Source of the DNA: Herbidospora daliensis
GTDB taxonomy: Bacteria > Actinomycetota > Actinomycetes > Streptosporangiales > Streptosporangiaceae
Reading direction: 5' to 3'
Assembly: GCF_001570585.1 (NCBI RefSeq)
Contig: NZ_BBXF01000008.1
Location: 62,001 to 126,000, forward strand
Length of the DNA stretch: 64,000 bases
Part shown: positions 1 to 64,000 of the stretch, in pieces
Position numbering within the stretch: the stretch's first letter is position 1
Layout of the letters: every line of letters starts with the position of its first letter
Translations under genes and position numbers: made by a program
Notes under the pieces: model-generated
Seen by the model: the letters and a program-made list of their open reading frames with translations, nothing else
Database searches by the model: none
What the model was told of the DNA's origin: nothing

Positions 1-63
1 CCCGCCCAGGCCCGTCTCCAGACGGCCCTGGTCGACCTGTCGAAGACCGTCCTGCGTAAGTGA
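1..63 (+). CDS. C-terminal end of an unidentified protein (partial)
   Basis: An open frame enters from outside the window in frame 1 and stops at the TGA at 61-63, giving the last 20 residues, which end in SKTVLRK. The tail looks amphipathic and helical (LQTALVDLSKTVL). Nothing in it identifies a family. A hairpin just after the stop supports this as a true gene end. Confidence 0.55.
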   Translation, partial: PAQARLQTALVDLSKTVLRK

Positions 64-67
64 GTAG

Positions 68-96
68 GCGGGCGGGTCCTTCCGGGGGCCCGCCCG
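68..96 (+). terminator. GC-rich hairpin terminator
   Basis: The arms CGGGCGGGTCC and GGGCCCGCCCG pair with one mismatch around a short loop, directly after the stop codon at 63. A short TTCAC tract follows. It separates the partial gene from the cytochrome P450. Confidence 0.6.
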
Positions 97-168
97 TTCA
101 CACGAAGTTTTCTTGATCGGGCCTCGGTGCGCGCATACGCTCCGCGTGAGCGGATGGAAGTGTGCGGC

Positions 169-1506
169 ATGGCTAAGATGTTCGACACCTCGCTGCGCAT
201 CGACGCGGCCGGGCCACGTGGGATCCCGATCGTCAACAACCTCCGGTTCCTCCGGCACAACGCCTGGTACACCCTCGACCACCTGGCCGCCCACCCCGGC
301 CCCGTCATCCCGCTGACCGGCGGGAACGGGTCGGCCGTGCTGCTGCGCGGGGAAGAAGGCGCACGCGTCTACTTCACCGAGAACGAGGTGTTCGAGCGGC
401 TCGCCGACGGCATCTTCGCCCTGCCGGAGGGCCGCCCCTGGTCGAAGATGTTCGACGCGGTCATCACCTTCAACGGCGAACGGCACCGCCGGGCCCGCCG
501 CCTGCTGATGCCGATCACCCACAAGAGCGCGATGGACCACTACGGAACGGTCTTCGCCGAGACGTTCAAACGTTCCCGCTTCGCGCGGCCGGACGGCGAG
601 CCGTTCGACATGGTGGCCGAGTTCCTCGACGTCACCCGCGCCAACATGCTGGTCTGCCTGCTCGGCATCGACGTCGACGACGCCAACGTCCGGCTCGCCG
701 ACGACGTCGCCCGCCTGCTCCGGGCCTTCCAGAACCCGCTGGTCCTGCTGTTCCGCAGCGAGGCCGCCTGGACGCCGCACGGCCGCTGGTTACGCGACCT
801 CGCCTCGGTCTACGAGCGGCTGGAACTGCTCATCGAGCGCAAACGCGCCGACGACCCGCGAAGCGACGCCCTGTCGATCCTCTGCCACACCGTCGACGAA
901 CACGGCGACCGGCTCAGCACCCCGGAGATCGCCGGCGAGCTGCACGGCCTGTTCGCGGCCGGGTTCGAGACCACCGCCATGTCGATGACCTGGGCGCTGC
1001 TGACCGTCCTCGGCACCCCGGGCCCCCGTCCGGACACCGAGGCCGGCCTCGACGCGGCCGTCCGCGAGTCGCAGCGGCTGCTGCCGACCGTGCCGTTCAG
1101 CCTCCCGCGCCGGGTCGCCCGCGACATCAGGGTCGGCCCCACCGTGATCCCGAAGGGCGCGCTCGCGTTCGCCGCGCCGCTGCTGGAGCACCACGACCCG
1201 GCGTCCTACCCCGACCCGCACGTCTACCGCCCGGACCGCTGGACCGGCGCGAAGGTCGGCCCCTACGCGTTCCTGCCCTACGGCGTGGGCCAGCGCCGCT
1301 GCCTGGGCGCGTCCTTCGCCGACCTCCAGATCCGCACCACCCTCGGCCTGATGCGATGGCCGTCGCTGCTCACCACCGAGGTCGACTACGTCATCAGGTC
1401 GGGCGCGACCGCGTTCCCCGGCAGACCCGTCTATGTACGAACCGGCCCGCCCGCCCCCGCCCCCGGCCCGGTGACCGGGAGCGTGCGGCGTCTCTGGGCG
1501 GCCTAG
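169..1506 (+). CDS. Cytochrome P450
   Basis: Heme-thiolate monooxygenase of about 445 residues, the usual size for a soluble bacterial P450. The I-helix oxygen-activation motif is AAGFETTA (near residues 263-270), the K-helix ExxR is ESQR (300-303), and the heme-binding loop is YGVGQRRCLG with the ligand Cys378; the usual Phe at the start of that loop is Tyr. I chose the ATG at 169 because GGAAG lies 8 bases upstream; in-frame GTG 127 and ATG 154 would add 14 or 5 residues. No ferredoxin or reductase gene adjoins it, so redox partners must come from elsewhere. Substrate unknown. It converges on the acyl-CoA dehydrogenase and their stop codons share the bases CTAG. Confidence 0.9.
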   Translation: MAKMFDTSLRIDAAGPRGIPIVNNLRFLRHNAWYTLDHLAAHPGPVIPLTGGNGSAVLLRGEEGARVYFTENEVFERLADGIFALPEGRPWSKMFDAVITFNGERHRRARRLLMPITHKSAMDHYGTVFAETFKRSRFARPDGEPFDMVAEFLDVTRANMLVCLLGIDVDDANVRLADDVARLLRAFQNPLVLLFRSEAAWTPHGRWLRDLASVYERLELLIERKRADDPRSDALSILCHTVDEHGDRLSTPEIAGELHGLFAAGFETTAMSMTWALLTVLGTPGPRPDTEAGLDAAVRESQRLLPTVPFSLPRRVARDIRVGPTVIPKGALAFAAPLLEHHDPASYPDPHVYRPDRWTGAKVGPYAFLPYGVGQRRCLGASFADLQIRTTLGLMRWPSLLTTEVDYVIRSGATAFPGRPVYVRTGPPAPAPGPVTGSVRRLWAA

Positions 1507-2654
1507 ACGAAGGCGCCCTCGCCCGTGATGGCCCGTCCGACGATGAGGGTGTTGATCTCCCGGGTGCCCTCGTAGCTGTAGATGGCCTCGGAGTCGGCGA
1601 CGAACCGGCCCATGCCGTAGTCGAGCACGATCCCGTTCCCGGCCATGATCTCCCGCCCCCAGCCGACCGCCTCGCGCATGCGGGCCGTGCAGAACGCCTT
1701 GGCAAGCGCCGAGTGCTCGTCGCGGTAGACGCCGTCGTCCTGGAGTTGCGCCAGGCGTACCACCATGCCGAGAGAGCTGGTCACGTTGCCGAGCATGCGC
1801 ACCAGCAGATCCTGCACGAGCTGGAACGACGCGATGGGCCGCCCGAACTGCTCACGTTCCTTCGAGTACGCCAGCGCCCGCTCGTAGGCGCCGATCATGC
1901 ACCCGACGGCCTGCCAGGCGACGCCGCCCCGCGTCTGCCGCAGGATCGTCGCGGTGTCCTTGAACGAGGAGGCCCCGGCCAGCCGGTTCTCCTCCGGCAC
2001 GAGCACGTTCTCCAGCGTGATGTCGGCGTTCTGGACGGTCCGCAGCGCGATCTTGTTCTCGATCTTCGTGGCGGTGAAGCCGGGGGAGCCCCGGTCGACC
2101 ACGAACCCCTTGACCTGTCCGTCGCCCTCGTCCTTGGCCCAGACGACCACGTAGTCGGCGAACGTCGCGTTGCCGATCCAGCGTTTGGCCCCGTTGAGCA
2201 CCCACGTGCCGCCCTCACGGCGGGCGGTGGTGCGGAGTCCGGCGGCGACGTCGGATCCGCCGGTCGGTTCGGTGAGCGCGAAGGCGCCGATCTTCTCCAT
2301 CGCGGCCATCCGCGGCAACCAGCGCTCGCGCTGCTCCTCGGAGCCCAGCCGGGCGACGCTGCCCATGGCCAGGCCCGCGTGCACCCCGAAGAAGGTGCCC
2401 CACGAGGGGTCGACCCGGTTCATCTCCAGAACCACGAAACCGGTCAGCAGGCTGCGTGCGCCCCGGAAGGCGAGGCCCGCGACGTCGAGCTTGGCGAACT
2501 CGGGCACGAGCTGGTGTGGGAACTCGGCCCTGGTCCACTGGTCGTCGGCGATCGGCGCGACCCGATCGGCCATGAACTCGCGTACCCGCTCGATGACCTG
2601 CTGTTCATCCCCGTCGAGCAGGTCGGCGTACGCGTAGAGATCCCCGTTCGTCAT
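1503..2654 (-). CDS. Acyl-CoA dehydrogenase, glutaryl-CoA dehydrogenase-like
   Basis: FAD-dependent acyl-CoA dehydrogenase of 383 residues that should oxidise an acyl-CoA between alpha and beta carbons. The FAD/substrate motif AFALTEPTGGSDVA and a C-terminal YEGTREIN, whose Glu is the catalytic base position in this family, are present. The whole protein best resembles the GcdH-like branch (short-chain or glutaryl substrates), but substrate cannot be fixed from sequence. The ATG at 2654 is followed after 39 bases by the stop of the upstream DUF5999 gene on the same strand, so the two may be co-transcribed. Its stop overlaps the P450 stop by 4 bases. Confidence 0.9.
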   Translation of the reverse strand: MTNGDLYAYADLLDGDEQQVIERVREFMADRVAPIADDQWTRAEFPHQLVPEFAKLDVAGLAFRGARSLLTGFVVLEMNRVDPSWGTFFGVHAGLAMGSVARLGSEEQRERWLPRMAAMEKIGAFALTEPTGGSDVAAGLRTTARREGGTWVLNGAKRWIGNATFADYVVVWAKDEGDGQVKGFVVDRGSPGFTATKIENKIALRTVQNADITLENVLVPEENRLAGASSFKDTATILRQTRGGVAWQAVGCMIGAYERALAYSKEREQFGRPIASFQLVQDLLVRMLGNVTSSLGMVVRLAQLQDDGVYRDEHSALAKAFCTARMREAVGWGREIMAGNGIVLDYGMGRFVADSEAIYSYEGTREINTLIVGRAITGEGAFV

Positions 2655-2693
2655 GCCTCAACCCTGCCCGGGAGGCATGGAGCGTAACGAGGG

Positions 2694-2861
2694 TCAGCGC
2701 GCGGCGCTGCCGTCGGGGAGCAGCAGGCCGAGGTCCTCGAACAACACGACGCCGTTGCACAGCAGGCTCCAGCCCTGTTCCGGGTGGGCCGCCACGACGT
2801 GGGCGGAAACGCGGTCGGAGGCGTCGGGGGACGGACATTGGGGCTGATGCTGACACATCAT
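2694..2861 (-). CDS. DUF5999 family small protein
   Basis: A 55-residue protein beginning MMCQHQPQCPS and containing HPEQGWSLLCNGVVLFED and LLPDG, the recognisable pattern of the DUF5999 family common in actinomycetes. Function is unknown; the Cys-x-His and Cys-Pro pairs near the start could bind a metal (inference). Two consecutive ATG codons (2861 and 2858) are possible starts; GAGAGGT about 5 bases upstream supports the first. It lies 39 bases before the acyl-CoA dehydrogenase on the same strand and has a plausible promoter region upstream. Confidence 0.8.
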   Translation of the reverse strand: MMCQHQPQCPSPDASDRVSAHVVAAHPEQGWSLLCNGVVLFEDLGLLLPDGSAAR

Positions 2862-2944
2862 CTCGACCTCTCAGGTGGGCTCCTGGATCATCAAACGAAC
2901 GAATCTGCGGATTTGCGCCCGCTCTTCCTACTTTGGACACCTAA

Positions 2945-2970
2945 AGAGTGACCTAAGCCACTATCACTCT
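2945..2970. repeat. Inverted repeat upstream of DUF5999 gene
   Basis: Perfect 7-base arms AGAGTGA and TCACTCT are separated by 12 bases in the gap between the DUF5999 start and the decayed glycosyltransferase. It could be an operator or the remains of a terminator. No T-tract follows on either strand. Confidence 0.3.
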
Positions 2971-3043
2971 GCTTTCCGTCCGCTGTACGCGGATTGCAAG
3001 CTCCACCCGGGGCAGTTGCGCGCATCATGACGCGCGTCGTGGC

Positions 3044-3300
3044 GTCGCCATGGGGGTCTGGGGCCTCGACCGGGGCTCGATGTGGCAGGACGAGGCGACC
3101 ACCTTCGCCCTCGCCGACCGCTCGCTCGAACGTGGACGCCGTCCACGGCCTCTACTGCCTGATCGTGCACGTCGTGCCGCTGCTTCCGGGCACGGAGGTG
3201 CTGATCCGGCTGCCGTGGTGCTCGCCACCGGCCTGGCCGCGCTCGCCGTCGCCGGAGCCGCCCGGCGAATGGGCGGCAGCGGCCTCGCGATCCGGCTATA
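3044..3300 (+). pseudogene. Remnant of a family-39-like membrane glycosyltransferase
   Basis: Pieces of one protein appear in alternating frames. From 3050 the frame reads WGLDRGSMWQDEATTFALA, then near 3125 the sense moves to another frame (VDAVHGLYCLIVHVV, then LLPGTEVLIRLP), and near 3212 it returns to the first frame (VVLATGLAALAVAGAARRM). In intact actinobacterial GT39-like mannosyltransferases these segments follow each other: the DE motif loop, the VHGLYY segment and the next membrane helix. At least two frameshifting deletions and loss of the remaining 80% or so show a dead gene. It abuts the 3' end of the dioxygenase gene. Confidence 0.7.
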
Positions 3301-4015
3301 CGTGCGGCGCGAAGCCGCGCAGCATCATGCCCTGGCCCCGTGACCGGTGCACGTCGTCGGCCGGTTCGTCCTCCGGGTCGCGGAACTGCACCAGGAACGT
3401 GGTGCGGTCGTCGCCGGAGGTGTTCACCCCCGACCCGTGCACCAGCAGGTAGCTGAGGAACAGCACGTCACCGGCTTCCGCCTCGACGGGCACGGCCGAC
3501 GACAGCGGCCACTCGTCGAGCGGCAGGTGCCAGCCCCCCTCCTCGACGTGGGGGAGCGGGCCGCCGAGGTGGCTGCCGGGAACCACCCGTACACAGCCCT
3601 TCTCCTCGGGGGCGTCGTCGAAGTGGAAGATGGCGGCGGCCATCGTGTGGCGGGTGTGCGGGAAGTGCGCCGCGTCCTGGTGCATCGGGAACGGCGAACC
3701 GCGCTCGGCCGGCTTGATGAAGATCTTCGTATGGTGCAGCTGGACGTTGGGCGAGCCCACGACCTCGGCGGCGACGTCGGTGAACCGGGGGTCGACGATC
3801 AGCCGCGAGAACGCGCCGGCGTGGAACTGCGCGTCGTGGCAGTGCCGCAGCTCGGTGTGCCGCTCGGTCAGCCTGCGGGCCACCGCCCACGTGGGGTCGA
3901 CGGCCCGCAGCCGGGAGATCAGCTCATGGGTCTCCCGGCGGTAGGCCGCCGCCTCATCGGGGGTGAGCAACCCCTTGACCAGCGCGTATCCGTTCTCGCG
4001 ATAGAAATCGATCAT
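3296..4015 (-). CDS. Phytanoyl-CoA dioxygenase (PhyH) family protein
   Basis: Fe(II)/2-oxoglutarate dioxygenase of 239 residues. The iron triad is visible as HQD in PMHQDAAHFPH and the distal His in LLVHGSGVNTS; the Arg of DDRTTFLVQF is placed to hold 2-oxoglutarate. It starts ATGATCGAT at 4015 and overlaps by 4 bases (ATGA) the stop of the membrane aminopropyltransferase-like gene, so the two are translationally coupled. Members of this family hydroxylate varied small molecules; the substrate here is unknown. The coupling suggests it acts on a product of, or in the same pathway as, its partner (inference). Confidence 0.85.
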   Translation of the reverse strand: MIDFYRENGYALVKGLLTPDEAAAYRRETHELISRLRAVDPTWAVARRLTERHTELRHCHDAQFHAGAFSRLIVDPRFTDVAAEVVGSPNVQLHHTKIFIKPAERGSPFPMHQDAAHFPHTRHTMAAAIFHFDDAPEEKGCVRVVPGSHLGGPLPHVEEGGWHLPLDEWPLSSAVPVEAEAGDVLFLSYLLVHGSGVNTSGDDRTTFLVQFRDPEDEPADDVHRSRGQGMMLRGFAPHV

Positions 4016-6072
4016 GTGAGCGCGCGGGCCGTGCGCGGCAGCAGCACGAACGCCCCCAGGTAGAGCAGGCCCGCCACGATCAGCAGCGAGTTGTAGCCGA
4101 GCACCAGGGCGGCGTACTCCAGGCACCCGCCGACCATCGCGCCCAGCAGGTTGGCGCCGAAGGCGGTCGTCGAGTCGTCGGTCTCGGTGAACCGCTTCGC
4201 GAACACCACGTTGGCCGCGAAGATCGGCAGGAACGCGATGGCCACCGCCACCGGGATGCGCAGCGCCAGCGGCAACGACAACAACCACGAGTTCGGCACG
4301 AGCCACCCCACGACCAGGCCGACGGCGATCACGCCGTACATGACCGGAAGGGACGGGGTGCGGAACCGGCGCGTCACCTCGACCGCGGCGAGCACCGCGA
4401 CCAGGACGCCCGCGAAGACGATCGCGTTCACCACCCAGGTGGTGCCGAAGAGCAGCGCGAAGCCGGTGATGCTCTTGGTCTCCAGCAGCATGAAGCCGAC
4501 GCCCAGCAGGAACAGGTCGGCGTAGGGCCGCATCTGCCGGAACGGCCCCGCGACCATCCGCACCGCGAAGACGCTGACCAGCAGGATCAGCCCCAGCGCG
4601 AAGATGTAGAGCGACGGGATCGAGCCGGTGCTCAGGTAGAGGAACGGCCGGTCGTCGCTGGTCGGCGCGGGCGTGCCCGCCGCGGCTCCGCCCCACTCGC
4701 CGGCGCACGCCTGGTCGGCGGGGGTGAGCCCGGCGGTGATGACGGCCTGGCCGCCCCAGCCGGTGAAGTCGACGCACGGCTTGTGCCCGAACGCCGCCTG
4801 CGCGGTCGACGCGAGCCGGTCGATCAGCCAGGTCTCGCGGTAGTAGTTGTACATCGAGAAGGCGCCGCCCGGCTTCAGGTGCTCCTTCGCCGCCTGCATC
4901 GCCTGCTCGGTGAACAGGTAGCTCTCCAGCCGCAGCGAGCTCGCGCCCGACACCAGGGTCAGCGAGTCGGGCAGCGCGAACAGGATCAGGTCGTACTTCT
5001 TGTCGGTCCGCTCCAGGAACGCCCGGCCGTCGTTGATGTGCGTGGTCACCCGGGGGTCGCTGTAGGGCTTGTCGGGGTGGGACCGGCCGCCGATCTCCCG
5101 CAGCTTCGGGTCGATCTCGACGGCGTCGACGCTCTTGGCGCCCTTCAGCAACGAGATCGCCACGTCGGTGCCGCTGCCCGCGCCGACGATCAGCACGTCG
5201 TCGAGCCGCTGGCTCCCGGCCGCGACCGAACGCTGGTAGGGCATGCCGTACTGCTGCTCCCACTCCAGCCGCTTGGCCGCCGGGATCGCCTGCTGGTGGG
5301 GGATGCCGTTCACCTGGATGTCCAGGACGGGCACCCCCTGGTTCTGGAACGCCTCGGTGGTGACCTTGTAGTAGGGCGACCAGAGGGCCCCGGCCGAGAA
5401 CGTCTCGAATGCCAGCGCCCCGATGACCAGCAACGACGGAACCGCCAGCAGCACCCCGCCGAGCACCCGCCGCGGCCGCATCACCACGAAGTAGCCGATC
5501 GCGACCACGAGCCCCCACACCAGCGGCGGCGCGCTCAGGAACGACAGCAGCGTGAACAGCCCGATCCCGCACAACGACCCGACGAGGTCCCACCGGTAGG
5601 CCTCAAGCCGGTCGAGCTTCGGGAAACACTGACCGACCAGCTCGGCCGGCCCCATCAGCACCAGCGCGACCACCACGAAGATGATCGGCAGGATCAGCCA
5701 GGCCGGCGGCCCGCTCGTCTCCAGGCTGGTGAAGTAGAGGATCCCGGACGCCTCCCGGTTGACGTGCACCGGGAAGAAGCTGATGACCAGCACCAGCACG
5801 GCCAGCAGGACCGGCGAGTAGTAGGGCTGCCGCTTGGTGCGCCCCACCCGCAGGAACCCGAGCCCGATGCCGAGGAACGACCCCAGCAGGACGAAGTTGG
5901 TGAAATAACTCAGATGGACGACGTTGGATCCGGTCCACCGGATGAGCGACAACTCCAGGAAGAGCATCAACCCACTGGCCACCACGAGGCGGGGCCGCAC
6001 CGAGAGCCAGTGGCGGGGTTCGTTGTCGTCCTGACGGGCGGGAGCTTCCTGCTGGACAGTCACCTGGGGCAC
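4012..6072 (-). CDS. Membrane spermidine synthase-like protein
   Basis: About 686 residues. Seven or so hydrophobic helices at the N-terminus are followed by a soluble spermidine-synthase-like Rossmann domain and about six C-terminal helices. The nucleoside-binding loop VLIVGAGSGTDVAIS and the acidic strand-end VDAVEIDPKL are clear, as is DLILFALPDSLTL. Such membrane-fused polyamine aminopropyltransferase-like proteins are widespread but mostly uncharacterised, so the amine acceptor is unknown. The start is uncertain: GTG 6072 or 6063, neither with a good ribosome site; longer upstream reading is open but low in hydrophobic or conserved character. It is coupled by ATGA to the dioxygenase. Confidence 0.8.
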   Translation of the reverse strand: MPQVTVQQEAPARQDDNEPRHWLSVRPRLVVASGLMLFLELSLIRWTGSNVVHLSYFTNFVLLGSFLGIGLGFLRVGRTKRQPYYSPVLLAVLVLVISFFPVHVNREASGILYFTSLETSGPPAWLILPIIFVVVALVLMGPAELVGQCFPKLDRLEAYRWDLVGSLCGIGLFTLLSFLSAPPLVWGLVVAIGYFVVMRPRRVLGGVLLAVPSLLVIGALAFETFSAGALWSPYYKVTTEAFQNQGVPVLDIQVNGIPHQQAIPAAKRLEWEQQYGMPYQRSVAAGSQRLDDVLIVGAGSGTDVAISLLKGAKSVDAVEIDPKLREIGGRSHPDKPYSDPRVTTHINDGRAFLERTDKKYDLILFALPDSLTLVSGASSLRLESYLFTEQAMQAAKEHLKPGGAFSMYNYYRETWLIDRLASTAQAAFGHKPCVDFTGWGGQAVITAGLTPADQACAGEWGGAAAGTPAPTSDDRPFLYLSTGSIPSLYIFALGLILLVSVFAVRMVAGPFRQMRPYADLFLLGVGFMLLETKSITGFALLFGTTWVVNAIVFAGVLVAVLAAVEVTRRFRTPSLPVMYGVIAVGLVVGWLVPNSWLLSLPLALRIPVAVAIAFLPIFAANVVFAKRFTETDDSTTAFGANLLGAMVGGCLEYAALVLGYNSLLIVAGLLYLGAFVLLPRTARALT

Positions 6073-6176
6073 GTTAGCGAACCGGTCAAAGTGTGACCAG
6101 GGTCTGTCAACTGAACGATCGGGACGACCGAGCTTGCAGCTCCGGACCGTCGATGGCGTCGACGATTCGGGCCGCG

Positions 6177-7257
6177 TCAGGCAGCGTGACTCACTGCCCA
6201 ACCCATGGCACCGCGTGAGGCGATGTCGCGGGCGGCATTGACGTCCGCATGCTCAGCGAAGCCGCAGGACGTGCAGGAGAAGGTGGCCTGATCCGGCCGG
6301 TTCTTGATGTCCACGTGCCCGCAGGTCGAGCATTCCCGGCTGGTACACGCCGGATCGACATGCACCAGAGGGACGCCCAGGCGGGCCGCTTTGTAGGCGA
6401 TGAAACTTCCCAGTTGATGAAAGTTCCAGGAGTGCAAGGTGACCCGCTGGGGCTTTCGGAGCCGTACCCGTTCGCGGATCCCGCTCAGGTCTTCGAGAGA
6501 GATACCGCGCCCGGTGCGTTTCGCCTCGGTCACGATGCGATTGCTGATGACATGGTTGGTGTCGGTGGCGAAGCGGCTCTCTTTGCGGGAGCGGCGTTTC
6601 AGGAGTCGCTTCGCGGACTTGGTCTTCTTGGTCTGCAAGCGGCGGCGTAGTTCGCGATGACGGTGACGGACAGCCCTGAGGGTCTTACCGACGTAGAGGA
6701 CGCCGTCGGAGGTGGTCGCTATGTTGGCGATGCCGAGGTCGACGCCGACGAACGCGACAGGGTTGACGACCTCGACGTCGGGCAGGTCGCAGGTGGCGTG
6801 CAGAAACCACATGCCGTCGCGGTGGATCAGGTCGGACTCGCCCTTGCGGTGCTCGCTGAGCATCTTCAACGTCGAGACGGAAGGTGATCGGTTTGGATTC
6901 GGCTCTGACCCGGCGGGGTGAGCCTTTCGGACCCAGGTTTCCCGCCCGGATGTCGCCGTTCAGGGTGGCGTAGGCGTCGACGACTTTCTTGATCACGTGC
7001 TGAGCGGCCTGCGCCGCGAGACCGAACTCCTCCCTAACGGTGCCGTAAGTGAGTTTTCTCAGGTCGTAGTGGCGACGTGTGTTCCGATTGAAGGCGACCC
7101 TCGACACGTGGTGAGCGGCCCGGTTGGCAATGTGCATGGTGGTGCCCAGGGCCGCCGCCTGCTCGGGCGTCGGCATCAATGGCGACGTGCTGGGAACGGC
7201 TGAACCGTTCAGCACGTTCGTCGTGAACTCACAGGTCGCGCATTCGCGGGTGGACAT
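6177..7257 (-). pseudogene. tnpB: TnpB (IS605/IS607-type accessory nuclease), frameshifted
   Basis: The two halves of one TnpB lie in different frames. The N-terminal part (start ATG 7257, MSTRECATCEFTTN) runs to FRLD near 6870; the rest continues in another frame from LKMLSEHRKGESDL. The C-terminal part holds the RuvC-like residues: Asp in FVGVDLGIANIAT, Glu in ISLEDLSGI and Asp in EHADVNAARDI, plus a four-cysteine zinc finger (CSTCG and CTSCG region). Joined, it would be about 360 residues, near normal for TnpB. No tnpA transposase is nearby, so this is an IS1341-type lone element. A one- or two-base indel could be real decay or a sequencing error. Guide-RNA sequence would be expected across its 3' end. 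Confidence 0.8.
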
Positions 7258-7260
7258 CAC

Positions 7261-7277
7261 CGTTGTCCCTGACAACG
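7261..7277. repeat. Perfect inverted repeat between tnpB and the LPMO gene
   Basis: Arms CGTTGTC and GACAACG flank a CCT spacer. It sits 4 bases before the tnpB start on one side and 50 bases before the LPMO start on the other. It could be an operator for the LPMO gene or part of the left end of the tnpB element. Confidence 0.45.
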
Positions 7278-7326
7278 AGTTAGGAGACGTTGGGCGCTCC
7301 CCCACACCTCTCCTAGGAGGAGCTCC

Positions 7327-8370
7327 GTGCACACGCTCTCCCGGACCTTATTCGCGGTATTGGGCGCCTTGGCGCTGCTCTCATCCGCCCTCGTCGTGAC
7401 CGCGAACGCGCACGGCTCCGTCACCGACCCGCCGAGCCGCAACTACGGCTGCTGGCAGCGCTGGGGCGGCGACTTCCAGAACCCGGCGATGGCCCAGCAG
7501 GACCCGATGTGCTGGCAGGCCTGGCAGTACGACGTCCAGGCCATGTGGAACTGGAACGGCCTCTACCGCGAGCAGGTGGCCGGCAACCACCAGGGCGCCG
7601 TGCCCGACGGCCAGCTGTGCAGCGGCGGCCGGACCTTCAACGGCCGTTACAACGCCATGGACACCCTCGGCGCGTGGAAGACCGTCGACAAGCCCACCCG
7701 CTTCACGCTGAACATGTACGACCAGGCCATCCACGGCGCCGACTACATCCGGGTGTACGCCACCAAGCAGGGCTTCAACGCGCTGACGACGCCCCTGAAG
7801 TGGAGCGACCTCGAACTGGTCGGCCAGGTGGGCCGGGTGCCGACCGGCGCGACCACCCCCGTCGACGTCAACGCCGCGGGCCGTTCGGGCCGGCACATCC
7901 TGTTCACGGTCTGGCAGGCCAGCCACATGGACCAGTCGTACTACTTCTGCAGCGACGTGAACTTCACCGGCGGCTCCTCGACCCCGTCGCCGACCCCCAC
8001 GCCGACCCCGACCCCCACCCCCACGCCGACGCCGACGCCCACCCCGACGCCCACGCCCACCCCGAACCCGGGCCAGGGCTGCTCGGCGGCGTACAAGGTG
8101 GCCTCGACGTGGGGCGGCGGCTTCCAGGCCGACGTGACGATCACGGCCGGCTCCGCGCCCATCACCGGCTGGCAGGCGACCTGGACGTGGCCGAGCGGCC
8201 AGTCGGTCACCCAGGCGTGGAGCGCCACGGTGACGAGCAGCGGGTCGAGCGTCACGGCCCGGCCCATGTCCTACAACAGTTCGCTGGGCGCGGGCGCGTC
8301 GACCACGTTCGGCTTCCTCGCCTCCGGCAACTCGGCCACCGCGCCCACGGTGACCTGCCGGACCGTCTGA
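7327..8370 (+). CDS. Secreted lytic polysaccharide monooxygenase (AA10) with CBM2
   Basis: Copper-dependent enzyme that oxidatively cleaves crystalline polysaccharide (cellulose or chitin) outside the cell. A signal peptide ends ...VVTANA and cleavage exposes His29, the N-terminal histidine of the copper brace; the second brace His is probably His136 in QAIHGADYI. The catalytic domain is joined by a Thr-Pro linker (near residues 220-248) to a C-terminal CBM2 carbohydrate-binding domain starting at GCSAAYKVASTWGGGF. The GTG start at 7327 has the strong ribosome site GGAGGA. A hairpin follows the gene. The CBM2 and AA10 pattern favours cellulose, but this is inference. Confidence 0.93.
   Translation: MHTLSRTLFAVLGALALLSSALVVTANAHGSVTDPPSRNYGCWQRWGGDFQNPAMAQQDPMCWQAWQYDVQAMWNWNGLYREQVAGNHQGAVPDGQLCSGGRTFNGRYNAMDTLGAWKTVDKPTRFTLNMYDQAIHGADYIRVYATKQGFNALTTPLKWSDLELVGQVGRVPTGATTPVDVNAAGRSGRHILFTVWQASHMDQSYYFCSDVNFTGGSSTPSPTPTPTPTPTPTPTPTPTPTPTPTPNPGQGCSAAYKVASTWGGGFQADVTITAGSAPITGWQATWTWPSGQSVTQAWSATVTSSGSSVTARPMSYNSSLGAGASTTFGFLASGNSATAPTVTCRTV
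7986..8064 (+). repeat. Thr-Pro linker repeat inside the LPMO gene
   Basis: Tandem ACC/ACG-CCC/CCG codon pairs encode about 13 Thr-Pro dipeptides. This is a flexible, probably glycosylated linker between the catalytic and binding domains. The repeat is prone to slippage, so the exact copy number may vary between strains or assemblies. Confidence 0.85.
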
Positions 8371-8389
8371 CCCCACGGTAGGGATCGAT

Positions 8390-8427
8390 CGCCGCCGGCC
8401 TCCATGCGCGCATGGGCGCCGGCGGCG
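8390..8427. terminator. Bidirectional terminator between convergent genes
   Basis: The outer arms CGCCGCCGGC and GCCGGCGGCG pair perfectly, and a second palindrome CCATGCGCGCATGG fills the loop. It lies between the LPMO stop (8370) and the aldehyde dehydrogenase stop (8435) and can serve both strands. Confidence 0.75.
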
Positions 8428-8434
8428 TCGTCTC

Positions 8435-9790
8435 TCAGAGCTGGATCGACTTGACCTCCAGGAACTCCTCCAGGCCGAAGCGGCCGAACTCGCGGCCGTT
8501 GCCCGACTGGCGGTAGCCGCCGAAGGGGGCCAGCGAGTTCCAGTGGCCGCCGTTCACGTCGACCTGGCCGGCCCTGATCCGCCGGGCGACCGCGCGGGCC
8601 TCGTCGTCGGGGCCGAAGACGCCGCTGGTCAGGCCGTAGCTGGTGCCGTTGGCGATGGCGACGGCCTCGTCGGCGTCGCGGTAGGGGATGATCGTCAGCA
8701 CCGGGCCGAAGATCTCCTCCTGCGCGATGGCCGAGCCCGGGTCGACGTCGGCGAAGATCGTGGGGTTCACGTAGGCGCCGGTGCCGACGGGGCGTCCGGG
8801 GCCGCCGAAGACCAGGCGGGCGCCGTCGGCGACGCCGCGCTCGATGTAGCCGTGCACCTTGTCGCGGTGCTGCTCCGACGCCATCGGGCCGATCATCGTC
8901 GTCTCCAGCAGCGGGTCGCCGACGGTGTACGTCCCGGCGATCGCCACCGCCCGCGCGACGACCTCCTCCTGGAGGTGGGCGGGCACCAGCAGGCGGGGCC
9001 ACGAGCCGCAGACCTGGCCGCCGTTGGTGAACGACATGGCCACGCCGTGGGCGACGGCCGCGTCGAGGTCGGCGCCGTCGAGGATCACGTTGGCGCCCTT
9101 GCCGCCCAGTTCCAGGGCGACCCGCTTGACCGTCTCGGCGGCGACCGCGCCGATGCGGCGGCCGGCCCGGGTCGAGCCGGTGAAGGAGATCATGTCGATG
9201 CCGGGGTGGGCGGAGATCGCTTCGCCGACGACGTCGCCGGTGCCGTACACGACGGTGAAGACGCCGGCCGGGAGGCCGGCCTCGGCGGTGATCTCGGCGA
9301 GCACCCGCGCGGTGAGCGGCGCGATCTCCGACGGCTTCCAGACCACCGTGTCGCCCGCGACCAGCGCGGGAGCGAGCTTGGAGACGATCTGCTGGAGGGG
9401 GAAGTTCCACGGGGTGATCGCGCCGACGACGCCGATCGGCTCCCGGACGATCAGCGAGGTGCCGATGGTCTCGGTCCAGGCGAAGTCCGCCGCGAGGGCG
9501 GCGAACGACTGGGCGACGGCCACCGGGAACTGGATCTGCGCCGTGCGCGCCAGGCTGATCGGGGCGCCCATCTCGGCGGTGATGAGGGCGGCGAGTTCGT
9601 CCGCGCGGGCGGCGATGCCCGCGCCGACGCGGCCCACGACCGCCGCCCTTTCGAGGGGATCGGTCGCGGCCCAGGCGGGGAGGGCGGCGCGGGCGGCGGC
9701 CACCGCCCTGTCGACGTCGGCGGCGGTGCCGGCGGGCACCTCGGCGACCACGTCGCCGGTGGCGGGGTTGAACACGGGGATGGTTGTCAT
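8435..9790 (-). CDS. Aldehyde dehydrogenase family protein
   Basis: NAD(P)-dependent aldehyde dehydrogenase of 451 residues, somewhat shorter than the usual 480-500 because the N-terminus is compact. The catalytic Glu lies in ALELGGKGANVIL and the catalytic Cys in NGGQVCGSW, where the more usual motif is NxGQxC. The cofactor region TPWNFPLQQ and SFTGSTRAGR, and the C-terminal EEIFGPVL, are conserved. It is divergent from an XRE-type regulator with 95 bases between the starts, the common layout for a regulator and its single target. The natural aldehyde is unknown. Confidence 0.9.
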   Translation of the reverse strand: MTTIPVFNPATGDVVAEVPAGTAADVDRAVAAARAALPAWAATDPLERAAVVGRVGAGIAARADELAALITAEMGAPISLARTAQIQFPVAVAQSFAALAADFAWTETIGTSLIVREPIGVVGAITPWNFPLQQIVSKLAPALVAGDTVVWKPSEIAPLTARVLAEITAEAGLPAGVFTVVYGTGDVVGEAISAHPGIDMISFTGSTRAGRRIGAVAAETVKRVALELGGKGANVILDGADLDAAVAHGVAMSFTNGGQVCGSWPRLLVPAHLQEEVVARAVAIAGTYTVGDPLLETTMIGPMASEQHRDKVHGYIERGVADGARLVFGGPGRPVGTGAYVNPTIFADVDPGSAIAQEEIFGPVLTIIPYRDADEAVAIANGTSYGLTSGVFGPDDEARAVARRIRAGQVDVNGGHWNSLAPFGGYRQSGNGREFGRFGLEEFLEVKSIQL

Positions 9791-9885
9791 GCGTCGAACC
9801 TGCCGGGCGCGGCGGCCCGCATCCAGGGACGAAGTGTCCGTGCCTGAGCGGAATCAGCGCAGGTCCGGGGCTTGTTGACCAGAAC
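9791..9885. promoter_or_regulatory. Divergent promoter region, aldehyde dehydrogenase / XRE regulator
   Basis: The 95 bases between two divergent start codons must hold both promoters and probably the regulator's operator. A TTGACC (9875-9880) sits too close to the ATG at 9886 to be a -35 box for that start. No convincing palindrome was found. Confidence 0.4.
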
Positions 9886-10710
9886 ATGCAACGGGCCAGA
9901 CTCGCCGACTTCCTGCGCACCCGGCGCGCGGCGCTCCAGCCCGAGGACGTGGGCCTCCCACGTGGCTCGCGGCGCCGGACGGGCGGGCTGCGCCGTGAGG
10001 AGGTCGCGGCCCTGTCGGCCATGTCGACCGACTACTACAGCCGGATCGAGCAGCAGCGCGGCCCGCAGCCGTCGGAGCAGCTGCTCGCCGCCCTCGCCCG
10101 TGCCCTGCGCCTCACCGACCAGGAGCGCGACCACCTGTTCCGGCTCGGCGGATACGCGGTCAAGCCGCGGGTGAAGACCGTCAGGGACGTCAATCCGGGG
10201 ATGGCGCGGATCTTCGGCAACCTCCCGCCCGACGCCGCCGCGCTGGTCGTCACCGACCTGGGCGAGACGCTCCGCCAGACCCCGCTGGCCCGTGAGCTCC
10301 TCGGCGACGGCCTGGTGTACGAGGGCCTGTCGGCCAGCCTCCACTACCGCTGGTTCGACGATCCGGCCGTACGAAAGATTCATCCGGCCGACGATCACGC
10401 TACGGTGGGCCGGGAACTGGCCGCGGATCTCCTCCGGATCCACACGCGCGACGGCGAGTCGTCCCGCGCGGGCGAGATCGTGCGGGCGCTGCTCGGCCGC
10501 AGTGCCGAATTCGCCGCGCTCTGGCGTGCGCACCCGGTGCCCGGCCCGGTGTGCGCGCGGAAACGGTTCGTGCACGTCACGGCGGGGCCGCTGGAACTCG
10601 ACTGCCAGACGCTGGTCGATCCCGACCAGAGCCAGTCGCTGCTCGTCTACACCGCCACAGCAGGCTCACCGGCCGCAGAGAAGCTCAGGCGGATTGGTTT
10701 GCACGGGTAG
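9886..10710 (+). CDS. XRE-family regulator with MmyB-like ligand-binding domain
   Basis: A 274-residue transcription factor. The N-terminal helix-turn-helix (near residues 5-80) includes RTGGLRREEVAALSAMSTDYYSRIEQQRG, the typical signature of this actinobacterial family (shown here in two parts: RTGGLRREEVAALS and STDYYSRIEQQRG). The C-terminal half resembles the MmyB-like ligand-binding fold and ends with PLELDCQTLVDP. Members usually repress or activate a divergent oxidoreductase gene, which fits the aldehyde dehydrogenase next door. The start ATG 9886 gives MQRARLADFLRTRR, the usual family beginning; the frame is open upstream, but without conserved residues. Confidence 0.88.
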   Translation: MQRARLADFLRTRRAALQPEDVGLPRGSRRRTGGLRREEVAALSAMSTDYYSRIEQQRGPQPSEQLLAALARALRLTDQERDHLFRLGGYAVKPRVKTVRDVNPGMARIFGNLPPDAAALVVTDLGETLRQTPLARELLGDGLVYEGLSASLHYRWFDDPAVRKIHPADDHATVGRELAADLLRIHTRDGESSRAGEIVRALLGRSAEFAALWRAHPVPGPVCARKRFVHVTAGPLELDCQTLVDPDQSQSLLVYTATAGSPAAEKLRRIGLHG

Positions 10711-10906
10711 CCAAACTAAAGGGTTGCGCTCGACCCGCCGATGCACGCCTCATTTTGTAACGGTCCAGTTACGCGGAGCACAAGCCTGTGACCTGCGACT
10801 TTTCGTCGATGTCAACTCGTTATCCGTTCACACGGTGCGCTCCAGACACGTGCGTGTTACAAACCTCATTAATTGATTGCCGAGACAAATGAAAGGCGGT
10901 GACCGC

Positions 10907-12172
10907 GTGACGCATCCACACCGCAGCGCCCGCGCGGCCGGCACCGCCCTGCCGAGCAGCGCACCGATGCTCCGGCAGACCAACCTTTCGCTCGTCTTAC
11001 GTCACCTGCGTGATCACCCGGCGCAATCCCGGGCCGACATCGCGGAGGCCACCGGTCTGCACCGGGCCACGGTCTCCAACCTGGTGGCCGAACTCCTCGA
11101 CCGGCGGCTCGTCCGGGAGACCGGCACCGAGCACGCCGGCGCGATCGGCCGCCCCCGGCGGCCGGTGACGTTGCACGGCGCCCACGTCGGCGCGCTGGGT
11201 TTGGAGATAAATGTCGATTACATCTCCGCGCACGGGTCCGACCTCAGCGGCCAGGTCCTCGTCGAACGGCGGATCGCCTTCGACGCCATGGCCGGCGGTC
11301 CCGATCTCTCCCTGCGTCAGCTCGGCCGCGTGGCTCTGGAGGCCGTCGAGGCGATGAAGACGGCGGGGGCCACCCCCGCCGGACTGAGCGTGGCGGTCCC
11401 CGGCCTGGTCGACGTCGCGAACGGCGTCGTCACCCTCGCCCCGAACCTGGGCTGGCACGATCTTCCCCTGGCCGCACGGCTCTCGGCGGCCCTCGGACCT
11501 TGGCGCGTTCCCGTCACCGTCGACAACGACGCGAACCTCGCCGCACTGGCCGAACACACTTCCGGTGTCGCCGCAGGCACCTCCCACCTTGTTTACCTGA
11601 CGGGCGAGGTAGGCGTGGGCGGCGGCATCGTTCTGGACGGGAAGCTGCTCCGCGGCGCGGACGGCTTCTCCGGCGAGATCGGCCACCTGCCGGTCGATCC
11701 GGGCGGCTCCCGCTGTGGTTGCGGGAGGCACGGTTGCCTGGAGACCAAGGTGGGACTCGCCGCCCTCATGAAAGCAGCACACCCTGAGACCTCGCTCCCG
11801 GCCTCCGATCCGGAGGAGCGGGCGATAGAGATCGCCAGAGGACTGACCGCGGGTGACAGCCGGATGGCTGAGGCGGTCGCCCAGGTGGGCAAATGGCTCG
11901 GGCTCGGCGGCTCGATCCTCGCCAACCTGTTCAACCCGCGCGTCATCGTCGTCGGCGGTTACTTCGCCACGCTCGCCGAATGGCTGCTGCCGCCCGCACA
12001 GACCGAACTGGAACGGCTGGTCGTCGCACGATCAGCCAGCCAGTGCCGGTTCGTCGCCTCCGACCTCGGCTTCGGCGCCGCCGCGCGTGGCGCCGCGAGC
12101 GTGGTCGTCAATCGGCTCATCGACCATCCGACGATGATCCCTGATCCGGTCCCCCGGCTGGCGCCTCACTGA
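10907..12172 (+). CDS. ROK-family transcriptional regulator
   Basis: A 421-residue regulator with an N-terminal winged helix-turn-helix (RADIAEATGLHRATVSNLV, near residues 40-60) and a ROK sugar-kinase-like domain. The ROK signatures are present: DNDANLAALAE, GEIGHLPVDPGG and the zinc-binding CGCGRHGCLE. Such proteins are usually repressors of sugar-uptake or saccharide-degrading genes released by a sugar. The GTG at 10907 is preferred because GAAAGGCGG lies 7 bases upstream; ATG 10889 is an alternative. It is followed after 144 bases by the large secreted ThuA/sugar-dehydrogenase gene, its likely target. The 196 bases upstream are less GC-rich than the rest and probably hold its promoter. 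Confidence 0.9.
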   Translation: MTHPHRSARAAGTALPSSAPMLRQTNLSLVLRHLRDHPAQSRADIAEATGLHRATVSNLVAELLDRRLVRETGTEHAGAIGRPRRPVTLHGAHVGALGLEINVDYISAHGSDLSGQVLVERRIAFDAMAGGPDLSLRQLGRVALEAVEAMKTAGATPAGLSVAVPGLVDVANGVVTLAPNLGWHDLPLAARLSAALGPWRVPVTVDNDANLAALAEHTSGVAAGTSHLVYLTGEVGVGGGIVLDGKLLRGADGFSGEIGHLPVDPGGSRCGCGRHGCLETKVGLAALMKAAHPETSLPASDPEERAIEIARGLTAGDSRMAEAVAQVGKWLGLGGSILANLFNPRVIVVGGYFATLAEWLLPPAQTELERLVVARSASQCRFVASDLGFGAAARGAASVVVNRLIDHPTMIPDPVPRLAPH

Positions 12173-12316
12173 CGGCGCCGGTCCCCACAAGCCTGGAGGT
12201 GGCACCCTCCAGCCCGTGCAGTACCGCATCACCGCAACACCCCCCATGTAACACAAGTGGCACCAGCGAGGCGGCGCTCGCTTGCCTGACATCCCCAGTC
12301 AGGAAAGGGATTCCCC

Positions 12317-15300
12317 ATGTCACCACGTTCTCGAACGTGGGCCAGGCTCTCCGAGATCCTGCCATTCAAGAGAAAAATCTCCCTGCGCCGGACCGTGGCG
12401 GTCGCGTCGGCAGCGCTCATGCTGCCCATGCCCGTCCTGGCCTTCTCCGCTGCTCCGGCCAGCGCGGCCGCCGACCCCGAGTTCAAGGTCCTCGTCTTCT
12501 CGAAGACGACCGGCTTCCGGCATGACGCGATCCCGGACGCGATCACGGCCATCCAGAAGCTGGGCACCGAGAACAACTTCGCGGTCGACGTGACCGAGGA
12601 CAGCGCTCAGTTCACTGACGCCAACCTCGCGCAGTACCAGGCCGTCATCTTCAACTCGACCACCGGCGACCCGGTGAGCACGGCGGACCAGAAGGCCGCC
12701 TTCGAGCGTTACATCAAGGCCGGCGGCGGCTTCGTGGGCATCCACGCCGCCTCCGACGGTGGATACAGCTGGGACTGGTACCGCCAGCTCGTGGGCGCGT
12801 ACTTCAAGTCGCACCCCGCGATCCAGCAGGCGACGGTCGTCACCGAGGACCAGGCGCACCCGTCGACCAAGCACCTGGCCACCTCGTGGACCCGGACCGA
12901 CGAGTGGTACGACTTCCAGGCGAACCCGCGTAACAGCGTGCACGTCCTGCAGTCGATGAACCAGAAGTCCTACACCGGCTCCACCCAGGGCATCGACCAC
13001 CCGATCTCCTGGTGTCAGGACTACGACGGCGGCCGTTCCTGGTACACCGGCCTCGGCCACACCAAGGAAAGCTACGTCGAGGCCAACTTCACCAAGATGC
13101 TGCTCGGTGGTATCCGTACCGCCGCCGGCGTCGAGAAGGCCGACTGCACCGCCTCCCTGACCGGGAGCTACGAGAAGGTCGCGCTCGACACCAACACGTC
13201 GAACCCGATGATGACCGACATCGCCAAGGACGGGCGGGTCTTCTACATCGACCGCCTGGGCGACGTCAAGATCATCAAGCCCTCTGGTGGCACCGTCACC
13301 GCCGGCAAGATGAACGTCTTCACGGCGAACGAGTCGGGTCTGCTCGGCATGGTGCTCGACAAGGACTTCGAGACCACCAACTGGATGTACCTGTTCTACT
13401 CGCCGGCCAACGGCGGCAACGTCGACCGGCTGAGCCGCTTCACCATCGTGGGCGACGCGATCGACTTCGCCTCCGAGAAGGTCATCCTCAACGTCCCGGT
13501 CCAGCGGGCCGAGTGCTGCCACCACGGCGGCGGCATGCTCATGGACCACAAGACGGGCGACCTGTGGCTGGGCACCGGTGACAACACCAACCCCTTCGCC
13601 TCCAACGGCTACACGCCGATCGACGAGGGCAGCGGCCGGTCCGCCTGGGACGCCCAGCGCTCCTCGGGCAACACCAACGACCTGAGCGGCAAGGTGCTGC
13701 GCATCACCCCGCAGCCCGATGGCACCTACACCATCCCCGCGGGCAACCTGTTCCCGGTGGGCACCGCGCAGACCAAGCCCGAGATCTACGGCATGGGCTT
13801 CCGCAACCCGTTCCGCATCGGCATCGACTCGAAGACCGGCAACGTCATGGTCGCCGACTACGGACCCGACGCCGGCTCCGCGAGCGCCACCCGTGGCCCG
13901 CGCGGCACGGTCGAGTGGAACGCGCTGTCGACCCCCGGCAACTACGGCTGGCCGTACTGCGTGGGCAACAACACGCCGTACATCGACTACAACTTCCAGA
14001 CCTCGACTTCGGGCTCGGCGTTCAACTGCGCCGCGCCGGTCAACAACAGCCCGAACAACACCGGTCTGACCACGCTCCCGGCCGCCAAGGCCGCGAGCAT
14101 CTGGTACACCAGCGCGGTCGACCAGAACAACTTCCCCGAGCTCAACGGCGGCGCGCCGATGGCCGGTCCGGTCTACCGCTACGACGAGGCGCTCGCCTCG
14201 CCGGTGAAGTGGCCGGCTTACTGGGATGGCAAGGCCATCTTCGGTGAGTGGAACAACAACACGCTGTTCTCGTTCCAGCTGAACGAGGCCGGCACCCAGC
14301 AGATCAAGATCAACCGGATCCTGCGCGACATGGGCTTCATCCGGCCCATGGACATCAAGTTCGGTTACGACGGCGCCATGTACCTGGTCGAGTGGGGCTC
14401 GGGCTTCGGCGGCGACAACGCCGACTCGGGCATCTACCGCATCGAGTACGTCAAGGGCTCCCGCCCGCCGATCGCCAAGATCACCGCTGACAAGACCGAC
14501 GGCCCGGCTCCGCTGACCGTCAACTTCTCCAGCGAGGGCTCGCGCGACCCCGACGGCAACCCGATCACCATCGAGTGGGACTTCAACGACGACGGCACGG
14601 TCGACTCGACCGCCGCCAACCCCTCGTACACCTACACCACGGCCGGCAACTACAGCGCCGTCCTGACGGTGAAGAACGCCGAGGGCATCGCCGCGCACGC
14701 CAACGTCCCGATCGTGGTCGGCAACACCCGCCCGGTCGTGAACATCACCGTGCCCCCGCAGGGTGGTTTCTTCGAGTTCGGCGACCAGGTGAAGTACACC
14801 ATCACGGTCGCCGACGCCGAGGACGGCACGATCGACTGCACCAAGGTGCAGCTGCAGGCCTACCTGGGCCACGACAGCCACGGTCACCCGCTCGACCAGA
14901 AGGCCGGTTGTGAGGGCACCATCCAGACGCTGTCCGACAGCGGCCACGGCATCGACGACAACCTGTACTACATCCTCGAGGCGACCTACGCCGACAAGGG
15001 CGGCCAGGGTGGCGCCGGTTCGCTGACCGGCCGTTCGGAGATCATCCTCCAGCCGAAGCGCAAGCAGGCCGAGCACTTCACCGAGACCGGCCGGGTTGAG
15101 GGTGGCACCGGCACCGACACCCCCGGTGTCGCGACCGAGACCACCACCGACCCGCTGGGCGGCAACCAGAACATCGGTTTCACCAACGACGGTGACTTCT
15201 GGGCCTACAACCCGGTGAACCTGTCGGGCATCGACTCGGTGAGCCTGCGCGTCTCGTCCGCCGGCCCCGGCGGCACGGTGCAGATCAAGGCCGGCAACCC

Positions 15301-18097
15301 CAACACGGGCACGCTGGTCGGTTCGGTCGACATCACCCCCACGGGTGGCTGGCAGACCTTCAAGGACGTCTCGGTCCCGCTGACGAACGTCCCGACGACC
15401 ACCGCTCCGCTGTACTTCATCGTCCGCAAGCCGGCCTCCGCCGGTAACGGCGACTACCTGCTCAACTTCAACTGGGTCGACTTCGTCGGCAAGGGCGTCA
15501 CCGACAACCAGCGTCCGACGGTCACCGCGACCGGCACCCCGCTGACCGGCACCGCGCCGCTCCAGGTGGCCTTCACCTCCACCGCGACCGACCCCGACGG
15601 CAACACCCCGCTCACGTACAAGTGGAACTTCGGCGTCACCGGCGCTCCGCAGCCCACCACCGCGAACGCGAGCTACACCTACAACGCGCCGGGCACCTAC
15701 GTCGCCACCGTCACGGTGACCGACGCCAAGGGCTCGTCGAACTCCGCCTCGGTCACCGTCAAGGTCGAGTCGCCGAACGTCACCTGCTTCTCGGGCCGCT
15801 CGGACGACTTCCTCGGCAGCGACCTCAACCGCGACCGCTGGTCGGTTCTCCGTGAGAACCAGGACCTCAAGGTCGTGGACGGCTCGCTGGTCATCCCGAC
15901 CTCGCTGACCGATATCTACGGCACCAACAACGACACGCCGGTGAACAACCTCGTGCTCCAGCCCCTCCCCTCGGGTGCCTGGACCGCGACCGCCAAGGTC
16001 ACCATGCGCGCCGACCAGCAGTACCAGCAGGCCGGTCTGGTCGTGTACGGCGACGACGACAACTACGCCAAGATGGTCATCCAGGGTCGCGCCGCCAACG
16101 CCACGCCTGACCACGCGCAGCGTATCTTCCAGTTCATCCGCGAAGAGGCGGGCGTTCCCAACGAGGTCACCGCGAGCAACACCGCCAACCTCGGAGACGC
16201 CTTCCCTGACACGTTCTACGTCCGGTTCTCCAGCAACGGCAGCAACCTGAACGCCTCCTACTCGGCCGACGGCACCACCTTCACGGCGATGTCGGAGACC
16301 AAGCAGCTGGCCGGCATCACCAACCCGCGCATCGGCCTCGCGTCCTTCGCGAACACCGGCCAGCGCACGGTCGTGGACGCCAAGTTCGACTGGTTCAGCA
16401 TCACGCCGGACGACACCGCCGGCAACATCGACCCGAACGACGACTTCAACGGCACCACGATCGACGCGTGCCGCTGGAACGCCATCGTCCGGCCCGACGC
16501 CGCCACCGCCAAGGTGACCGGCGGCAACCTGGAGCTCACCACCACCACCGGCGACATCTACGGCACCGGCAACTCCGGTCCGAAGAACTTCATCCTCCAG
16601 ACCGCGCCCTCGGGCGACTGGACCCTGGAGACGAAGGTCGACGCCTCGACGCTGAGCGAGCAGTACCAGCAGGGCGGCCTGATGGTGTACACCGACGACG
16701 ACAACTACGTGAAGTTCGACCTGCTCACCACCAACGCGCCTGGCGCGACCGTGGTGCGTGGCGTCGAGCTGCGTAGCGAGGTCGGCGGCACCGTTCAGAA
16801 CCCGCAGCCCAACGCCAACCCGGGCACCGGTGTGGTCTGGCTGCGCCTGATCAAGACCGGCACGGTCTTCCAGGGTGCGTACTCGACCAACGGCACCACG
16901 TGGACCAACATGTCGGCGACCGTCAGCAACACCGCTGTCGGCACGCCGAAGGTCGGTGTCTACACCATCGGCACCAACCAGCAGGCTGCGAAGACGGTCA
17001 AGTTCGACTACTTCAAGCTGACCAAGGCCGGTGTCGCCGACACCACCGCTCCCACCACCACCGCCACGACCACCCCGACGGCTCCCAACGCCGCCGGTTG
17101 GTACACCTCCGCGGTTCTGGTCAACCTCGCCGCCACCGACAACTCGGGTGGCAGCGGCGTTGACAAGACCGAGTACCAGATCGACGGCGGCGCCTGGACC
17201 ACGTACACCACCGCGTTCTCGGTCGCCGGCGACGGCAACCACACCGTGAACTACCGGTCGGTGGACAAGGCCGCCAACACCGAGACCGCCAAGTCGCTCG
17301 CGCTGAAGCTCGACGTGACCGCTCCCGTCACCACCGCGGACTTCCTCGCGGTCGGCCAGGGTTCGGTTCCGGTGGCTCTCGCGGCGACCGACGCCACCTC
17401 GGGTGTCGACAAGATCGAGTACGCCCTGGACGGCGGCGCGTGGACGACCTACACCGCGGCGGTCAACGTCACCGGTGTCGGCGACCACACCCTGCAGTAC
17501 CGCGCCACCGACAAGGCGGGCAACGTCGAGGAGACCAAGGCCGCCACGATCAAGATCGAGGAGACTCCCACGGAGCCCACGATCCTGATCTCGGGCGTGT
17601 CCGAGGGCGCCTCGTACGGTGACAGCACCGACGTCACCGTGGCCTGGGAGGTGGCGGGCACCGGCATCAAGACGGTCGTCGGCACCCTCGACGGCCAGGA
17701 GATCGCCTCCGGCTCGGTCCAGCAGCTCTACCGTCTCGGCCTCGGCGAGCACACGCTCACCGTGACCGTCACCACCAACTCGGGTGGCACCTACTCGCAG
17801 TCCGTCAAGTTCAAGACGACCACCTCGACCGAGGACATCTCGGCCCTGATCTCGCGCTTCAAGGACGCCGGTCAGCTGACCGCGACCGCGGCCGCGAAGC
17901 TCCAGGACGACATCAACAAGGTCATGGTCTCTGAGGACAAGGGCCGCGAGCGGGACCAGAAGAAGATCGTCAAGAAGCTCACGCGCTTCATCGAGGCGGT
18001 CAACGACCCGAAGAACGTGACCAACGTCGTCGTGAAGGCCACGCTCATCCGTGACGCCAACGCGCTGATCGTTGAGAACGGCGGCAACCCGGTCTAA
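12317..18097 (+). CDS. Secreted multidomain ThuA / PQQ-type sugar dehydrogenase protein with PKD and CBM6-like domains
   Basis: 1926 residues, exported by a long signal peptide that ends near ASAAA (residue 50). Visible order: ThuA-like domain (about 55-275, FKVLVFSKTTGFRH, GIHAASD); beta-propeller related to soluble glucose/sorbosone dehydrogenases (about 290-715, GLLGMVLDKDF, GTGDNTNPF, PEIYGMGFRNPFRIG); PKD domain (718-800); a beta-sandwich stretch; a CBM6-like domain (about 940-1060); a second PKD; two repeats resembling a concanavalin-like xylosidase C-terminal domain (each with IYGTxN and QYQQxGL); two repeats containing YxxDGGAWTTYT; an Ig-like domain; and a helical, lysine-rich C-terminus. 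The start has GGAAAGGG upstream. It probably binds and oxidises or remodels polysaccharide-derived sugars outside the cell; substrate unknown. Confidence 0.88.
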   Translation: MSPRSRTWARLSEILPFKRKISLRRTVAVASAALMLPMPVLAFSAAPASAAADPEFKVLVFSKTTGFRHDAIPDAITAIQKLGTENNFAVDVTEDSAQFTDANLAQYQAVIFNSTTGDPVSTADQKAAFERYIKAGGGFVGIHAASDGGYSWDWYRQLVGAYFKSHPAIQQATVVTEDQAHPSTKHLATSWTRTDEWYDFQANPRNSVHVLQSMNQKSYTGSTQGIDHPISWCQDYDGGRSWYTGLGHTKESYVEANFTKMLLGGIRTAAGVEKADCTASLTGSYEKVALDTNTSNPMMTDIAKDGRVFYIDRLGDVKIIKPSGGTVTAGKMNVFTANESGLLGMVLDKDFETTNWMYLFYSPANGGNVDRLSRFTIVGDAIDFASEKVILNVPVQRAECCHHGGGMLMDHKTGDLWLGTGDNTNPFASNGYTPIDEGSGRSAWDAQRSSGNTNDLSGKVLRITPQPDGTYTIPAGNLFPVGTAQTKPEIYGMGFRNPFRIGIDSKTGNVMVADYGPDAGSASATRGPRGTVEWNALSTPGNYGWPYCVGNNTPYIDYNFQTSTSGSAFNCAAPVNNSPNNTGLTTLPAAKAASIWYTSAVDQNNFPELNGGAPMAGPVYRYDEALASPVKWPAYWDGKAIFGEWNNNTLFSFQLNEAGTQQIKINRILRDMGFIRPMDIKFGYDGAMYLVEWGSGFGGDNADSGIYRIEYVKGSRPPIAKITADKTDGPAPLTVNFSSEGSRDPDGNPITIEWDFNDDGTVDSTAANPSYTYTTAGNYSAVLTVKNAEGIAAHANVPIVVGNTRPVVNITVPPQGGFFEFGDQVKYTITVADAEDGTIDCTKVQLQAYLGHDSHGHPLDQKAGCEGTIQTLSDSGHGIDDNLYYILEATYADKGGQGGAGSLTGRSEIILQPKRKQAEHFTETGRVEGGTGTDTPGVATETTTDPLGGNQNIGFTNDGDFWAYNPVNLSGIDSVSLRVSSAGPGGTVQIKAGNPNTGTLVGSVDITPTGGWQTFKDVSVPLTNVPTTTAPLYFIVRKPASAGNGDYLLNFNWVDFVGKGVTDNQRPTVTATGTPLTGTAPLQVAFTSTATDPDGNTPLTYKWNFGVTGAPQPTTANASYTYNAPGTYVATVTVTDAKGSSNSASVTVKVESPNVTCFSGRSDDFLGSDLNRDRWSVLRENQDLKVVDGSLVIPTSLTDIYGTNNDTPVNNLVLQPLPSGAWTATAKVTMRADQQYQQAGLVVYGDDDNYAKMVIQGRAANATPDHAQRIFQFIREEAGVPNEVTASNTANLGDAFPDTFYVRFSSNGSNLNASYSADGTTFTAMSETKQLAGITNPRIGLASFANTGQRTVVDAKFDWFSITPDDTAGNIDPNDDFNGTTIDACRWNAIVRPDAATAKVTGGNLELTTTTGDIYGTGNSGPKNFILQTAPSGDWTLETKVDASTLSEQYQQGGLMVYTDDDNYVKFDLLTTNAPGATVVRGVELRSEVGGTVQNPQPNANPGTGVVWLRLIKTGTVFQGAYSTNGTTWTNMSATVSNTAVGTPKVGVYTIGTNQQAAKTVKFDYFKLTKAGVADTTAPTTTATTTPTAPNAAGWYTSAVLVNLAATDNSGGSGVDKTEYQIDGGAWTTYTTAFSVAGDGNHTVNYRSVDKAANTETAKSLALKLDVTAPVTTADFLAVGQGSVPVALAATDATSGVDKIEYALDGGAWTTYTAAVNVTGVGDHTLQYRATDKAGNVEETKAATIKIEETPTEPTILISGVSEGASYGDSTDVTVAWEVAGTGIKTVVGTLDGQEIASGSVQQLYRLGLGEHTLTVTVTTNSGGTYSQSVKFKTTTSTEDISALISRFKDAGQLTATAAAKLQDDINKVMVSEDKGRERDQKKIVKKLTRFIEAVNDPKNVTNVVVKATLIRDANALIVENGGNPV

Positions 18098-18125
18098 CCG
18101 GTAGCCGCAGTACAACCTTGATAGA

Positions 18126-18161
18126 GGGTGCCCCGCGCGCCGTTGTGCGCGCGGGGCACCC
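18126..18161 (+). terminator. Strong Rho-independent terminator
   Basis: A perfect 15-bp stem (GGGTGCCCCGCGCGC pairing with its complement) with the loop CGTTGT, 28 bases after the ThuA gene stop, followed by GCTGTTTTCC. It should end most transcription from the giant gene before the next one. Confidence 0.9.
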
Positions 18162-18199
18162 GCTGTTTTCCCAGCTTTGCTTTGAAGGGACCCCCACGA

Positions 18200-18757
18200 A
18201 TGAACAAGGCACTGAGGTACGCCCTGGCCGTCGTGCTGGCCGGTCTCGGCCTGCTGCTCGGCGCGCAGCAGGCCACGGCCGCGGCGGACGGCCCGATCAA
18301 GCTCCAGGTCGTCGGCGACGGCGGCCGTAACGTGAACGTGCTGGTGACCTGGAAGAAGGACGGCTCGCCCGTCACCGACGTGGTCGCCGCGACGCTGTTC
18401 GCGGAGAGCGCCGACGGGAGCCGCACGTTCGGCCCGGTGCCGCTGATGTCGGCGCCGGAGGGCCAGAACCTCTACAACCCGGCCGAGCTGCTGCCCGACG
18501 GGGAGTGGAAGGTCACCGTGAAGGCCACCAAGCCGAGCAAGGCCCAGGCCTCCGTAAAGGTGACCTCGGGCGAGGTCGCCAACGTGCCCACGACCGAACC
18601 GCTGACGACGGCCAAGATGGCCGAGCGCACGGTGGCGGCCGAGGAGAGCTCTTCGGGACTGCCGCTGCTCCAGATCGGCATCATCGGCGGCGCGGTCGTC
18701 GCCGCGGTCGTGGTGTTCTTCGTGCTGGTCCGAAGCCGGCGCGCCCCGGTTCGGTAG
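18200..18757 (+). CDS. Secreted membrane-anchored protein of unknown function
   Basis: A 185-residue protein with a cleavable signal peptide (MNKALRYALAVVLAGLGLLL, cleavage near TAAA), an extracellular domain of about 110 residues that looks like a beta-sandwich (LQVVGDGGRNVNVLVTWKKD), a short linker rich in Thr, Ala and Glu, and a C-terminal membrane helix followed by RSRRAPVR. This is the topology of a type I membrane protein facing outside. The family was not recognised. The start ATG 18200 has GAAGGGA upstream. It lies just after the ThuA giant but behind a terminator, so it may need its own promoter or read-through. Confidence 0.75.
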   Translation: MNKALRYALAVVLAGLGLLLGAQQATAAADGPIKLQVVGDGGRNVNVLVTWKKDGSPVTDVVAATLFAESADGSRTFGPVPLMSAPEGQNLYNPAELLPDGEWKVTVKATKPSKAQASVKVTSGEVANVPTTEPLTTAKMAERTVAAEESSSGLPLLQIGIIGGAVVAAVVVFFVLVRSRRAPVR

Positions 18758-18768
18758 AACCGGGCGCA
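18741..18768 (+). terminator. Hairpin overlapping the stop codon
   Basis: Arms GCGCCCCGGTTC and GAACCGGGCGC pair with one bulged C around GGTA, spanning the stop codon of the preceding gene. A TTTTC tract follows a few bases later. Probable terminator. Confidence 0.6.
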
Positions 18769-18800
18769 GATCGGCAAGTTTTCGGCGGAACCTCCGGATT

Positions 18801-19768
18801 GTGACGCTTCGTCTTCCAGACATGAGGCGTTACTCCGGAGGTCACGTCGTCGCGATCGGCGTGACCGTCATGACGCTCTGTCTGGGCGGCGCGCTCCTCG
18901 CGCTCGACCACGCGATCGCCCGGGAGCCCGCGTACTTCGGGATCACCGGCACGATCTCCCGCATCGGCCAGGACACCGGCCAGATCGACGTCGCCTACCG
19001 CGACGGACGGGGCGCACCGGCGTCCGTGCGCTTCACCGTCCGTGACCCGGCGCTGTTCAAGGCCGGCGACCGCTTCGGGCTCCTCCTCCTCGCCCCGGCG
19101 GCACGATCTATCCGGAGGAGGTGTACGGCCAGCACGTCACCGGCCATCCCCTTCCTCCGCCGCTCGACACGGCCCCGCGCGAGGTCAGGAGCGTGCTGCT
19201 CCCCGTCGCGATCTTCCTGCTGGCCTGCTGGGCGGTCCGCGCCTACTTCACCGCCTCGGCCACCGACGCCCCGGCGATCCGCGCCCGCGCCAGGAACCGC
19301 ACCCCGATCGGCGACGAGGCCGCCGGGAACGGGAACCGGCTGCTCGGCCGCCATCTGGTCGAACTCGACACCCGGGACACCGGCCGGCACGTGACGCTGC
19401 TCCAGCCCGTGTTGTGGAGCCCCGACCTGCACCGGCTCGTCGACGGCACCGTCGTGCGCATCCGCCTCGGCCGGGGCCCGCTGCGCCGGGCCGTCATCGA
19501 CCTCCCCGAGGGCGGCCGGTTGTGGCCGGCGGGCCGCGCCCGGCAGGTGGACGGCGGAGGGCGGGTCACGGCGGCGCCGCCCGAGTCGACGTGGCCGTCG
19601 TTGCTGCTCACGGTGGTGAGCCTGGGCTCGGGGGCGGCGCTGGCGTTCGTCCTCAAGGGGGCCCTCGGCCCGATGGCGATCCCGGTGGGCATGGCCGTGG
19701 GCGTCGGCCTCGGCGCGCACCTGTGGGCCTGGTCGGGCGGGTTCGCCGGACGCGTTCCCCATCCGTGA
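18801..19768 (+). pseudogene. Two-part integral membrane protein, frameshifted
   Basis: The first frame (GTG 18801) encodes a membrane helix (VVAIGVTVMTLCLGGALLAL) and then ITGTISRIGQDTGQIDVAYR up to LLLLAP near 19097. The sense then continues in the next frame as GGTIYPEEVYGQHV, followed by a membrane helix (VLLPVAIFLLACWAVRAYF), a soluble stretch and two more hydrophobic helices. One missing C in the run GCCCCGG at 19093-19098 would restore a single protein of about 322 residues. The layout resembles DUF3592-like membrane proteins, but that is tentative. It may be a real mutation or a homopolymer sequencing error. It ends one base into the ATG at 19768, an alternative start of the CHAT gene. 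Confidence 0.65.
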
Positions 19769-19791
19769 TGCGCGCGGGTGAGAATCGAGCG

Positions 19792-22700
19792 ATGTCGGCA
19801 GATCGGTTGAGCGAGATCGTCCGGTTGGTCACGGCGGGCGCGGCGGCGCGGGACGAAGGCCGCCTCGACGACGCCATTGGAGCGTTCCTGGACGCCTACG
19901 CCGCCGGCCCTCCCGACGCCCCCTGGCGGGAGTCGCTGGCGGAGGTCTACGCCGGGGTGCTCGACCAGGAGGAGGCCGCCGCGCAGTCGGCGCTGAGCGT
20001 GGTGTTCGCGATGCTCCACGAGGCCACGCTCGATCCCGCCCTGTTCGACCAGGCCCTCGCGCGGGCGCGGGCCGCCGTCGCCGCCGACGGCGCCGAGTTC
20101 AGGGTCCGGTGCCTGGCGAACCTGTCGCAACTCGCCCACCGCCGCTACGAGGTGTCGGGCGATCCGGCGGCGCTGGCCGAGGCGCTCGACGCGGCCCGGC
20201 GGGCGCTCGACGCCCTGCCGGGGCACGTGCGGCTGCGGCACGACTACGCCGTCATGCTGCGCAGCGCCTATCTCCGTGACGGCCTGGTCGAGACCCTTGA
20301 GGAGAACTGCGCGCTGCTGGCGGGCGTGGTGGCGGACGTACCGGACGAGCCTCTCTATCTGGTCAGCTGGGCGACCTCGCTGATGGAACGGCACCACGTC
20401 ACCGGCGAGCTCGCCGACCTCGAGACGGCGGCGGGGGCGGCCGAGAAGGCGGTGGCCGGGGTCGATCCGGCCGACCCCCGGCTGGCCGCCTACCTGAACG
20501 TCGCGGGGGCGGCGCTGTTCGAGCTGGGGAAGGCGGCCTCCGACGAGGCGAAACTGCGCCGGGCGCTGGAGTACGGCCGGGCCTGCGTGGCCGCGACCCC
20601 GCCGGGCGCGCCCGAGCGGGCCGCCCACCTGAGCAATCTGGCCGCGCATCTCGGGCTGCTGCCCGACGCCGAGCTGCTCAGGGAGGCGGTGGTGACCCTG
20701 CAAGAGGCGTTCGGGCTGCTGCCCGACGGGCATCCGGCCCGCGCCGACGTGCTGGGCCGGATGACCGAGTGCCTGTTCGCCCTGTACGACCAGACCGGCG
20801 AGGCCCGCCTGCTCGACGAGGCCGAGGCGACCGGGCGCGAGACGGTCGCCCTGCTGCCCCCGGGCAGTCCGGTGCTCGGCGCGGTGCTCAACACGCTCAG
20901 CGTCGTCCTGCGGACGAAGAACAGGTTCGCCGAGGCCGTCGAGATGGGCCGGCGCGCGGTGGCGCAGCCGGGCGACGCGCCCGGTCTGGCCGTCCACCTC
21001 GACTCGCTGCGGCACTGCCTGTCCCGCCACGACGACGCGCTCGGCGGCGACGCCGGCGTGCGCCGGGAGATCGTCGAGGTCGCGCGGCGGACGGTGGAAC
21101 TCTCGCCGGGGCACGCGCGGCGGCTCTCCTCGCTCTCGTGGGCGCTCTTACAGGCCGGCGACCTCGACGAGGCGGTGGAGACCGGGCGGCGGGCCGCCGC
21201 GTCGTCGGCCGACGCCGAGATCGCGTTCCGGGCCGGGTGCGCGCTGCTCGGCCGCGCGACCGAGGCCGACGCCCGGGAGGCCGTGGAGATCCTCACCCGG
21301 GGAGCCCGGGACGAGGGGTCGGCCCCGCAACACCGGATCGAGGCGTACCGGGCGCTCGCCTACGCCCACGCCGGGCTGGGCGACCACCCCGCCGCGCTCG
21401 ACGCGATGGACCGGGCGGTCGCGCTGTTCCCCGCCGTCGCGCCGTGGCGGCTGGCGCGCGAGGGCCGGACCCGGGCGCTCGGCAGGCACGGCGAGCTGGC
21501 GTCGGAGGCCGCGGCGGCGGCGCTCGACGCCGGAGACCCGGGGCGGGCGCTGACCTACCTCGAACAGGCGCGGGTGCTGCTGCTCGGCGAGGCCCTGCGG
21601 ATGCGGTCCGACCTGCACGACCTCGACCCCGGCGACGCGGCCGAGTTCCTCCGGATCCGCGACCTGCTCACCGCCGAGACCGAGGAGAAGCCGGGGCACC
21701 TGCCCCTGCTCGACTCGTCGGGGGAGCGGCTGCGGCTCTCGCGGGCGTTCGACGACCTGCTCGCCCGGATCCGGCGCGACCACCCTGGCTTTCTCGTCCC
21801 GCCGCGCCTCGACGGGCTGCTGGCACAGGCGGCTGAAGGGCCGATCGTGCTGGTCAGCGCCTCGGCCTGGCGCGGCGACGCGCTGATCGCGACCCCCGAG
21901 GGGGTGCGGCACGTGCCGCTGCCCGGCCTGCGCCACGACGACGCGGTCAGGTGGGCGCGGGGGCTCGACGCCGACTCCGCACCCGCCAACACGTTCCTGT
22001 TCCCGCTGCTGTCGTGGTTGTGGGACACCGTCGCCGGGCCCGTGCTGGCCGCGCTCGACCCGGCGCCCGGCTCGCGGTTGTGGTGGTGCCCGGCCGGGGC
22101 GCTGGCCTCACTGCCGCTGCACGCCGCCGGCCGTCACCTCGAAGGCGGGCCCCGCGTCGGCGACCGGGTGGTCTCGTCGTACACGGCGACGGTGCGGGCG
22201 CTCGGCCACGCGCGCACCCGCCGACCAGGTGTGGGCGGGGCGCTCATCGTCGCGGTGCCCGAGGCCGACGGCCACGTGCCGCTGCCCGGGACCGTGCGGG
22301 AGCTGGAGAAGGTGGCCGGCCATCTGGGCAGAGCCGGGATTCCGGTCGGTACGCCCACCCGCGCCGCCGCCATCCTCGAAGCGCTGCCGGCCAGTTCGGT
22401 CGTCCACGTCGCCGCGCACGCCTCGGCCGACGCGCAACCGTGGAACGGCGGAGTCCAGCTGGCCGGGGAACGGCTGACCGTCGGGGAGATCGCCCGGCTC
22501 GACCTGTCGGGCGCCGGGCTCGCCTACCTGTCGGCCTGCGAGACCGGCGTCACCCGCCTGGGCCTGGCCGACGAGGCCGTGCACCTCGCCGGGGCGTTCC
22601 AGGTCGCCGGGTTCCCCCAGGTGGTCGGCAGCCTGTGGCAGGTGAAGGACCGGATCGCCGCCAGGGTCGCCGACCGGGTCTACGACACCGCCCTGCCCGA

Positions 22701-22806
22701 CCTCGGCCGCGTCCCGCACGCCCTGCACGCCGCCGTCGAGCGGATCCGGGAGGACTACCCGTCGTCTCCGGCGTTGTGGGCGGCGTTCACGCATCACGGC
22801 AGGTGA
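19792..22806 (+). CDS. CHAT-domain caspase-like protease with TPR-like repeats (CATRA system)
   Basis: About 1004 residues. The first 600 or so are helical TPR-like repeats (for example RRALEYGRACVAATPPG, RRTVELSPGHARRLS). The last 350 form a CHAT domain, a caspase relative: predicted catalytic His876 in HVAAHASAD and Cys916 in AYLSACETGVT, with GFPQVVGSLWQVKD near the end as in other CHAT proteins. CHAT proteins cleave partner proteins, often to kill or disarm the cell on infection. It converges on the CATRA-TIR gene and the two coding regions overlap by 13 bases. ATG 19792 has GGTGAG upstream; ATG 19768 is an alternative that overlaps the previous stop. Confidence 0.88.
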   Translation: MSADRLSEIVRLVTAGAAARDEGRLDDAIGAFLDAYAAGPPDAPWRESLAEVYAGVLDQEEAAAQSALSVVFAMLHEATLDPALFDQALARARAAVAADGAEFRVRCLANLSQLAHRRYEVSGDPAALAEALDAARRALDALPGHVRLRHDYAVMLRSAYLRDGLVETLEENCALLAGVVADVPDEPLYLVSWATSLMERHHVTGELADLETAAGAAEKAVAGVDPADPRLAAYLNVAGAALFELGKAASDEAKLRRALEYGRACVAATPPGAPERAAHLSNLAAHLGLLPDAELLREAVVTLQEAFGLLPDGHPARADVLGRMTECLFALYDQTGEARLLDEAEATGRETVALLPPGSPVLGAVLNTLSVVLRTKNRFAEAVEMGRRAVAQPGDAPGLAVHLDSLRHCLSRHDDALGGDAGVRREIVEVARRTVELSPGHARRLSSLSWALLQAGDLDEAVETGRRAAASSADAEIAFRAGCALLGRATEADAREAVEILTRGARDEGSAPQHRIEAYRALAYAHAGLGDHPAALDAMDRAVALFPAVAPWRLAREGRTRALGRHGELASEAAAAALDAGDPGRALTYLEQARVLLLGEALRMRSDLHDLDPGDAAEFLRIRDLLTAETEEKPGHLPLLDSSGERLRLSRAFDDLLARIRRDHPGFLVPPRLDGLLAQAAEGPIVLVSASAWRGDALIATPEGVRHVPLPGLRHDDAVRWARGLDADSAPANTFLFPLLSWLWDTVAGPVLAALDPAPGSRLWWCPAGALASLPLHAAGRHLEGGPRVGDRVVSSYTATVRALGHARTRRPGVGGALIVAVPEADGHVPLPGTVRELEKVAGHLGRAGIPVGTPTRAAAILEALPASSVVHVAAHASADAQPWNGGVQLAGERLTVGEIARLDLSGAGLAYLSACETGVTRLGLADEAVHLAGAFQVAGFPQVVGSLWQVKDRIAARVADRVYDTALPDLGRVPHALHAAVERIREDYPSSPALWAAFTHHGR

Positions 22807-24173
22807 GGGCCGACTCCTCTCCGGTAGGACTCCTGGCCGCCGAAGTCGCCCGCCGTCAGCCAGTCGCCGCCCGACAGGTCGACCGGGCAGCCCGCCAGCT
22901 TGAGCCGGTGCGCCAGCCGGGTGCGGAACAGCACGTCGTCGGCGACGGTCACGAAGTTGCGGCCGTCGATGTCGCTGATCGGCCGCATCGCGCCGAACGT
23001 CAGCACGACCAGGTTCTTCGGCCGCAGCGCGAACGCCATGCCGAGCTCGATGAGCACGTTCGGCCGCGCCTGCGACACCTGGCGTTCGGGCCCGAAGTCG
23101 GGGTGCAGGTGGACCAGGTCGTCGGGCGTCATCAGCACCACGATCGCCTGCACGTGCGGCATCGTCTCCAGCAGCACGTCGCCGATGTACGGCCACGGAT
23201 GCCCGCCCGTCCGCGCGACCAGCGTCTCCCACTCCAGTGGACGCAGGTCGAGCGCCCGCAGCAGCGTGAAGACGGCGTCGCGGGCCTGTAGATCGCGCCC
23301 GTGCACGACGAACACGTCCCGGCCGCCGCCCACCTCGGGCACGACGACGGCCGGGTCGATCGAGTCGTGCAGGTACCGCAGGTCGTCGTCGAGCCGTTCG
23401 GTCAGCGACCGCGCCAGGCCGGCGTCGTCGGCGAACGGGCCGCCCTGGAGCAGCAGCGCGGTCAGGTCGAACGACCGGAGCATGTTGTCGGCGGCGATGT
23501 CCACGGTGTGCCGCATCCGGCGGATGTCGCCGATGCGCCGCCCGGCGTCGAAGGTGCCGGGGATCGGCCGGCCGCCGCCGTCGCGCAACCAGACGCCCAG
23601 TTCGTAGCGCATCTTGGCGGCGTGCAGGAGGTAGCGGGCCAGCGGCGGGATCTCGGGGGTGCCCCGGCTCCAGACGAAGGCGCTGGCGACCGGGTCGTCC
23701 TCGAAGGCGATGAGGAACCGGCGGGTCCGGCGGTAGTCGACGTCGCCGCCGCGTTCCCAGATGGCCAGCCCGTCGGGGGTCGTCACCGGCCCGAGCCAGT
23801 GGGGCTCCGACTGGAGGCCGCCGCCGTGGGCGAGGAAGAGCCGGGCCTCGCCGAGGAAGTCGCGGTGCGCGACCACGGCCGACCAGGTGGCGTCCCAGGT
23901 CTGCCAGTCGCCGCCGGTCAGCCCCAGCGACAACACCAGCACGTCGTGGTGGACCCGTACGATCGCCTGGCAGTCGCCGCGCCCCGCGCCCGCGAGCGCC
24001 GCCTCGGCCCCGGCCGGATAGCCCCTCGACACGGGCACCTCGATGGGCAGGTCGAGGACCTTCTCGGTCAGGCCGAACGCCTTGCGGCACTCGGCCCAGA
24101 GTTGGCGGAAGGCGGGGGCCGCTTCGAGCACGGCGTACAGATGGACCACGAACTGCTGCTCCACGGCGCTCAC
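22794..24173 (-). CDS. CATRA-domain protein with C-terminal TIR-like domain
   Basis: 459 residues. The N-terminal 270 match the pattern of the CATRA domain (caspase and TPR repeat-associated) known from predicted actinobacterial conflict systems: VHLYAVLEAAPAFRQLW near the start and MRHTVDIAADNM near 220. Residues 286-430 form a TIR-like nucleotide-binding domain (DVFVVHGRD, VVLMTPDDL, NVLIELGMAFA), the type found in predicted NAD-consuming effectors. It starts at GTG 24173, overlapping the stop of the small upstream gene by 4 bases (GTGA), and converges on the CHAT gene with a 13-base overlap. Likely role: sensor or effector partner of the CHAT protease in a suicide response (inference). Confidence 0.85.
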   Translation of the reverse strand: MSAVEQQFVVHLYAVLEAAPAFRQLWAECRKAFGLTEKVLDLPIEVPVSRGYPAGAEAALAGAGRGDCQAIVRVHHDVLVLSLGLTGGDWQTWDATWSAVVAHRDFLGEARLFLAHGGGLQSEPHWLGPVTTPDGLAIWERGGDVDYRRTRRFLIAFEDDPVASAFVWSRGTPEIPPLARYLLHAAKMRYELGVWLRDGGGRPIPGTFDAGRRIGDIRRMRHTVDIAADNMLRSFDLTALLLQGGPFADDAGLARSLTERLDDDLRYLHDSIDPAVVVPEVGGGRDVFVVHGRDLQARDAVFTLLRALDLRPLEWETLVARTGGHPWPYIGDVLLETMPHVQAIVVLMTPDDLVHLHPDFGPERQVSQARPNVLIELGMAFALRPKNLVVLTFGAMRPISDIDGRNFVTVADDVLFRTRLAHRLKLAGCPVDLSGGDWLTAGDFGGQESYRRGVGPHLP

Positions 24174-24445
24174 TTCTTCGGGCCGGAGAGCGCGTGGACC
24201 AGCTGGTTCAGCCGATCGCGCACGGGCGGGGGCGGCGGCACGACCGGGGTGGCGCCGATCTTGGTGATCCGGCCCGGCCCTTCGTTCTCCAGCTCTTCGA
24301 GCACCGGCCGCAGCACCGCCGGTTCGCCGAGCGCCGCGGCGGCCAGTTCGAGCAGGCCGCCGATCTTCTCCCACTGCTCGGTGGGCACCCGCCACTGGAC
24401 GATGTCGGCGGCGAGGTCGAGTAAGTCGTCGTGTGCGTCGGTCAC
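24170..24445 (-). CDS. CATRA-associated small protein
   Basis: A 91-residue protein that is largely helical, with a proline run (TPVVPPPPPV) and the closing VRDRLNQLVHAL, the recognisable end of the small protein that accompanies CATRA proteins. It is translationally coupled to the CATRA-TIR gene by GTGA. It may regulate or deliver the larger protein; no biochemical role is known. The GTG start at 24445 has GAAAG upstream. Confidence 0.82.
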   Translation of the reverse strand: MTDAHDDLLDLAADIVQWRVPTEQWEKIGGLLELAAAALGEPAVLRPVLEELENEGPGRITKIGATPVVPPPPPVRDRLNQLVHALSGPKK

Positions 24446-24466
24446 AGTCTTTCGATCGGCGTGAGG

Positions 24467-25495
24467 CTACCCGGCGTTTCGCAGGGCCGCCTCGACCGCC
24501 TCCCGCACGCGGGCGTCCTCGCGCTCCCTGCGCCGCGTCTTACGGCCGCGCATCAGCACGAACCAGCCGGTCACGACGGCGATCAGCGCCACGAGGAGGG
24601 CGAGCTGGGTCCAGGGCAGCGCCCACGCGCCGGCGGTGGCCCGCACGGGGTCGAGCGAGGTCGTCGCGCCCGACGCGTCGGTCAGCAGCGGCATGACGAC
24701 GGTCGTCGCGGCCAGCCGGAACGCCGGGGCCACGCTCTTCACCGGCACCGACATGCGCCAGCTCTCGCCCGGCAGCAGTTCCGGCGAGCCCGCGATGTCG
24801 CCCGCGTCGGACGGCAACCAGCCGAACGGCCCGGTCACCGACATGGTCTGCTTGGCCGACAGGACCGCGTTGCCGGTGTTGTGGAGCGTGTAGCTGATGG
24901 TGGCGTCGCCCGAGCCGAACGGGTTGACGGTGCCGGAGTAGTCCATCCGCACGTCCTCGACGGCCAGGGTGGGCTTGAGCGCGCCGCTGACGCGCAGCTT
25001 GATGCGGATGCCGAGCCGCCGGTCGACGTTGATGCCCTCGGCGGTGGCCGCCTGGGTCAGCGAGGTCAGGATGCCGCCGACGTAGTCGCCGGGCGGGGCG
25101 TTGCTGGGCACGTTCACCGAGAACGGGACCCGGGCCGACGCGCCGGGCCCGATCGTCACGGAGTCGCGGCCGGCGTGCACCCACGCGCCGATGCCGATCG
25201 ACTTCTTGTCCTTGGCCAGCAGGTCGAGCTGTCCGGTGTCGGTGGTGTAGCCGTCGGCGGCGTACACGGTCAGGGTCAGCGGGGTCGTGCCCCGGTTGGC
25301 GACGAGGAGGGCGTCGTCCAGGCGGGCGCCCGGATTGATCGAGTAGGTGTAGCTGGAACGGTCGGCGCCGAAGGCGCCGGCGTCGGTCCGGACCGTCCAG
25401 GCGACGTCGCCGTCGTCGGCGAGCGCTTGGGCGGCCGGCAGCACGATGATCGCGCAGGCGGAGAACAGGGCCAGGGCGGTACGGAACAGGCGCAT
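24467..25495 (-). CDS. DUF916 family surface protein (WxL-interacting type)
   Basis: 342 residues: signal peptide (cleavage near ALA-DDGD), two beta-sandwich domains of the DUF916 type (SINPGARLDDALLVANRG, NAPPGDYVGGILTSL), a single C-terminal membrane helix (near 290-312) and a highly charged cytoplasmic tail rich in Arg and Glu. In Firmicutes DUF916 proteins bind WxL-domain proteins at the cell surface. It lies 62 bases downstream of, and on the same strand as, a phosphatase whose C-terminus looks WxL-like, so it is probably that protein's membrane anchor (inference). ATG 25495 is the start. Confidence 0.85.
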   Translation of the reverse strand: MRLFRTALALFSACAIIVLPAAQALADDGDVAWTVRTDAGAFGADRSSYTYSINPGARLDDALLVANRGTTPLTLTVYAADGYTTDTGQLDLLAKDKKSIGIGAWVHAGRDSVTIGPGASARVPFSVNVPSNAPPGDYVGGILTSLTQAATAEGINVDRRLGIRIKLRVSGALKPTLAVEDVRMDYSGTVNPFGSGDATISYTLHNTGNAVLSAKQTMSVTGPFGWLPSDAGDIAGSPELLPGESWRMSVPVKSVAPAFRLAATTVVMPLLTDASGATTSLDPVRATAGAWALPWTQLALLVALIAVVTGWFVLMRGRKTRRREREDARVREAVEAALRNAG

Positions 25496-25557
25496 CTCGA
25501 ATCCTCGGACGGAAAGACGGGGTGAGCGCCCGGCGGACGCCCACCCCGTGACTGCGA

Positions 25558-27501
25558 CTAGCTGGACAACGCGGTGATGGTCAGGGTGGCGCGGTAGCCA
25601 CCGTTCTCCACGTCGCCGGGGATCTTCAGGGTCAGGTCGGCGCCGAGCTTGGCGACTCCCTTCGGGTGGCCCTGGTCGGCCGAGCCGAGGCCGCGCGACT
25701 TCGCGAGGCCCTGGCCGTTGTCGTCGAACCCGGACACGACCGGGTTGCCGGCGCGGGCGCCCGCGCCCGCCTCGACGACCTTCGGGGTCCAGCCCAGGTA
25801 GGAGCCGGCGAAGGTCTTGGCGCCGTCGCTGAAGTCGCCGACGCTGGCCGAGATCGACCAGGGCGCCTGCGAGCGGCGGTTGTCGGAGACGACGATCGGG
25901 TTGATCGAACCGGCGGCCTCGAAGTGGTCGCCGTTCTTCTCCTCGGCGGTGCCGAGGTCGACCAGGCCGTTGTAGCCGTCGATGGTCCAGCCGAACTCAC
26001 CCGGGGCGGCGTTCGGCACGTCGACCGAGAGGGCCTGGCCCTCGCCGTTGTAGGGGTGGACGGTGACCTTGTCGACGGTGGAGCCGACCGGCTTGGCGGC
26101 CGGGTCGTTGTCGCAGGACACGCCCTTCTCGACGGCCGCGTTCGGGGCCGCGCAGGTGCCGCTGCGGAGGTTCTCCACGACGAGCTTGTCCTTGCGGACG
26201 CCGACCTTGACGTAGGTCCGGACGTGCTCCTGGTTCTGCACGGAGTTGTACCAGTACGTCGAGGGGTTCAGCGGGTCGGGGCCGTTGCCGGCGCCGGAGC
26301 TGGGCTGGTCGGTCTTGGGCGCGGAGATGTCGTAGTACTTCGACCCGGAAGCGGAGTTCGAGGTGATGTACAGGACGCCGCCGGGACCGGCCGTGACGTC
26401 GGCCGCACCCGGCTGCTCGTCGGGGTTGGCCTTCTCGCTGTTCTTGATCAGGTACGACCGCGAGTAGCTGTGGTCGTGACCCTGCAGCACCAGGTCGACG
26501 CCGAGGCTGGAGAACGCGGTCGGGAAGTCGACCCGCCGCAGCTTGGCGTCTCCGTCCTGGGCGTGCGCGGCCGGCGAGTAGATCGCGTGGTGGAAGACGA
26601 GAACCTTCCACTTCGCCTCGTTGCCGTGCTGGTTGATGACGTCGGTCACGTACTTCACGTGGGCCGCGTCACCGCCGCCGCCCTGCGAGGTGGCGTAGCT
26701 GTTGCTGTTGATGTCGATGAACAGGACGTCCTTGTAGACGAACCAGTAGTTCCCGCCGGACGTGTTCGACGAGGGGTTGCCGTTGCCGTAGAGCGGGCCC
26801 GAACGGTCGGTGTTGGGCACGGTGAAGTGCTGCTCGTACGCCTTGCTGCCGACGTCGTGGTTGCCGATCGTGGCCACCCACGGGTACTGGCGCAGACCGT
26901 CGGGCGCGAGGAAGGCGTCCCACTGCGTCTCGGTGCCGGCGGTCTCGACCTGGTCGCCGCCCGAGACGAGGAGCTCGGCGTCGGGGTTGGCGGCGGTCGC
27001 GACGTTCACCGTGTCGACCCAGCCGGCCTGGTCCTTCGACGTGTCGCCGGAGGAGCCGATCTGCGGGTCGCCGAAGAACAGGAAGTCGTAGTCGCCCTCG
27101 AAGCTCTGCGTCTTGAACGCGTAGACGGGCGACCAGTTGTCGTCGGTGCCGACCCGGTAGGAGTAGGCGGTCGACTCCTTGAGGTTCGTGATGGTGGCGT
27201 GCCGGTTGAACTTGCCACCCGCGATGTTCGCCCCTCCGACGGCGTCGAAGGTGGCGGCGTCGGCCGGGAACTCGCCGTTGACGACCTGCTCGGTCGGCAC
27301 GACCTGCACCTTCTGCGCAGTGTCGGCCGAGGAGTACCAGGTCACGGTCCGCTGGGCCTGGTCGGCGCCGACGCCCAGCACGATGCCGGTGAGCGTTGCG
27401 GCGTCCGCGGCGGCCGCGGGCACCGTGGCGCTGCTCAGGGCCACAGCCAGGCCCAGGAGCGCCGCGGTGGCGCCAGTGGCCACTCGTGTAACTAATGTCA
27501 T
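25558..27501 (-). CDS. Secreted purple-acid-phosphatase-like metallophosphoesterase with WxL-like C-terminus
   Basis: 647 residues. After a signal peptide ending near PAAAADA comes a fibronectin-like N-terminal domain (VTWYSSADTAQ, YSYRVG) and a calcineurin-type metallophosphoesterase whose motifs are all present: FFGDPQIG, GGDQVE, GNHD, VFHHAIYS and GHDHSYSRS. The last 170 residues resemble a WxL domain (APWSISASVGDF, SYLGWTPKV, final GGYRATLTITALSS). The start ATG 27501 has AAGGAAC upstream; the frame is open to 27534 but without a better site. It forms an operon with the DUF916 gene. It probably hydrolyses phosphate esters at the cell surface. Confidence 0.87.
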   Translation of the reverse strand: MTLVTRVATGATAALLGLAVALSSATVPAAAADAATLTGIVLGVGADQAQRTVTWYSSADTAQKVQVVPTEQVVNGEFPADAATFDAVGGANIAGGKFNRHATITNLKESTAYSYRVGTDDNWSPVYAFKTQSFEGDYDFLFFGDPQIGSSGDTSKDQAGWVDTVNVATAANPDAELLVSGGDQVETAGTETQWDAFLAPDGLRQYPWVATIGNHDVGSKAYEQHFTVPNTDRSGPLYGNGNPSSNTSGGNYWFVYKDVLFIDINSNSYATSQGGGGDAAHVKYVTDVINQHGNEAKWKVLVFHHAIYSPAAHAQDGDAKLRRVDFPTAFSSLGVDLVLQGHDHSYSRSYLIKNSEKANPDEQPGAADVTAGPGGVLYITSNSASGSKYYDISAPKTDQPSSGAGNGPDPLNPSTYWYNSVQNQEHVRTYVKVGVRKDKLVVENLRSGTCAAPNAAVEKGVSCDNDPAAKPVGSTVDKVTVHPYNGEGQALSVDVPNAAPGEFGWTIDGYNGLVDLGTAEEKNGDHFEAAGSINPIVVSDNRRSQAPWSISASVGDFSDGAKTFAGSYLGWTPKVVEAGAGARAGNPVVSGFDDNGQGLAKSRGLGSADQGHPKGVAKLGADLTLKIPGDVENGGYRATLTITALSS

Positions 27502-27773
27502 CGCTTGTTCCTTATGTCGCAAAATGTTGCACAAGCGGCAAGAATGGTGGCCCTGTCCGGTTAACTGATCATGACGGGCGACTTGCGGGGTTATGGACTG
27601 TTCCAGAAGCTCCGCTCGACGGACCAGCTCAGCCGCTCCGTGCCGGGCGTGGGTGAACGGGAGCCGAACGGCTCGCTAAATCACCACAGAAACCCCCTGA
27701 CAACCACAAAACGGAAAAACCGGGATAGCAGGATGTACGCGCACCACCCGCACCATCCCGGAGGACGATCGTC

Positions 27774-28409
27774 TTGCTCCGCACCGCCGCCCTGGCCGCC
27801 CTGCTGCTGCTCACCGGTTGCGGCGCAGACTGGTCCGAACCCCATCCCGCCCCCAGCGCGGTCGGCGCGCTGGCCCCAGGTTTCTTCGCCGCCCGCCCCC
27901 ACCCCGAGGCGACCATCACGCCCGCGCCCGGCTCGTGGGACGCCGTCCGCCCCTCCGGCGGCTACCGCGTCGTCCTGGTCGCCGCCGGCTCCGACGCCCC
28001 GACCAAGAACCTGGTCGCCGCCGTCGAGGACTGGGCCGGCGAGGTGGACGCCGACCTGCGGACCGTCGCCATCACCCACCCGCACGACCTGGTCCCCGGC
28101 ATCACCCGGGCGCTCGACTTGAAGCCCGACCTCATCGTCAGCGCCGGCAACGACCTCATCGACCCGATGGCCCTGGTGACCGCGAGCCACCTGTCGCAGC
28201 AGTTCCTCGTCGTCGGGGCCGAACTGGCCGAGCCGACCCACAACGTGACGGCGGTCGACTGGCCGGGGGCCTCGTTCCGGGGGGAGGGGCTCGGGACGTC
28301 GTCGGCGTACGACCCGGCGTCGTTCACGCCGCAGAGGTGCGCGGCGGCGATCAGGGCGGGCGTGGCGGCGGTGCTGAACGGGCTGACGGGAATCGTCGTC
28401 TGGCTCTGA
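27774..28409 (+). CDS. Lipoprotein with BMP/periplasmic-binding-like fold
   Basis: 211 residues. The lipobox LLTGC places the lipidated Cys at residue 16. The remainder looks like an alpha/beta periplasmic-binding fold (YRVVLVAAGSD, LKPDLIVSAGNDLIDPMALV, FLVVGAEL), resembling the basic membrane protein (BMP) family, but it is short and without an ABC transporter nearby. The start is TTG 27774, supported by GGAGGA 8 bases upstream. The ribosome site lies beside the right arm of an inverted repeat (CCGGGAT near 27720 and ATCCCGG near 27755), which could modulate translation. Ligand unknown. Confidence 0.78.
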   Translation: MLRTAALAALLLLTGCGADWSEPHPAPSAVGALAPGFFAARPHPEATITPAPGSWDAVRPSGGYRVVLVAAGSDAPTKNLVAAVEDWAGEVDADLRTVAITHPHDLVPGITRALDLKPDLIVSAGNDLIDPMALVTASHLSQQFLVVGAELAEPTHNVTAVDWPGASFRGEGLGTSSAYDPASFTPQRCAAAIRAGVAAVLNGLTGIVVWL

Positions 28410-28549
28410 AACCACATGGGGCGCCGGAGACATTCCACCCGCGCCGGCCCTCACCCGGCGTGGCGGCCGCCGAACCGGCCGATCTCGGCATCCGGCCGTG
28501 ATGTCTATTAATGGTTTATATGGTGATATGGCGGGCGCGGTAATGACCA

Positions 28550-28578
28550 TTGCGTGACCGTGGGGTGGCCTTTAGTAT
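28550..28578 (+). promoter_or_regulatory. Candidate promoter of the 2-methylisoborneol operon
   Basis: A -35 box TTGCGT (28550-28555) and a -10 box TAGTAT (28573-28578) are exactly 17 bases apart in an unusually AT-rich stretch. The start codon lies about 105 bases downstream of the predicted start site. This is the best sigma-70-like match I found in the region. Confidence 0.55.
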
Positions 28579-28688
28579 TGGCGGCGAGACGGGGGATCGC
28601 TTTTCTTTTCGGGGGCCTCATTGCGCATTCTCTTGCCTATGGAAGACGTGCCGAATAGAGAATTCGGCGAATTCCAGGAGGGGGCTTG

Positions 28689-29852
28689 ATGCCTGAGACG
28701 AGCGAAACTCCATCGGTCCGGCTGCCGGGTCCCACCGGTCTCGGCACCTCCGCACTCCGCGTCCCCGCCGCCGCCGACCTGCCCGAGATCCCGGCGATCG
28801 TCGACGGGCACCAGCCGCCCTCGCCCTCGCTCGACCCGACCCTCGTCGTCCGGCGCGGGGTGACCCCGCTGCCCTACCGCGAGCGGGAGTGGGGCGACGG
28901 CAGCCACCCGCCGCTCTACGTGCCGGAGACCGTCCGGGTGAACGACGCCCTCGGCGACGAGGTCAACCGCCGGCTGGTCGCGTGGGCCGAGAGCGTCGGC
29001 CTCCACGAGGGCCGCATCGACACCTTCCGCGACACCGGGTTCGGCCGTCTCGCCACGCTGGCCCACGCCGACACCGACGAACCCGACCTGATCCTCATCG
29101 CCGCCCAGATGAACGCCGCCTGGTGGGCCGCCGACGACTACTACGCCGACGAGACCGACCTGGGGGCCACCCCGACCGAGCTGCCGCCCCGATTGGCGCT
29201 GGTCACCTCGGCGATGGACCCGCCGCCCCCGGCCGGGGCCTACACCGTCCAGCTCGAAGAGGCCATCGCGGCCGATCCGGTGCTGCGGGCGCTGCGGTCG
29301 GCCACGGCCCACCTGAGCCGCCACGCCACCCCGTCGCAGGTGATGCGGGCGTGCAACATCACCTCGCAGATGTTCGTGAGCTGGACCGCCTACGCCGCCT
29401 GGCGCTACTTCGAGGCGCCGCCTCCGGTGTGGCGCTACCTGGCGGCCCGGCAGCACGACAGCTTCTACACGTCGATGGTGCTCATCGACGTCGTGGGCGA
29501 ATACCAGCTCCCCGCAGACCTCTTCGCCGACCGGCGGTTCCACACGGCGCTCATGCAGGCCGGCACCGCCAGCGTCCTCGTCAACGACCTCTACTCGGCG
29601 GAGAAGGAGGCCGCCGACGAACTGCCCGACTCCAACGTGGTGCTGCTCATCGCCGCCGAGGAGAAATGCTCCATCCGCGAGGCCACCGAACGGACCGTTG
29701 CCCTCCACAACGACTTCGTCCGGGGTTTCGAAGCCAGCCAGAAATCATTGGCCGCCGTTCCCTCCACGGAACTCCAGCGTTTCCTGCGCGGCGCCCAGGC
29801 ATGGATGGCCGGCTGTCTCGAATGGCACGGATCCAGCGACAGGTACAGATAG
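28689..29852 (+). CDS. 2-methylisoborneol synthase (terpene cyclase)
   Basis: Class I terpene cyclase that converts 2-methylgeranyl diphosphate to the earthy odorant 2-methylisoborneol. The 387-residue protein shows the Asp-rich metal motif DDYYADE and the NSE-type metal motif NDLYSAEKE, with the family's proline-rich N-terminus, which here is shorter than in Streptomyces coelicolor. The start ATG 28689 has GGAGGGGG upstream. The methyltransferase that makes its substrate follows after 18 bases, which strongly supports the assignment. Confidence 0.92.
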   Translation: MPETSETPSVRLPGPTGLGTSALRVPAAADLPEIPAIVDGHQPPSPSLDPTLVVRRGVTPLPYREREWGDGSHPPLYVPETVRVNDALGDEVNRRLVAWAESVGLHEGRIDTFRDTGFGRLATLAHADTDEPDLILIAAQMNAAWWAADDYYADETDLGATPTELPPRLALVTSAMDPPPPAGAYTVQLEEAIAADPVLRALRSATAHLSRHATPSQVMRACNITSQMFVSWTAYAAWRYFEAPPPVWRYLAARQHDSFYTSMVLIDVVGEYQLPADLFADRRFHTALMQAGTASVLVNDLYSAEKEAADELPDSNVVLLIAAEEKCSIREATERTVALHNDFVRGFEASQKSLAAVPSTELQRFLRGAQAWMAGCLEWHGSSDRYR

Positions 29853-29870
29853 CGAAAGGAAATTCGTTCG

Positions 29871-30707
29871 GTGACCATCACCCAAAGCGATTACCAGCGC
29901 TCCGTGGCTGATTATTGGAACACCGAGAAGAACCCAGTGAATCTCCGCCTGGGGGAGGTCGACGGCATCTACCACCATCACTACGGAATCGGCGACGTCG
30001 ACTGGTCGGTCTTGGAGGGACCGAAGGAGACCCGCGAAGAGCGCATGACGAGGGAGCTCCACCGCCTGGAGTCGGCCCAGTCCGACTTCCTGCTGAGCCA
30101 CCTCGGCGACATCAAGCCCCACCACCGACTCCTCGACGCCGGTTCGGGCCGCGGCGGTTCGTCGCTGGTCGCCAATCTCCGGTTCGGTTCCCACGTCGAC
30201 GGCATCTCCATCTCCGAGTCCCAGGTCGAGTTCGCCAACGAACAGGCGAAGGTGCGCGGCGTCGACGACCGGGTGCGCTTCCACCTGCGCAACATGCTCG
30301 ACACCGGCTTCGAGACGGGCTCCTACCAGGCGATCTGGAACAACGAGAGCACCATGTACGTCGAGCTCGCCCTCCTGTTCAAGGAGCACTCGCGCCTGCT
30401 GGCGCGCGGTGGGCGCTACGTCACCATCACCGGCTGCTACAACGACGCCTACGGCCTGCCCTCGAAGGCGATCAGCCAGATCAACGCCCACTACATCTGC
30501 GACATCCATCCGCGCAGCAACTACTTCAGAGAGATGGCCAACAACCGGCTGGTGCCGGTGAGCGTCGTCGACCTGACGGCGGCCACCATCCCCTACTGGG
30601 AGCTGCGGGCCAAGTCTCACCTGGTGACGGGGATCGAGGAGGCGTTCCTGAACGCGTACAAGAACGGCAGTTTCCAGTATCTGCTGATCGCCGCCGACCG
30701 CGTCTGA
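29871..30707 (+). CDS. Geranyl diphosphate 2-C-methyltransferase
   Basis: SAM-dependent methyltransferase (278 residues) that methylates geranyl diphosphate at C2 to give the substrate of the neighbouring 2-methylisoborneol synthase. The SAM loop is LLDAGSGRGGSS, followed by VDGISISESQVEFAN and IWNNESTMYV, all typical of this family; the N-terminal YHHHYGIGDVDW segment is also characteristic. The GTG start at 29871 has AAAGGA upstream. A strong hairpin after the stop ends the two-gene operon. Confidence 0.92.
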   Translation: MTITQSDYQRSVADYWNTEKNPVNLRLGEVDGIYHHHYGIGDVDWSVLEGPKETREERMTRELHRLESAQSDFLLSHLGDIKPHHRLLDAGSGRGGSSLVANLRFGSHVDGISISESQVEFANEQAKVRGVDDRVRFHLRNMLDTGFETGSYQAIWNNESTMYVELALLFKEHSRLLARGGRYVTITGCYNDAYGLPSKAISQINAHYICDIHPRSNYFREMANNRLVPVSVVDLTAATIPYWELRAKSHLVTGIEEAFLNAYKNGSFQYLLIAADRV

Positions 30708-30730
30708 CCTGCGTCTGACCTGAGGCGCCG

Positions 30731-30759
30731 AGGGCTCCGGATCCCCCTGCCGGAGCCCT
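30731..30759 (+). terminator. Terminator of the 2-methylisoborneol operon
   Basis: Perfect 10-bp arms AGGGCTCCGG and CCGGAGCCCT around a 9-base loop, 23 bases after the methyltransferase stop and before the next ATG at 30773. Confidence 0.8.
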
Positions 30760-30772
30760 TAGTGTTGCCCGG

Positions 30773-31810
30773 ATGAACTCCTGGCGCGAGGCCCGCCGTC
30801 ACCTCAACACGAACCGCCACACCCTGGCCCAGCGGGCCGACCTGCTCTATCCCGGCCTGGCCCGGGTGGGCTCGACCCGCCTGCTGACCCAACCCGCCTG
30901 GTCGTTGCCCGAGCCGCTCGACCTGCACGAGGTGGTGCTGCGCTGGACCGACGAGGCGCCGCCGGTGGCGACGCCCGAAGGGCCGGCCTACGCCGAGGCG
31001 ATGCTCGCCCACGACAAGCCGAAGCTCTTCGAGAACCGCACCTGCTACCGCCTGCTCGACGTGACCTGGCCCGAGCTGACCTTCACGCGCGGCATGTACT
31101 TCGACGCGGTCAACGTGGGCGAGGCCATCGGCCACGAGTTCGCCGCCGCCGACCTCGCCGGGAGCGACGACCTGCCCCTGCGCGGGCGGGTGCCCGACCC
31201 GACCGACCTGCGGGCCCGCCCGGCCCATCCGGCGATCTCGATGCTGACCCTGCGCCACGACCGCGCGACCGGCGAGCTGACCTTCGTGCTCCACTGGCGC
31301 GACCCCGCGCTGGTCGCCCACGGGGGAGGGCTGTTCCAGGTGATGCCCGTCGGGGTGTTCCAGCCGTCGGAGGAGGACCCGCGGGCCGAGAGGGCCGACT
31401 TCGACCTGTGGAAGTGCGTGGTCCGCGAGTACGCCGAGGAGTTCCTCGGGCGCTCCGAGCACTACGGCCCGGACTTCGACTACGAGACCTGGCCGCTCTA
31501 CCGGCGGCTGACCGACGCCCGTGAGAGCGGCGACCTGCGGTCGCTGGTGCTCGGCGTCGGCGTCGACCCGCTCACCTTCGCCACCGACCTGCTCGCCGTC
31601 ACGGTCGTCGAGGCGCGCATCTTCGACGCCGTCTTCGGCGCGATGACCGGCGCGAACGACGAGGGGCACGCGACCAAGGGGGTTCCGTTCGACGCGGAGT
31701 CGGTCGACCGGTACGTCACCCGCGAGCCCATGCAGGCGGCCGGCGCGGCCGTGCTCGAACTCGCCTGGAATCAACTCTTGCGTGATTCCGTCACGCTGTT
31801 ACGTTCATGA
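30773..31810 (+). CDS. Uncharacterised actinobacterial protein related to XRE-regulator C-terminal regions
   Basis: 345 residues. The beginning (REARRHLNTNRHTLAQRADLLYP) and LHEVVLRWTDEAPP recall the C-terminal effector part of a family of actinobacterial proteins annotated as transcriptional regulators, but no helix-turn-helix is visible here. The middle (FTRGMYFDAVNVGEAIGHEFA, cited in part) and the end (GVPFDAESVDRYV) are well ordered and suggest a globular alpha/beta protein. ATG 30773 has no ribosome site and sits close after a terminator, so translation may be leaderless. Function unknown. Confidence 0.72.
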   Translation: MNSWREARRHLNTNRHTLAQRADLLYPGLARVGSTRLLTQPAWSLPEPLDLHEVVLRWTDEAPPVATPEGPAYAEAMLAHDKPKLFENRTCYRLLDVTWPELTFTRGMYFDAVNVGEAIGHEFAAADLAGSDDLPLRGRVPDPTDLRARPAHPAISMLTLRHDRATGELTFVLHWRDPALVAHGGGLFQVMPVGVFQPSEEDPRAERADFDLWKCVVREYAEEFLGRSEHYGPDFDYETWPLYRRLTDARESGDLRSLVLGVGVDPLTFATDLLAVTVVEARIFDAVFGAMTGANDEGHATKGVPFDAESVDRYVTREPMQAAGAAVLELAWNQLLRDSVTLLRS

Positions 31811-31850
31811 CGTCAGTAGTTTTCGGCAGCACGCCAAGAAGGGAACAACG

Positions 31851-32159
31851 TTGCTGCGTAAGCGCATCGCCGCCGTGACGGGAGCGGTCGCGGCGGCCGC
31901 CGCCGTCCCGCTCATCCTGTTCGCCGGGCCGGCCCAGGCGAACCCGACCACCCCCTACATGTGCCCGTGGATGATCGTCGACGGCACCGACACCGCCCGC
32001 TACATCCACTCGTGGGTGCAGGGCTACGGCCAGATCATCTGCCACTACAACGCCACCGCGACCATCAGCTGCCGCTGGAACGCCTACAACGGCGACCAGT
32101 GGTGGGGCTGGACCAACCCGTCGTTCTGCCCGCCGCGCGCGATCCCGACCACGCCCTGA
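31851..32159 (+). CDS. Small secreted four-cysteine protein
   Basis: 102 residues. A signal peptide (KRIAAVTGAVAAAAAVPLIL, cleavage after AQA) leaves a mature domain of about 73 residues with four cysteines (YMCPW, IICHY, ISCRW, SFCPP), likely two disulfides, and six tryptophans, several clustered in DQWWGWTNPSF. The aromatic content suggests a compact extracellular or wall-binding domain. The start is TTG 31851 with AAGGG upstream. Family not recognised. Confidence 0.72.
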   Translation: MLRKRIAAVTGAVAAAAAVPLILFAGPAQANPTTPYMCPWMIVDGTDTARYIHSWVQGYGQIICHYNATATISCRWNAYNGDQWWGWTNPSFCPPRAIPTTP

Positions 32160-32175
32160 CGGTCCGCGCCTGAGT

Positions 32176-32198
32176 GACGCTCCCGGACCGAGAGCGTC
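32176..32198. terminator. Hairpin between convergent genes
   Basis: Arms GACGCTC and GAGCGTC flank 9 bases, between the small secreted protein (stop 32159) and the HAD hydrolase (stop 32247). Further GC-rich self-complementary sequence follows to about 32235. Probable shared terminator. Confidence 0.55.
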
Positions 32199-32246
32199 CC
32201 CGCCGGGGGGCCGGCGGCCGGTCCGGGCCCCGGGGAGGTCAGGACG

Positions 32247-32888
32247 TCACGGCACGACGGTGAAGGAGAGCAGCGAGAGCGCCTCCCGGGCGTTGCACGC
32301 CACGTGTGCGGCCAGCGCCGCGACGTCGGCCGGCAGCGGGTCGCCGTGGCGGGGGATCGCCAGCACCGTCAGCCCGGCGGCGTGCGCCGAGCGGATGCCG
32401 TGGGGCGAGTCCTCGACCGCCAGGCAGTCGGCGGCCTCGACGCCGAGTTCCTGGACCGCCAGCAGGTAGGGGTCGGGCGCGGGCTTGGGCCGGTCGACGT
32501 CCTCGCCGCACACGACCACCTGGAACCGGCAGGCCAGGCCGACGTGGACGAGCACCTTCTCGACGAACCGGCGCGGGCTGGCCGAGACGAGCGCCAGCGG
32601 GCCGAAGCGTTCCGCCTCCTCCGTCAGCTCGGCGGCCCCCGGCAGCAGTTCGATGCTCTCGATCAGGTCGAGCATGTTCGCGAGGCAGCCGTCGAGCACC
32701 CGCTCGACGGGCAGCCCGCCGCACAGGGCCGAGACGTAGGCCGTCCAGCCGCCGTTGCCGTGCAGGGCCGCCGAGTCGGCCGCCGTCCAGGCGTGACCGT
32801 GGGCGGCGGTGAAGGCGGCGCAGGCCGCCGACCAGGCGCCGCCGCTGTCGATGAGGGTGTCGTCGAGGTCGAAGACGGTCGCGCGCAT
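32247..32888 (-). CDS. HAD-superfamily phosphatase (beta-phosphoglucomutase-like)
   Basis: 213-residue haloacid dehalogenase-type hydrolase. Motif I is FDLDDTLID, motif II is SAS in LALVSASPRR, motif III is the Lys of DRPKPAPDP, and motif IV is VEDSPHG. A helical cap lies between motifs I and II. The start at 32888 is one base from the ribB stop on the same strand, so the two are co-transcribed. Riboflavin synthesis needs a HAD phosphatase for the pyrimidine phosphate intermediate, so this enzyme may fill that role (inference from position only). Generic sugar phosphatase activity is the alternative. Confidence 0.85.
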   Translation of the reverse strand: MRATVFDLDDTLIDSGGAWSAACAAFTAAHGHAWTAADSAALHGNGGWTAYVSALCGGLPVERVLDGCLANMLDLIESIELLPGAAELTEEAERFGPLALVSASPRRFVEKVLVHVGLACRFQVVVCGEDVDRPKPAPDPYLLAVQELGVEAADCLAVEDSPHGIRSAHAAGLTVLAIPRHGDPLPADVAALAAHVACNAREALSLLSFTVVP

Positions 32889-32889
32889 G

Positions 32890-33519
32890 TCAGATCGCGG
32901 CCAGCTGCGGGATGGACACGAGCTTTAGATCGTGAATGTCGGCGAAGGCGCGCAGCTCGCGCAGCCGGGCCACCGACCCGTCGTCGTTGCAGACCTCGCT
33001 GAGCACGCCGACCGGCGACAACCCGGCCAGGCGCAGCAGGTCGACGGCGGCCTCGGTGTGCCCGCGCCGTTCGGCGATCCCCCCGGGACGGGCCCGCAGC
33101 GGGAACACGTGACCCGGGCGGACGAGCTGGTCGGGCCGGGTGGCGGGGTCGGCCAGCAGCCGCAGGGTGCGGGCGCGGTCGGCGGCGGAGATGCCCGACT
33201 CGATGCCCTCGCGGGCGTCGGCCGAGACCGTGTACGCCGTCTGCTCCGGATCGTCGCCGGCCGCCACCATCGGGGGCAGCTCCAGCCGCTCGGCCACCTC
33301 GGCCGCCATCGGCGCGCAGATCAGGCCGCTGGTCCAGCGGACGAAGAACGCCACGGCCTCGGCGGTGGCGAACTCGGCGGCCAGCACCAGGTCGCCCTCG
33401 TTCTCGCGGGAGGCGTCGTCGACGACGACGACCGGACGCCCCGCCTGGAGATCGGCGACGGCCGCGCTGACCTCGTCCATCCGGACGCGAAGCGCAGGCG
33501 AATGATCACTCAGAGTCAC
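32890..33519 (-). CDS. ribB: 3,4-dihydroxy-2-butanone-4-phosphate synthase
   Basis: 209 residues. Converts ribulose 5-phosphate to 3,4-dihydroxy-2-butanone 4-phosphate, the four-carbon donor for riboflavin. Family signatures are VDDASRENEGDLVLAAE (metal and substrate site), RPGHVFPLRARPGG and RRGHTEAAVDLLRLA. It is stand-alone: the GTP cyclohydrolase II half of bifunctional RibBA is absent. It is followed after one base by the HAD phosphatase. No FMN riboswitch was recognisable upstream. Confidence 0.92.
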   Translation of the reverse strand: MTLSDHSPALRVRMDEVSAAVADLQAGRPVVVVDDASRENEGDLVLAAEFATAEAVAFFVRWTSGLICAPMAAEVAERLELPPMVAAGDDPEQTAYTVSADAREGIESGISAADRARTLRLLADPATRPDQLVRPGHVFPLRARPGGIAERRGHTEAAVDLLRLAGLSPVGVLSEVCNDDGSVARLRELRAFADIHDLKLVSIPQLAAI

Positions 33520-33560
33520 GACACGGAAGCTAGCACGCCGTGAGTGTCATGGCCTGCACA

Positions 33561-33599
33561 TGACGCTTGTCACGTATGGCTGGTGTTAATCGTTTCTGG
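33561..33599 (+). promoter_or_regulatory. Conserved upstream element of precursor 1
   Basis: TGACGCTTGTCACGTATGG contains an inverted TGAC/GTCA and is followed by GGTGTTAATCGTTTCTG. The same arrangement without gaps occurs before precursor 2 (34128-34166), and related TGATG-x-x-CGTCATGG forms occur before the other four precursors. Likely operator or promoter for the leader-peptide genes; the two response regulators in the cluster are candidates to bind it. Confidence 0.55.
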
Positions 33600-33641
33600 T
33601 GACGACGGTCGAACATGGCGAATCTGGACACGTGACGAAAT

Positions 33642-33670
33642 GGCAGCGAGTAGTCCAGATGCCCGCTGCC
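33642..33670 (+). promoter_or_regulatory. 5'-leader stem-loop of precursor 1
   Basis: Arms GGCAGCGAGT and GCCCGCTGCC pair (one mismatch, one G-T) around the 9-base loop AGTCCAGAT, 48 bases before the start codon. The same loop with different but compensating arm sequence occurs at 34207-34235 and 35922-35950. That pattern suggests a structured RNA element. Confidence 0.6.
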
Positions 33671-33718
33671 GAAACCGCCGGAAACCGGTTATGCGCCGAG
33701 GCAGAAGGAGTTCCCCCA

Positions 33719-34045
33719 ATGGCCGAAAGCATTTACGTTCTTGGTGACGAAGACCGCCAGAAGTTCGCCCGCCTGATCGCCGCCGCATGGTCGGACGAAG
33801 ACGTCAAGACCCGCTTCGAGGCGGAGCCCCGCTCGGTGCTCGCCGAGTACGGCGTCGTCATCCCCGAGGGCATCCCGACCCCGCCGCTGCCCGCCCGCCC
33901 CGAGGGCGAGTTCAGCGTCGAGGAGCTGGAGATGGCGGCCGGCGCGCAGGCCGAGGGCACCGCCGGCACCGCCGGCACGCTGGGCACCATCGGCGGCTGC
34001 TTCGGCACCGCCGGCACCTACGGCTCGGCCGCCGCCGCCATGTAG
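33719..34045 (+). CDS. NHLP-type precursor peptide 1 (triplet core)
   Basis: 108 residues. The leader (MAESIYVLGDEDRQKFARLI, AAAWSDEDVKTRF, VLAEYGVVIPEG) is a nitrile-hydratase-like NHLP leader and ends near EELEMAAGA, a probable cleavage site for the C39 exporter. The core that follows is built of Gly-Thr/Cys/Ser-x units: GTA, GTA, GTL, GTI, then a lone Gly, then GCF, GTA, GTY and GSA, and ends AAAM. It has seven Thr, one Cys and one Ser, nearly all after Gly, which suits cyclodehydration to azoles or dehydration. The start ATG 33719 has GAAGGAG upstream. Followed by a strong hairpin. Confidence 0.88.
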   Translation: MAESIYVLGDEDRQKFARLIAAAWSDEDVKTRFEAEPRSVLAEYGVVIPEGIPTPPLPARPEGEFSVEELEMAAGAQAEGTAGTAGTLGTIGGCFGTAGTYGSAAAAM

Positions 34046-34061
34046 TCACGCCGGCCTGATC

Positions 34062-34098
34062 CGCCCCGGCGGCGCGGTTATTCCGCGCCTCCGGGGCG
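34062..34098 (+). terminator. Hairpin after precursor 1
   Basis: A stem of 8 + 7 pairs (CGCCCCGG and GGCGCGG with their complements, one C-T mismatch) closes the loop TTATT and is followed by TTTCG. A closely related hairpin follows precursor 2. It may end or protect the short precursor transcript. Confidence 0.8.
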
Positions 34099-34127
34099 TT
34101 TCGCATTCCGGTGTCATCGATTCCATA

Positions 34128-34166
34128 TGACGGTCATCACATGGGTCAGGTGTTAATCGATTCTGT
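34128..34166 (+). promoter_or_regulatory. Conserved upstream element of precursor 2
   Basis: TGACGGTCATCACATGGG, including the palindrome ATGACGGTCAT, followed by GGTGTTAATCGATTCTG. It aligns without gaps to 33561-33599 before precursor 1, and sits at a similar distance from the downstream stem-loop (about 48 bases). Confidence 0.55.
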
Positions 34167-34206
34167 CGGCCGCGGCCTTTCGCTGCGAATCTGAATAGGA
34201 CAGAAG

Positions 34207-34235
34207 CGCAGCGAGCAGTCCAGATGCCCGCTGCC
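34207..34235 (+). promoter_or_regulatory. 5'-leader stem-loop of precursor 2
   Basis: Arms CGCAGCGAGC and GCCCGCTGCC around the loop AGTCCAGAT, identical to the loop of precursor 1. It lies 50 bases before the start codon. Confidence 0.55.
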
Positions 34236-34285
34236 ACTCCCGTCGAATCTCGGCCGCGTGCCGAGGCGAATAAGGAGAGTGCCCG

Positions 34286-34600
34286 ATGGCCGAAAGCATC
34301 TACATTCTCGGTGACGAGGACCGCGCGAAGTTCGCCCGCCTGATCGCCGCCGCGTGGGCGGACGAGGACGTCAAGGCCCGCTTCGACGCCGAGCCCCGCG
34401 AGCTGCTCGCCGAGTACGGCGTCGTCATCCCCGAGGGCGTGCCGACCCCGCTGCTGCCCGCCCGCCCCGAGGGCGAGTTCAGCGTCGAGGACCTGCAGGT
34501 GGCGGCCGGCGCCCAGGTCGAGGGCTGCGTCGGCACCGCCGGCACGCTCGGTACCATCGGCGGCTGCGCCGGCACCGCCGGCACCTACGGCTGCGCCTGA
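34286..34600 (+). CDS. NHLP-type precursor peptide 2 (triplet core)
   Basis: 104 residues, a close paralogue of precursor 1 with nearly the same leader (MAESIYILGDEDRAKFARLI; ending EDLQVAAGA). The core reads GCV, GTA, GTL, GTI, a lone Gly, then GCA, GTA, GTY and GCA. Against precursor 1, Thr and Ser positions are replaced by Cys, keeping the Gly-x frame. Interchange of Cys with Thr/Ser at fixed positions suits a heterocyclising YcaO enzyme better than a fixed lanthionine pattern (inference). ATG 34286 has AAGGAGA upstream. It has its own operator-like element, stem-loop and terminator, so it looks like an independent transcription unit. Confidence 0.88.
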   Translation: MAESIYILGDEDRAKFARLIAAAWADEDVKARFDAEPRELLAEYGVVIPEGVPTPLLPARPEGEFSVEDLQVAAGAQVEGCVGTAGTLGTIGGCAGTAGTYGCA

Positions 34601-34611
34601 CCGAGGTGACC

Positions 34612-34650
34612 CGTCCCGGCGGCGCGGTACCGCCTGCGCGCCCCGGGACG
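34612..34650 (+). terminator. Hairpin after precursor 2
   Basis: Arms CGTCCCGG and CCGGGACG, then GGCGCG and CGCGCC, close a 10-base loop. The design matches the hairpin after precursor 1, with compensating base changes. Confidence 0.75.
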
Positions 34651-34700
34651 TTCACCGGCTGCCCGTTGCCTAAGCGGCACCGGGGGGTCATGATCCGTTT

Positions 34701-35453
34701 GTGAGCAGACCGGGAGAATCCGGGCAGCGGACGTCCGTGCGCGCACCCCTTGAGGTGCGGGTCGGGCGGGCCGCCATCATCGCGTTCGCGCTGTTCCTCA
34801 TCAGCCAGACCTTCGCCCACTACATCCAGAACGACCCCGGCCGGGCCGTGCCCGCCGTGATCCTGGGCGCCGCCGTGGTCGCCCTCTACGCCTGGGCCGC
34901 CATGGGCGCCCGGGGCCGCAGACGCTGGTGGATCGCCGGGGCGATGTCCGTGCTCGTGTACGCGCCGCTGCCGCTGCTGGGCGAGTGGTGGGCCATCTCG
35001 GGCGTCTTCCTGGCCGCGACGGCGCTGGGCTTCCTGTCGCGAAAATGGGCGCTGCCCGCGTTCGCGCTGGTGCTCGCGGTGGAGCTGGTCAAGTCGCTGG
35101 CCCTCGGCGACACCATGGCCAAGGCCATGTCGTGGATCCTCATCGTCGCGGTGGCCTCGGTCCTGCTCGCCGCGCTCACCCGGTTCGCCGAGACGGCGCG
35201 GGTGCTCTACGAGACCCGGGCCGAACTCGCCGCCGCCGAGGTGGCCGCGCAGCGGGTGCGGGCCATGGGCGAGCTCGAAGGCATCCTCGGCAGCCGGCTC
35301 GACACCGTCGCCCGGCGGGGCCTGGCGGTGCTCGGCAAGGCCGGCGGCGACGCCGAGACCGCCCGGACCGAGCTGCGCGGCATGCTCGACGTGGCGCTGG
35401 AGGCCCAGCGCGAGATGCGGGAGTTCGCACACCGGGGTCAGCACCTCACATAG
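34701..35453 (+). CDS. Degenerate histidine-kinase-like membrane protein
   Basis: 250 residues. Five or six membrane helices are followed by a helical segment aligned with the dimerisation and phospho-acceptor region of NarL-type kinases. Where the intact kinases of this cluster read ARELHDVLGHNL and AAELHDLLGQTL, this protein reads MGELEGILGSRL: the phospho-acceptor His is Glu. There is no ATP-binding domain; the protein ends with REFAHRGQHLT. It cannot be a normal kinase and may act as a membrane sensor partner or decoy for the two complete kinases downstream. The GTG start 34701 has no clear ribosome site. It lies between precursors 2 and 3. Confidence 0.75.
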   Translation: MSRPGESGQRTSVRAPLEVRVGRAAIIAFALFLISQTFAHYIQNDPGRAVPAVILGAAVVALYAWAAMGARGRRRWWIAGAMSVLVYAPLPLLGEWWAISGVFLAATALGFLSRKWALPAFALVLAVELVKSLALGDTMAKAMSWILIVAVASVLLAALTRFAETARVLYETRAELAAAEVAAQRVRAMGELEGILGSRLDTVARRGLAVLGKAGGDAETARTELRGMLDVALEAQREMREFAHRGQHLT

Positions 35454-35480
35454 CGCGCCCCGTACATGATGAATATCACT

Positions 35481-35495
35481 TGATGTCCGTGATGG
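35481..35495 (+). promoter_or_regulatory. Conserved upstream element of precursor 3
   Basis: TGATGTCCGTGATGG differs from the element before precursors 5 and 6 by one base (GTGATGG against GTCATGG). It is followed by TCGTTTCTGG, as before precursor 1. Confidence 0.5.
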
Positions 35496-35611
35496 TCGTT
35501 TCTGGTTCGTGCCCAGGCCGATGACAAAACTGATGGCACAGGCGGTCCCCTTCCCCACCTCCGGAGGACGTGCGAAGCGCCCGACCGGAGCCGCCGAATG
35601 AGGTGACATCA

Positions 35612-35899
35612 ATGCCGGAAGACTCGACGCTGCCCCCCGAACTCCGTACCCGGTTCGCCCGGTTCTCCGCTCTCGCCTGGTCAGACGAGGCGCTCAGGGA
35701 GGACTTCGAACGGGACCCCCGCGCCGCGCTCGCGGCGGCGGGCCTCGACTGGCCGGGCGACCTGCCGGTGCCGCGGTTGCCCGCACGGCCGGAGAACGCC
35801 ATCGACCTGGAGAGCCTGGAGGCGTCGGCCGGCGCCGCCCTCAGCACGATCGGCACCGTGAGCTGCCCCACCGGGTGTTTCTCCCGCCAGAACAGCTGA
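35612..35899 (+). CDS. NHLP-type precursor peptide 3 (lanthipeptide-like core)
   Basis: 95 residues. The leader keeps the NHLP pattern (RFARFSALAWSDEALREDF, RDPRAALAAAGL) and ends LEASAGA. The core is ALSTIGTVSCPTGCFSRQNS, with Thr/Ser residues before two Cys, typical of a lanthipeptide substrate. Aligned with precursor 6 it shares the pattern x-T-I-x-T-V-x-C-x-x-x-C. The start ATG 35612 is supported by GAGGTG upstream; an in-frame start 14 codons earlier is possible but lacks leader similarity. Confidence 0.82.
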   Translation: MPEDSTLPPELRTRFARFSALAWSDEALREDFERDPRAALAAAGLDWPGDLPVPRLPARPENAIDLESLEASAGAALSTIGTVSCPTGCFSRQNS

Positions 35900-35921
35900 T
35901 CACGTCTGTCATCCGGCGCCG

Positions 35922-35950
35922 GGTGGTGGGCAGTCCAGATGCCCACCACC
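35922..35950 (+). promoter_or_regulatory. 5'-leader stem-loop of precursor 4
   Basis: Perfect 10-bp arms GGTGGTGGGC and GCCCACCACC around the loop AGTCCAGAT, the same loop as before precursors 1 and 2. The arms differ from those copies but stay fully paired, the strongest sign that the fold is conserved. It lies 43 bases before the start codon. Confidence 0.65.
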
Positions 35951-35993
35951 CCGCCATTGAAGCATCTCATACCACGCTGCGGGGAGACCTGTG

Positions 35994-36272
35994 ATGACCC
36001 TAGACACCAACGGCCTGGACACCGCCCAGCGCAGAGTGTTCGGCGAGCTGACCGCCCGCTCCTGGTCCGACGCCGCTCTCCGGCTCCGCTACGAACGGGA
36101 GCCCGCCGCCGTCCTGGCCGAGTACGACATCCACCTCGCCGACGGCATGCCCGCGCCGGCGCTGCCCCCGAGGCCCGTCGCCGAGGTCGTCGTCGAGACC
36201 CTCAGCGACCCCGCCGCCTTCGTACCGCCCTGCCTGGACTTCTGCCTCTGCTTCATGCAGGTCTCCAAATGA
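35994..36272 (+). CDS. NHLP-type precursor peptide 4 (Cys-only core)
   Basis: 92 residues with a divergent NHLP leader (RVFGELTARSWSDAALRLRY, REPAAVLAEYDIHL). The end, SDPAAFVPPCLDFCLCFMQVSK in two parts (SDPAAFVPP and CLDFCLCFMQVSK), has three Cys and only one Ser, so it offers almost nothing for a LanM dehydratase but could be heterocyclised or disulfide-bonded. The AGA cleavage motif of the other precursors is absent. ATG 35994 has GGGGAGA upstream (GTG 35991 possible). Its stop overlaps the next start by ATGA, tying it to the export operon. Confidence 0.78.
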   Translation: MTLDTNGLDTAQRRVFGELTARSWSDAALRLRYEREPAAVLAEYDIHLADGMPAPALPPRPVAEVVVETLSDPAAFVPPCLDFCLCFMQVSK

Positions 36273-36982
36273 CGGCGACCGCCGTCGAGACGTCCGGGGG
36301 CGAGCGCATCGAGCAGCTCGTCTCCACGGTGCGGACCAAGGCGTGGCTGGCCGCGGTCGCCCTCGTCGTGGTCGCGGGCAGCGGGGCCGGCTGGGCCTGG
36401 CTCGGGCAGGTGCGCGACGTCGTCCTCGCCTCCGGCGTGCTGGTGGCGGGCGGCGGCCCGGCCCCCGTCGCGGCCCCGGTCGCGGGCAGCCTGGCCGAGG
36501 TGCTCGTCTCGGCCGGGCAGGAGGTGGCTCCCGGCACGTCGCTGGCCGTGCTGGCCGGCGCCGACGGGACCCGGCGCGTCGTGGTCGCCGCGTCGGCGGG
36601 CCGGGTGATCCGCACCGCCGTGCCGGGCGCGGCGCTGGCCGCGGGCGCGCCCGTCGCGGTCGTCGACCCCGCCGCCGGGCCGCTGAAGGCCGTGCTGCTG
36701 GTCGGCCCCGAGCGGGTCGGCGCGCTCACCGCCGGCCAGCCGGTCACGGTCACCGGCGCCGGTCCCGGCAGGGTCAGCGCGGTTGGCCCCTATCCCGTCT
36801 CGACCGACCAGCTGCGCCCCGTCTACGGCGACGCGCTCACGGCCGACGGCCGCTACCTGGTGACCGTCGACCTCGACCGCCCGGCCTGGCCCGGCGCCAC
36901 GCTGACCCCCGTCGCCGGGGAGATCACGGTCGCCACCGTCCGCCCGGTGGACGCGCTGTTCCACGGAGGTTCCCGTGGCTAG
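36269..36982 (+). CDS. NHLP-system secretion protein (HlyD-like)
   Basis: 237 residues with one N-terminal membrane helix (AWLAAVALVVVAGSGAGWAW) and biotinyl-lipoyl-like hairpins (APVAGSLAEVLVSAGQEVAPG, here cited to its key GSLAEVLVSAGQEV), the shape of a membrane-fusion protein. It should bridge the exporter across the cell envelope. It overlaps precursor 4 by ATGA and the peptidase-exporter gene by 8 bases, so the three are co-translated. Confidence 0.85.
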   Translation: MTATAVETSGGERIEQLVSTVRTKAWLAAVALVVVAGSGAGWAWLGQVRDVVLASGVLVAGGGPAPVAAPVAGSLAEVLVSAGQEVAPGTSLAVLAGADGTRRVVVAASAGRVIRTAVPGAALAAGAPVAVVDPAAGPLKAVLLVGPERVGALTAGQPVTVTGAGPGRVSAVGPYPVSTDQLRPVYGDALTADGRYLVTVDLDRPAWPGATLTPVAGEITVATVRPVDALFHGGSRG

Positions 36983-39134
36983 GACCGCGACCCGGCCGGT
37001 CCGCACCGAGCGCCGCCCGCAGATGGAGGACGCCGACTGCGGGCCCGCCTGCCTCAGCATGGTCTTCGCCTATCACGGCCTACGCGTCCCCCTGCACGAG
37101 ATCAGGGAGCGGTCGGGCGTCGGGCGCGACGGCCTGTCGGGGGCGGGGCTGAAGAAGGCGGCCGAGGAGTACGGCTTCGACATCACCGGCTTCCGCCTCG
37201 ACGCCGACGAACTGGTCGACTACCCCGTCCCGTCGATGATCTTCGTCGACCAGCGCCACTTCGTGGTGCTGGAGGGCATGCGCAAGAAGTGGGCGTACGT
37301 CAACGACCCCGCCATCGGCCGGATCAGGCTCACCCGGCAGGAGTTCCGCAAGCGGTTCAGCGGGATCGTGCTGGTGCCGCGCCCCGGCGCGGGCTTCACG
37401 CCCGGCGGGAAGCGGTTCCCGCTGGTGCGCTCCGCGCTGGGGAAGGTCCGCCCCTACCTCTCCACGCTGCTCGCCATCGCCGTGATGGCCTTCATGCTCG
37501 CGCTGCCCGCCGTGGCGACCGCGCTGCTCACCCGGCTGCTGCTGGGCGAGGTGCTGATCGCGGGGGAGACCACCTGGTCGGCGCCGGTGCTGCTCGGCCT
37601 GCTGGCCTGCGCCGCGTTCACCCTGGCCGGAACCTGGCTGCAACAACGGCTGCTCGGCTCGGTGCAGACCGCGATGGCGGCCGACCTGTCGGGCCGGTAC
37701 ATGTGGCGGCTGCTGCGGCTGCCGGGCGACTTCTTCCACCGCCGGATGACCGGCGGCCTGGTGATGAAGACCTCGTTCGGCGCGGGCCTGGCCATCCTGC
37801 TGTCAGACCGGGCCGCCGCCGCGGTGGCGGCGGTGCTGACGATGCTGCTGCACTCGGCGATCCTGTACGCCTTCCACCCCGCCTTCGCCCTGGTCGCCGG
37901 CGCCCTGGCGGCGATCAACCTGCTGGCGATGCGCGCGGTCAGCCGGGCCGCCGCCCCGCACCAGCAGAAGCTGCTCTTCGACGAGCACCGCCGCGACGGC
38001 ATGGCCTTCAACGGCATCTCGATGGCCGAGTCGCTCAAGGCCGACGGCGCAGAAGGCTGGTTTTTCCAGAAGTGGGCGGGCCTGTCGGCCAAGGCGCTGG
38101 CGACCACCCAGGACCTCATGCGGACCACCCAGGCGCTCCTGGCGGTGCCGGCCGCCCTCGGCTCGCTGGCCGGCGCGACCATGGTGATCACCGGCGCGGT
38201 GCTGATGGCGAACGGCGAGGTCACCCTGGCCACGGTCATCGCCGCCCAGCTCCTCGTCGGCGCGTTCCTGGTGCCGGTCACCGCCCTGGTCGGCATCGGC
38301 GCCGAGGCCCAGATCGCGGTCGCCCAGACCAGCATGTACGACGACGCGATCAGCGCCGAACCCGATCCCCAGTACGCCGCCCTCCCCGGCGCCCCCGAGG
38401 TCGACGGCGGCCTGCGCGGCGCGGTCGAGTTCCACGACGTCAGCTTCGGCTACGACCGCCAGCGCGGCCCCGTCATCAGCGGCCTGTCGTTCCGGGTCGA
38501 ACCCGGCCAGCGGGTCTCGGTCGTCGGGCGTACCGGCAGCGGGAAGTCGACCGTGGCCCGGCTGCTCACCGGCGCGGTCAAGCCGTGGTCGGGCCAGATC
38601 CTCCTCGACGGCATCCCCCGGGAGCACTGGCCCAGGGAGACGCTCACCACGTCGATCGGCTACGTCGAGCAGAACCTCCAGGTCTTCGAGGGCACCGTCG
38701 CCGACAACCTGACGCTCTGGGACCCGACGATCCCGCAGTACCGGCTGCACCGGGCCCTGTCGGACGCCGGCCTCGCCGACGTCGTGGCCCGCCGCGGCGG
38801 CCTGTCGGGCGGCTGGATCCAGGAGCGGGGCCGCAACCTGTCGGGCGGCGAACGGCAGCGGCTGGAGATCGCGCGGGCGCTCGTGCTGTCGCCCTCGGTG
38901 CTGGTGCTCGACGAGGCCACCAGCGCCCTCGACGCCGAGACCGAGGCGAACGTCGACGCCAACGTGAAGTCGCGCGGCTGCACCAGCGTGGTGATCGCGC
39001 ACCGGCTCAGCACCGTGCGCGAGAGCGACCTCATCCTGGTGCTCGACCGGGGGAAGGTCGTCCAGCGCGGCACCCATGCCGAGCTCATCGCCGTCCCCGG
39101 CCACTACCGCACGCTCGTCGAGGAAGCGTCATGA
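36975..39134 (+). CDS. NHLP export ABC transporter with C39 peptidase
   Basis: 719 residues: C39 peptidase (about 1-150), six-helix membrane domain (about 160-440) and ATPase (about 470-719). The peptidase Cys22 lies in MEDADCGPACLSM, its His in DQRHFVVLEGM and Asp in NDPAIGRI. ATPase motifs: GRTGSGKST (Walker A), LSGGERQR (signature) and VLVLDEATSALD (Walker B). It should cut the leaders, probably after the AAGA/SAGA motif, while exporting the cores. GTG 36975 overlaps the HlyD gene; it ends coupled to the second exporter by ATGA. Confidence 0.93.
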   Translation: MARTATRPVRTERRPQMEDADCGPACLSMVFAYHGLRVPLHEIRERSGVGRDGLSGAGLKKAAEEYGFDITGFRLDADELVDYPVPSMIFVDQRHFVVLEGMRKKWAYVNDPAIGRIRLTRQEFRKRFSGIVLVPRPGAGFTPGGKRFPLVRSALGKVRPYLSTLLAIAVMAFMLALPAVATALLTRLLLGEVLIAGETTWSAPVLLGLLACAAFTLAGTWLQQRLLGSVQTAMAADLSGRYMWRLLRLPGDFFHRRMTGGLVMKTSFGAGLAILLSDRAAAAVAAVLTMLLHSAILYAFHPAFALVAGALAAINLLAMRAVSRAAAPHQQKLLFDEHRRDGMAFNGISMAESLKADGAEGWFFQKWAGLSAKALATTQDLMRTTQALLAVPAALGSLAGATMVITGAVLMANGEVTLATVIAAQLLVGAFLVPVTALVGIGAEAQIAVAQTSMYDDAISAEPDPQYAALPGAPEVDGGLRGAVEFHDVSFGYDRQRGPVISGLSFRVEPGQRVSVVGRTGSGKSTVARLLTGAVKPWSGQILLDGIPREHWPRETLTTSIGYVEQNLQVFEGTVADNLTLWDPTIPQYRLHRALSDAGLADVVARRGGLSGGWIQERGRNLSGGERQRLEIARALVLSPSVLVLDEATSALDAETEANVDANVKSRGCTSVVIAHRLSTVRESDLILVLDRGKVVQRGTHAELIAVPGHYRTLVEEAS

Positions 39135-41650
39135 GCGGATACCCCGTCACCGAGATCGAGCTGATCGACCCCTACGCCTGCTGGACCGTCGTCAGCGGCT
39201 CGGTCGACGTCATGCTCTCGCCCGTCGACGGCGCCGGACCCCGTCACCGCGTGGTCCGGGTGGAGAGCGGCCAGCTCATGCACGGGTTCGCCGCCACCGA
39301 CCTGCCCGGCGGCTACACCGTCGTGGCCTCGCCCGCCGAGGGGACCTCGGTCCGCCGCGTCCGGCGCGACGCCGACGCCGTCTCCTCCTGGGTACGCCGC
39401 CTCAACGGCCCCGCCGGCGGCGACGCCCCCAGCCTGCGCGACCTGCATCGCGGCACCCTCACCCGGGTGCTCATGCTGGCCGAGGCGGAGGAGGCCGATC
39501 GCGACCACTGGCGGAAGGCCCGCGCCCAGGCGGCCGACGACATGCTGCGCCGCTCGTTCGCCGACATCGCGGCCGCCGCCGGGGTGGCCCCGGTGCCGGG
39601 CAGCCCGCGTACGGCCGCCGACCGGGCGATGGAGGTCGTCAAGGCGCTCGGCGACCACTGCGGGTTCGAGGCGCACGCCATCGACCCCGCGTCCACCGAC
39701 CCGCTCGGCGCGGCGCTCGACCTGGCCAGGGCCCGGCACCGGAAGGTGCTGCTCGACGACGGCTGGTGGCGCGCGGCGACCGTGCCGCTGGTCGGCTTCC
39801 TCAAGGCGGGCGGGCGGCCGGTCGCGCTGCTGCCGCACAAGGGCGGCTACCTGATCGCCGACCCGACGGAGGAGACGCGCAAGGTCACCGACGAGGTGGC
39901 CGCGACCCTCGACGCGCGGGCCTGGCAGATCTACCCGCCGCTGGAGGAGGGCGTCACCTCCCCGCTCGCGCTGCTCCGCTACGGGCTGCGCGGCGCGGGC
40001 CGCGAACTGGCCTGGCTGCTGGCGGCCGGCGGCGGGGCGGCGCTGCTCGCGCTCGGCGTGCCGATGCTGACCTTCGTGCTGCTGACCGCCGCGCAGAACC
40101 CGGCCGACCAGCCGGCCATGATCTGGATCGCGGTCGTCATCGCGGGCGCGGTGGCCGCCAGCACCCTGCTGCTGGCGGTGCGCAACGCGGTGCTGGTCAG
40201 GGTGCAGGGCCGGTTGCAGGAACGGCTCGAACCGGCCATCTGGAGCCATCTCGTCTCGCTCGACCTGCCGTTCTACTCCCAATACAGCACCGGCAACCTG
40301 GTCCACCGGGCCAACGCGGTGGCCGACATGCGCAAGGCGCTCGGCGAGGCGGCCGTCAACTCGCTGCTCGGCGGCGTGTTCTCGCTGCTGGGGCTGCTGA
40401 TCCTGGTGACCGTCGACTGGCGGCTCGCGCTGGTCGTGCTCGGCGGGGTGCTGGTGCTGCTGGCCGTGCTGGCCGCGCTCGCGGTGCGCCAGCAGAAGCA
40501 CGAGCTGGTCATGCACGAGGAGTACGGCCGGATCTACTCCCTCCTGTACGCCTGCCTCAGCGCCATCGACAAGATCCACGTCGCCGGCCGGGAGGCGCAG
40601 GTCTTCGGGCTGTGGTCGCGGGCGTTCTCCGCCCAGCAGGGCGCGGCCTCGGCGGCCCGGCGCGAACGCGCGCTGTCGGCGGCCATCGGCGCGGCGGCCC
40701 AGCCGCTGCTGCTGCTCCTGCTCGCCTTCACCGGGTTGTCGCTGGGCGTGCCGGCCGCCTCGTTCGTGGTCGCGGCCGTGGCGCTGGGCCAGTTCGTCCT
40801 GGCGCTCGGCCAGGTCAGCCGGGCGGTGGAGGCGGCGTTCGCGCTGCTGCCCCGGTTCGAGCGGCTGAAGCCGCTGCTGGAGCGGGCGCCCGAGACGCCG
40901 CCGGGGGCCAAGGACCCGGGCGAGCTGGCCGGGCTGGTCCGGCTGCACGACGTGTCGTTCGCCTACCCGGGCACCGCCAAGCAGATCCTCGAAGAGGTCT
41001 CCATGGTGTTCCGGCCCGGCGAGTTCGTCGCCGTCACCGGCCACTCGGGGGCGGGCAAGTCGACGCTCGTGCGCCTGCTGCTCGGCTTCGAGCCGCCGCG
41101 TACCGGACAGGTCCTCTACGACGGCGGTGACCTGCGCGACCTCGACCTGCGGCGGGTGCGCACCCAGGTGGGCGTGGTGATGCAGCAGGCCCGGGTGCTG
41201 CGCGGCTCGGTGCTGGAGAACATCATCGGCGACGTGCCCGGCGCCCGCGAGGAGGACGCCTGGCGGGCCGCCCGCCTGGCCGACCTCGACGGCGACATCG
41301 CCCGGTTGCCCATGGGCATGCACACGATCATCAGCGAGGACAACGCCTCGTTCTCCGGCGGCGAGCTGCAACGGCTGCTCATCGCCCGCGCGCTGGTGAA
41401 ACGGCCCCGGGTGCTCATCCTCGACGAGGCGACCAGCGCCCTCGACAACGTCACCCAGGCGCTGGTCAGCCGCCGGATCGCCGAACTCGACATCACCCGG
41501 ATCGTGATCGCGCACCGGCTGAGCACCATCAGGTCGGCCGACCGGATCTACGTACTCGACCAGGGCAGGGTCGTCGCCAACGGCACCTTCGAGCAGCTGA
41601 TGGAGGACGACGAGCTGTTCGCCCGGATGGTCCGCCGACAGGAGGTCTGA
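39131..41650 (+). CDS. NHLP export ABC transporter, permease/ATPase subunit
   Basis: 839 residues. A long N-terminal region of about 290 residues without a peptidase active site (cyclic-nucleotide-binding-like start, then a degenerate peptidase-like part around HKGGYLIADPTEE) precedes six membrane helices and an ATPase with GHSGAGKST, FSGGELQR and VLILDEATSALD. In NHLP systems this subunit pairs with the peptidase-bearing exporter. It is coupled to that gene by ATGA and followed after one base by the LanM gene. Confidence 0.92.
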   Translation: MSGYPVTEIELIDPYACWTVVSGSVDVMLSPVDGAGPRHRVVRVESGQLMHGFAATDLPGGYTVVASPAEGTSVRRVRRDADAVSSWVRRLNGPAGGDAPSLRDLHRGTLTRVLMLAEAEEADRDHWRKARAQAADDMLRRSFADIAAAAGVAPVPGSPRTAADRAMEVVKALGDHCGFEAHAIDPASTDPLGAALDLARARHRKVLLDDGWWRAATVPLVGFLKAGGRPVALLPHKGGYLIADPTEETRKVTDEVAATLDARAWQIYPPLEEGVTSPLALLRYGLRGAGRELAWLLAAGGGAALLALGVPMLTFVLLTAAQNPADQPAMIWIAVVIAGAVAASTLLLAVRNAVLVRVQGRLQERLEPAIWSHLVSLDLPFYSQYSTGNLVHRANAVADMRKALGEAAVNSLLGGVFSLLGLLILVTVDWRLALVVLGGVLVLLAVLAALAVRQQKHELVMHEEYGRIYSLLYACLSAIDKIHVAGREAQVFGLWSRAFSAQQGAASAARRERALSAAIGAAAQPLLLLLLAFTGLSLGVPAASFVVAAVALGQFVLALGQVSRAVEAAFALLPRFERLKPLLERAPETPPGAKDPGELAGLVRLHDVSFAYPGTAKQILEEVSMVFRPGEFVAVTGHSGAGKSTLVRLLLGFEPPRTGQVLYDGGDLRDLDLRRVRTQVGVVMQQARVLRGSVLENIIGDVPGAREEDAWRAARLADLDGDIARLPMGMHTIISEDNASFSGGELQRLLIARALVKRPRVLILDEATSALDNVTQALVSRRIAELDITRIVIAHRLSTIRSADRIYVLDQGRVVANGTFEQLMEDDELFARMVRRQEV

Positions 41651-41651
41651 A

Positions 41652-44600
41652 ATGCCGGTCACCATCCCCCAGCACGAGGGACTGCTCTCGGTACCCGGCG
41701 GCGACGCCCGGCTGATGGCGGTGATCGCCGCCGCCGCGCCGTTCCACGAGCGGGTGGCGGGCGACCACTTCGTGCCCGTCGCGGGCCGGTCGCGGCGGCA
41801 GGCGTCCGAGCGCACCCAGCGGTGGCTCAGGGCGGCGGTCGGCGACGACGAGGACGCCAAACGCGCCGTGCTGCACCACCGCAACCGGTCGGGCCGCGAC
41901 CTCGGCGCCGGGCTCGTCGACGTCCAGCTCGCCGACCCGCGACGGCTGCCCGACTGGGGATACGCCCTGGTGGACTTCCTGCTCGCGCAGCCGCCGACGG
42001 CCGCGGCCGACCCGGCGACCGGACGCCCCGGAGCCCCGTTCGTGGCGTTTCGGCGCGCCATGAACCGGCTCGTGGACGTCAAGGACGGGTCGGTCCGCGG
42101 CGTGCCCGTCACGGCGGAGGCCCGGGAGGACATCGCGGGCCAGCTCATCGAGCGGCTGACGCAGGCGTGCTGGGCCGGGTTCGCGTTCGAGGCCCAGCTC
42201 GCCGGCACGTCCAACGACCTGTCGTCGTGGTTGCAGAGCCCCGGCCTGGACGTCAGCCAGTCGGGCTGGCTCGACCGGCTGGAGACCCTGCCCGGCCTCG
42301 CGTACGTCATGGGCACCACGTGCCTGCAGTGGCGGCGGGTCGTGCACGAGCTGTTCGACCGGCTCCGCGCCGACCTGCCGAGGCTGCGCCGCACGTTGTG
42401 GGGCTGGGCCGCGCCCGGCCCGGTCACCGGCTACTCGGGCGACTCGGGCGACCTGCACAACCACGGCCGGGTGGTCACCCTGCTCACCTTCGCCTCGGGC
42501 GAGCGGGTCGTCTACAAGCCGAAGGACCTGCGGTCGGTCGCCGGGCTGATGGACGTCTGCACCCTGCTCAACAACCACGGCCTGCCGCTGGCCCTGCACA
42601 CGCGCGAGGTCGTGCTGCGCGACGGCTACGGCTGGGAGGAGTACGTCGTCGCCGAGCCCGGCACCGACGAGGACAGCGTGCGCCGCTTCTACACGCGGCT
42701 CGGCATGTTCGCCCGGCTCGCCCAGTTCCTCGAGTGCCGCGACCTGTGGGCCGACAACCTCGTCGCGATCGGCGAGACCCCGGCCTTCATCGACCTGGAG
42801 AACGTGCTGCAGGGGCGCATCAGCCAGCCGGCCGTCATCGGCGAGCGCATCGAGGCGTTGTGGGGCAAGGTCGAGGACACGGTCGTCAAGACGGCCGTCG
42901 TCTCCTTCCCCCGCCCGATCGCGGGCGGCGTCCAGGCGCAGGACGTCGGCTGCCTGGCCGCGCTGCGGGAGCAGATCGCCGAGAACTCCGCCGGCTTCCC
43001 CGCCGGGTGGGAGGAGCCGCCCTACCGGCCGACCTGGGGCGACGGCGAGCTGGCCGACCCCCGCGACTACGCCGACGAGGTGGCCGAGGGCTACCGGCAG
43101 ATGCAGGCGTGCCTGGAGCGCAACCAGGAGCTGCTCGCCGACGACTACGGCCCGCTGGCCCTGCTGGAAGACGCCCCGGTGCGCTACATCTGGCGCAGCA
43201 CCTTCGACTGCGGCGACATGCTGCGCCTGAGCGTCAGCCCGGGGGCGCTGGTCGACGGCGTGGCCCGCGAGGTCTGCCTGGCCCACCTGTTCCGCAGCGC
43301 CATGGGCACGCTCCGGGTCGACCCGGGCCGCACCGACATCCTGGAGATCATCGAGCAGGAGATCGACGCGTTCCGGCGGATGGACATCCCGCTGTTCCTG
43401 TCGAAGCCCGCCTCCGACTCGGCGTTCACCCCCGACGGCGTCGAGATCCCCGGCCACTTCACCGGCACCGCCTGGCAGCGACTCCAGGACCGGGTCGCCG
43501 ACCTCGCCGGGTTCCCGCTGGAGGAGCACCTCGGCGTGCTCCAGACCTGCCTCGACATCACCGGCGCGGCCGAGATGCCTGTGGAGTTCCCGGGCGCGGC
43601 CCCCCGGCCGAAGACGATCCGCGAGATCGGCCTGCACGCCTACGAGCAGGCCGCCCGGGGCGACGAGCCGCCGGTCGAGGAGCTGCTGGCCCGCGCGGGC
43701 GACCTCGCGAACGAGATCCTGGCCGCCGCCGTCCCGGTCGGCGGCGACCGGTCGGCCTGGCTCGGTGTGGTCACCTACCCCGCCCACGGCCTCGACCAGG
43801 TCGAACCCCTCCACGGCGACCTGCTGACCGGCACCGCGGGGCTGGCCGTCTTCCTTTCCGAGCTGTACGCCAACACCGGCGCCCCCGGCCACTGGACCGC
43901 CGCCCAGGAGGCCCTCGACGCCTCGGTCGAGTTCGCCGTGTTGTCGGCGCAGTCGGCCGTCTACCGCCGGATGTGCGGCGGCCTGTCACCGGTCGGCGCC
44001 TTCGTCGGCGTCGGCTCGGCCGTCTACGCGCTGAGCCGCTGCGGCGAGGCGCTGGGCGACACCCGGCTGATCGAGCGGGCCGCCGAGCTGCTCCCGCTGG
44101 CCGAGGCGCAACTGGCCGGGACCACGTCGGCCGAGCCGGTGCTCGGGCGGGCCGGCCTGCTGCTGGCCGTGCACAGACTCCGGGCGGCGTCGGCCACGGC
44201 GGTGCCGGCGGCCGACGCGCTGGCCCGGCGGCTGCACGAGGAACTGCTGGCGGAGAGCCCGGCCCGGCTGCCCCACCCGCCCGGCGTGGCCGCCCTCGCC
44301 GGGGTGCCGACCGGCGCCGACGGGCTCACCTGGGCGCTCGCGAGCAGCACCGCGGCGTTCGGCGACCCCCCGGCCGAGTCGCTGACGGCCCACCGGTTCG
44401 CCCTCGACACCCCCGGCTCGCTGCTCGCCGCGGTCGCCACCGCCCACGCCCTGACCGGCGAGGTCCCGGCCGGCCTACGCGACCACGTCGCGCGCCACTG
44501 CGCCCCCGACCCCGCCCGCACCTGCGCCGGGCTCGTGGCCGACGCCGAGATCGCCCTGCACACCGCCCGCCTGACCGGCGACCAGGGGCTCGCGCGCACC

Positions 44601-44777
44601 GCCCGCGACCTGGCCGCCGAACTGATCCTCCGCCGTGACCACACCGGCCGCTGGTTCGCCGACCGGCGCCGGGCCGACCGGCTCTCCCTGTCCGCCGTCA
44701 ACGGACTGGCCGCCGCCGGTCTCACCCTCCTGCGGCTGGCCGACGACGAGGTCGCCTCCATCCGGCTCGTGCACTGA
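41652..44777 (+). CDS. LanM-type lanthipeptide synthetase with degenerate cyclase domain
   Basis: 1041 residues. The N-terminal dehydratase part keeps GDLHNHGR (Asp267, His269), VVYKPKDL and the IDLE metal motif, so it can probably phosphorylate and eliminate Ser/Thr. The kinase-like catalytic loop, normally DLHxEN, is DLWADN (364-369), with His replaced by Trp. The C-terminal LanC-like part has the fold repeats (LLTGTAGLAVF, VNGLAAAGLTLL) but not the zinc ligands: the expected WCHGxPG reads FALDTPG (Cys to Ala917) and the expected CHG reads CAG (958-960, His to Ala959). The cyclase should therefore lack its zinc. GGAGG precedes ATG 41652. It may dehydrate only, or rely on non-enzymatic or external cyclisation (inference). 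Confidence 0.88.
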   Translation: MPVTIPQHEGLLSVPGGDARLMAVIAAAAPFHERVAGDHFVPVAGRSRRQASERTQRWLRAAVGDDEDAKRAVLHHRNRSGRDLGAGLVDVQLADPRRLPDWGYALVDFLLAQPPTAAADPATGRPGAPFVAFRRAMNRLVDVKDGSVRGVPVTAEAREDIAGQLIERLTQACWAGFAFEAQLAGTSNDLSSWLQSPGLDVSQSGWLDRLETLPGLAYVMGTTCLQWRRVVHELFDRLRADLPRLRRTLWGWAAPGPVTGYSGDSGDLHNHGRVVTLLTFASGERVVYKPKDLRSVAGLMDVCTLLNNHGLPLALHTREVVLRDGYGWEEYVVAEPGTDEDSVRRFYTRLGMFARLAQFLECRDLWADNLVAIGETPAFIDLENVLQGRISQPAVIGERIEALWGKVEDTVVKTAVVSFPRPIAGGVQAQDVGCLAALREQIAENSAGFPAGWEEPPYRPTWGDGELADPRDYADEVAEGYRQMQACLERNQELLADDYGPLALLEDAPVRYIWRSTFDCGDMLRLSVSPGALVDGVAREVCLAHLFRSAMGTLRVDPGRTDILEIIEQEIDAFRRMDIPLFLSKPASDSAFTPDGVEIPGHFTGTAWQRLQDRVADLAGFPLEEHLGVLQTCLDITGAAEMPVEFPGAAPRPKTIREIGLHAYEQAARGDEPPVEELLARAGDLANEILAAAVPVGGDRSAWLGVVTYPAHGLDQVEPLHGDLLTGTAGLAVFLSELYANTGAPGHWTAAQEALDASVEFAVLSAQSAVYRRMCGGLSPVGAFVGVGSAVYALSRCGEALGDTRLIERAAELLPLAEAQLAGTTSAEPVLGRAGLLLAVHRLRAASATAVPAADALARRLHEELLAESPARLPHPPGVAALAGVPTGADGLTWALASSTAAFGDPPAESLTAHRFALDTPGSLLAAVATAHALTGEVPAGLRDHVARHCAPDPARTCAGLVADAEIALHTARLTGDQGLARTARDLAAELILRRDHTGRWFADRRRADRLSLSAVNGLAAAGLTLLRLADDEVASIRLVH

Positions 44778-44787
44778 AAGGAACATC

Positions 44788-47028
44788 ATGGACGCCAGGC
44801 CAGGATTTCGCCGGCACTTCCGCGTGGAGGTCATCGAGGGCGAAGGGGTCTTCCTCGTCTCCGAGCGGGACCTGCACCTGCTCACCGGACGCTCCATCGA
44901 GGCGGTGGCGGGCCTGCTCGACGGCAAGCACACCGTCTCCGACATCCTGTCCGCCGTCGAGGCCGACATCCCGCCGGAGCACGTCTACTTCGCGCTCCAC
45001 CAGCTGAAGGAGCGCCGCCTCCTGGTCGACGTCACCCAGGACCTCGACCGGGGGACGGCCGCCTACTGGGAGATGGCCGGGCTCCAGGGCGAGACGGCGG
45101 CCGAGGGCGTGCGGACCGGGCGGGCCGAGGTGGTCACCGTGGGCGACGTCCAGGGGGAGGAGCTGCGGGCGCTGCTGGCGGCCGAAGGGGTCGAACCCGG
45201 CGAGGGCGCGCTGACCGTCGTGCTGACCGACGACTACCTCCGCGAGGAGCTCGCCGAGATCAACCGGGCCCACCTGAAGGACGGGCGGCCCTGGTTGCTG
45301 GCCCGGCCGGTCGGCCCGGTGCTCTGGCTCGGGCCCGTCTTCCAGCCCGGCGAGGGCGGCTGCTGGCGCTGCCTGACGCAGCGGCTCGAAGGGCACCGGC
45401 AGTCGATCTCGTACCTGGAGAACCGGCTGCGCAGCAACCGGCCGCTGGCCCTGCCCACCGCCGACCTGCCGCTCACCCGTGACGCGGCGCTGCGGCTGGT
45501 CGCGGCCGAGGTGGTGAAGTGGCTGGCCGGGGCGCGCACCGCGCAGCAGGGCGACGTGATCACCCTGGACACGCAGCGGCTCGGCACCGACCGCCACCGG
45601 CTCCGCGCCCGCCCGCAGTGCCCCGAGTGCGGCGACCCCGGCCTGGTGGCCGCCCAGACGGAGCGCCCGCTCGTGCTGGAGTCGCGGCCCAAGTCGTTCA
45701 CCGCCGACGGCGGCCACCGCTCCCGCCACCCCGAAGACACCTTCGACCGGTACGGCCACCTCGTCAGCCCCGTCACCGGCGTCGTCAAGGAGCTCATCAA
45801 GATCGACACGGGCACGCCGTTCGTCAAGACCTACGCCGCCGGGCACAACTTCTCCCGCCAGATCCGCGACCTGAGCGGGCTGCGGGCCGGCCTGCGCAGC
45901 CAGAGCGCCGGGAAGGGCACCACCGACCTCCAGGCCAAGGTCAGCGCCATGTGCGAGGCGATGGAGCGCTACTCGGGCATGTTCCAGGGCGACGAGTCGC
46001 GCCGCGCGGCCAGCCTGCGCGAACTCGGCTCCGACGCGCTGCACCCCAACGCCTGCTCGCTCTACAGCGACGAGCAATATCGCACCCGCAAGGACCGCAA
46101 GGCCACCGCCGGCTACGACTTCGTCAACGACCCCCTCGACGAGGACGCCGTCATCGACTGGACCCCGGTCTGGTCGCTCACCGAGCAGCGGCACAAGTAC
46201 CTGCCGACCGGCTACCTGTACTACTACCACCAGGAGAAGGACCCTTCCGGGCCCAACTACGCCTGGGCCGACTCCAACGGCAACGCCGCGGGCTCCTCGC
46301 TGGAGGACGCGGTCGTCCAGGGCTTCATGGAGCTCGTCGAACGCGACGCCGTCGCGGTGTGGTGGTACAACCGCCTGCGGCGGCCCGCCTTCGACCTCGC
46401 CAGCTTCGGCGACCCGTGGATGAGCGAGTTCCAGGAGGTGTACGCCGGTCTCGGCCGCGACATCCAGGTCCTCGACCTCACCAACGACCTGGGCGTCCCG
46501 GTCGCCGTCTCGGTCAGCCGCCGCGTCGACGGGCCGACGGAGGACATCGTGATGGCCTTCGGCGCCCACTTCGACGCGCGCATCGCCGTCCAGCGGGCCC
46601 TCGCCGAGATGAACCAGTTCATCCCGGCCGTCATCGACGTGGGCCCGGACGGCCGCACCCGCTACCGCTTCCACGAGGGCGACCAGGTCAACTGGTGGAA
46701 GCACGCGCGCATCGACGGACACCCCCATCTCGCGCCCTCGGGCCCTGCGGTGCCCGCCTCGGCGTACGACCGGCCGGCCACCGGCGACCTGCTCGACGAC
46801 GTCGCCGCCGCCCGCGCGCTGGTCGAGGAGCGCGGCATGGAGATGCTCGTGCTCGACCAGACCCGGCCCGACATCGGGTTGCCCGTGGTCAAGGTCGTCG
46901 TGCCGGGGATGCGGCACTTCTGGCGGCGGCTGGCCCCCGGCCGCCTCTACGACGTGCCCGTCCAGCTCGGCTGGTTGCCCGAACCGACCCCGGAGGACCA
47001 GATGAACCCCATCACGATGTTCCTGTGA
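44788..47028 (+). CDS. TOMM cyclodehydratase, E1-like and YcaO domains fused
   Basis: 746 residues. The N-terminal part (about 1-250) is the leader-binding, E1-like C protein with two CxxC zinc pairs (CWRC and CPEC). The C-terminal YcaO domain (from about 300) holds MCEAMERYSG and FMELVERDAVAVWWY, the ATP-binding acidic patches, and ends WLPEPTPEDQMNPITMFL, a version of the proline-rich YcaO tail. It uses ATP to turn Cys, Ser or Thr into azolines. It starts after AAAGGA, 10 bases after the LanM stop, and overlaps the dehydrogenase by GTGA. Confidence 0.92.
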   Translation: MDARPGFRRHFRVEVIEGEGVFLVSERDLHLLTGRSIEAVAGLLDGKHTVSDILSAVEADIPPEHVYFALHQLKERRLLVDVTQDLDRGTAAYWEMAGLQGETAAEGVRTGRAEVVTVGDVQGEELRALLAAEGVEPGEGALTVVLTDDYLREELAEINRAHLKDGRPWLLARPVGPVLWLGPVFQPGEGGCWRCLTQRLEGHRQSISYLENRLRSNRPLALPTADLPLTRDAALRLVAAEVVKWLAGARTAQQGDVITLDTQRLGTDRHRLRARPQCPECGDPGLVAAQTERPLVLESRPKSFTADGGHRSRHPEDTFDRYGHLVSPVTGVVKELIKIDTGTPFVKTYAAGHNFSRQIRDLSGLRAGLRSQSAGKGTTDLQAKVSAMCEAMERYSGMFQGDESRRAASLRELGSDALHPNACSLYSDEQYRTRKDRKATAGYDFVNDPLDEDAVIDWTPVWSLTEQRHKYLPTGYLYYYHQEKDPSGPNYAWADSNGNAAGSSLEDAVVQGFMELVERDAVAVWWYNRLRRPAFDLASFGDPWMSEFQEVYAGLGRDIQVLDLTNDLGVPVAVSVSRRVDGPTEDIVMAFGAHFDARIAVQRALAEMNQFIPAVIDVGPDGRTRYRFHEGDQVNWWKHARIDGHPHLAPSGPAVPASAYDRPATGDLLDDVAAARALVEERGMEMLVLDQTRPDIGLPVVKVVVPGMRHFWRRLAPGRLYDVPVQLGWLPEPTPEDQMNPITMFL

Positions 47029-48350
47029 TCGGCCTGCGCGCGGACGCCGTCGTCACCTGGCACGACGGCGTGCTGACGATCGCCCACGGCTTCGGCGCCC
47101 AGGCCGCGCGCGGCCTGACCCCGCGCATCGCGGCGCTGCTCGGCGAGCTCCCCGGCGCGCTCGTGCACGAGGACGACCTCGCCGAACGCCTGCTGGCGCG
47201 GGGCGGGTCGAGCGAGGAGGTGGCCCTGCTCTACCTGGTGCTCGACCGGCTGCACCAGGTGCTCGTGCACACGGTCGAGCCGCTGGTGCGGGTCACCCCG
47301 ATCGCCCGCGACGCGACGTTCCGGCTGCCGAAGCTGGCGCCCGACGACACCGTGCGGTTGTCGCGGTTCGCGCTGGTCCGCCGCTCGGACGACGGCCTGA
47401 TCCTGGAGTCGCCGCTGTCGCGGCACCGGGTCACCCTGACCGAGGAGGCCATGCCGCTGATCGCGGCGCTGGCCCGCGGGGTGCTGGTGAAGGAGGCCCC
47501 CGAGGCGCTGGCCCATCTGGTCGCGGCAGGTCTGGCGGGCGACGACCTGGTCGAGGACGAGCACCCCGCGCTGCGCGCCTGGGAGTTCCACGACCTGCTC
47601 TTCCACAGCCGCTCCCGGGTCGGCCGGCACGACCAGCCCGTCGGCGCGACCTTCCGCTTCCGCGACGAGACGCCGCCGGAACCGGCGCTCAAACCGCTGC
47701 CCGAAGGCCCGGTCACCGCGTTGTTCCGGCCCTCGCTCGACGAGCCGAGCCCGGCGTTCACCACGGTGCTCGAAGGCCGCCGGTCGGTGCGCTCCTACGC
47801 CTCGGCCCTCACGGCCGACCAACTGGGCGAGCTGCTCTACCGGACCGCCCGGGTCAGGGCCGTCTTCGCCCCGACCGAAGGAGCGCCGTACGAGACCAGC
47901 AGCCGCCCCTACCCCGGCGGCGGGGCCTGCCACGAGCTGGAGCTCTACCTGACCGTCCGCGAGTGCGAGGGGCTGGCGGGCGGCGTCTACTACTACGACC
48001 CGCTCGGCCACCGCCTCGTCGGGCTGGAAGCAAGGGCCGAAGACCAGCGGGCGATGCTGGCCGTCGCGAGCATGTCGACCGGCTACACCGCGCAGCCCGA
48101 CGTGCTGATCACCGTCACCTCGCGGTTCCAGCGCATGTCGTGGAAGTACGCCGGGCTGGCCTACGCCGCGTCGCTGAAGAACGTCGGCGTGCTCTACCAG
48201 ACCTTCTACCTCGTGGCCACCGCCATGGGCCTGTCGCCGTGCGGCCTCGGCGCGGGCGACGCCGAACTGGCGGCCCGCACCTTCGGGCTCGACTGGGCGA
48301 CCGAGTCGTCGGTCGGCGAGTTCCTCATCGGCGGTACGCCCGGCTTGTGA
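47025..48350 (+). CDS. SagB-type azoline dehydrogenase
   Basis: 441 residues. The C-terminal half is the FMN-dependent nitroreductase-like SagB domain (VLEGRRSVRSYA, SSRPYPGGGACHELELYL with its key SRPYPSGG-like loop, LYQTFYLVATAMGL, FLIGGTPG), which oxidises azolines to azoles. The N-terminal half (about 230 residues) is the ThcOx-type extension that may contact the leader. GTG 47025 overlaps the YcaO stop by 4 bases, so the two act together. The stop codon lies inside the first copy of the 79-base repeat before precursor 5. Confidence 0.9.
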   Translation: MIGLRADAVVTWHDGVLTIAHGFGAQAARGLTPRIAALLGELPGALVHEDDLAERLLARGGSSEEVALLYLVLDRLHQVLVHTVEPLVRVTPIARDATFRLPKLAPDDTVRLSRFALVRRSDDGLILESPLSRHRVTLTEEAMPLIAALARGVLVKEAPEALAHLVAAGLAGDDLVEDEHPALRAWEFHDLLFHSRSRVGRHDQPVGATFRFRDETPPEPALKPLPEGPVTALFRPSLDEPSPAFTTVLEGRRSVRSYASALTADQLGELLYRTARVRAVFAPTEGAPYETSSRPYPGGGACHELELYLTVRECEGLAGGVYYYDPLGHRLVGLEARAEDQRAMLAVASMSTGYTAQPDVLITVTSRFQRMSWKYAGLAYAASLKNVGVLYQTFYLVATAMGLSPCGLGAGDAELAARTFGLDWATESSVGEFLIGGTPGL

Positions 48351-48423
48351 TGTCCGTCATGGGAGATGAATGTCGTCTGCATCTGCCGACCGCCGCCCGA
48401 ATTCCGGATCGTTGCAGGTGAGA
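48345..48423 (+). repeat. 79-base upstream repeat, copy 1 (precursor 5)
   Basis: Aligns without gaps to 48780-48858. It begins TTGTGATGTCCGTCATGGG, contains GTCGTCTGCATCTGCC, and ends GCAGGTGAGA. It overlaps the stop of the SagB gene and leads to precursor 5. The TGATGTCCGTCATGG element (48348-48362) is the core shared with other precursors. Confidence 0.75.
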
Positions 48424-48455
48424 GAGCCACGTACCGACAGGATGAGGAGCGTCTG

Positions 48456-48767
48456 ATGGCCGAGAGCATGTACGTGCTCGGAGAAGACGACCGAAAGAAA
48501 CTGGCCCGCCTGATCGCCGCGGCGTGGTCGGACGCCGAACTCCAGGCGCGCTACGCGAGCGAGCCCCGGGCCGTGCTGCGGGAGTTCGGCATCGTCTACC
48601 CGGCCGGGGTGCCCACCCCGCCGCTGCCGGCCAAGCCGGAGGGCGAGTTCGAGATCGCCGACCTGGAGAGCGCGGCCGGGGCGGCCGGCCTGACGACCGG
48701 CAGCGTCGGCGAGCCGTGCGCGTCGTGCTATTCGCAGGGCGCGACCTGGATCACCGGCAACCACTGA
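48456..48767 (+). CDS. NHLP-type precursor peptide 5
   Basis: 103 residues with the leader MAESMYVLGEDDRKKLARLI, then AAAWSDAELQARY and VLREFGIVYPAG, ending LESAAGA. The core, AGLTTGSVGEPCASCYSQG followed by ATWITGNH, has two Cys and several Thr/Ser. It differs in length and ending from the other cores. ATG 48456 has GAGGAGCG upstream. Preceded by copy 1 of the 79-base repeat. Confidence 0.85.
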   Translation: MAESMYVLGEDDRKKLARLIAAAWSDAELQARYASEPRAVLREFGIVYPAGVPTPPLPAKPEGEFEIADLESAAGAAGLTTGSVGEPCASCYSQGATWITGNH

Positions 48768-48779
48768 CCGGTGCCCGGT

Positions 48780-48858
48780 TTGTGATGTCCGTCATGGGCG
48801 GCCGGTGTCGTCTGCATCTGCCCGCCGCCGCCCGAAATCCGGATCGTGGCAGGTGAGA
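48780..48858 (+). repeat. 79-base upstream repeat, copy 2 (precursor 6)
   Basis: Second copy of the repeat at 48345-48423, same length, with identical TTGTGATGTCCGTCATGGG and GTCGTCTGCATCTGCC blocks. Here the flanks GGCGGCCGGT and GCCCGCCGCC can pair around the GTCGTCTGCATCT segment, as in the stem-loops before precursors 1, 2 and 4; copy 1 pairs poorly. Confidence 0.75.
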
Positions 48859-48882
48859 CCCTCGAAGGAATGAGAGTGTGCG

Positions 48883-49179
48883 ATGGCCGAGTACCTGTAC
48901 ATCTTCGGAGATGAGGACCGCAAGAAGTTCGCCCGGTTGATCGCGGTCTCCTGGTCCGACGGCGAGCTCCTGGCCCGCTACGAGGCCGAACCCCGCGTCG
49001 TGCTCGGCGAATACGGGATCGCCTACCCCGAGGGCCTGGCCACCCCGCCGCTGCCCGCCCGGCCGCGCGGCGAGTTCGACATCACCGAGATGGAGTTCGC
49101 GGCCGGCGCCGAGAACGGCGCGCTCGCCACCATCAGCACGGTCGGCTGCATCGCCCTGTGCCACTCGGATCCGCGATGA
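48883..49179 (+). CDS. NHLP-type precursor peptide 6 (lanthipeptide-like core)
   Basis: 98 residues. Leader MAEYLYIFGDEDRKKFARLI, AVSWSDGELLARY, VLGEYGIAYPEG, ending EFAAGA. The core ENGALATISTVGCIALCHSD (then PR) shares x-T-I-x-T-V-x-C-x-x-x-C with precursor 3 and looks like a two-ring lanthipeptide substrate. ATG 48883 has an upstream GAAGGAATGAGAG. Its stop overlaps the ABC ATPase start by ATGA, linking the last precursor to an exporter or immunity unit. Confidence 0.86.
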   Translation: MAEYLYIFGDEDRKKFARLIAVSWSDGELLARYEAEPRVVLGEYGIAYPEGLATPPLPARPRGEFDITEMEFAAGAENGALATISTVGCIALCHSDPR

Positions 49180-50093
49180 ACGACCCGGTGATCGAGGTCG
49201 CCGACCTGCGGAAACGGTACGGGGACTTCACCGCGGTCGACGGGGTCTCCTTCGACGTCCACGCGGGCGAGGTGTTCGCCCTGCTCGGCACCAACGGGGC
49301 CGGCAAGACCACCACGATCGAGATCCTGGAGGGCTACCTGCGGCCCACCGGCGGCACGGCGAAGGTCTTCGGCCACGCCCCCGCCGACCGCGGCCCGTTC
49401 CGGTCGCGGATCGGAGTGGTCCTCCAGGAGTCCGGCCTGTTCGGCGACTTGTCGGCGGCCGAGACGGTGACCGCCTGGCGGCGGTTCACCACCGGCGCCC
49501 GGACCGTCGCCGAGGCCCTCGACCTGGTCGGCCTGTCGGGCCAGGCGCACACGCGGGTCAAGCAGCTGTCCGGCGGCGAACGCCGCAAGCTCGACCTCGC
49601 GCTGGCCACGCTCGGCCGTCCGGAGTTGCTGTTCCTCGACGAGCCGACGACCGGCCTCGACCCCGAGGCGCGCCGCCGCATCCGCGACCTGGTCAGGGAG
49701 ATGGCCGACGCGGGCACGACGGTGCTGCTCACCACCCACTACCTGGAGGAGGCCCAGGAGCTCGCCTCCCGGGTGGCCATCATGGACAAGGGCCGCGTCG
49801 TGGTGCACGGCACGATGGCCGAGGTGCTCGGCCGGGGCACCGGACGGGTCGCCTTCGACCTGCCCGAGGGCGCGACCACCGACGGGCTGGAGGTCGGCCC
49901 GTCCGATGTGGTCACGGTGACCGGGCGCAGCTGCCTGATCGTCACGGCCGAGCCCGAGTCGGCCGCGCACACCGTGCTCGGCTGGTCGGTCCGGCGCGGG
50001 GTGCGCATCAGCGGCCTCGACGTGCGCCAGGCCACGCTCGAAGAGGTCTTCCTGGACGTCGCCGCGACGCGCGGGCGGGAGGTGCGGGCGTGA
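49176..50093 (+). CDS. ABC transporter ATP-binding protein (ABC-2 type)
   Basis: 305 residues. Walker A GTNGAGKTT, signature LSGGERRK, Walker B LLFLDEPTTGLD and the switch TTHYLEEAQ are present. It overlaps precursor 6 by ATGA and the permease by GTGA. In peptide clusters such pairs usually provide self-protection or a second export route; no DrrA-like specificity can be assigned. Confidence 0.92.
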   Translation: MNDPVIEVADLRKRYGDFTAVDGVSFDVHAGEVFALLGTNGAGKTTTIEILEGYLRPTGGTAKVFGHAPADRGPFRSRIGVVLQESGLFGDLSAAETVTAWRRFTTGARTVAEALDLVGLSGQAHTRVKQLSGGERRKLDLALATLGRPELLFLDEPTTGLDPEARRRIRDLVREMADAGTTVLLTTHYLEEAQELASRVAIMDKGRVVVHGTMAEVLGRGTGRVAFDLPEGATTDGLEVGPSDVVTVTGRSCLIVTAEPESAAHTVLGWSVRRGVRISGLDVRQATLEEVFLDVAATRGREVRA

Positions 50094-50821
50094 CGGCGTA
50101 CACGATCGCGCACTTCCGGTTGACCCAGCGGTTGTTCTGGCGCACCCCCGTGTCGATCTGGGTGGCCCTCGGCTTCCCCGTGCTGTTCGCGTGGTTGCTG
50201 CCGCTGGCGGTGCCCGACCCCGAGCGGCTGATCGTGGGCGTCATCGTGATGGGGGCCGGGCTGCTCGGGTTCGCGACGCTGCTGGAGTCGTTCGTCGTGA
50301 AACGCCAGCAGCTGATCCTGAAGCGGCTGCGCGGCACCGAACTGCCCGAGATGGCGATCTTCGGCGGTGAGATCCTGACCGTGGTGTCGATCGGGCTGGT
50401 CCAGCTCGTGGCCATCGTCGCCGTGGCGAACGGCGTGCACGGGCTCGCCCTGCCGGCGCACCCGGCGCTGCTGCTGGTGACCATCATGCTCGCGCTCGCG
50501 GTGTTCGCCGCGATGGGCGTCGCGGTGAGCGGCCGGACCCCCTCGACCGGGGCTGTCATCGCGGGGAGCCTGCCGTTCCACCTGCTCACCATGGGCCTGT
50601 CGGGGTTCGCGATCCCCTATTCGGCCTTCCCCGGCTGGGCCCTGACCGTCAACGGCTTCCTGCCGTTCGCGCGGGTCGCCGAAGGGGTGTCCCTGTCCTA
50701 CTTCGACCCCGAGGCCGGGCTCCCGGAGCTCGGGCCGGGGTGGCTCGTCCTGATCGTGTGGTCGGTCCTGTCGCTGCTGGCGGCGAGGAGGTGGTTCAGA
50801 TGGGAACCGCGCAGAGGCTGA
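50090..50821 (+). CDS. ABC-2 type transporter permease
   Basis: 243 residues with about six membrane helices (LIVGVIVMGAGLLGFATLL, LLLVTIMLALAVFAAMGVAV). The short segment LKRLRGTELP is typical of DrrB/ABC-2 permeases. Coupled to the ATPase by GTGA and overlapping the kinase gene by 22 bases. Partner of the ATPase in export or immunity. Confidence 0.88.
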   Translation: MTAYTIAHFRLTQRLFWRTPVSIWVALGFPVLFAWLLPLAVPDPERLIVGVIVMGAGLLGFATLLESFVVKRQQLILKRLRGTELPEMAIFGGEILTVVSIGLVQLVAIVAVANGVHGLALPAHPALLLVTIMLALAVFAAMGVAVSGRTPSTGAVIAGSLPFHLLTMGLSGFAIPYSAFPGWALTVNGFLPFARVAEGVSLSYFDPEAGLPELGPGWLVLIVWSVLSLLAARRWFRWEPRRG

Positions 50822-51990
50822 CCGGCGTCGGCCCCGGCACGGTCCGGCTCGCCCGCATCGCGGCGGCCGTCTTCACCGTGGGCATGGCGATCTTCGCCGT
50901 GCTGCCGCTCGCGGAGGTCCTGGGGCGGTTCCCCGGCCTCCGGGGCGCGCTCGCGGTGCTGCTGCTGACCGGGCTCACCGGGGCCTACCTGTGGCTGGGT
51001 GTGCGGGCCGTGCTCGGCCGGGGCGGCCGGCCCGACCTGGTGGTGCTGGCCGCGATGACGGCGGTGGCCGCGGCGCTGCCGTTCGCCGCCGGGCCGTCGT
51101 GGCTGAGCCTCGGGTTCATGCTCCCGTACGCCTATGCGGTGACCCTGCGCGGCAGGGCGGCGTGGGCGGGCTTCTTCGCGGCGCTGGTCCTGGAGGTCGG
51201 GCTGTCGGCGGGCCCGAATCCGAGCTGGGTGTTGTTCAGCGGGCTGCAGAGCCTGCTCACGGCGGCCGCGCTCGCGGGCCTGACCATCTTCGCGACGCTG
51301 CTGAGCGAACTGCAGCGCACCCGCGAGGAACTGGCCCGGCTCGCCATCACCGAGGAGCGGCTGCGGTTCGCCCGCGAGCTGCACGACGTGCTCGGGCACA
51401 ACCTGTCGGTCATCGCGATGCGCACCGAGTTGTCGATGCGCATCCCCGCCGACCAGCGGCCCAAGCTGAACCGCGAACTGACGGAGATCCACGACATCGC
51501 GCGGCGCTCCCTCCACGACGTGCGCGCCGTGGTCAAGGGCTACCGCGAGATGTCACTGGAGAAGGAGCTGAGCGGGGTCAGGAAGGTCCTGGAGAGCGCC
51601 GGGGTCAAGTGCGACTTCGCCGCCCTGCCGGTCACGTTGTCGGCGGAGGTCAGGGTCGCGCTGGCCTGGGCGGTCCGCGAGGCCGCCACCAACCTGCTGC
51701 GGCACAGCGACGCCACCGTGTGCCTGCTCGACGTCGAGGAGGACGGCGACCGGATCAGGGTCACCGTCTCCAACGACGGTGTACGCCCGTCGCCGCCCGA
51801 GAAGGCGACCGACGCCGCCGACGCCGCTGTGGGCGGGAGCGGCCTGGCCGGGCTCGACGAACGCCTCGCGCAGGTCGGCGGGAACTGCGACCGGCACCTC
51901 GAAGACGGCTGGTTCACGCTGTCGCTGGACGTTCCCGGCCGCCCGACGGCGGCGGCCGCTCTCACCTCTGCCACAGGAGACCGGAAATGA
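50800..51990 (+). CDS. Sensor histidine kinase, NarL-type (first pair)
   Basis: 396 residues: about five membrane helices, then a HisKA_3 domain with the phospho-acceptor in RFARELHDVLGHNL, and an ATPase domain (VREAATNLLRHS, GGSGLAGLDERL). The membrane-buried sensor suggests it detects a membrane-active molecule, perhaps the peptide itself (inference). Starts at ATG 50800 after GAGGAGG, inside the permease gene, and is coupled to its response regulator by ATGA. Confidence 0.9.
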   Translation: MGTAQRLTGVGPGTVRLARIAAAVFTVGMAIFAVLPLAEVLGRFPGLRGALAVLLLTGLTGAYLWLGVRAVLGRGGRPDLVVLAAMTAVAAALPFAAGPSWLSLGFMLPYAYAVTLRGRAAWAGFFAALVLEVGLSAGPNPSWVLFSGLQSLLTAAALAGLTIFATLLSELQRTREELARLAITEERLRFARELHDVLGHNLSVIAMRTELSMRIPADQRPKLNRELTEIHDIARRSLHDVRAVVKGYREMSLEKELSGVRKVLESAGVKCDFAALPVTLSAEVRVALAWAVREAATNLLRHSDATVCLLDVEEDGDRIRVTVSNDGVRPSPPEKATDAADAAVGGSGLAGLDERLAQVGGNCDRHLEDGWFTLSLDVPGRPTAAAALTSATGDRK

Positions 51991-52628
51991 TCAAAGTTCT
52001 GATCGCCGAGGACCACGATCTCATCAGAGGAGCCCTGATCGCCCTGCTGTCGGAGGAGCGGGACATCCGGGTCATCGAGGAGGTCTCCCGGGGCGACGAG
52101 ATCCTGCCCGCCGTCGTCGACAGCAAGCCCGACGTGGCCCTCCTCGACATCGGCCTGCCCGGCATCGACGGCCTGGAGGCGGCCGGCCTGATCAAGGAGC
52201 TGGAGCAGCCGCCGCCGGTGCTGATCCTGACCAGCGTCGGCTCACCCGGCAACTTCGACCGGGCGATGGCCGCGGGCGTGCGCGGCTTCCTCGTCAAGGA
52301 CGCGCCCGCCCACCGGCTCACCGACGCGATCCGCGCAGTGGCCAGGGGCGAACGCTACATCGACCTCGACCTGGCCGACGACGACGGCGACGGCGGCCGG
52401 GAACCGGAGATCACCACCAACCCGCTGACCGCGCGGGAGATCACCGTGTTGTCGGCCCTCGCGGCCGGCGGGCGCGGCAGCGACCTGCGCGGCAGCCTCG
52501 GCCTGTCGGCCCACACGATCCGCAACTACCTCGCCGCCGCCCGGCTGAAGACCGGCGCGCGCAGCGACGAGGAGGCCGTCCGGATCGCCCGTGCTAACGG
52601 GTGGTTAAACGACAATGCCGACTGTTGA
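51987..52628 (+). CDS. LuxR/NarL-type response regulator (first pair)
   Basis: 213 residues. Receiver domain with phosphorylatable Asp in DVALLDIGLPGID and Lys in GFLVKDAPA; LuxR-type helix-turn-helix at the end (NPLTAREITVLSALAAG, GLSAHTIRNYLAAARLK). Partner of the kinase to which it is coupled. Likely controls the transporter and perhaps the precursor genes. Confidence 0.92.
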   Translation: MIKVLIAEDHDLIRGALIALLSEERDIRVIEEVSRGDEILPAVVDSKPDVALLDIGLPGIDGLEAAGLIKELEQPPPVLILTSVGSPGNFDRAMAAGVRGFLVKDAPAHRLTDAIRAVARGERYIDLDLADDDGDGGREPEITTNPLTAREITVLSALAAGGRGSDLRGSLGLSAHTIRNYLAAARLKTGARSDEEAVRIARANGWLNDNADC

Positions 52629-52696
52629 TCCTGAATCGCTTAAGCGTCACGATCAGTAGGAAACTTGACGCCTCGGACACGTAGCGGAGACCACTC

Positions 52697-53845
52697 GTGG
52701 CGCAGGAGAACGAAGCGCAGGTCAGGGGGCTGTCGATAGGTGTCGTCGTGCCAACGGGCGCGCTCTGGGGTCTCACCCCCATCGCGTTCCTGCTCAGCGG
52801 CGACCCGCTCCGGGCACTGCTGTCGGGCGTCCTGCTCGCCGGCCTCCTCGTCGTGTACTGGAAGGTCGTCGTCGGCCACATCGCCGGAACGGGCCCCGGG
52901 CCGCACGCCGGCCGGACCTTCGCGCTGTTCGCCGTCGTCGTCTACGGCTCGTTCCCGCTGCTGGGGCTGGCGTGGGCGTACATGCCCCTCATCGTCGGCA
53001 GCGCGGCCCTGCTGCTGCTCCGCTTCCGCCTCGCCGCGCCCGTGCTCGCCGCCGTGACCGCCGCCGAGATCCCGCTGACGCTGACCATCGGCGGCCTCGC
53101 CCGCAACGCCGCCCTCCAGGCCGCCGCCGCCGTCTTCGTCGCCTCCGTGGTCGCCGCCGGGATCGTCCACTACGCCAGGTTCATCAGGGAACTGCGTGAA
53201 CTGCGGGCCGTCCTGGCCGAGATGGCCGTGGACGAAGACCGCGTGCGCCTGGCCGCCGAACTGCACGACCTGCTCGGGCAGACGCTGGCGTCCATCAGGC
53301 TGAAGACCGAGGTCGCGCTGGCCCTGTTCGACCGCGACCGCGACCGCGCCATGGACGAGATCGAGGCCACCGTCCTCATCGCCAGCGAGGCCCGCGAGGA
53401 GATCGGCGACGTCGTCGCCGCCCGCCGCTCCCTCGACCTGGGCGCCGAACTGTCGGCCGCCGTCGCCCTCATCGAACTGACCGGCGCCCGCTGCGACCTG
53501 CGCCTCGGCCTCACCGAGATCGACGAGGTCACCGGCGACGCCCTCGCGTGGATCGTCAGGGAGGCCGCCACGAACGTCGTCAGGCACAGCACCGCCCGCA
53601 CCTGCGTCATCGAACTCGACGACAAGGACGGCCGCGTCCACCTGCTGATCACCAACGACGGCGCCCGCCGCGCCACCAGGGGCGACGGCTCGGGCCTCAT
53701 CGGCCTCCGGCAGCGCGTCGATCGGCTGCACGGCGACCTGAAGGCCGAAGAGACAGGCACGGACGGTTTCGAACTGCGGGTCTGGCTGCCCGCCGTACAC
53801 GATCAGGAGAGAGTGATCACCGTTGATTCGCGTTCTGCTGGCTGA
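52697..53845 (+). CDS. Sensor histidine kinase, NarL-type (second pair)
   Basis: 382 residues with four to five membrane helices, a HisKA_3 domain (RLAAELHDLLGQTL) and an ATPase domain (VREAATNVVRHS, DGSGLIGLRQRV). GTG 52697 lies 68 bases after the first response regulator, so it is in the same run of genes. It overlaps the second response regulator by 23 bases. Confidence 0.9.
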   Translation: MAQENEAQVRGLSIGVVVPTGALWGLTPIAFLLSGDPLRALLSGVLLAGLLVVYWKVVVGHIAGTGPGPHAGRTFALFAVVVYGSFPLLGLAWAYMPLIVGSAALLLLRFRLAAPVLAAVTAAEIPLTLTIGGLARNAALQAAAAVFVASVVAAGIVHYARFIRELRELRAVLAEMAVDEDRVRLAAELHDLLGQTLASIRLKTEVALALFDRDRDRAMDEIEATVLIASEAREEIGDVVAARRSLDLGAELSAAVALIELTGARCDLRLGLTEIDEVTGDALAWIVREAATNVVRHSTARTCVIELDDKDGRVHLLITNDGARRATRGDGSGLIGLRQRVDRLHGDLKAEETGTDGFELRVWLPAVHDQERVITVDSRSAG

Positions 53846-54467
53846 AGACCACGGTGTCGTCCGGGGCGCCCTCGCCGTCCTGCTGAACCTGACCGGCGAC
53901 ATCGAGGTCGTGGCCGAGACCGACCGCGGCGACAAGGTCGTCGCCCAGGCCCTCGCCGCCCGCCCCGACGTGGCGGTCGTGGACATCGAGATGCCCGGAG
54001 CCGACGGAATCGAGGCGACCTACCGGCTGCGCCAGGCGCTGCCGACGTGCCGGGTGCTCATCCTGACGGCCCTGGCCCAGACGACCCTGCTGAAACGCGC
54101 CATGGACGCCGGAGCCAGCGGCTTCCTGCTGAAAGACGCCCCGACCGAGCGGCTGGCCGAGAGCATCCGCCGCATCGCGGCCGGAGAACGCGTCATCGAC
54201 GCCACCCTGGCCCTGGCGGCGATGACCGCGACGGCCTCCCTGCTGACCGACCGGGAGGCGGACGTGCTGCGCCTGGTCGGGCTCGGCGCGACGACGGGGG
54301 AGATCGCGGCCGAACTGCACCTGTCGGCGGCGACGGTCCGGAACTACATCTCCAACATCATCACCAAGACGGGCGCCCGCAACCGGACGGACGCGGTGCG
54401 CATCGCGGTCGACTCGGGCTGGATCGAACGACCGCGCCCTAACGCCGCGACGCCGGCCCGCCGGTAG
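53823..54467 (+). CDS. LuxR/NarL-type response regulator (second pair)
   Basis: 214 residues. Receiver Asp in DVAVVDIEMPGAD, Lys in GFLLKDAPT, and a C-terminal LuxR helix-turn-helix (LLTDREADVLRLVGLG, HLSAATVRNYISNIITK). The start is TTG 53823, the only start in frame before a stop, with GGAGAG upstream. Its 3' end overlaps the convergent GAP1-like gene by 29 bases. Confidence 0.9.
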   Translation: MIRVLLAEDHGVVRGALAVLLNLTGDIEVVAETDRGDKVVAQALAARPDVAVVDIEMPGADGIEATYRLRQALPTCRVLILTALAQTTLLKRAMDAGASGFLLKDAPTERLAESIRRIAAGERVIDATLALAAMTATASLLTDREADVLRLVGLGATTGEIAAELHLSAATVRNYISNIITKTGARNRTDAVRIAVDSGWIERPRPNAATPARR

Positions 54468-56673
54468 GCGCGTACGACGACGACCGGAACAGCGCGACCA
54501 TGCCCGCGATCATGAGGAGCAGCGCGCCCACCAGCAGACCGACACTGCCGAAGTCGATGGCGAGCCCCGATTCGGCGACGGGCGGCGCGTCAACGGGCGC
54601 ACTCGCGGTCGGCCTGAGGACGGGCTTCATGAGGACGTTCGCCGACTCCCGCGCCGACTTCTCCGGATCGCCCCGGCCGGGCCCCGCCTGCCACGCCTCG
54701 ATCAGCTGCACGGAGACGCCCTCCAGGCTCGCTTCGACGCCGGTCGGCAGACGCCGGCCCAGCACGTGGATCGTCCGGGCCGGCAGCACCTCGTCGAGCA
54801 GGGGCGACCGTTCGAAGGGCAGGGCCATGGCGGTCGGCACGACCGCCATGGTGACGTCGCCCCGCTCGATCGCCCCGGAGAGCTCCTCCTCCGGCAGCAG
54901 CACCAGCTCGGGCTCCGGGTAGCGGGCCTTCAGCCTGTCGGCGTCGGGGAAGTCGGTGCGGACCGCGACGACGGTCTTGTCCGAGGCGAGCGCCTCGGGG
55001 AGCTGCTCCGCCTTGATCTCGTCGGGGTTGAAGACCAGGCCGTTCTGGACCGGCGGCGGGTCCAGCAGCGGGTCGTAGCCGGGGTAGCTCGCGGCGCTGC
55101 CGGTGATCACGATGTGGGCCCGCTCCGGGTCGAGGCTGGTGAACGCCCGCACCTCGGAGTGGTAGCCCAGGTTGCGCAACATCTGGGCGTAGACGTCGGC
55201 CAGGAAACGGTCGCGCGGGTCGGCGTGCACGGTGATCGACTGCCGGACCTCCTGGACGACGGCGGTCGTCGTGTCGGCGGGCGCCGCGCTGTTCTCGCCG
55301 GGGCCGGAGAAGATGCTGAGCGTCGCGAAGAAGAAGAGCACCAGGCCGACGGCGAGCGCGCCCACGCTGAAGACGTACTTCCCCGCCCTGCCGGGCGCCA
55401 CCCGCTGCCACCACGGCCGGTCACCGCGGAGGTCGTTGATGACCTTCTTGACCTGCGCCGGAGTAGTCGACCTGGTGAGGAGCACATCGGCGATCTCGGT
55501 CCGGCAGGTGTCGGCGGTGAAGGCCGCCTTCGCCACCTCCGTGTAGCGGGGCTCGGGGTGTTTGAACCTGCTGATCGGGAACTGGAAGCAGTCGTGCTCG
55601 AGCAGGGCCGACTGCAGGACCAGCCGGTCTTCTCGCGTCTCGATGGCGTCGAGCAGCTCGCGGAGCCGCCCGGACACCTCGGAGTCCTGCGTCGCCATCT
55701 TGAGCGACCCGACGAGGCGGGTGATCGGCGGCCGTTCGGGTTTCGCCTTCGGCGTCGGCTCGGGTTCGCGCGGCTCGCGGGAGATCTGTTCGGCGACCGG
55801 GAGGGCGCACTCCTCCAGGAGGATGCGCGCCTTGAGGCACCCCGCCTCGTCGAACGAGATGGGCGACCTCTTCTCCGCCAGGCGCTCCACCAGCTCCCGG
55901 GGCGGCACCCGGCGACCGGTCAGCAGGGCGGCGTACTCGCGGGCCACCGACTCGGTCGCGGGGATGGGCGCGCCCTGCCGCCAGGCGACCACGTGGGTGC
56001 CCTCGGCGGCGTGTTTCGCGAACGACAACCTGATCTTGTGGCCGGCGGTCGCGCTGACCCAGGTGGCGGCGGTCATCCTGGTGCGCATGCCGTAGGGGAG
56101 CAGCGCCGCGACCTCGTCGACGAACCGCAGGCGCTCGATCATCGGGGCGCCGTCGGCGCCGAGCACGCACACGTGCCTGCCGGTCATCAGCAGCGCGGCG
56201 GCGCTCGCGGCGTCGCCGTAGAGTTCGTCGTCCTCGGGCAGGCGGGCGTGGGCGCGGACCGCGATCGTGGGCGGGCGGTTGTCTCCGAGGTCCTTGAAGG
56301 CGTCGTACAGGGCCTCGTAACTCACCCGCTGCCCGGCGAGCTGATCGAAGGGGACGTAGTACCAGCGGGTGCGGTAGATCTTGCGGTTGGTGCCGTCGCG
56401 GTGGCCCGACCACTCGTTCTGCAGGGCGAGCACGACGTAGTAGGAGACGCCCTCATCCTGCTGCCGGGTGCCCGCGAAGGCGATCGTCACCTGCGGCTGG
56501 TCGCCCGTGGCGCCGGTGGCGTAGCGGCTGCGGATCTCGTCGAAGATGCCGAGGCTGAGGCCGTCGCTGTGACTCAGCACCTCGTAGTCGTTGTAGCTGC
56601 CCGGCGGTTTGCCCTCCAGCGCCCACTCGTAGTCGACGGTGACATGGCGGACGGTCTCGGGGCTCTGGGTCAT
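54439..56673 (-). CDS. GAP1-like membrane protein of a GTPase-centred system
   Basis: 744 residues. The N-terminal 370 form a cytoplasmic region whose features (TRWYYVPFDQLAGQRVSYEA, LPYGMRTRMTAATWVS) resemble GTPase-associated protein 1 (GAP1) proteins; this match is from memory of the pattern and tentative. A middle stretch leads to a membrane helix (near 445-470), then an exported domain with a periplasmic-binding-like look (ITVHADPRDRFLADVYAQM, VVAVRTDFPDADRLKARYP) and a last membrane helix near the C-terminus. Coupled to the GTPase gene by ATGA. The exported binding-like domain could sense an extracellular signal and pass it to the GTPase (inference). Confidence 0.68.
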   Translation of the reverse strand: MTQSPETVRHVTVDYEWALEGKPPGSYNDYEVLSHSDGLSLGIFDEIRSRYATGATGDQPQVTIAFAGTRQQDEGVSYYVVLALQNEWSGHRDGTNRKIYRTRWYYVPFDQLAGQRVSYEALYDAFKDLGDNRPPTIAVRAHARLPEDDELYGDAASAAALLMTGRHVCVLGADGAPMIERLRFVDEVAALLPYGMRTRMTAATWVSATAGHKIRLSFAKHAAEGTHVVAWRQGAPIPATESVAREYAALLTGRRVPPRELVERLAEKRSPISFDEAGCLKARILLEECALPVAEQISREPREPEPTPKAKPERPPITRLVGSLKMATQDSEVSGRLRELLDAIETREDRLVLQSALLEHDCFQFPISRFKHPEPRYTEVAKAAFTADTCRTEIADVLLTRSTTPAQVKKVINDLRGDRPWWQRVAPGRAGKYVFSVGALAVGLVLFFFATLSIFSGPGENSAAPADTTTAVVQEVRQSITVHADPRDRFLADVYAQMLRNLGYHSEVRAFTSLDPERAHIVITGSAASYPGYDPLLDPPPVQNGLVFNPDEIKAEQLPEALASDKTVVAVRTDFPDADRLKARYPEPELVLLPEEELSGAIERGDVTMAVVPTAMALPFERSPLLDEVLPARTIHVLGRRLPTGVEASLEGVSVQLIEAWQAGPGRGDPEKSARESANVLMKPVLRPTASAPVDAPPVAESGLAIDFGSVGLLVGALLLMIAGMVALFRSSSYAPTGGPASRR

Positions 56674-57635
56674 CGCGGACGCCCCGTCCGGGCCAGGCGC
56701 TCACCGAGCCACAACATCGGCTCCACCACGTTGATCGGGTAGACCGGCCCCCTGATCCGCAGCGCCGCGTGGTCGGACTCGTCGGGGATGAGGTTCAGGT
56801 AGTCGTGCCAGTCGAAGGTCTCGGTGTGGGGGTTGACGTAGAAGCCGATCGACGACGTCACGTAGAACTTGATGTGGCTCTGGTGGAAGAACTTGTCGAG
56901 CGAGTTGATCACCATGTCGGCGGTGCCGGTGGCCGAGACCCTCGACAACTGGCCGAACAGGTCGCGGGCCTCGTCGCTGCCGACGGTCGGGAAGCGGTGT
57001 TTGTCGTCGTATTCGATCAGGCCGCGCTTCTGCGCCGTCTGCAGGACCCGGGGGTCGTCGAACTTGGTGATGCACACCGCGATGTGGTGGGGCAGCTTGC
57101 CGCCGTCGAACTCGTCGCTCTCCAGCATCTTCTCGGCCAGCCGGTTCAGCGGGCCGTGGAGGTGGTCGTAGGCGTCGCCGACCTCGAACTCGCGGATCGG
57201 GTCGAACAGGAACACGATGCCGCGGCTCTGGGTGAGGTTGGCCATCAGCTCCTCCTGCCGCTCCTCGGCGCCGCCGCCCCGGCCGGTCCGTTTGCCGGGC
57301 GCGAAGTGGCCGCCCGGCGCGTCGACCATGGTCAGCCCGATCGTGGTGGACGCGCGTTTCGACCCGCGCCGGAACAGGCTTCTCCGCTGGGCCGGGCCGA
57401 TCAGCGCCCACTGGTAGGTCTCCAGCGCGGTGCTGGCCTCGGGGAACTCCTTGCCCGAGGTCAGCGCGCTCGTCATCTCGGTCAGGTAGGCGGTCGACTC
57501 CGGGTTCTGCCCGATGATCTTCCAGTCGTCGTCGCGGCGGTTCAGCGCGATGGACAACGCGGCCAGCAGTGTCGTCTTGCCGCTGCCGGGAGCGCCCCAC
57601 ATGGCGATGTGGTGGCGGGGCGAGTCGGGCTGCAT
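56670..57635 (-). CDS. P-loop GTPase of a predicted conflict system
   Basis: 321 residues with a P-loop GAPGSGKTT near the start, a Walker B/G3-like VDAPGGHF, and a TKFD that could serve as the G4 motif; GIVFLFDP and FYVTSSIG follow in the expected order. This resembles the TRAFAC-type GTPases found with GAP1-like proteins. It starts 2 bases after the vWA-like gene and is coupled to the GAP1-like gene by ATGA, so the three form one operon. Confidence 0.78.
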   Translation of the reverse strand: MQPDSPRHHIAMWGAPGSGKTTLLAALSIALNRRDDDWKIIGQNPESTAYLTEMTSALTSGKEFPEASTALETYQWALIGPAQRRSLFRRGSKRASTTIGLTMVDAPGGHFAPGKRTGRGGGAEERQEELMANLTQSRGIVFLFDPIREFEVGDAYDHLHGPLNRLAEKMLESDEFDGGKLPHHIAVCITKFDDPRVLQTAQKRGLIEYDDKHRFPTVGSDEARDLFGQLSRVSATGTADMVINSLDKFFHQSHIKFYVTSSIGFYVNPHTETFDWHDYLNLIPDESDHAALRIRGPVYPINVVEPMLWLGERLARTGRPR

Positions 57636-57637
57636 GG

Positions 57638-59032
57638 TCAGTACTCCACGTCGATCAGGGGGAACGGGACGGGAACGGCATCGGAGACGAGCCCCAGACC
57701 GGAGACGAGCCCCCGGAGGTCGAGCGCGTCGAAGTTGGCCAGCGCCGCCGAGCCGAGCTGCCGCCACACCCGCGACATCCGGTCTCCTGACTGGTAGTCG
57801 ACGATCGCGCCGAAGACGACCTGCCGCGACTGCTCCAGGCGGGTGGCGACGGCCCGCCAGTCGTGCCGGTGGGGGCAGGGCAGCACCCGCGAGGCGTCGA
57901 GCTTCGGCGGGTGCGGCGGCCGGTCGCCGATGGTCAGCAGCGCGACGGACGACGCCGGGTCGCGGGAGAGCCGCCGTTCGACGACGGCCAGCATGTCCTC
58001 GACCTGGGCGGCGTGCGGATGGAACGGGTAGCCCTGCGTGATCGCGCCGCGTTCCTCCAGCTCGTCGAGGGTGTCCTGGGCGGCGGCGACGTCGACGCGC
58101 CAGGCGCGCACCTCGACCGGGACGTCCTTCACCGACCGGTCGAACGAGTGCGCCCCGTAGGCCACCACCGAGAACGACAACCCGGTCCGGTCCGACAACG
58201 TCGAGACCACCTGACGGGCCCGGCCGACCCGCTCGGCCACCTTAAGGTCCGGCCCGCAGACCTCGATCGCGCAGATCAGGTGTCCCGGGTCGGAAGGCCG
58301 CACCGGCAGCCGCGCCGGGACGTCGGCGACCAGTTCGGCCCAGCCGCGCGGATCGTCGGTCAGCTGGGGCAGGCCGCTGAAGCTCACCCGGCCGGGCCGC
58401 CGGAGTTCGGCGGTGACGTTGTAGGAGCCCGGGTGCAGCGAGCCCGACACCACCGACAGCAGCTGGGGTTCCTGGCCCTGCCAGGTGACCACCGCGAAGG
58501 CGGTGCCGTCCGGCCCGCCCTCCTCGCAGCGCAGCGCCATCGTCATGGTCGCGCCGGGCCGGGCCTGCGCCGGGAACAGCGGCACCGTCGTGAGTTCCAG
58601 GGTCCCGTCGGTACGCGGGCGTAGGACGACCAGATCGTAGGAGCGCGTCAGCGGGTCGTCGCGCAGCACCTCGGTGATCGCGGCGGCGACGGAGGCGTCG
58701 ACCCGTAACGTCGGCGCGTCGGGACGGGTCGCGCGGAGCCACTCGAACGCCTGGTCGGCCTGGGCGCTGCCGGGCGAGGAGCAGACGAGCAGCACGTCGT
58801 CTTCGGGGTCGAGGTCGGCCGCCCGGAGCAGCGCGGCGTGCTCCCCGCCCAGTTCGGTCCACGACGAATGCCAGCGGCGGCCACGCGGAACCCCGTGGTC
58901 GTCGCGCGCGACCTTGAACGAGGTGAGCCCGTCGGCGGCCGCCTCCACCACGCTCAGCCTGCCGATCCCCGGGAGACCCGCCACGGCCTTGGCGAGCGCC
59001 TTGCGAAGGAGATCGTTTTCGGGGTCGGGCAC
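57638..59032 (-). CDS. vWA-like protein, first gene of the GTPase operon
   Basis: 464 residues. The N-terminal 240 include LRVDASVAAAITEVL and a beta-rich section (ATMTMALRCEEGGPDGT); the C-terminal 200 look like a von Willebrand A-type fold (HLICAIEVCGPD, VVSTLSDRTGLSFSVVAYGAH, SSVALLTIGDRPPHPP). No full MIDAS triad is obvious, so the vWA call is moderate. The GTG start at 59032 has CGGAGGCG upstream. First gene of the three-gene operon. Confidence 0.62.
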   Translation of the reverse strand: MPDPENDLLRKALAKAVAGLPGIGRLSVVEAAADGLTSFKVARDDHGVPRGRRWHSSWTELGGEHAALLRAADLDPEDDVLLVCSSPGSAQADQAFEWLRATRPDAPTLRVDASVAAAITEVLRDDPLTRSYDLVVLRPRTDGTLELTTVPLFPAQARPGATMTMALRCEEGGPDGTAFAVVTWQGQEPQLLSVVSGSLHPGSYNVTAELRRPGRVSFSGLPQLTDDPRGWAELVADVPARLPVRPSDPGHLICAIEVCGPDLKVAERVGRARQVVSTLSDRTGLSFSVVAYGAHSFDRSVKDVPVEVRAWRVDVAAAQDTLDELEERGAITQGYPFHPHAAQVEDMLAVVERRLSRDPASSVALLTIGDRPPHPPKLDASRVLPCPHRHDWRAVATRLEQSRQVVFGAIVDYQSGDRMSRVWRQLGSAALANFDALDLRGLVSGLGLVSDAVPVPFPLIDVEY

Positions 59033-59206
59033 CGGGTGCGCCTCCGGGGTGTCGTCAATTGCGGAGTGTCGTAAATAGGTCAGATCATTGGGTGAAGGTC
59101 CCGGTTTAAAGCGAAGTGCGATATTGCAGATAGGCTAGCGGGGGTTGGCCGTGACTGCGAGGATCTAGACCCAGCACAGAACGTGAGCTCCATGGGTGGG
59201 GAAAAC

Positions 59207-60562
59207 ATGAGGCGCTTTCTGATCGCGTTATCCGGTGCGCGGCCCGATGTCCTGGCTCGCTGTAAAGGCGAGACGGCGAAATTCGAAGGCGTCGGCGGAG
59301 CGGTACTGACCACGGCGGTGATCGCCGTGATCTCGATGTGTTTCGCCCTGGTGAGCGCCCTCGACGTCACCGTCTGGCTCGCGGTGCCGACCGCGCTGGT
59401 CTGGGGTCTGATGATCCTCAGCCTCGACCGGTGGCTGGTCACCACGATGCGTAGCGACAGCCCGCGCCGTTTCGCGCTGGCGGTGCCGCGGCTGCTCATG
59501 GCCGTCCTGCTCGGCGCGGTCATCTCCACGCCATTGGTGCTGCAAATCTTCAAATCGGAAATCGACGCACAAATCGTAGAAATCAAGCAGCAGCGTGCCG
59601 AGGCGTTCGAGCGCGAGCAGTCCCAGGGCGCGGTGGGCAAGAGCGTCGACGAACTCCGTGCCGATGTGACCCGGCTCCAGCAGGTGATTTCGTCCGGCGG
59701 AGACGTTCCGGTCGACCTCTCGCAGGACGCGAAGATCAAATCCCTGCAGGCCGACCGGGCGACCGCCGAGAAGCAGTCGGAAAAGCAGTACAAGGAATGG
59801 CAGTGCCAGCTCTACGGCGGCGCCGGCTGCACGAAGAAGGGCGACGGCCCCCTCGCCCAGAGCAGCAAGCGGGCCTACGACCGCAGCCAGGCGCGCATCG
59901 CCGACCTGAACCGGCAGATCGAGAACCGGAAGGGCGAGCTCACCTCCGCCGGCGCCGACGCCAAGGAGAGCAGGCTGGCCAGCGCCCGCGAGGCGCTGCC
60001 GAAGGCGCAGCGGCAACTCGACCTGGCGGTCGACCGGCAGGCCGACCTGCAGAACGTCTTCGACGAGGAGAACCTCGTCACCAACGGCCTGCTGATCCGG
60101 CTCCAGGCCCTCAACGAGGTCACCGGCAAGGACTCCACGCTCAGCACCGCCCGGATCGTGCTCTTCCTGCTGTTCCTGCTCATCGAGTGCCTGCCCGTGA
60201 TGATCAAGCTCATGATGCGCCCCGGCAACTACGAGCGCGTGCTCGCCCTCGCCGAGAAGGACGAATACCGCAAGGCCCGCAGCAGCTTCAACGAAGGCGG
60301 CCCCCAGGGCGACACCGGCGAACCCGACCCGGGCGGCTCGTGGAACGTGTGGGGGGTCTGGTCCCGCCCGTCCGACACCGACGGCTTCAAGGCGCAGGGC
60401 CGGCGCGGCCCCAACGGCACCAGCGTGGAAGAACGCCCGGAGCCGGTGGCCGGCATGCGCGACGACGACGCCCTGCGCCGCATGAACGACACCCGCGCCG
60501 CCAGACTGACGAGCATGGAACGCCCCGGCGGCGTGGAACTGCTGCCCGACGACGACCACTGA
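59207..60562 (+). CDS. DUF4407 membrane protein
   Basis: 451 residues: three N-terminal membrane helices (VLTTAVIAVISMCFALVSAL and following), a long coiled-coil rich in Lys, Glu and Gln (about 110-300) with a short Cys pair (CQLYGGAGC), a fourth membrane helix (IVLFLLFLLIECLPVMIKLM) and a charged tail. This is the DUF4407 layout; function unknown. ATG 59207 is chosen because the typical family beginning (RRFLIALSGA) follows and GGTGGGGA precedes it; GTG 59183 and ATG 59192 are alternatives. The Ser/Thr kinase gene starts 7 bases after its stop. Confidence 0.82.
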   Translation: MRRFLIALSGARPDVLARCKGETAKFEGVGGAVLTTAVIAVISMCFALVSALDVTVWLAVPTALVWGLMILSLDRWLVTTMRSDSPRRFALAVPRLLMAVLLGAVISTPLVLQIFKSEIDAQIVEIKQQRAEAFEREQSQGAVGKSVDELRADVTRLQQVISSGGDVPVDLSQDAKIKSLQADRATAEKQSEKQYKEWQCQLYGGAGCTKKGDGPLAQSSKRAYDRSQARIADLNRQIENRKGELTSAGADAKESRLASAREALPKAQRQLDLAVDRQADLQNVFDEENLVTNGLLIRLQALNEVTGKDSTLSTARIVLFLLFLLIECLPVMIKLMMRPGNYERVLALAEKDEYRKARSSFNEGGPQGDTGEPDPGGSWNVWGVWSRPSDTDGFKAQGRRGPNGTSVEERPEPVAGMRDDDALRRMNDTRAARLTSMERPGGVELLPDDDH

Positions 60563-60569
60563 CAGCAGG

Positions 60570-62852
60570 ATGATCAACGAGAGATACGAGCTGATCCGTC
60601 AGCTCGGCGCCGGTGGCATGGGCACCGTGTGGGTGGCCCGCGACACCAGGCTCGGCCGCAAGGTGGCGCTCAAGCGCATCACCCTGTCGGGCCACAAGGA
60701 AGCCGTCGACACCCAGCGCCAGCGCGCGCTGCGCGAGGCCCGCGCCGCCGCGTCGGTCACCCACTCGGCGGTGGTGCCCGTCCACGACTGGTTCCTCGAC
60801 GACGACGGCACCCCGTGGATCGTCATGGCCTACATCGAAGGCGACACGCTGGAAGAGTGGATGGAACGCGGCCCCCGCACCGAACGCGAGGTCGCCACCC
60901 TGGCCCGCCAGGTCCTGGGCGGCCTGATGGCCGTCCACCGCGTGGGCGTGCTCCACCGCGACATCAAGCCCGCCAACATCGTGGTCACCCGCGACGAACA
61001 GGTGTGCCTCGTCGACTTCGGCATCGCCCGCATCGCCGGCGAGACGGGCGTCACCGCGACCGGCCTGCTACTCGGCACGGTCGAGTACATGGCCCCGGAG
61101 CGCGTCAACGACCGCGCCCAATCCCCGGCCGCCGACCTGTGGTCCTTCGGCGTAACCTTCATCCACGCCCTGGAGGGCCACTCCCCGTTCCGCCGCAGCA
61201 GCTTCCCCGCGACCTTCCTGGCCATCCTGAACGACCCGCTGCCCCCACCCCGCCGCCCCGGTCCCCTGTACGACGCCCTGACGGCCGTCCTCCCGAAGGA
61301 CCCAGGCCGCCGCCTCGCCGCCGAAGCCCTGGCCGCCCGCCTGGACCGAATCCTGGCCCCGGCACGTGTTCCACCGAGGCGACCCGACCCACACGATCAG
61401 AGGGGCCCAGCCGCACCCAGACAGCCGACCCCGCACGCGCAGAACGAGCCGGCGGCCTCCAGACGGCCGGACTCACCCAACCGAGGTGATCAGGCTCAGC
61501 GTGGTGAGGTGGGGCCAAGGCATCCGCAGCGCGACCCGGCTGCGCCGTCGGATTCTCGTCAGGGCGGCTCGGCTGGGCCTAGCGAGTCGGCCTCCTCCGG
61601 GCAGCCCGACTCGCACGATCAGCGTGGCCAGGCGGCCCTCAAGAAGCCGGGCCCTCGTGGGCCGGGTGGGTCGGATGGGTCGGCCTCCTCCGGCCAGCCG
61701 GATTTCCACGATCAGCATGGTCAGGCGGCCTCCAGGGAGCCGGATCCGCGTGGGCGGGGTGGCTCGCCCGCGCCCAGGGAGCCGGGTCATGGTGGGCGAG
61801 GCGGTTCGGTTGGATCCGAGCAGCCGGATTTCCACGATCAGCATGGTCAGGCGGCCTCCAGGGAGCCGGATCCGCGTGGGCGGGGTGGCTCGCCCGCGCC
61901 CAGGGAGCCGGGTCATGGTGGGCGAGGCGGTTCGGTTGGATCCGAGCAGCCGGATGCCCCCGATCAACGTGGTCAAGCCGCCCCCAGGGAGCCGGATCCT
62001 CGCGGGCGAGGTGGCTCGGCCGTGCCCGAGGAGCGGGGTCATCGTGGGCGGGGTGGGTCGGCCGGATCCGAGCAGCCCGATTTCCGTGATCAGCGTGGCC
62101 AGGCGACGCCCGGCCAGCCGGATCCTCGTGTGCGGAGGGGAACGGCAGCGCCTGGGGACTCCTCCGGACAGCCGGACCTGCACGATCAGCGCGGTCAGGC
62201 GAGATCCCGGTGGTCAGATCCCGCTGGGCAGGGTGGCTCGGCCGCGCCCAGGCAGGCAGACCGTCGTAGGGAGGGCGAGCCGTCGGCGCCCAGGCGGCCG
62301 GACTCGCACGCTCGCCCAGGCCAGGTGGATCCCCGTCGGCCGGGTGGTTCGGCCGGCGGGTCGAGGCAGGCGGATCCTTCTTCGCGGCGGGGGCAGGATC
62401 CAGGCGAGTCGGGTCGGCCCACCGTTTCCGTTGGGCGGATGGAGCCGCGGGGGGCGGCTGAGCGGCTCGATGATCTGGTGGCGACTCGTCCCCATGAGGT
62501 GGCCGCGACGCTCAGGGCCCTTCCGGCCGAGCGGGCCGGGCGCATCCTCGGGCTCATGCGGCCTGAAGGGGCGGCGGCGGTGCTGGTCATCCTGCCCCCC
62601 GACCAGGGTGTACGTCTGCTGCTGCACACCGGTGAGCGCACCGCCGGGGCGTTGCTCGGCACGCTCGGGGTCACCTCGGCGGCGACGCGGCTCCTGGAGG
62701 CGATGACCCTGACGCGGGCCGTCGGGGTGCTGGAGCATGTGCCGCCGGCCGTGACCGCCGGCCTGCTCAAGGCTTCGTCGGACGGCCGGTCGGGCCGGCT
62801 TCTCAAGGGTCTGAGCCCCGCCACCAGGGCTCAGGTCACCGAGACCTACTAG
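60570..62852 (+). CDS. Ser/Thr protein kinase with repeat linker and MgtE-N-like C-terminus
   Basis: 760 residues. The N-terminal kinase domain (1-265) has GAGGMGTVW, VALKRI, LHRDIKPANI, LVDFGIARI and APERV. A linker of about 330 residues rich in Gly, Pro, Arg, Asp and Gln follows, including two exact copies of a 42-residue unit. The last 130 residues form a helical repeat (ERAGRILGLMRPEGAAAVLV, LPPDQGVRLLL) like the cytoplasmic MgtE N-domain or FliG-type superhelix. No membrane helix is present, unlike the usual PknB type. It follows the DUF4407 gene in an operon and may phosphorylate it (inference). Confidence 0.87.
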   Translation: MINERYELIRQLGAGGMGTVWVARDTRLGRKVALKRITLSGHKEAVDTQRQRALREARAAASVTHSAVVPVHDWFLDDDGTPWIVMAYIEGDTLEEWMERGPRTEREVATLARQVLGGLMAVHRVGVLHRDIKPANIVVTRDEQVCLVDFGIARIAGETGVTATGLLLGTVEYMAPERVNDRAQSPAADLWSFGVTFIHALEGHSPFRRSSFPATFLAILNDPLPPPRRPGPLYDALTAVLPKDPGRRLAAEALAARLDRILAPARVPPRRPDPHDQRGPAAPRQPTPHAQNEPAASRRPDSPNRGDQAQRGEVGPRHPQRDPAAPSDSRQGGSAGPSESASSGQPDSHDQRGQAALKKPGPRGPGGSDGSASSGQPDFHDQHGQAASREPDPRGRGGSPAPREPGHGGRGGSVGSEQPDFHDQHGQAASREPDPRGRGGSPAPREPGHGGRGGSVGSEQPDAPDQRGQAAPREPDPRGRGGSAVPEERGHRGRGGSAGSEQPDFRDQRGQATPGQPDPRVRRGTAAPGDSSGQPDLHDQRGQARSRWSDPAGQGGSAAPRQADRRREGEPSAPRRPDSHARPGQVDPRRPGGSAGGSRQADPSSRRGQDPGESGRPTVSVGRMEPRGAAERLDDLVATRPHEVAATLRALPAERAGRILGLMRPEGAAAVLVILPPDQGVRLLLHTGERTAGALLGTLGVTSAATRLLEAMTLTRAVGVLEHVPPAVTAGLLKASSDGRSGRLLKGLSPATRAQVTETY
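61695..61946 (+). repeat. Exact 126-bp tandem duplication in the kinase gene
   Basis: 61695-61820 and 61821-61946 are identical base for base and keep frame (42 codons each). Looser copies of the half-unit (QPD...DQRGQA...EPDPRGRGG) continue to about 62200. The lack of any silent change points to recent duplication or ongoing slippage. Confidence 0.95.
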
Positions 62853-62878
62853 CACCTCCTTCGATACTCCCCAGCGGT

Positions 62879-63487
62879 TCAGTGGCCGCGGACGACGATG
62901 TCGCCGTATGAGGTGGTGGCGCGGATGTCGACGGTGAGGTCGCCGTCGAACTTCTTGCGGAGGTCGCGCAGGGTGCCGTGACCGGTGGTCGCCTGCAGCC
63001 CCGCCGAGACCCCCGCCGCCACTCCGACCTCGATCGTGCCGTGGCTGGTCTTCAGGTCGAGCAGGCCGCTGACGGCTTCGTCGATGCGGATGTCGCCCTG
63101 CGCGGTGTCGGCGATGACGGCGCCGTCGACGGTGCCGAGGGAGATGTCGCCCTTGGCGGTCTGGACGCGGCCGCCGCCGAAGCGGCCTTCGGTGCGGAAG
63201 CCGGTGGCCATGCCGCTGCCTTCGGCGGTCGACCCGGCGGGCAGCTCGACGGTCACCTCGACCGAGCCGCTCTTGCCGAAGCGGGGGCTGTCGGGAGCCT
63301 TGACGTCCAGGACGCCGCCGGCGAATTCGACGGTGGTCTGCTCGGCGGCCTTGACGTCGGCCGCGCCGCCGGGGTTGGTCGGCCGGACGGTCACGACGGT
63401 GTCGGCGCGGTCGCCGGCGACGATGCGGACGCCGCCCATCGGGACGGAGATCTTGGCGGTGATGGCCTGGGGGGTGTCGAACTGCAT
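62879..63487 (-). CDS. DUF4097 family beta-helix-like protein
   Basis: 202 residues of short repeating beta strands (RVQTAKGDISLGTVDGAV, ADTAQGDIRIDEAVSGLL, LKTSHGTIEVG), the DUF4097 (adhesin-like) pattern. No signal peptide. Starts at ATG 63487 (MQFDTPQAI) with GGAGC upstream; the frame is open further but without similarity. It is divergent from the HTH regulator gene at 63721, a common pairing, and the operator-like repeats between them should control it. Function unknown. Confidence 0.85.
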   Translation of the reverse strand: MQFDTPQAITAKISVPMGGVRIVAGDRADTVVTVRPTNPGGAADVKAAEQTTVEFAGGVLDVKAPDSPRFGKSGSVEVTVELPAGSTAEGSGMATGFRTEGRFGGGRVQTAKGDISLGTVDGAVIADTAQGDIRIDEAVSGLLDLKTSHGTIEVGVAAGVSAGLQATTGHGTLRDLRKKFDGDLTVDIRATTSYGDIVVRGH

Positions 63488-63562
63488 GATGTGCTCCGTG
63501 GTGTCCGGTGTGTTTCTGACATTCGAAAGGCTATGTTGCGTTCGCGAATCCTTCAACTGTCT

Positions 63563-63660
63563 CGTTGCATTGAAAAGGCATCACAGCAGCTAATGGCATC
63601 GAAATCATTGCAATGGAGGTGAGCATGAATGCAATGCGACGATGCCACGTGTTGCAATGA
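63563..63660. promoter_or_regulatory. Cluster of TTGCAATG-type operator repeats
   Basis: Four related sites: CGTTGCATTG (63563), the perfect palindrome CATTGCAATG (63606-63615), AATGCAATGC (63628) and GTTGCAATGA (63651). They lie between divergent genes in a locally AT-richer stretch and are the likely binding sites of the adjacent HTH protein. Confidence 0.6.
63625..63660 (+). CDS. Possible 11-residue leader peptide
   Basis: A short open frame (MNAMRRCHVLQ, then TGA) with an excellent ribosome site, GGAGGTGA, upstream. It precedes the HTH regulator start by 60 bases and is overlapped by the operator repeats. It may be a regulatory upstream ORF or a chance occurrence. Confidence 0.35.
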   Translation: MNAMRRCHVLQ

Positions 63661-63720
63661 ACTGAGGGTGAAGGCCATAATCGGCAACGTCGAGGCGGTC
63701 GAGAGAAGGGGCGCGGCCCG

Positions 63721-64000
63721 ATGCCGGGAGGAAGACTCAGTCAGCAGGAGCGGCAGCAGATCTCCGCGGGGCTCGCCGACGGGCTGGCCTACGCCGAGAT
63801 CGCCCGGAGCCTGGGCCGGCCCACGTCCACCGTCACCCGTGAGGTCATGCGCAACGGCGGGCCCGCCGCCTACCGGGCCGAGACGGCCCATCGGGCCACC
63901 GAACGCCGGGCCCACCGGCGCAGGCGGTCGCCCGCGGGGGCGCCGGCGGCGGCGCCCGACGCCTACGGGCGGGATCCCGAGGCGGTTCGCGGGTTCGAGG
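63721..64000 (+). CDS. HTH regulator with IS30-like DNA-binding domain (partial)
   Basis: The first 93 residues run off the window end. They read MPGGRLSQQERQQISAGLAD, then LAYAEIARSLGRPTSTVTREV and an Arg-rich helix (HRATERRAHRRRR), an IS30-transposase-like helix-turn-helix found at the start of a family of actinobacterial GbsR/MarR-like regulators. Divergent from the DUF4097 gene, which it probably controls through the TTGCAATG repeats. AGAAGGGG precedes the ATG at 63721. Confidence 0.8.
   Translation, partial: MPGGRLSQQERQQISAGLADGLAYAEIARSLGRPTSTVTREVMRNGGPAAYRAETAHRATERRAHRRRRSPAGAPAAAPDAYGRDPEAVRGFE

Follow-up and report, generated by a model that had tools for sequence, protein, structure and literature searches.

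A probable dehydrazole-type RiPP gene cluster in Herbidospora, with six NHLP-leader precursors of four core types and a LanM-like protein lacking the cyclase zinc motifs

In the 64,000-nucleotide stretch of DNA from the soil actinomycete Herbidospora daliensis that was analysed here (the window), a run of 19 genes, with all named parts on the + strand, occupies positions 33719-54467. It comprises six precursors with NHLP leaders (P1 to P6), an NHLP exporter made of HlyD and two ABC proteins, a LanM-like protein, a fused E1-YcaO, a SagB, an ABC-2 pair and two pairs of a HisKA_3 kinase and a LuxR-type regulator (Pfam). Translations and NCBIfam/Pfam matches confirm, all on the + strand, every part named in an earlier note on this DNA, to whose list two genes can be added, one for a HlyD-like adaptor (36269-36982) and one, at 34701-35453, for a third and degenerate kinase-like protein. 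From P4 through SagB, neighbouring genes overlap or lie 1-10 bp apart. The features are as follows:

33719..34045, + strand: precursor P1, 108 aa, core type A, with AGA before the inferred cut site and QAEGTAGTAGTLGTIGGCFGTAGTYGSAAAAM behind it (translation, own-genome leader-profile match, orthologs)
34286..34600, + strand: precursor P2, 104 aa, core type A (TIGR04351 3.7e-14; NF033482 thiocillin-family 1e-8, above cut-off)
34701..35453, + strand: degenerate sensor-kinase-like protein (H-box His replaced by Glu; ATPase domain not found)
35612..35899, + strand: precursor P3, 95 aa, core type B, with AGA before the inferred cut site and ALSTIGTVSCPTGCFSRQNS behind it (TIGR04351 5.8e-6)
35994..36272, + strand: precursor P4, 92 aa, core type C, Cys-only VPPCLDFCLCFMQVSK, overlapping the HlyD start (TIGR04351 1.9e-16)
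36269..36982, + strand: HlyD/NHLM adaptor (TIGR03794 1.9e-10, below its cut-off; Pfam HlyD_3)
36975..39134, + strand: NHLM ABC1, C39 peptidase/permease/ATPase exporter (TIGR03796 6.5e-220, below cut-off; Peptidase_C39 2.4e-34)
39131..41650, + strand: NHLM ABC2 permease/ATPase, ATG at 39131 (TIGR03797 5.9e-200, below cut-off)
41652..44777, + strand: LanM-like protein, LanMbC-type (TIGR03897 1.6e-99, above cut-off; DUF4135 4.1e-78)
44788..47028, + strand: fused leader-binding/E1-YcaO cyclodehydratase, LynD/TruD type (TIGR03604 2.3e-82 and TIGR03882 7.3e-48, above cut-off)
47025..48350, + strand: SagB-type azoline dehydrogenase, cyanobactin-oxidase type (TIGR03605 2e-49, above cut-off)
48456..48767, + strand: precursor P5, 103 aa, core type D (translation, orthologs, own-genome leader-profile match)
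48883..49179, + strand: precursor P6, 98 aa, core AENGALATISTVGCIALCHSDPR, type D by leader (TIGR04351 9e-16)
49176..50093, + strand: ABC-2 ATPase (ABC_tran 2e-30)
50090..50821, + strand: ABC-2 permease (ABC2_membrane 8.4e-14)
50800..51990, + strand: histidine kinase 1, H-box His present (HisKA_3 6.5e-16)
51987..52628, + strand: LuxR-type response regulator 1 (Response_reg, GerE)
52697..53845, + strand: histidine kinase 2 (HisKA_3 3e-9)
53823..54467, + strand: LuxR-type response regulator 2 (Response_reg, GerE)

That the precursors carry NHLP leaders, as the earlier note had proposed, is borne out by TIGR04351 (TOMM_nitrile_2), which matches all four precursors scanned (P2, P3, P4 and P6; E 1.9e-16 to 5.8e-6, each below cut-off), by TIGR03793, which matches two of these four, also below cut-off, and by a profile built from the six precursors, which finds all six in their own genome together with one weak match (contig C4, E 1.6e-7). 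An NHLP-like leader followed by an S/T/C-rich core is thus the common feature, the core of P4 being poor in S/T. P1 and P2 are 84% identical, and the precursors least like P1 are P3 and P4 (44% and 35% identity over the precursor, respectively). The clearly different cores suggested earlier resolve into four types, A to D, labels that we assigned by our own sequence patterns. The type B core (ALGTIGTVSCPTGCF) occurs in 15/15 clusters, is near-invariant and is conserved more than its leader, the type C core occurs in 14/15 and the type D core is hypervariable; these counts retain poorly fitting members, namely extra copies in L028, L029 and L037 and the L035 member at 16932. Recent duplication or transfer was rejected as the source of type B invariance, given synonymous codon differences at several invariant residues. 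The P6 core is type D by its leader, yet it resembles type B.

Across 14/14 named relatives the block HlyD-ABC1-ABC2-LanM-YcaO-SagB keeps its order, so that chance co-location of the genes is excluded; the presence of both enzyme sets in one gene run, claimed before, is confirmed. Six precursors are indeed present here, but the number is not fixed, the relatives having 2-7 leader matches. For Herbidospora mongoliensis, a 2020 count (PMC7268733) includes a class II cluster with six precursors, presumably the ortholog of the present one. The degenerate kinase-like protein gave no match in a Pfam scan, and in the alignment its H-box position is E in 13/14 orthologs and H in one. A 15-base element found before P5 and P6 recurs with at most four mismatches before 26/58 type A, B or D precursors and 0/14 of type C (controls: 36/500 random stretches of the loci, 18/720 shuffles). 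It is convincing for P5/P6-type genes and has one mismatch before P3; being not general, it led us to reject an operator shared by all precursors. Rfam gave no match.

Core types A, B and D follow a common three-residue grammar, x-[G/S/A]-[T/S/C], type C being Cys-only and without it. T/C pairs at lag 3 make up 59/109 in type A (shuffle mean 0.19), 38/90 in type D (0.20) and 24/59 in type B (0.22), values reached by 0/1000 shuffles each, although such counts overstate independence, as the core sequences are related. Type B has a lag-2 signal as well (22/59; 1/1000 shuffles), and type C shows lag 2 (17/52) but no lag 3 (9/51). Among 61 distinct cores, the next residue is S, T or C after T in only 16/199 cases (shuffle 0.34) and after C in 5/131 (0.31), as against 136/224 after G (0.37) and 86/195 after S (0.35). 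Taken over all cores, Ser precedes S/T/C in modest excess (0.44 vs 0.35; 5/2000 shuffles reach it); the excess is weak in type D (177/2000) and absent in type C (1/15). For type A, columns were taken from a pattern-free alignment; a pattern-picked block (17/22 fit) presets some columns and was therefore set aside. In the pattern-free alignment, variation in the predicted azole columns is mostly between C, S and T, three of the columns preceding them vary between G and S, and in type A Cys occupies columns shared with Thr and Ser. We take this grammar to predict azole sites, each with an optional dehydroalanine (Dha) site in front. A Ser directly precedes a predicted azole residue twice in P3 and once each in P5 and P6; there is none in P1, P2 and P4, and a single operon therefore supplies natural negative controls. 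The predicted products would be azoles with two Dha for P3, one Dha each for P5 and P6, up to eight azoles and no Dha for P1 and P2, and thiazoles at most, at up to three Cys, for P4. For the P3 core behind AGA the calculated [M+H]+ is 1912.82 with four azoles and two Dha (2028.95 unmodified); the corresponding calculated values are 2661.07 for P1 and 2314.89 for P2 with up to eight azoles, and 2129.96 for P6 with four azoles and one Dha.

What kind of enzyme is the LanM-like protein? It joins a DUF4135 dehydratase to a LanC-like C domain, of which Pfam LANC_like matches only profile positions 2-120/350. The zinc motifs are absent from it and from 14/14 orthologs (15/15 of the clade), whereas WCxG with CHG or CCG is present in 20/20 other LanMs; relatives of both YcaO and SagB (tblastn 1e-6) adjoin the LanM in the window and at 14/14 ortholog loci, as against 0/20 other LanM loci. 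Measured against the catalytic residues of CylM (PMC4550811), 8/9 are kept in 15/15 clade members, the exception being the His of the DxH motif (His349), which is Trp in all 15 (Trp366 in the window protein), a change that might weaken phosphorylation. That DxW might mark zinc-less enzymes was rejected because Trp is found in two zinc-bearing Verrucomicrobial LanMs too, and NHLP leaders are not exclusive to the zinc-less clade, since 1/20 other LanM loci (L061) has a leader match, without YcaO. Full-length identity is 73-98% to 12 relatives and 54% to Micromonospora, and the C domain is conserved within the clade, with an invariant RWF-DRRRAD near the C-terminus in 15/15 rows while overall identity falls to 53%. 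This domain scores higher with the class II than with the class III model in all four members scanned (window protein: 89 vs 30 bits), with weak similarity to LanKC. In the AlphaFold model the dehydratase is poor (mean pLDDT 47.6) and only the C domain is mostly confident, its best structural matches being LanC-like proteins in a fold search run on the whole model. Because the cyclase zinc motifs are gone, the protein is probably no lanthionine synthetase; lanthionines are not expected from what the earlier note called a LanM-type synthetase, and a lanthipeptide as the main reading was abandoned after the zinc-motif test, the zinc-binding cyclase of class II clusters being missing. CylM and LicM2 share a related dehydratase domain and differ in the Cys875/Cys911/His912 zinc-site motifs absent here, besides the His349 to Trp exchange.

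Of the azole-forming enzymes, YcaO aligns with LynD (4v1t; 6.7e-205 over residues 8-744, full-length) and SagB with CyaGox (5lq4; 6.1e-64 over residues 80-437), and E1 plus YcaO, SagB and a leader-bearing precursor, which together define a TOMM (linear azol(in)e-containing peptide) cluster, are all present. Unlike in cyanobactin systems, no cyanobactin-type protease/macrocyclase gene was seen among the cluster genes, and the azole columns hold T and S besides C. Products with azoles and dehydro-residues are also made by goadsporin and thiopeptide systems, which, however, dehydrate through a split, tRNA-dependent LanB (PMC10676384). The match of P2 above the NF033482 'thiocillin family' cut-off prompted a thiopeptide reading, rejected as no LanB-type dehydratase or [4+2] cyclase was matched in the 17/19 cluster genes scanned with Pfam or NCBIfam (all but P1 and P5). 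Similar by description is a LAP-thiopeptide-like cluster of Synechococcus UW179A and BIOS-E4-1, which, in the part of the report available to us (PMC10783134), has nine precursors of 'thiocillin' and TOMM/NHLP families, a LynD/TruD-like YcaO, a stand-alone SagB and an enzyme similar to CylM in its dehydration domain and proposed to make Dha; it differs in being cyanobacterial and in having a cytochrome P450, and no product is given for it there.

The nearest likeness is to the dehydrazoles, in which LanM and YcaO stand behind NHLP leaders in ~50 clusters (Pei, Zhu and Nair 2023, PMC10676384), and the enzyme combination, noted earlier as unusual, is thus uncommon but belongs to an already known class. 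The cca cluster of carnazolamide likewise has an NHLP leader, a DUF4135 dehydratase in fusion with a zinc-less LanC-like domain, YcaO, a dehydrogenase and an S/T/C-rich core, whose azole sites in CcaA (7, 10, 20, 23 and 26; PMC10676384) would, in our own reading, be spaced by three like those of the present cores. Dehydrazole LanMbC dehydrates only Ser preceding an azole, CcaM (WP_073335633.1) is reported to need both domains and carnazolamide is without lanthionine (PMC10676384); the clade-wide conservation of the C domain fits this need. Unlike cca with its one precursor, the present cluster has six of four core types, three of them without Ser before an azole site; its 19 genes include no radical SAM epimerase, methyltransferase or S8 protease, an NHLM C39 exporter and two two-component systems are in place, and its C domain is nearer class II models, that of Pei et al. 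being described as a class III cyclase domain. Judged by shared features rather than by a tree with CcaM, the cluster is most likely of dehydrazole type.

From gene content, gene order, zinc-motif loss, catalytic-residue retention and core grammar, all directly observed, we infer the chemical steps, their order and the product. The fused YcaO would recognise the leader common to the six precursors through its leader-binding domain. It would form azolines at Thr, Ser or Cys residues that follow a small residue and recur with a spacing of roughly three (x-[G/S/A]-[T/S/C]), and SagB would oxidise these to azoles. The LanM-like protein would act next, solely as an ATP-dependent dehydratase turning Ser immediately before an azole into dehydroalanine; with the zinc cyclase site gone, no lanthionine step would follow. 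The C39 peptidase of the NHLM exporter would then cut behind a G-G/G-A motif, with export of the product. The ABC-2 pair may provide self-protection, its ATPase being probably an immunity protein or second exporter, and the two-component systems would control expression. Perhaps, and this is offered tentatively, the operon supplies a natural series of substrates for a dehydratase that reads azoles, in which one code runs over cores ranging from type B, near-invariant across genera and perhaps a conserved signal, to the hypervariable type D, G or S before the heterocycle alone decides on Dha, and the exchange of the DxH His for Trp points to a changed phosphorylation/elimination mechanism.

Could the C domain nonetheless close (methyl)lanthionines without zinc, as in class III LanKC, on Cys spared by YcaO, giving a true lanthipeptide-azole hybrid? 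A metal-independent class III synthetase is reported (PMC10604976), in Synechococcus KORDI-100 a ProcM-like enzyme next to ycaO and sagB has been read as possibly belonging to such a hybrid (PMC10783134), and the LanC-like structural matches and the weak LanKC similarity of the C domain point the same way. The type A Cys residues, however, stand in Thr/Ser columns, as expected of heterocycles rather than thioether donors, and carnazolamide comes from the same enzyme type without lanthionine, so that we regard this as unlikely. Nor do we find it at all likely that two pathways run in parallel behind one leader, LanM and YcaO/SagB each serving precursors of their own and no peptide receiving both modifications: the four core types, the divergence of P3 and P4, the lack of a suitable Ser in P4 and of Ser before an azole candidate in P1 and P2 would suit such a division, but S-T and S-C pairs, in which the two predicted modifications come together, occur in cores of types B and D, and YcaO and SagB accompany every LanM of the clade. 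It is most improbable that the LanM-like protein has decayed or persists only as a structural remnant beside plain azole peptides, as the lost zinc motifs, the DxW kinase site and the three precursors without Ser before an azole candidate might suggest, when 8/9 catalytic residues are invariant and identity extends over the full length even to Micromonospora.

Most likely, then, this conserved cluster is another member of the described dehydrazole kind; in the literature searched we found no described product with these cores, in agreement with the earlier note, nor one from this lineage. If this is right, the order of azole formation and dehydration within one peptide would be directly testable in one system, because the operon's precursors hold zero, one or two Ser before predicted azoles and because the same columns carry G or S in relatives. 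It would also correct an annotation that would predict lanthionines, and would mean that Streptosporangiaceae carry an apparently unstudied set of azole peptides in which one core is kept nearly fixed by selection.

All 19 genes of the cluster (33719-54467) lie on the + strand of the window, in an 8.52-Mb genome whose nearest named relatives are other Herbidospora species (Streptosporangiaceae), the LanM-like protein being 98% identical to that of H. sakaeratensis in the scan of named genomes. Profile scans (for 17 of the 19) and reading of the frames identified six precursors with NHLP leaders (P1-P6), an HlyD-like adaptor, the NHLM transporters ABC1 (with a C39 peptidase) and ABC2, the LanM-like protein, a fused E1-YcaO protein, SagB, an ABC-2 pair, a degenerate kinase-like protein and two kinase/regulator pairs. 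The same evidence bears out the earlier note on E1-YcaO, SagB, the NHLP exporter, the ABC-2 pair and both kinase/regulator pairs. The genes referred to below are:

34701-35453 (+), degenerate kinase-like gene
35994-36272 (+), precursor P4
41652-44777 (+), LanM-like protein
44788-47028 (+), fused E1-YcaO protein
47025-48350 (+), SagB
50800-51990 (+), histidine kinase HK1
52697-53845 (+), histidine kinase HK2

From P4 through SagB neighbouring genes overlap or are 1-10 bp apart, and this stretch is therefore very probably a single operon; gaps of 94-240 bp lie upstream of P2 to P6, some of which may have promoters of their own. An element, TGATGTCCGTCATGG...TGTCGTCTGCATCTG, occurs at 48346-48390 and 48780-48825, upstream of P5 and P6. 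Acrocarpospora, Sphaerisporangium fuscum and N. maritima share its first half, differing at 0-2 bases; the element is a possible regulator site. The kinase-like gene has no recognised ATPase domain, and its H-box His is replaced by Glu in 13 of 14 orthologs, that of Nonomuraea maritima (a partial match) keeping the His, as do HK1 and HK2 in 15/15 rows each; its product is perhaps a pseudokinase sensor. Elsewhere in the genome there is just one further leader match, making seven in all: a distant NHLP-type leader on contig C4 that matches weakly (E 1.6e-7) and has another YcaO gene some 1 kb away; YcaO matches likewise number seven, on contigs C1, C2, C4 and C8.

Other parts of the window carry unrelated features. 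At 28686-30707 a geranyl diphosphate 2-C-methyltransferase gene comes after that of a terpene cyclase (family 2 encapsulin cargo type), and the pair looks like 2-methylisoborneol genes. The gene called at 6177-6869 (-) matches NF040570 over profile positions 164-389 of 389, which corresponds to just the C-terminal portion of a TnpB-family RNA-guided endonuclease; it is perhaps a truncated IS200/IS605 remnant. Adjoining the cluster, 54439-60562 holds two genes (744 and 464 aa) without a family match, a third whose double-GTPase matches are weak and fall below cut-off, and one for a DUF4407 protein.

In the LanM-like protein, Pfam LANC_like matches over just the first third of its profile. Aligned LanMs normally carry the WCxG and CHG zinc motifs in a region that here is either deleted or taken up by other sequence. 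By pattern count both motifs are missing from the window protein and all 14 orthologs, and are found in 20/20 other LanMs (16 loci of the family, two from the phylum sample and two from Verrucomicrobia), with CCG for CHG as the second motif in L061, L040 and L041. Relatives of YcaO and SagB divide the two sets in the same way, lying near LanM in 14/14 orthologs versus 0/20 others (tblastn, 1e-6; 14-23 kb around each locus). Because RWF-DRRRAD near the end of the C domain is common to all 15 sequences, that of Micromonospora included, the domain is not decaying. In all four members scanned, class II profiles fit it better than class III ones, and a structural model, mostly confident over this domain, best matches LanCL2 and LanCL1 (top E 6.6e-4); further alpha/alpha barrels, cellobiose 2-epimerase among them, rank just below.

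The dehydratase half is kept. Eight of the nine CylM residues checked (taken from the available part of PMC4550811) are identical in 15/15 clade members, the matching being done via CylM alignments, of which the one spanning Arg506/Thr512 is weak, though in register. In place of the ninth, the DxH-motif residue His349, all 15 have Trp366 (DxW); among controls this column is His in 18/18 actinobacterial LanMs and Trp in both Verrucomicrobial ones, which bear zinc motifs. Such a change in the kinase site is notable, yet need not be fatal, since the CylM H349A mutant still gave a small amount of dehydrated product (PMC4550811). With zinc motifs absent and dehydratase residues retained throughout the clade, the LanM lanthipeptide/azole hybrid proposed in the earlier note should give way to a dehydratase-plus-azole reading.

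YcaO residues 8-744 of 746 align with LynD and TruD, MusD matches YcaO in two stretches, and SagB residues 80-437 align with the cyanobactin oxidase CyaGox. LynD and TruD are not known to use residues other than Cys; the core columns here suggest that Thr and Ser would be used as well.

The 72 precursors of the 15 clusters, that of the window included, fall into four core types by patterns of our own, A and B present in 15/15 clusters and C and D in 14/15, Micromonospora lacking the latter two. Type A (P1, P2) has eight columns of mostly T, S or C, set three apart except for a single step of four, and the column before each is mainly G or G/S. Three of these preceding columns are mixed (G/S 9/9, 9/11 and 11/9 in 22 rows, gaps aside), a difference that for the most part sets the P1/P2-like copies of Herbidospora against all others and thus amounts to few events. 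Type B (P3), with the core ALGTIGTVSCPTGCF, carries a lag-2 signal besides that at lag 3 and is the sole type whose core is more alike than its leader (mean pairwise identity 0.78 vs 0.68, against 0.52/0.73 for A, 0.41/0.69 for C and 0.28/0.72 for D); its codons show synonymous differences at several invariant residues. Type C (P4) reads PPC, a short stretch, then mostly CFC, with a lag-2 and no lag-3 signal and G/S before Cys almost absent; the gene of P4, whose core is Cys-only, overlaps the HlyD start. Type D (P5, P6) is variable and retains the period of three. Overall, S, T or C is rare after T or C, frequent after G and somewhat above chance after S. Every shuffle count, those on lag included, takes related sequences as independent, which makes the signals look stronger than they are.

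The genes, their conserved order, the zinc-motif loss, the retained dehydratase residues and the core code are observations, to which analogy adds a possible route. As in carnazolamide, azoles would form first and dehydroalanine (Dha) next, at Ser preceding an azole; counted on the precursor sequences under that rule, two Dha are predicted in P3 (S-T, S-C), one each in P5 and P6, and none in P1, P2 or P4. Judging from the NHLM family, cleavage after G-A/G-G and export would follow. P4 lacks this motif at the usual place, so that it may not be cut in this way, and it is only a putative product precursor.

Among named genomes the LanM scan found 16 loci, 14 of them full-length relatives at 53-98% identity (Herbidospora, five; Nonomuraea, four; Sphaerisporangium, two; Acrocarpospora, Sphaerimonospora and Micromonospora gifhornensis) and the remaining two Verrucomicrobial LanMs at 25%. 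The order HlyD-ABC1-ABC2-LanM-YcaO-SagB is identical in 14/14 relatives. A complete ABC-2 pair is missing in L029 and L036, the degenerate kinase-like gene lies upstream of P1 in L035, and the Micromonospora locus has no clear ortholog of it and has two precursors downstream of the enzymes and none found upstream. The earlier note's six precursors are indeed in the window, but their number varies, loci L026-L039 having 6, 6, 7, 5, 4, 5, 4, 5, 5, 4, 4, 5, 2 and 4 leader matches; six is therefore usual only close to the window strain. In a family sample of 297 genomes (two candidates scored per genome, so that misses are possible), 26 had a LanM match at 1e-30, 12 of them, our own included, being clade members (74-100% identity) and 14 having distant LanMs only (29-32%); the only other member of the genus in the sample had no match. 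The class sample (394 genomes) placed the clade only inside this family (three genomes at 1e-60), and the phylum sample (396) gave the own genome and two weak matches.

Haft, Basu and Mitchell (2010; PMC2887384, in the part available) reported NHLP leaders near TOMM enzymes in some genomes and LanM in others, and in Azospirillum NHLP genes with both an unfused scaffold and a LanM-like gene close by. The dehydrazoles of Pei, Zhu and Nair (2023; PMC10676384, likewise in part) are NHLP-led peptides whose clusters join YcaO with LanMbC, in which a DUF4135 dehydratase is coupled to a cyclase domain that lacks zinc; CcaM requires both domains, dispenses with the leader, confines dehydration to Ser before an azole and gives a product without lanthionine. 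The multi-precursor version is not new either, since a Synechococcus cluster (PMC10783134, available part) has nine precursors of the 'thiocillin' and TOMM/NHLP families, a LynD/TruD-like YcaO, SagB and a P450, besides an enzyme that resembles CylM in the dehydration domain. In H. mongoliensis, a six-precursor class II cluster noted by Walker et al. (2020; PMC7268733, available part) is probably the ortholog of ours; that species' locus (L028) has seven leader matches. Searches for the core strings, dehydrazole, carnazolamide, Herbidospora RiPP and Nonomuraea LanM/YcaO, in literature without most subscription papers or any bioRxiv preprints, returned no described product. About 50 dehydrazole clusters were reported, chiefly from Proteobacteria and Actinobacteria (PMC10676384), and ours may be among them. 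The main text of that paper contains neither Nonomuraea nor any Streptosporang- word, and the paper is absent from those retrieved for Herbidospora RiPPs. The cluster is real and conserved, and it belongs to a kind of RiPP cluster that was described only recently and still has few members.
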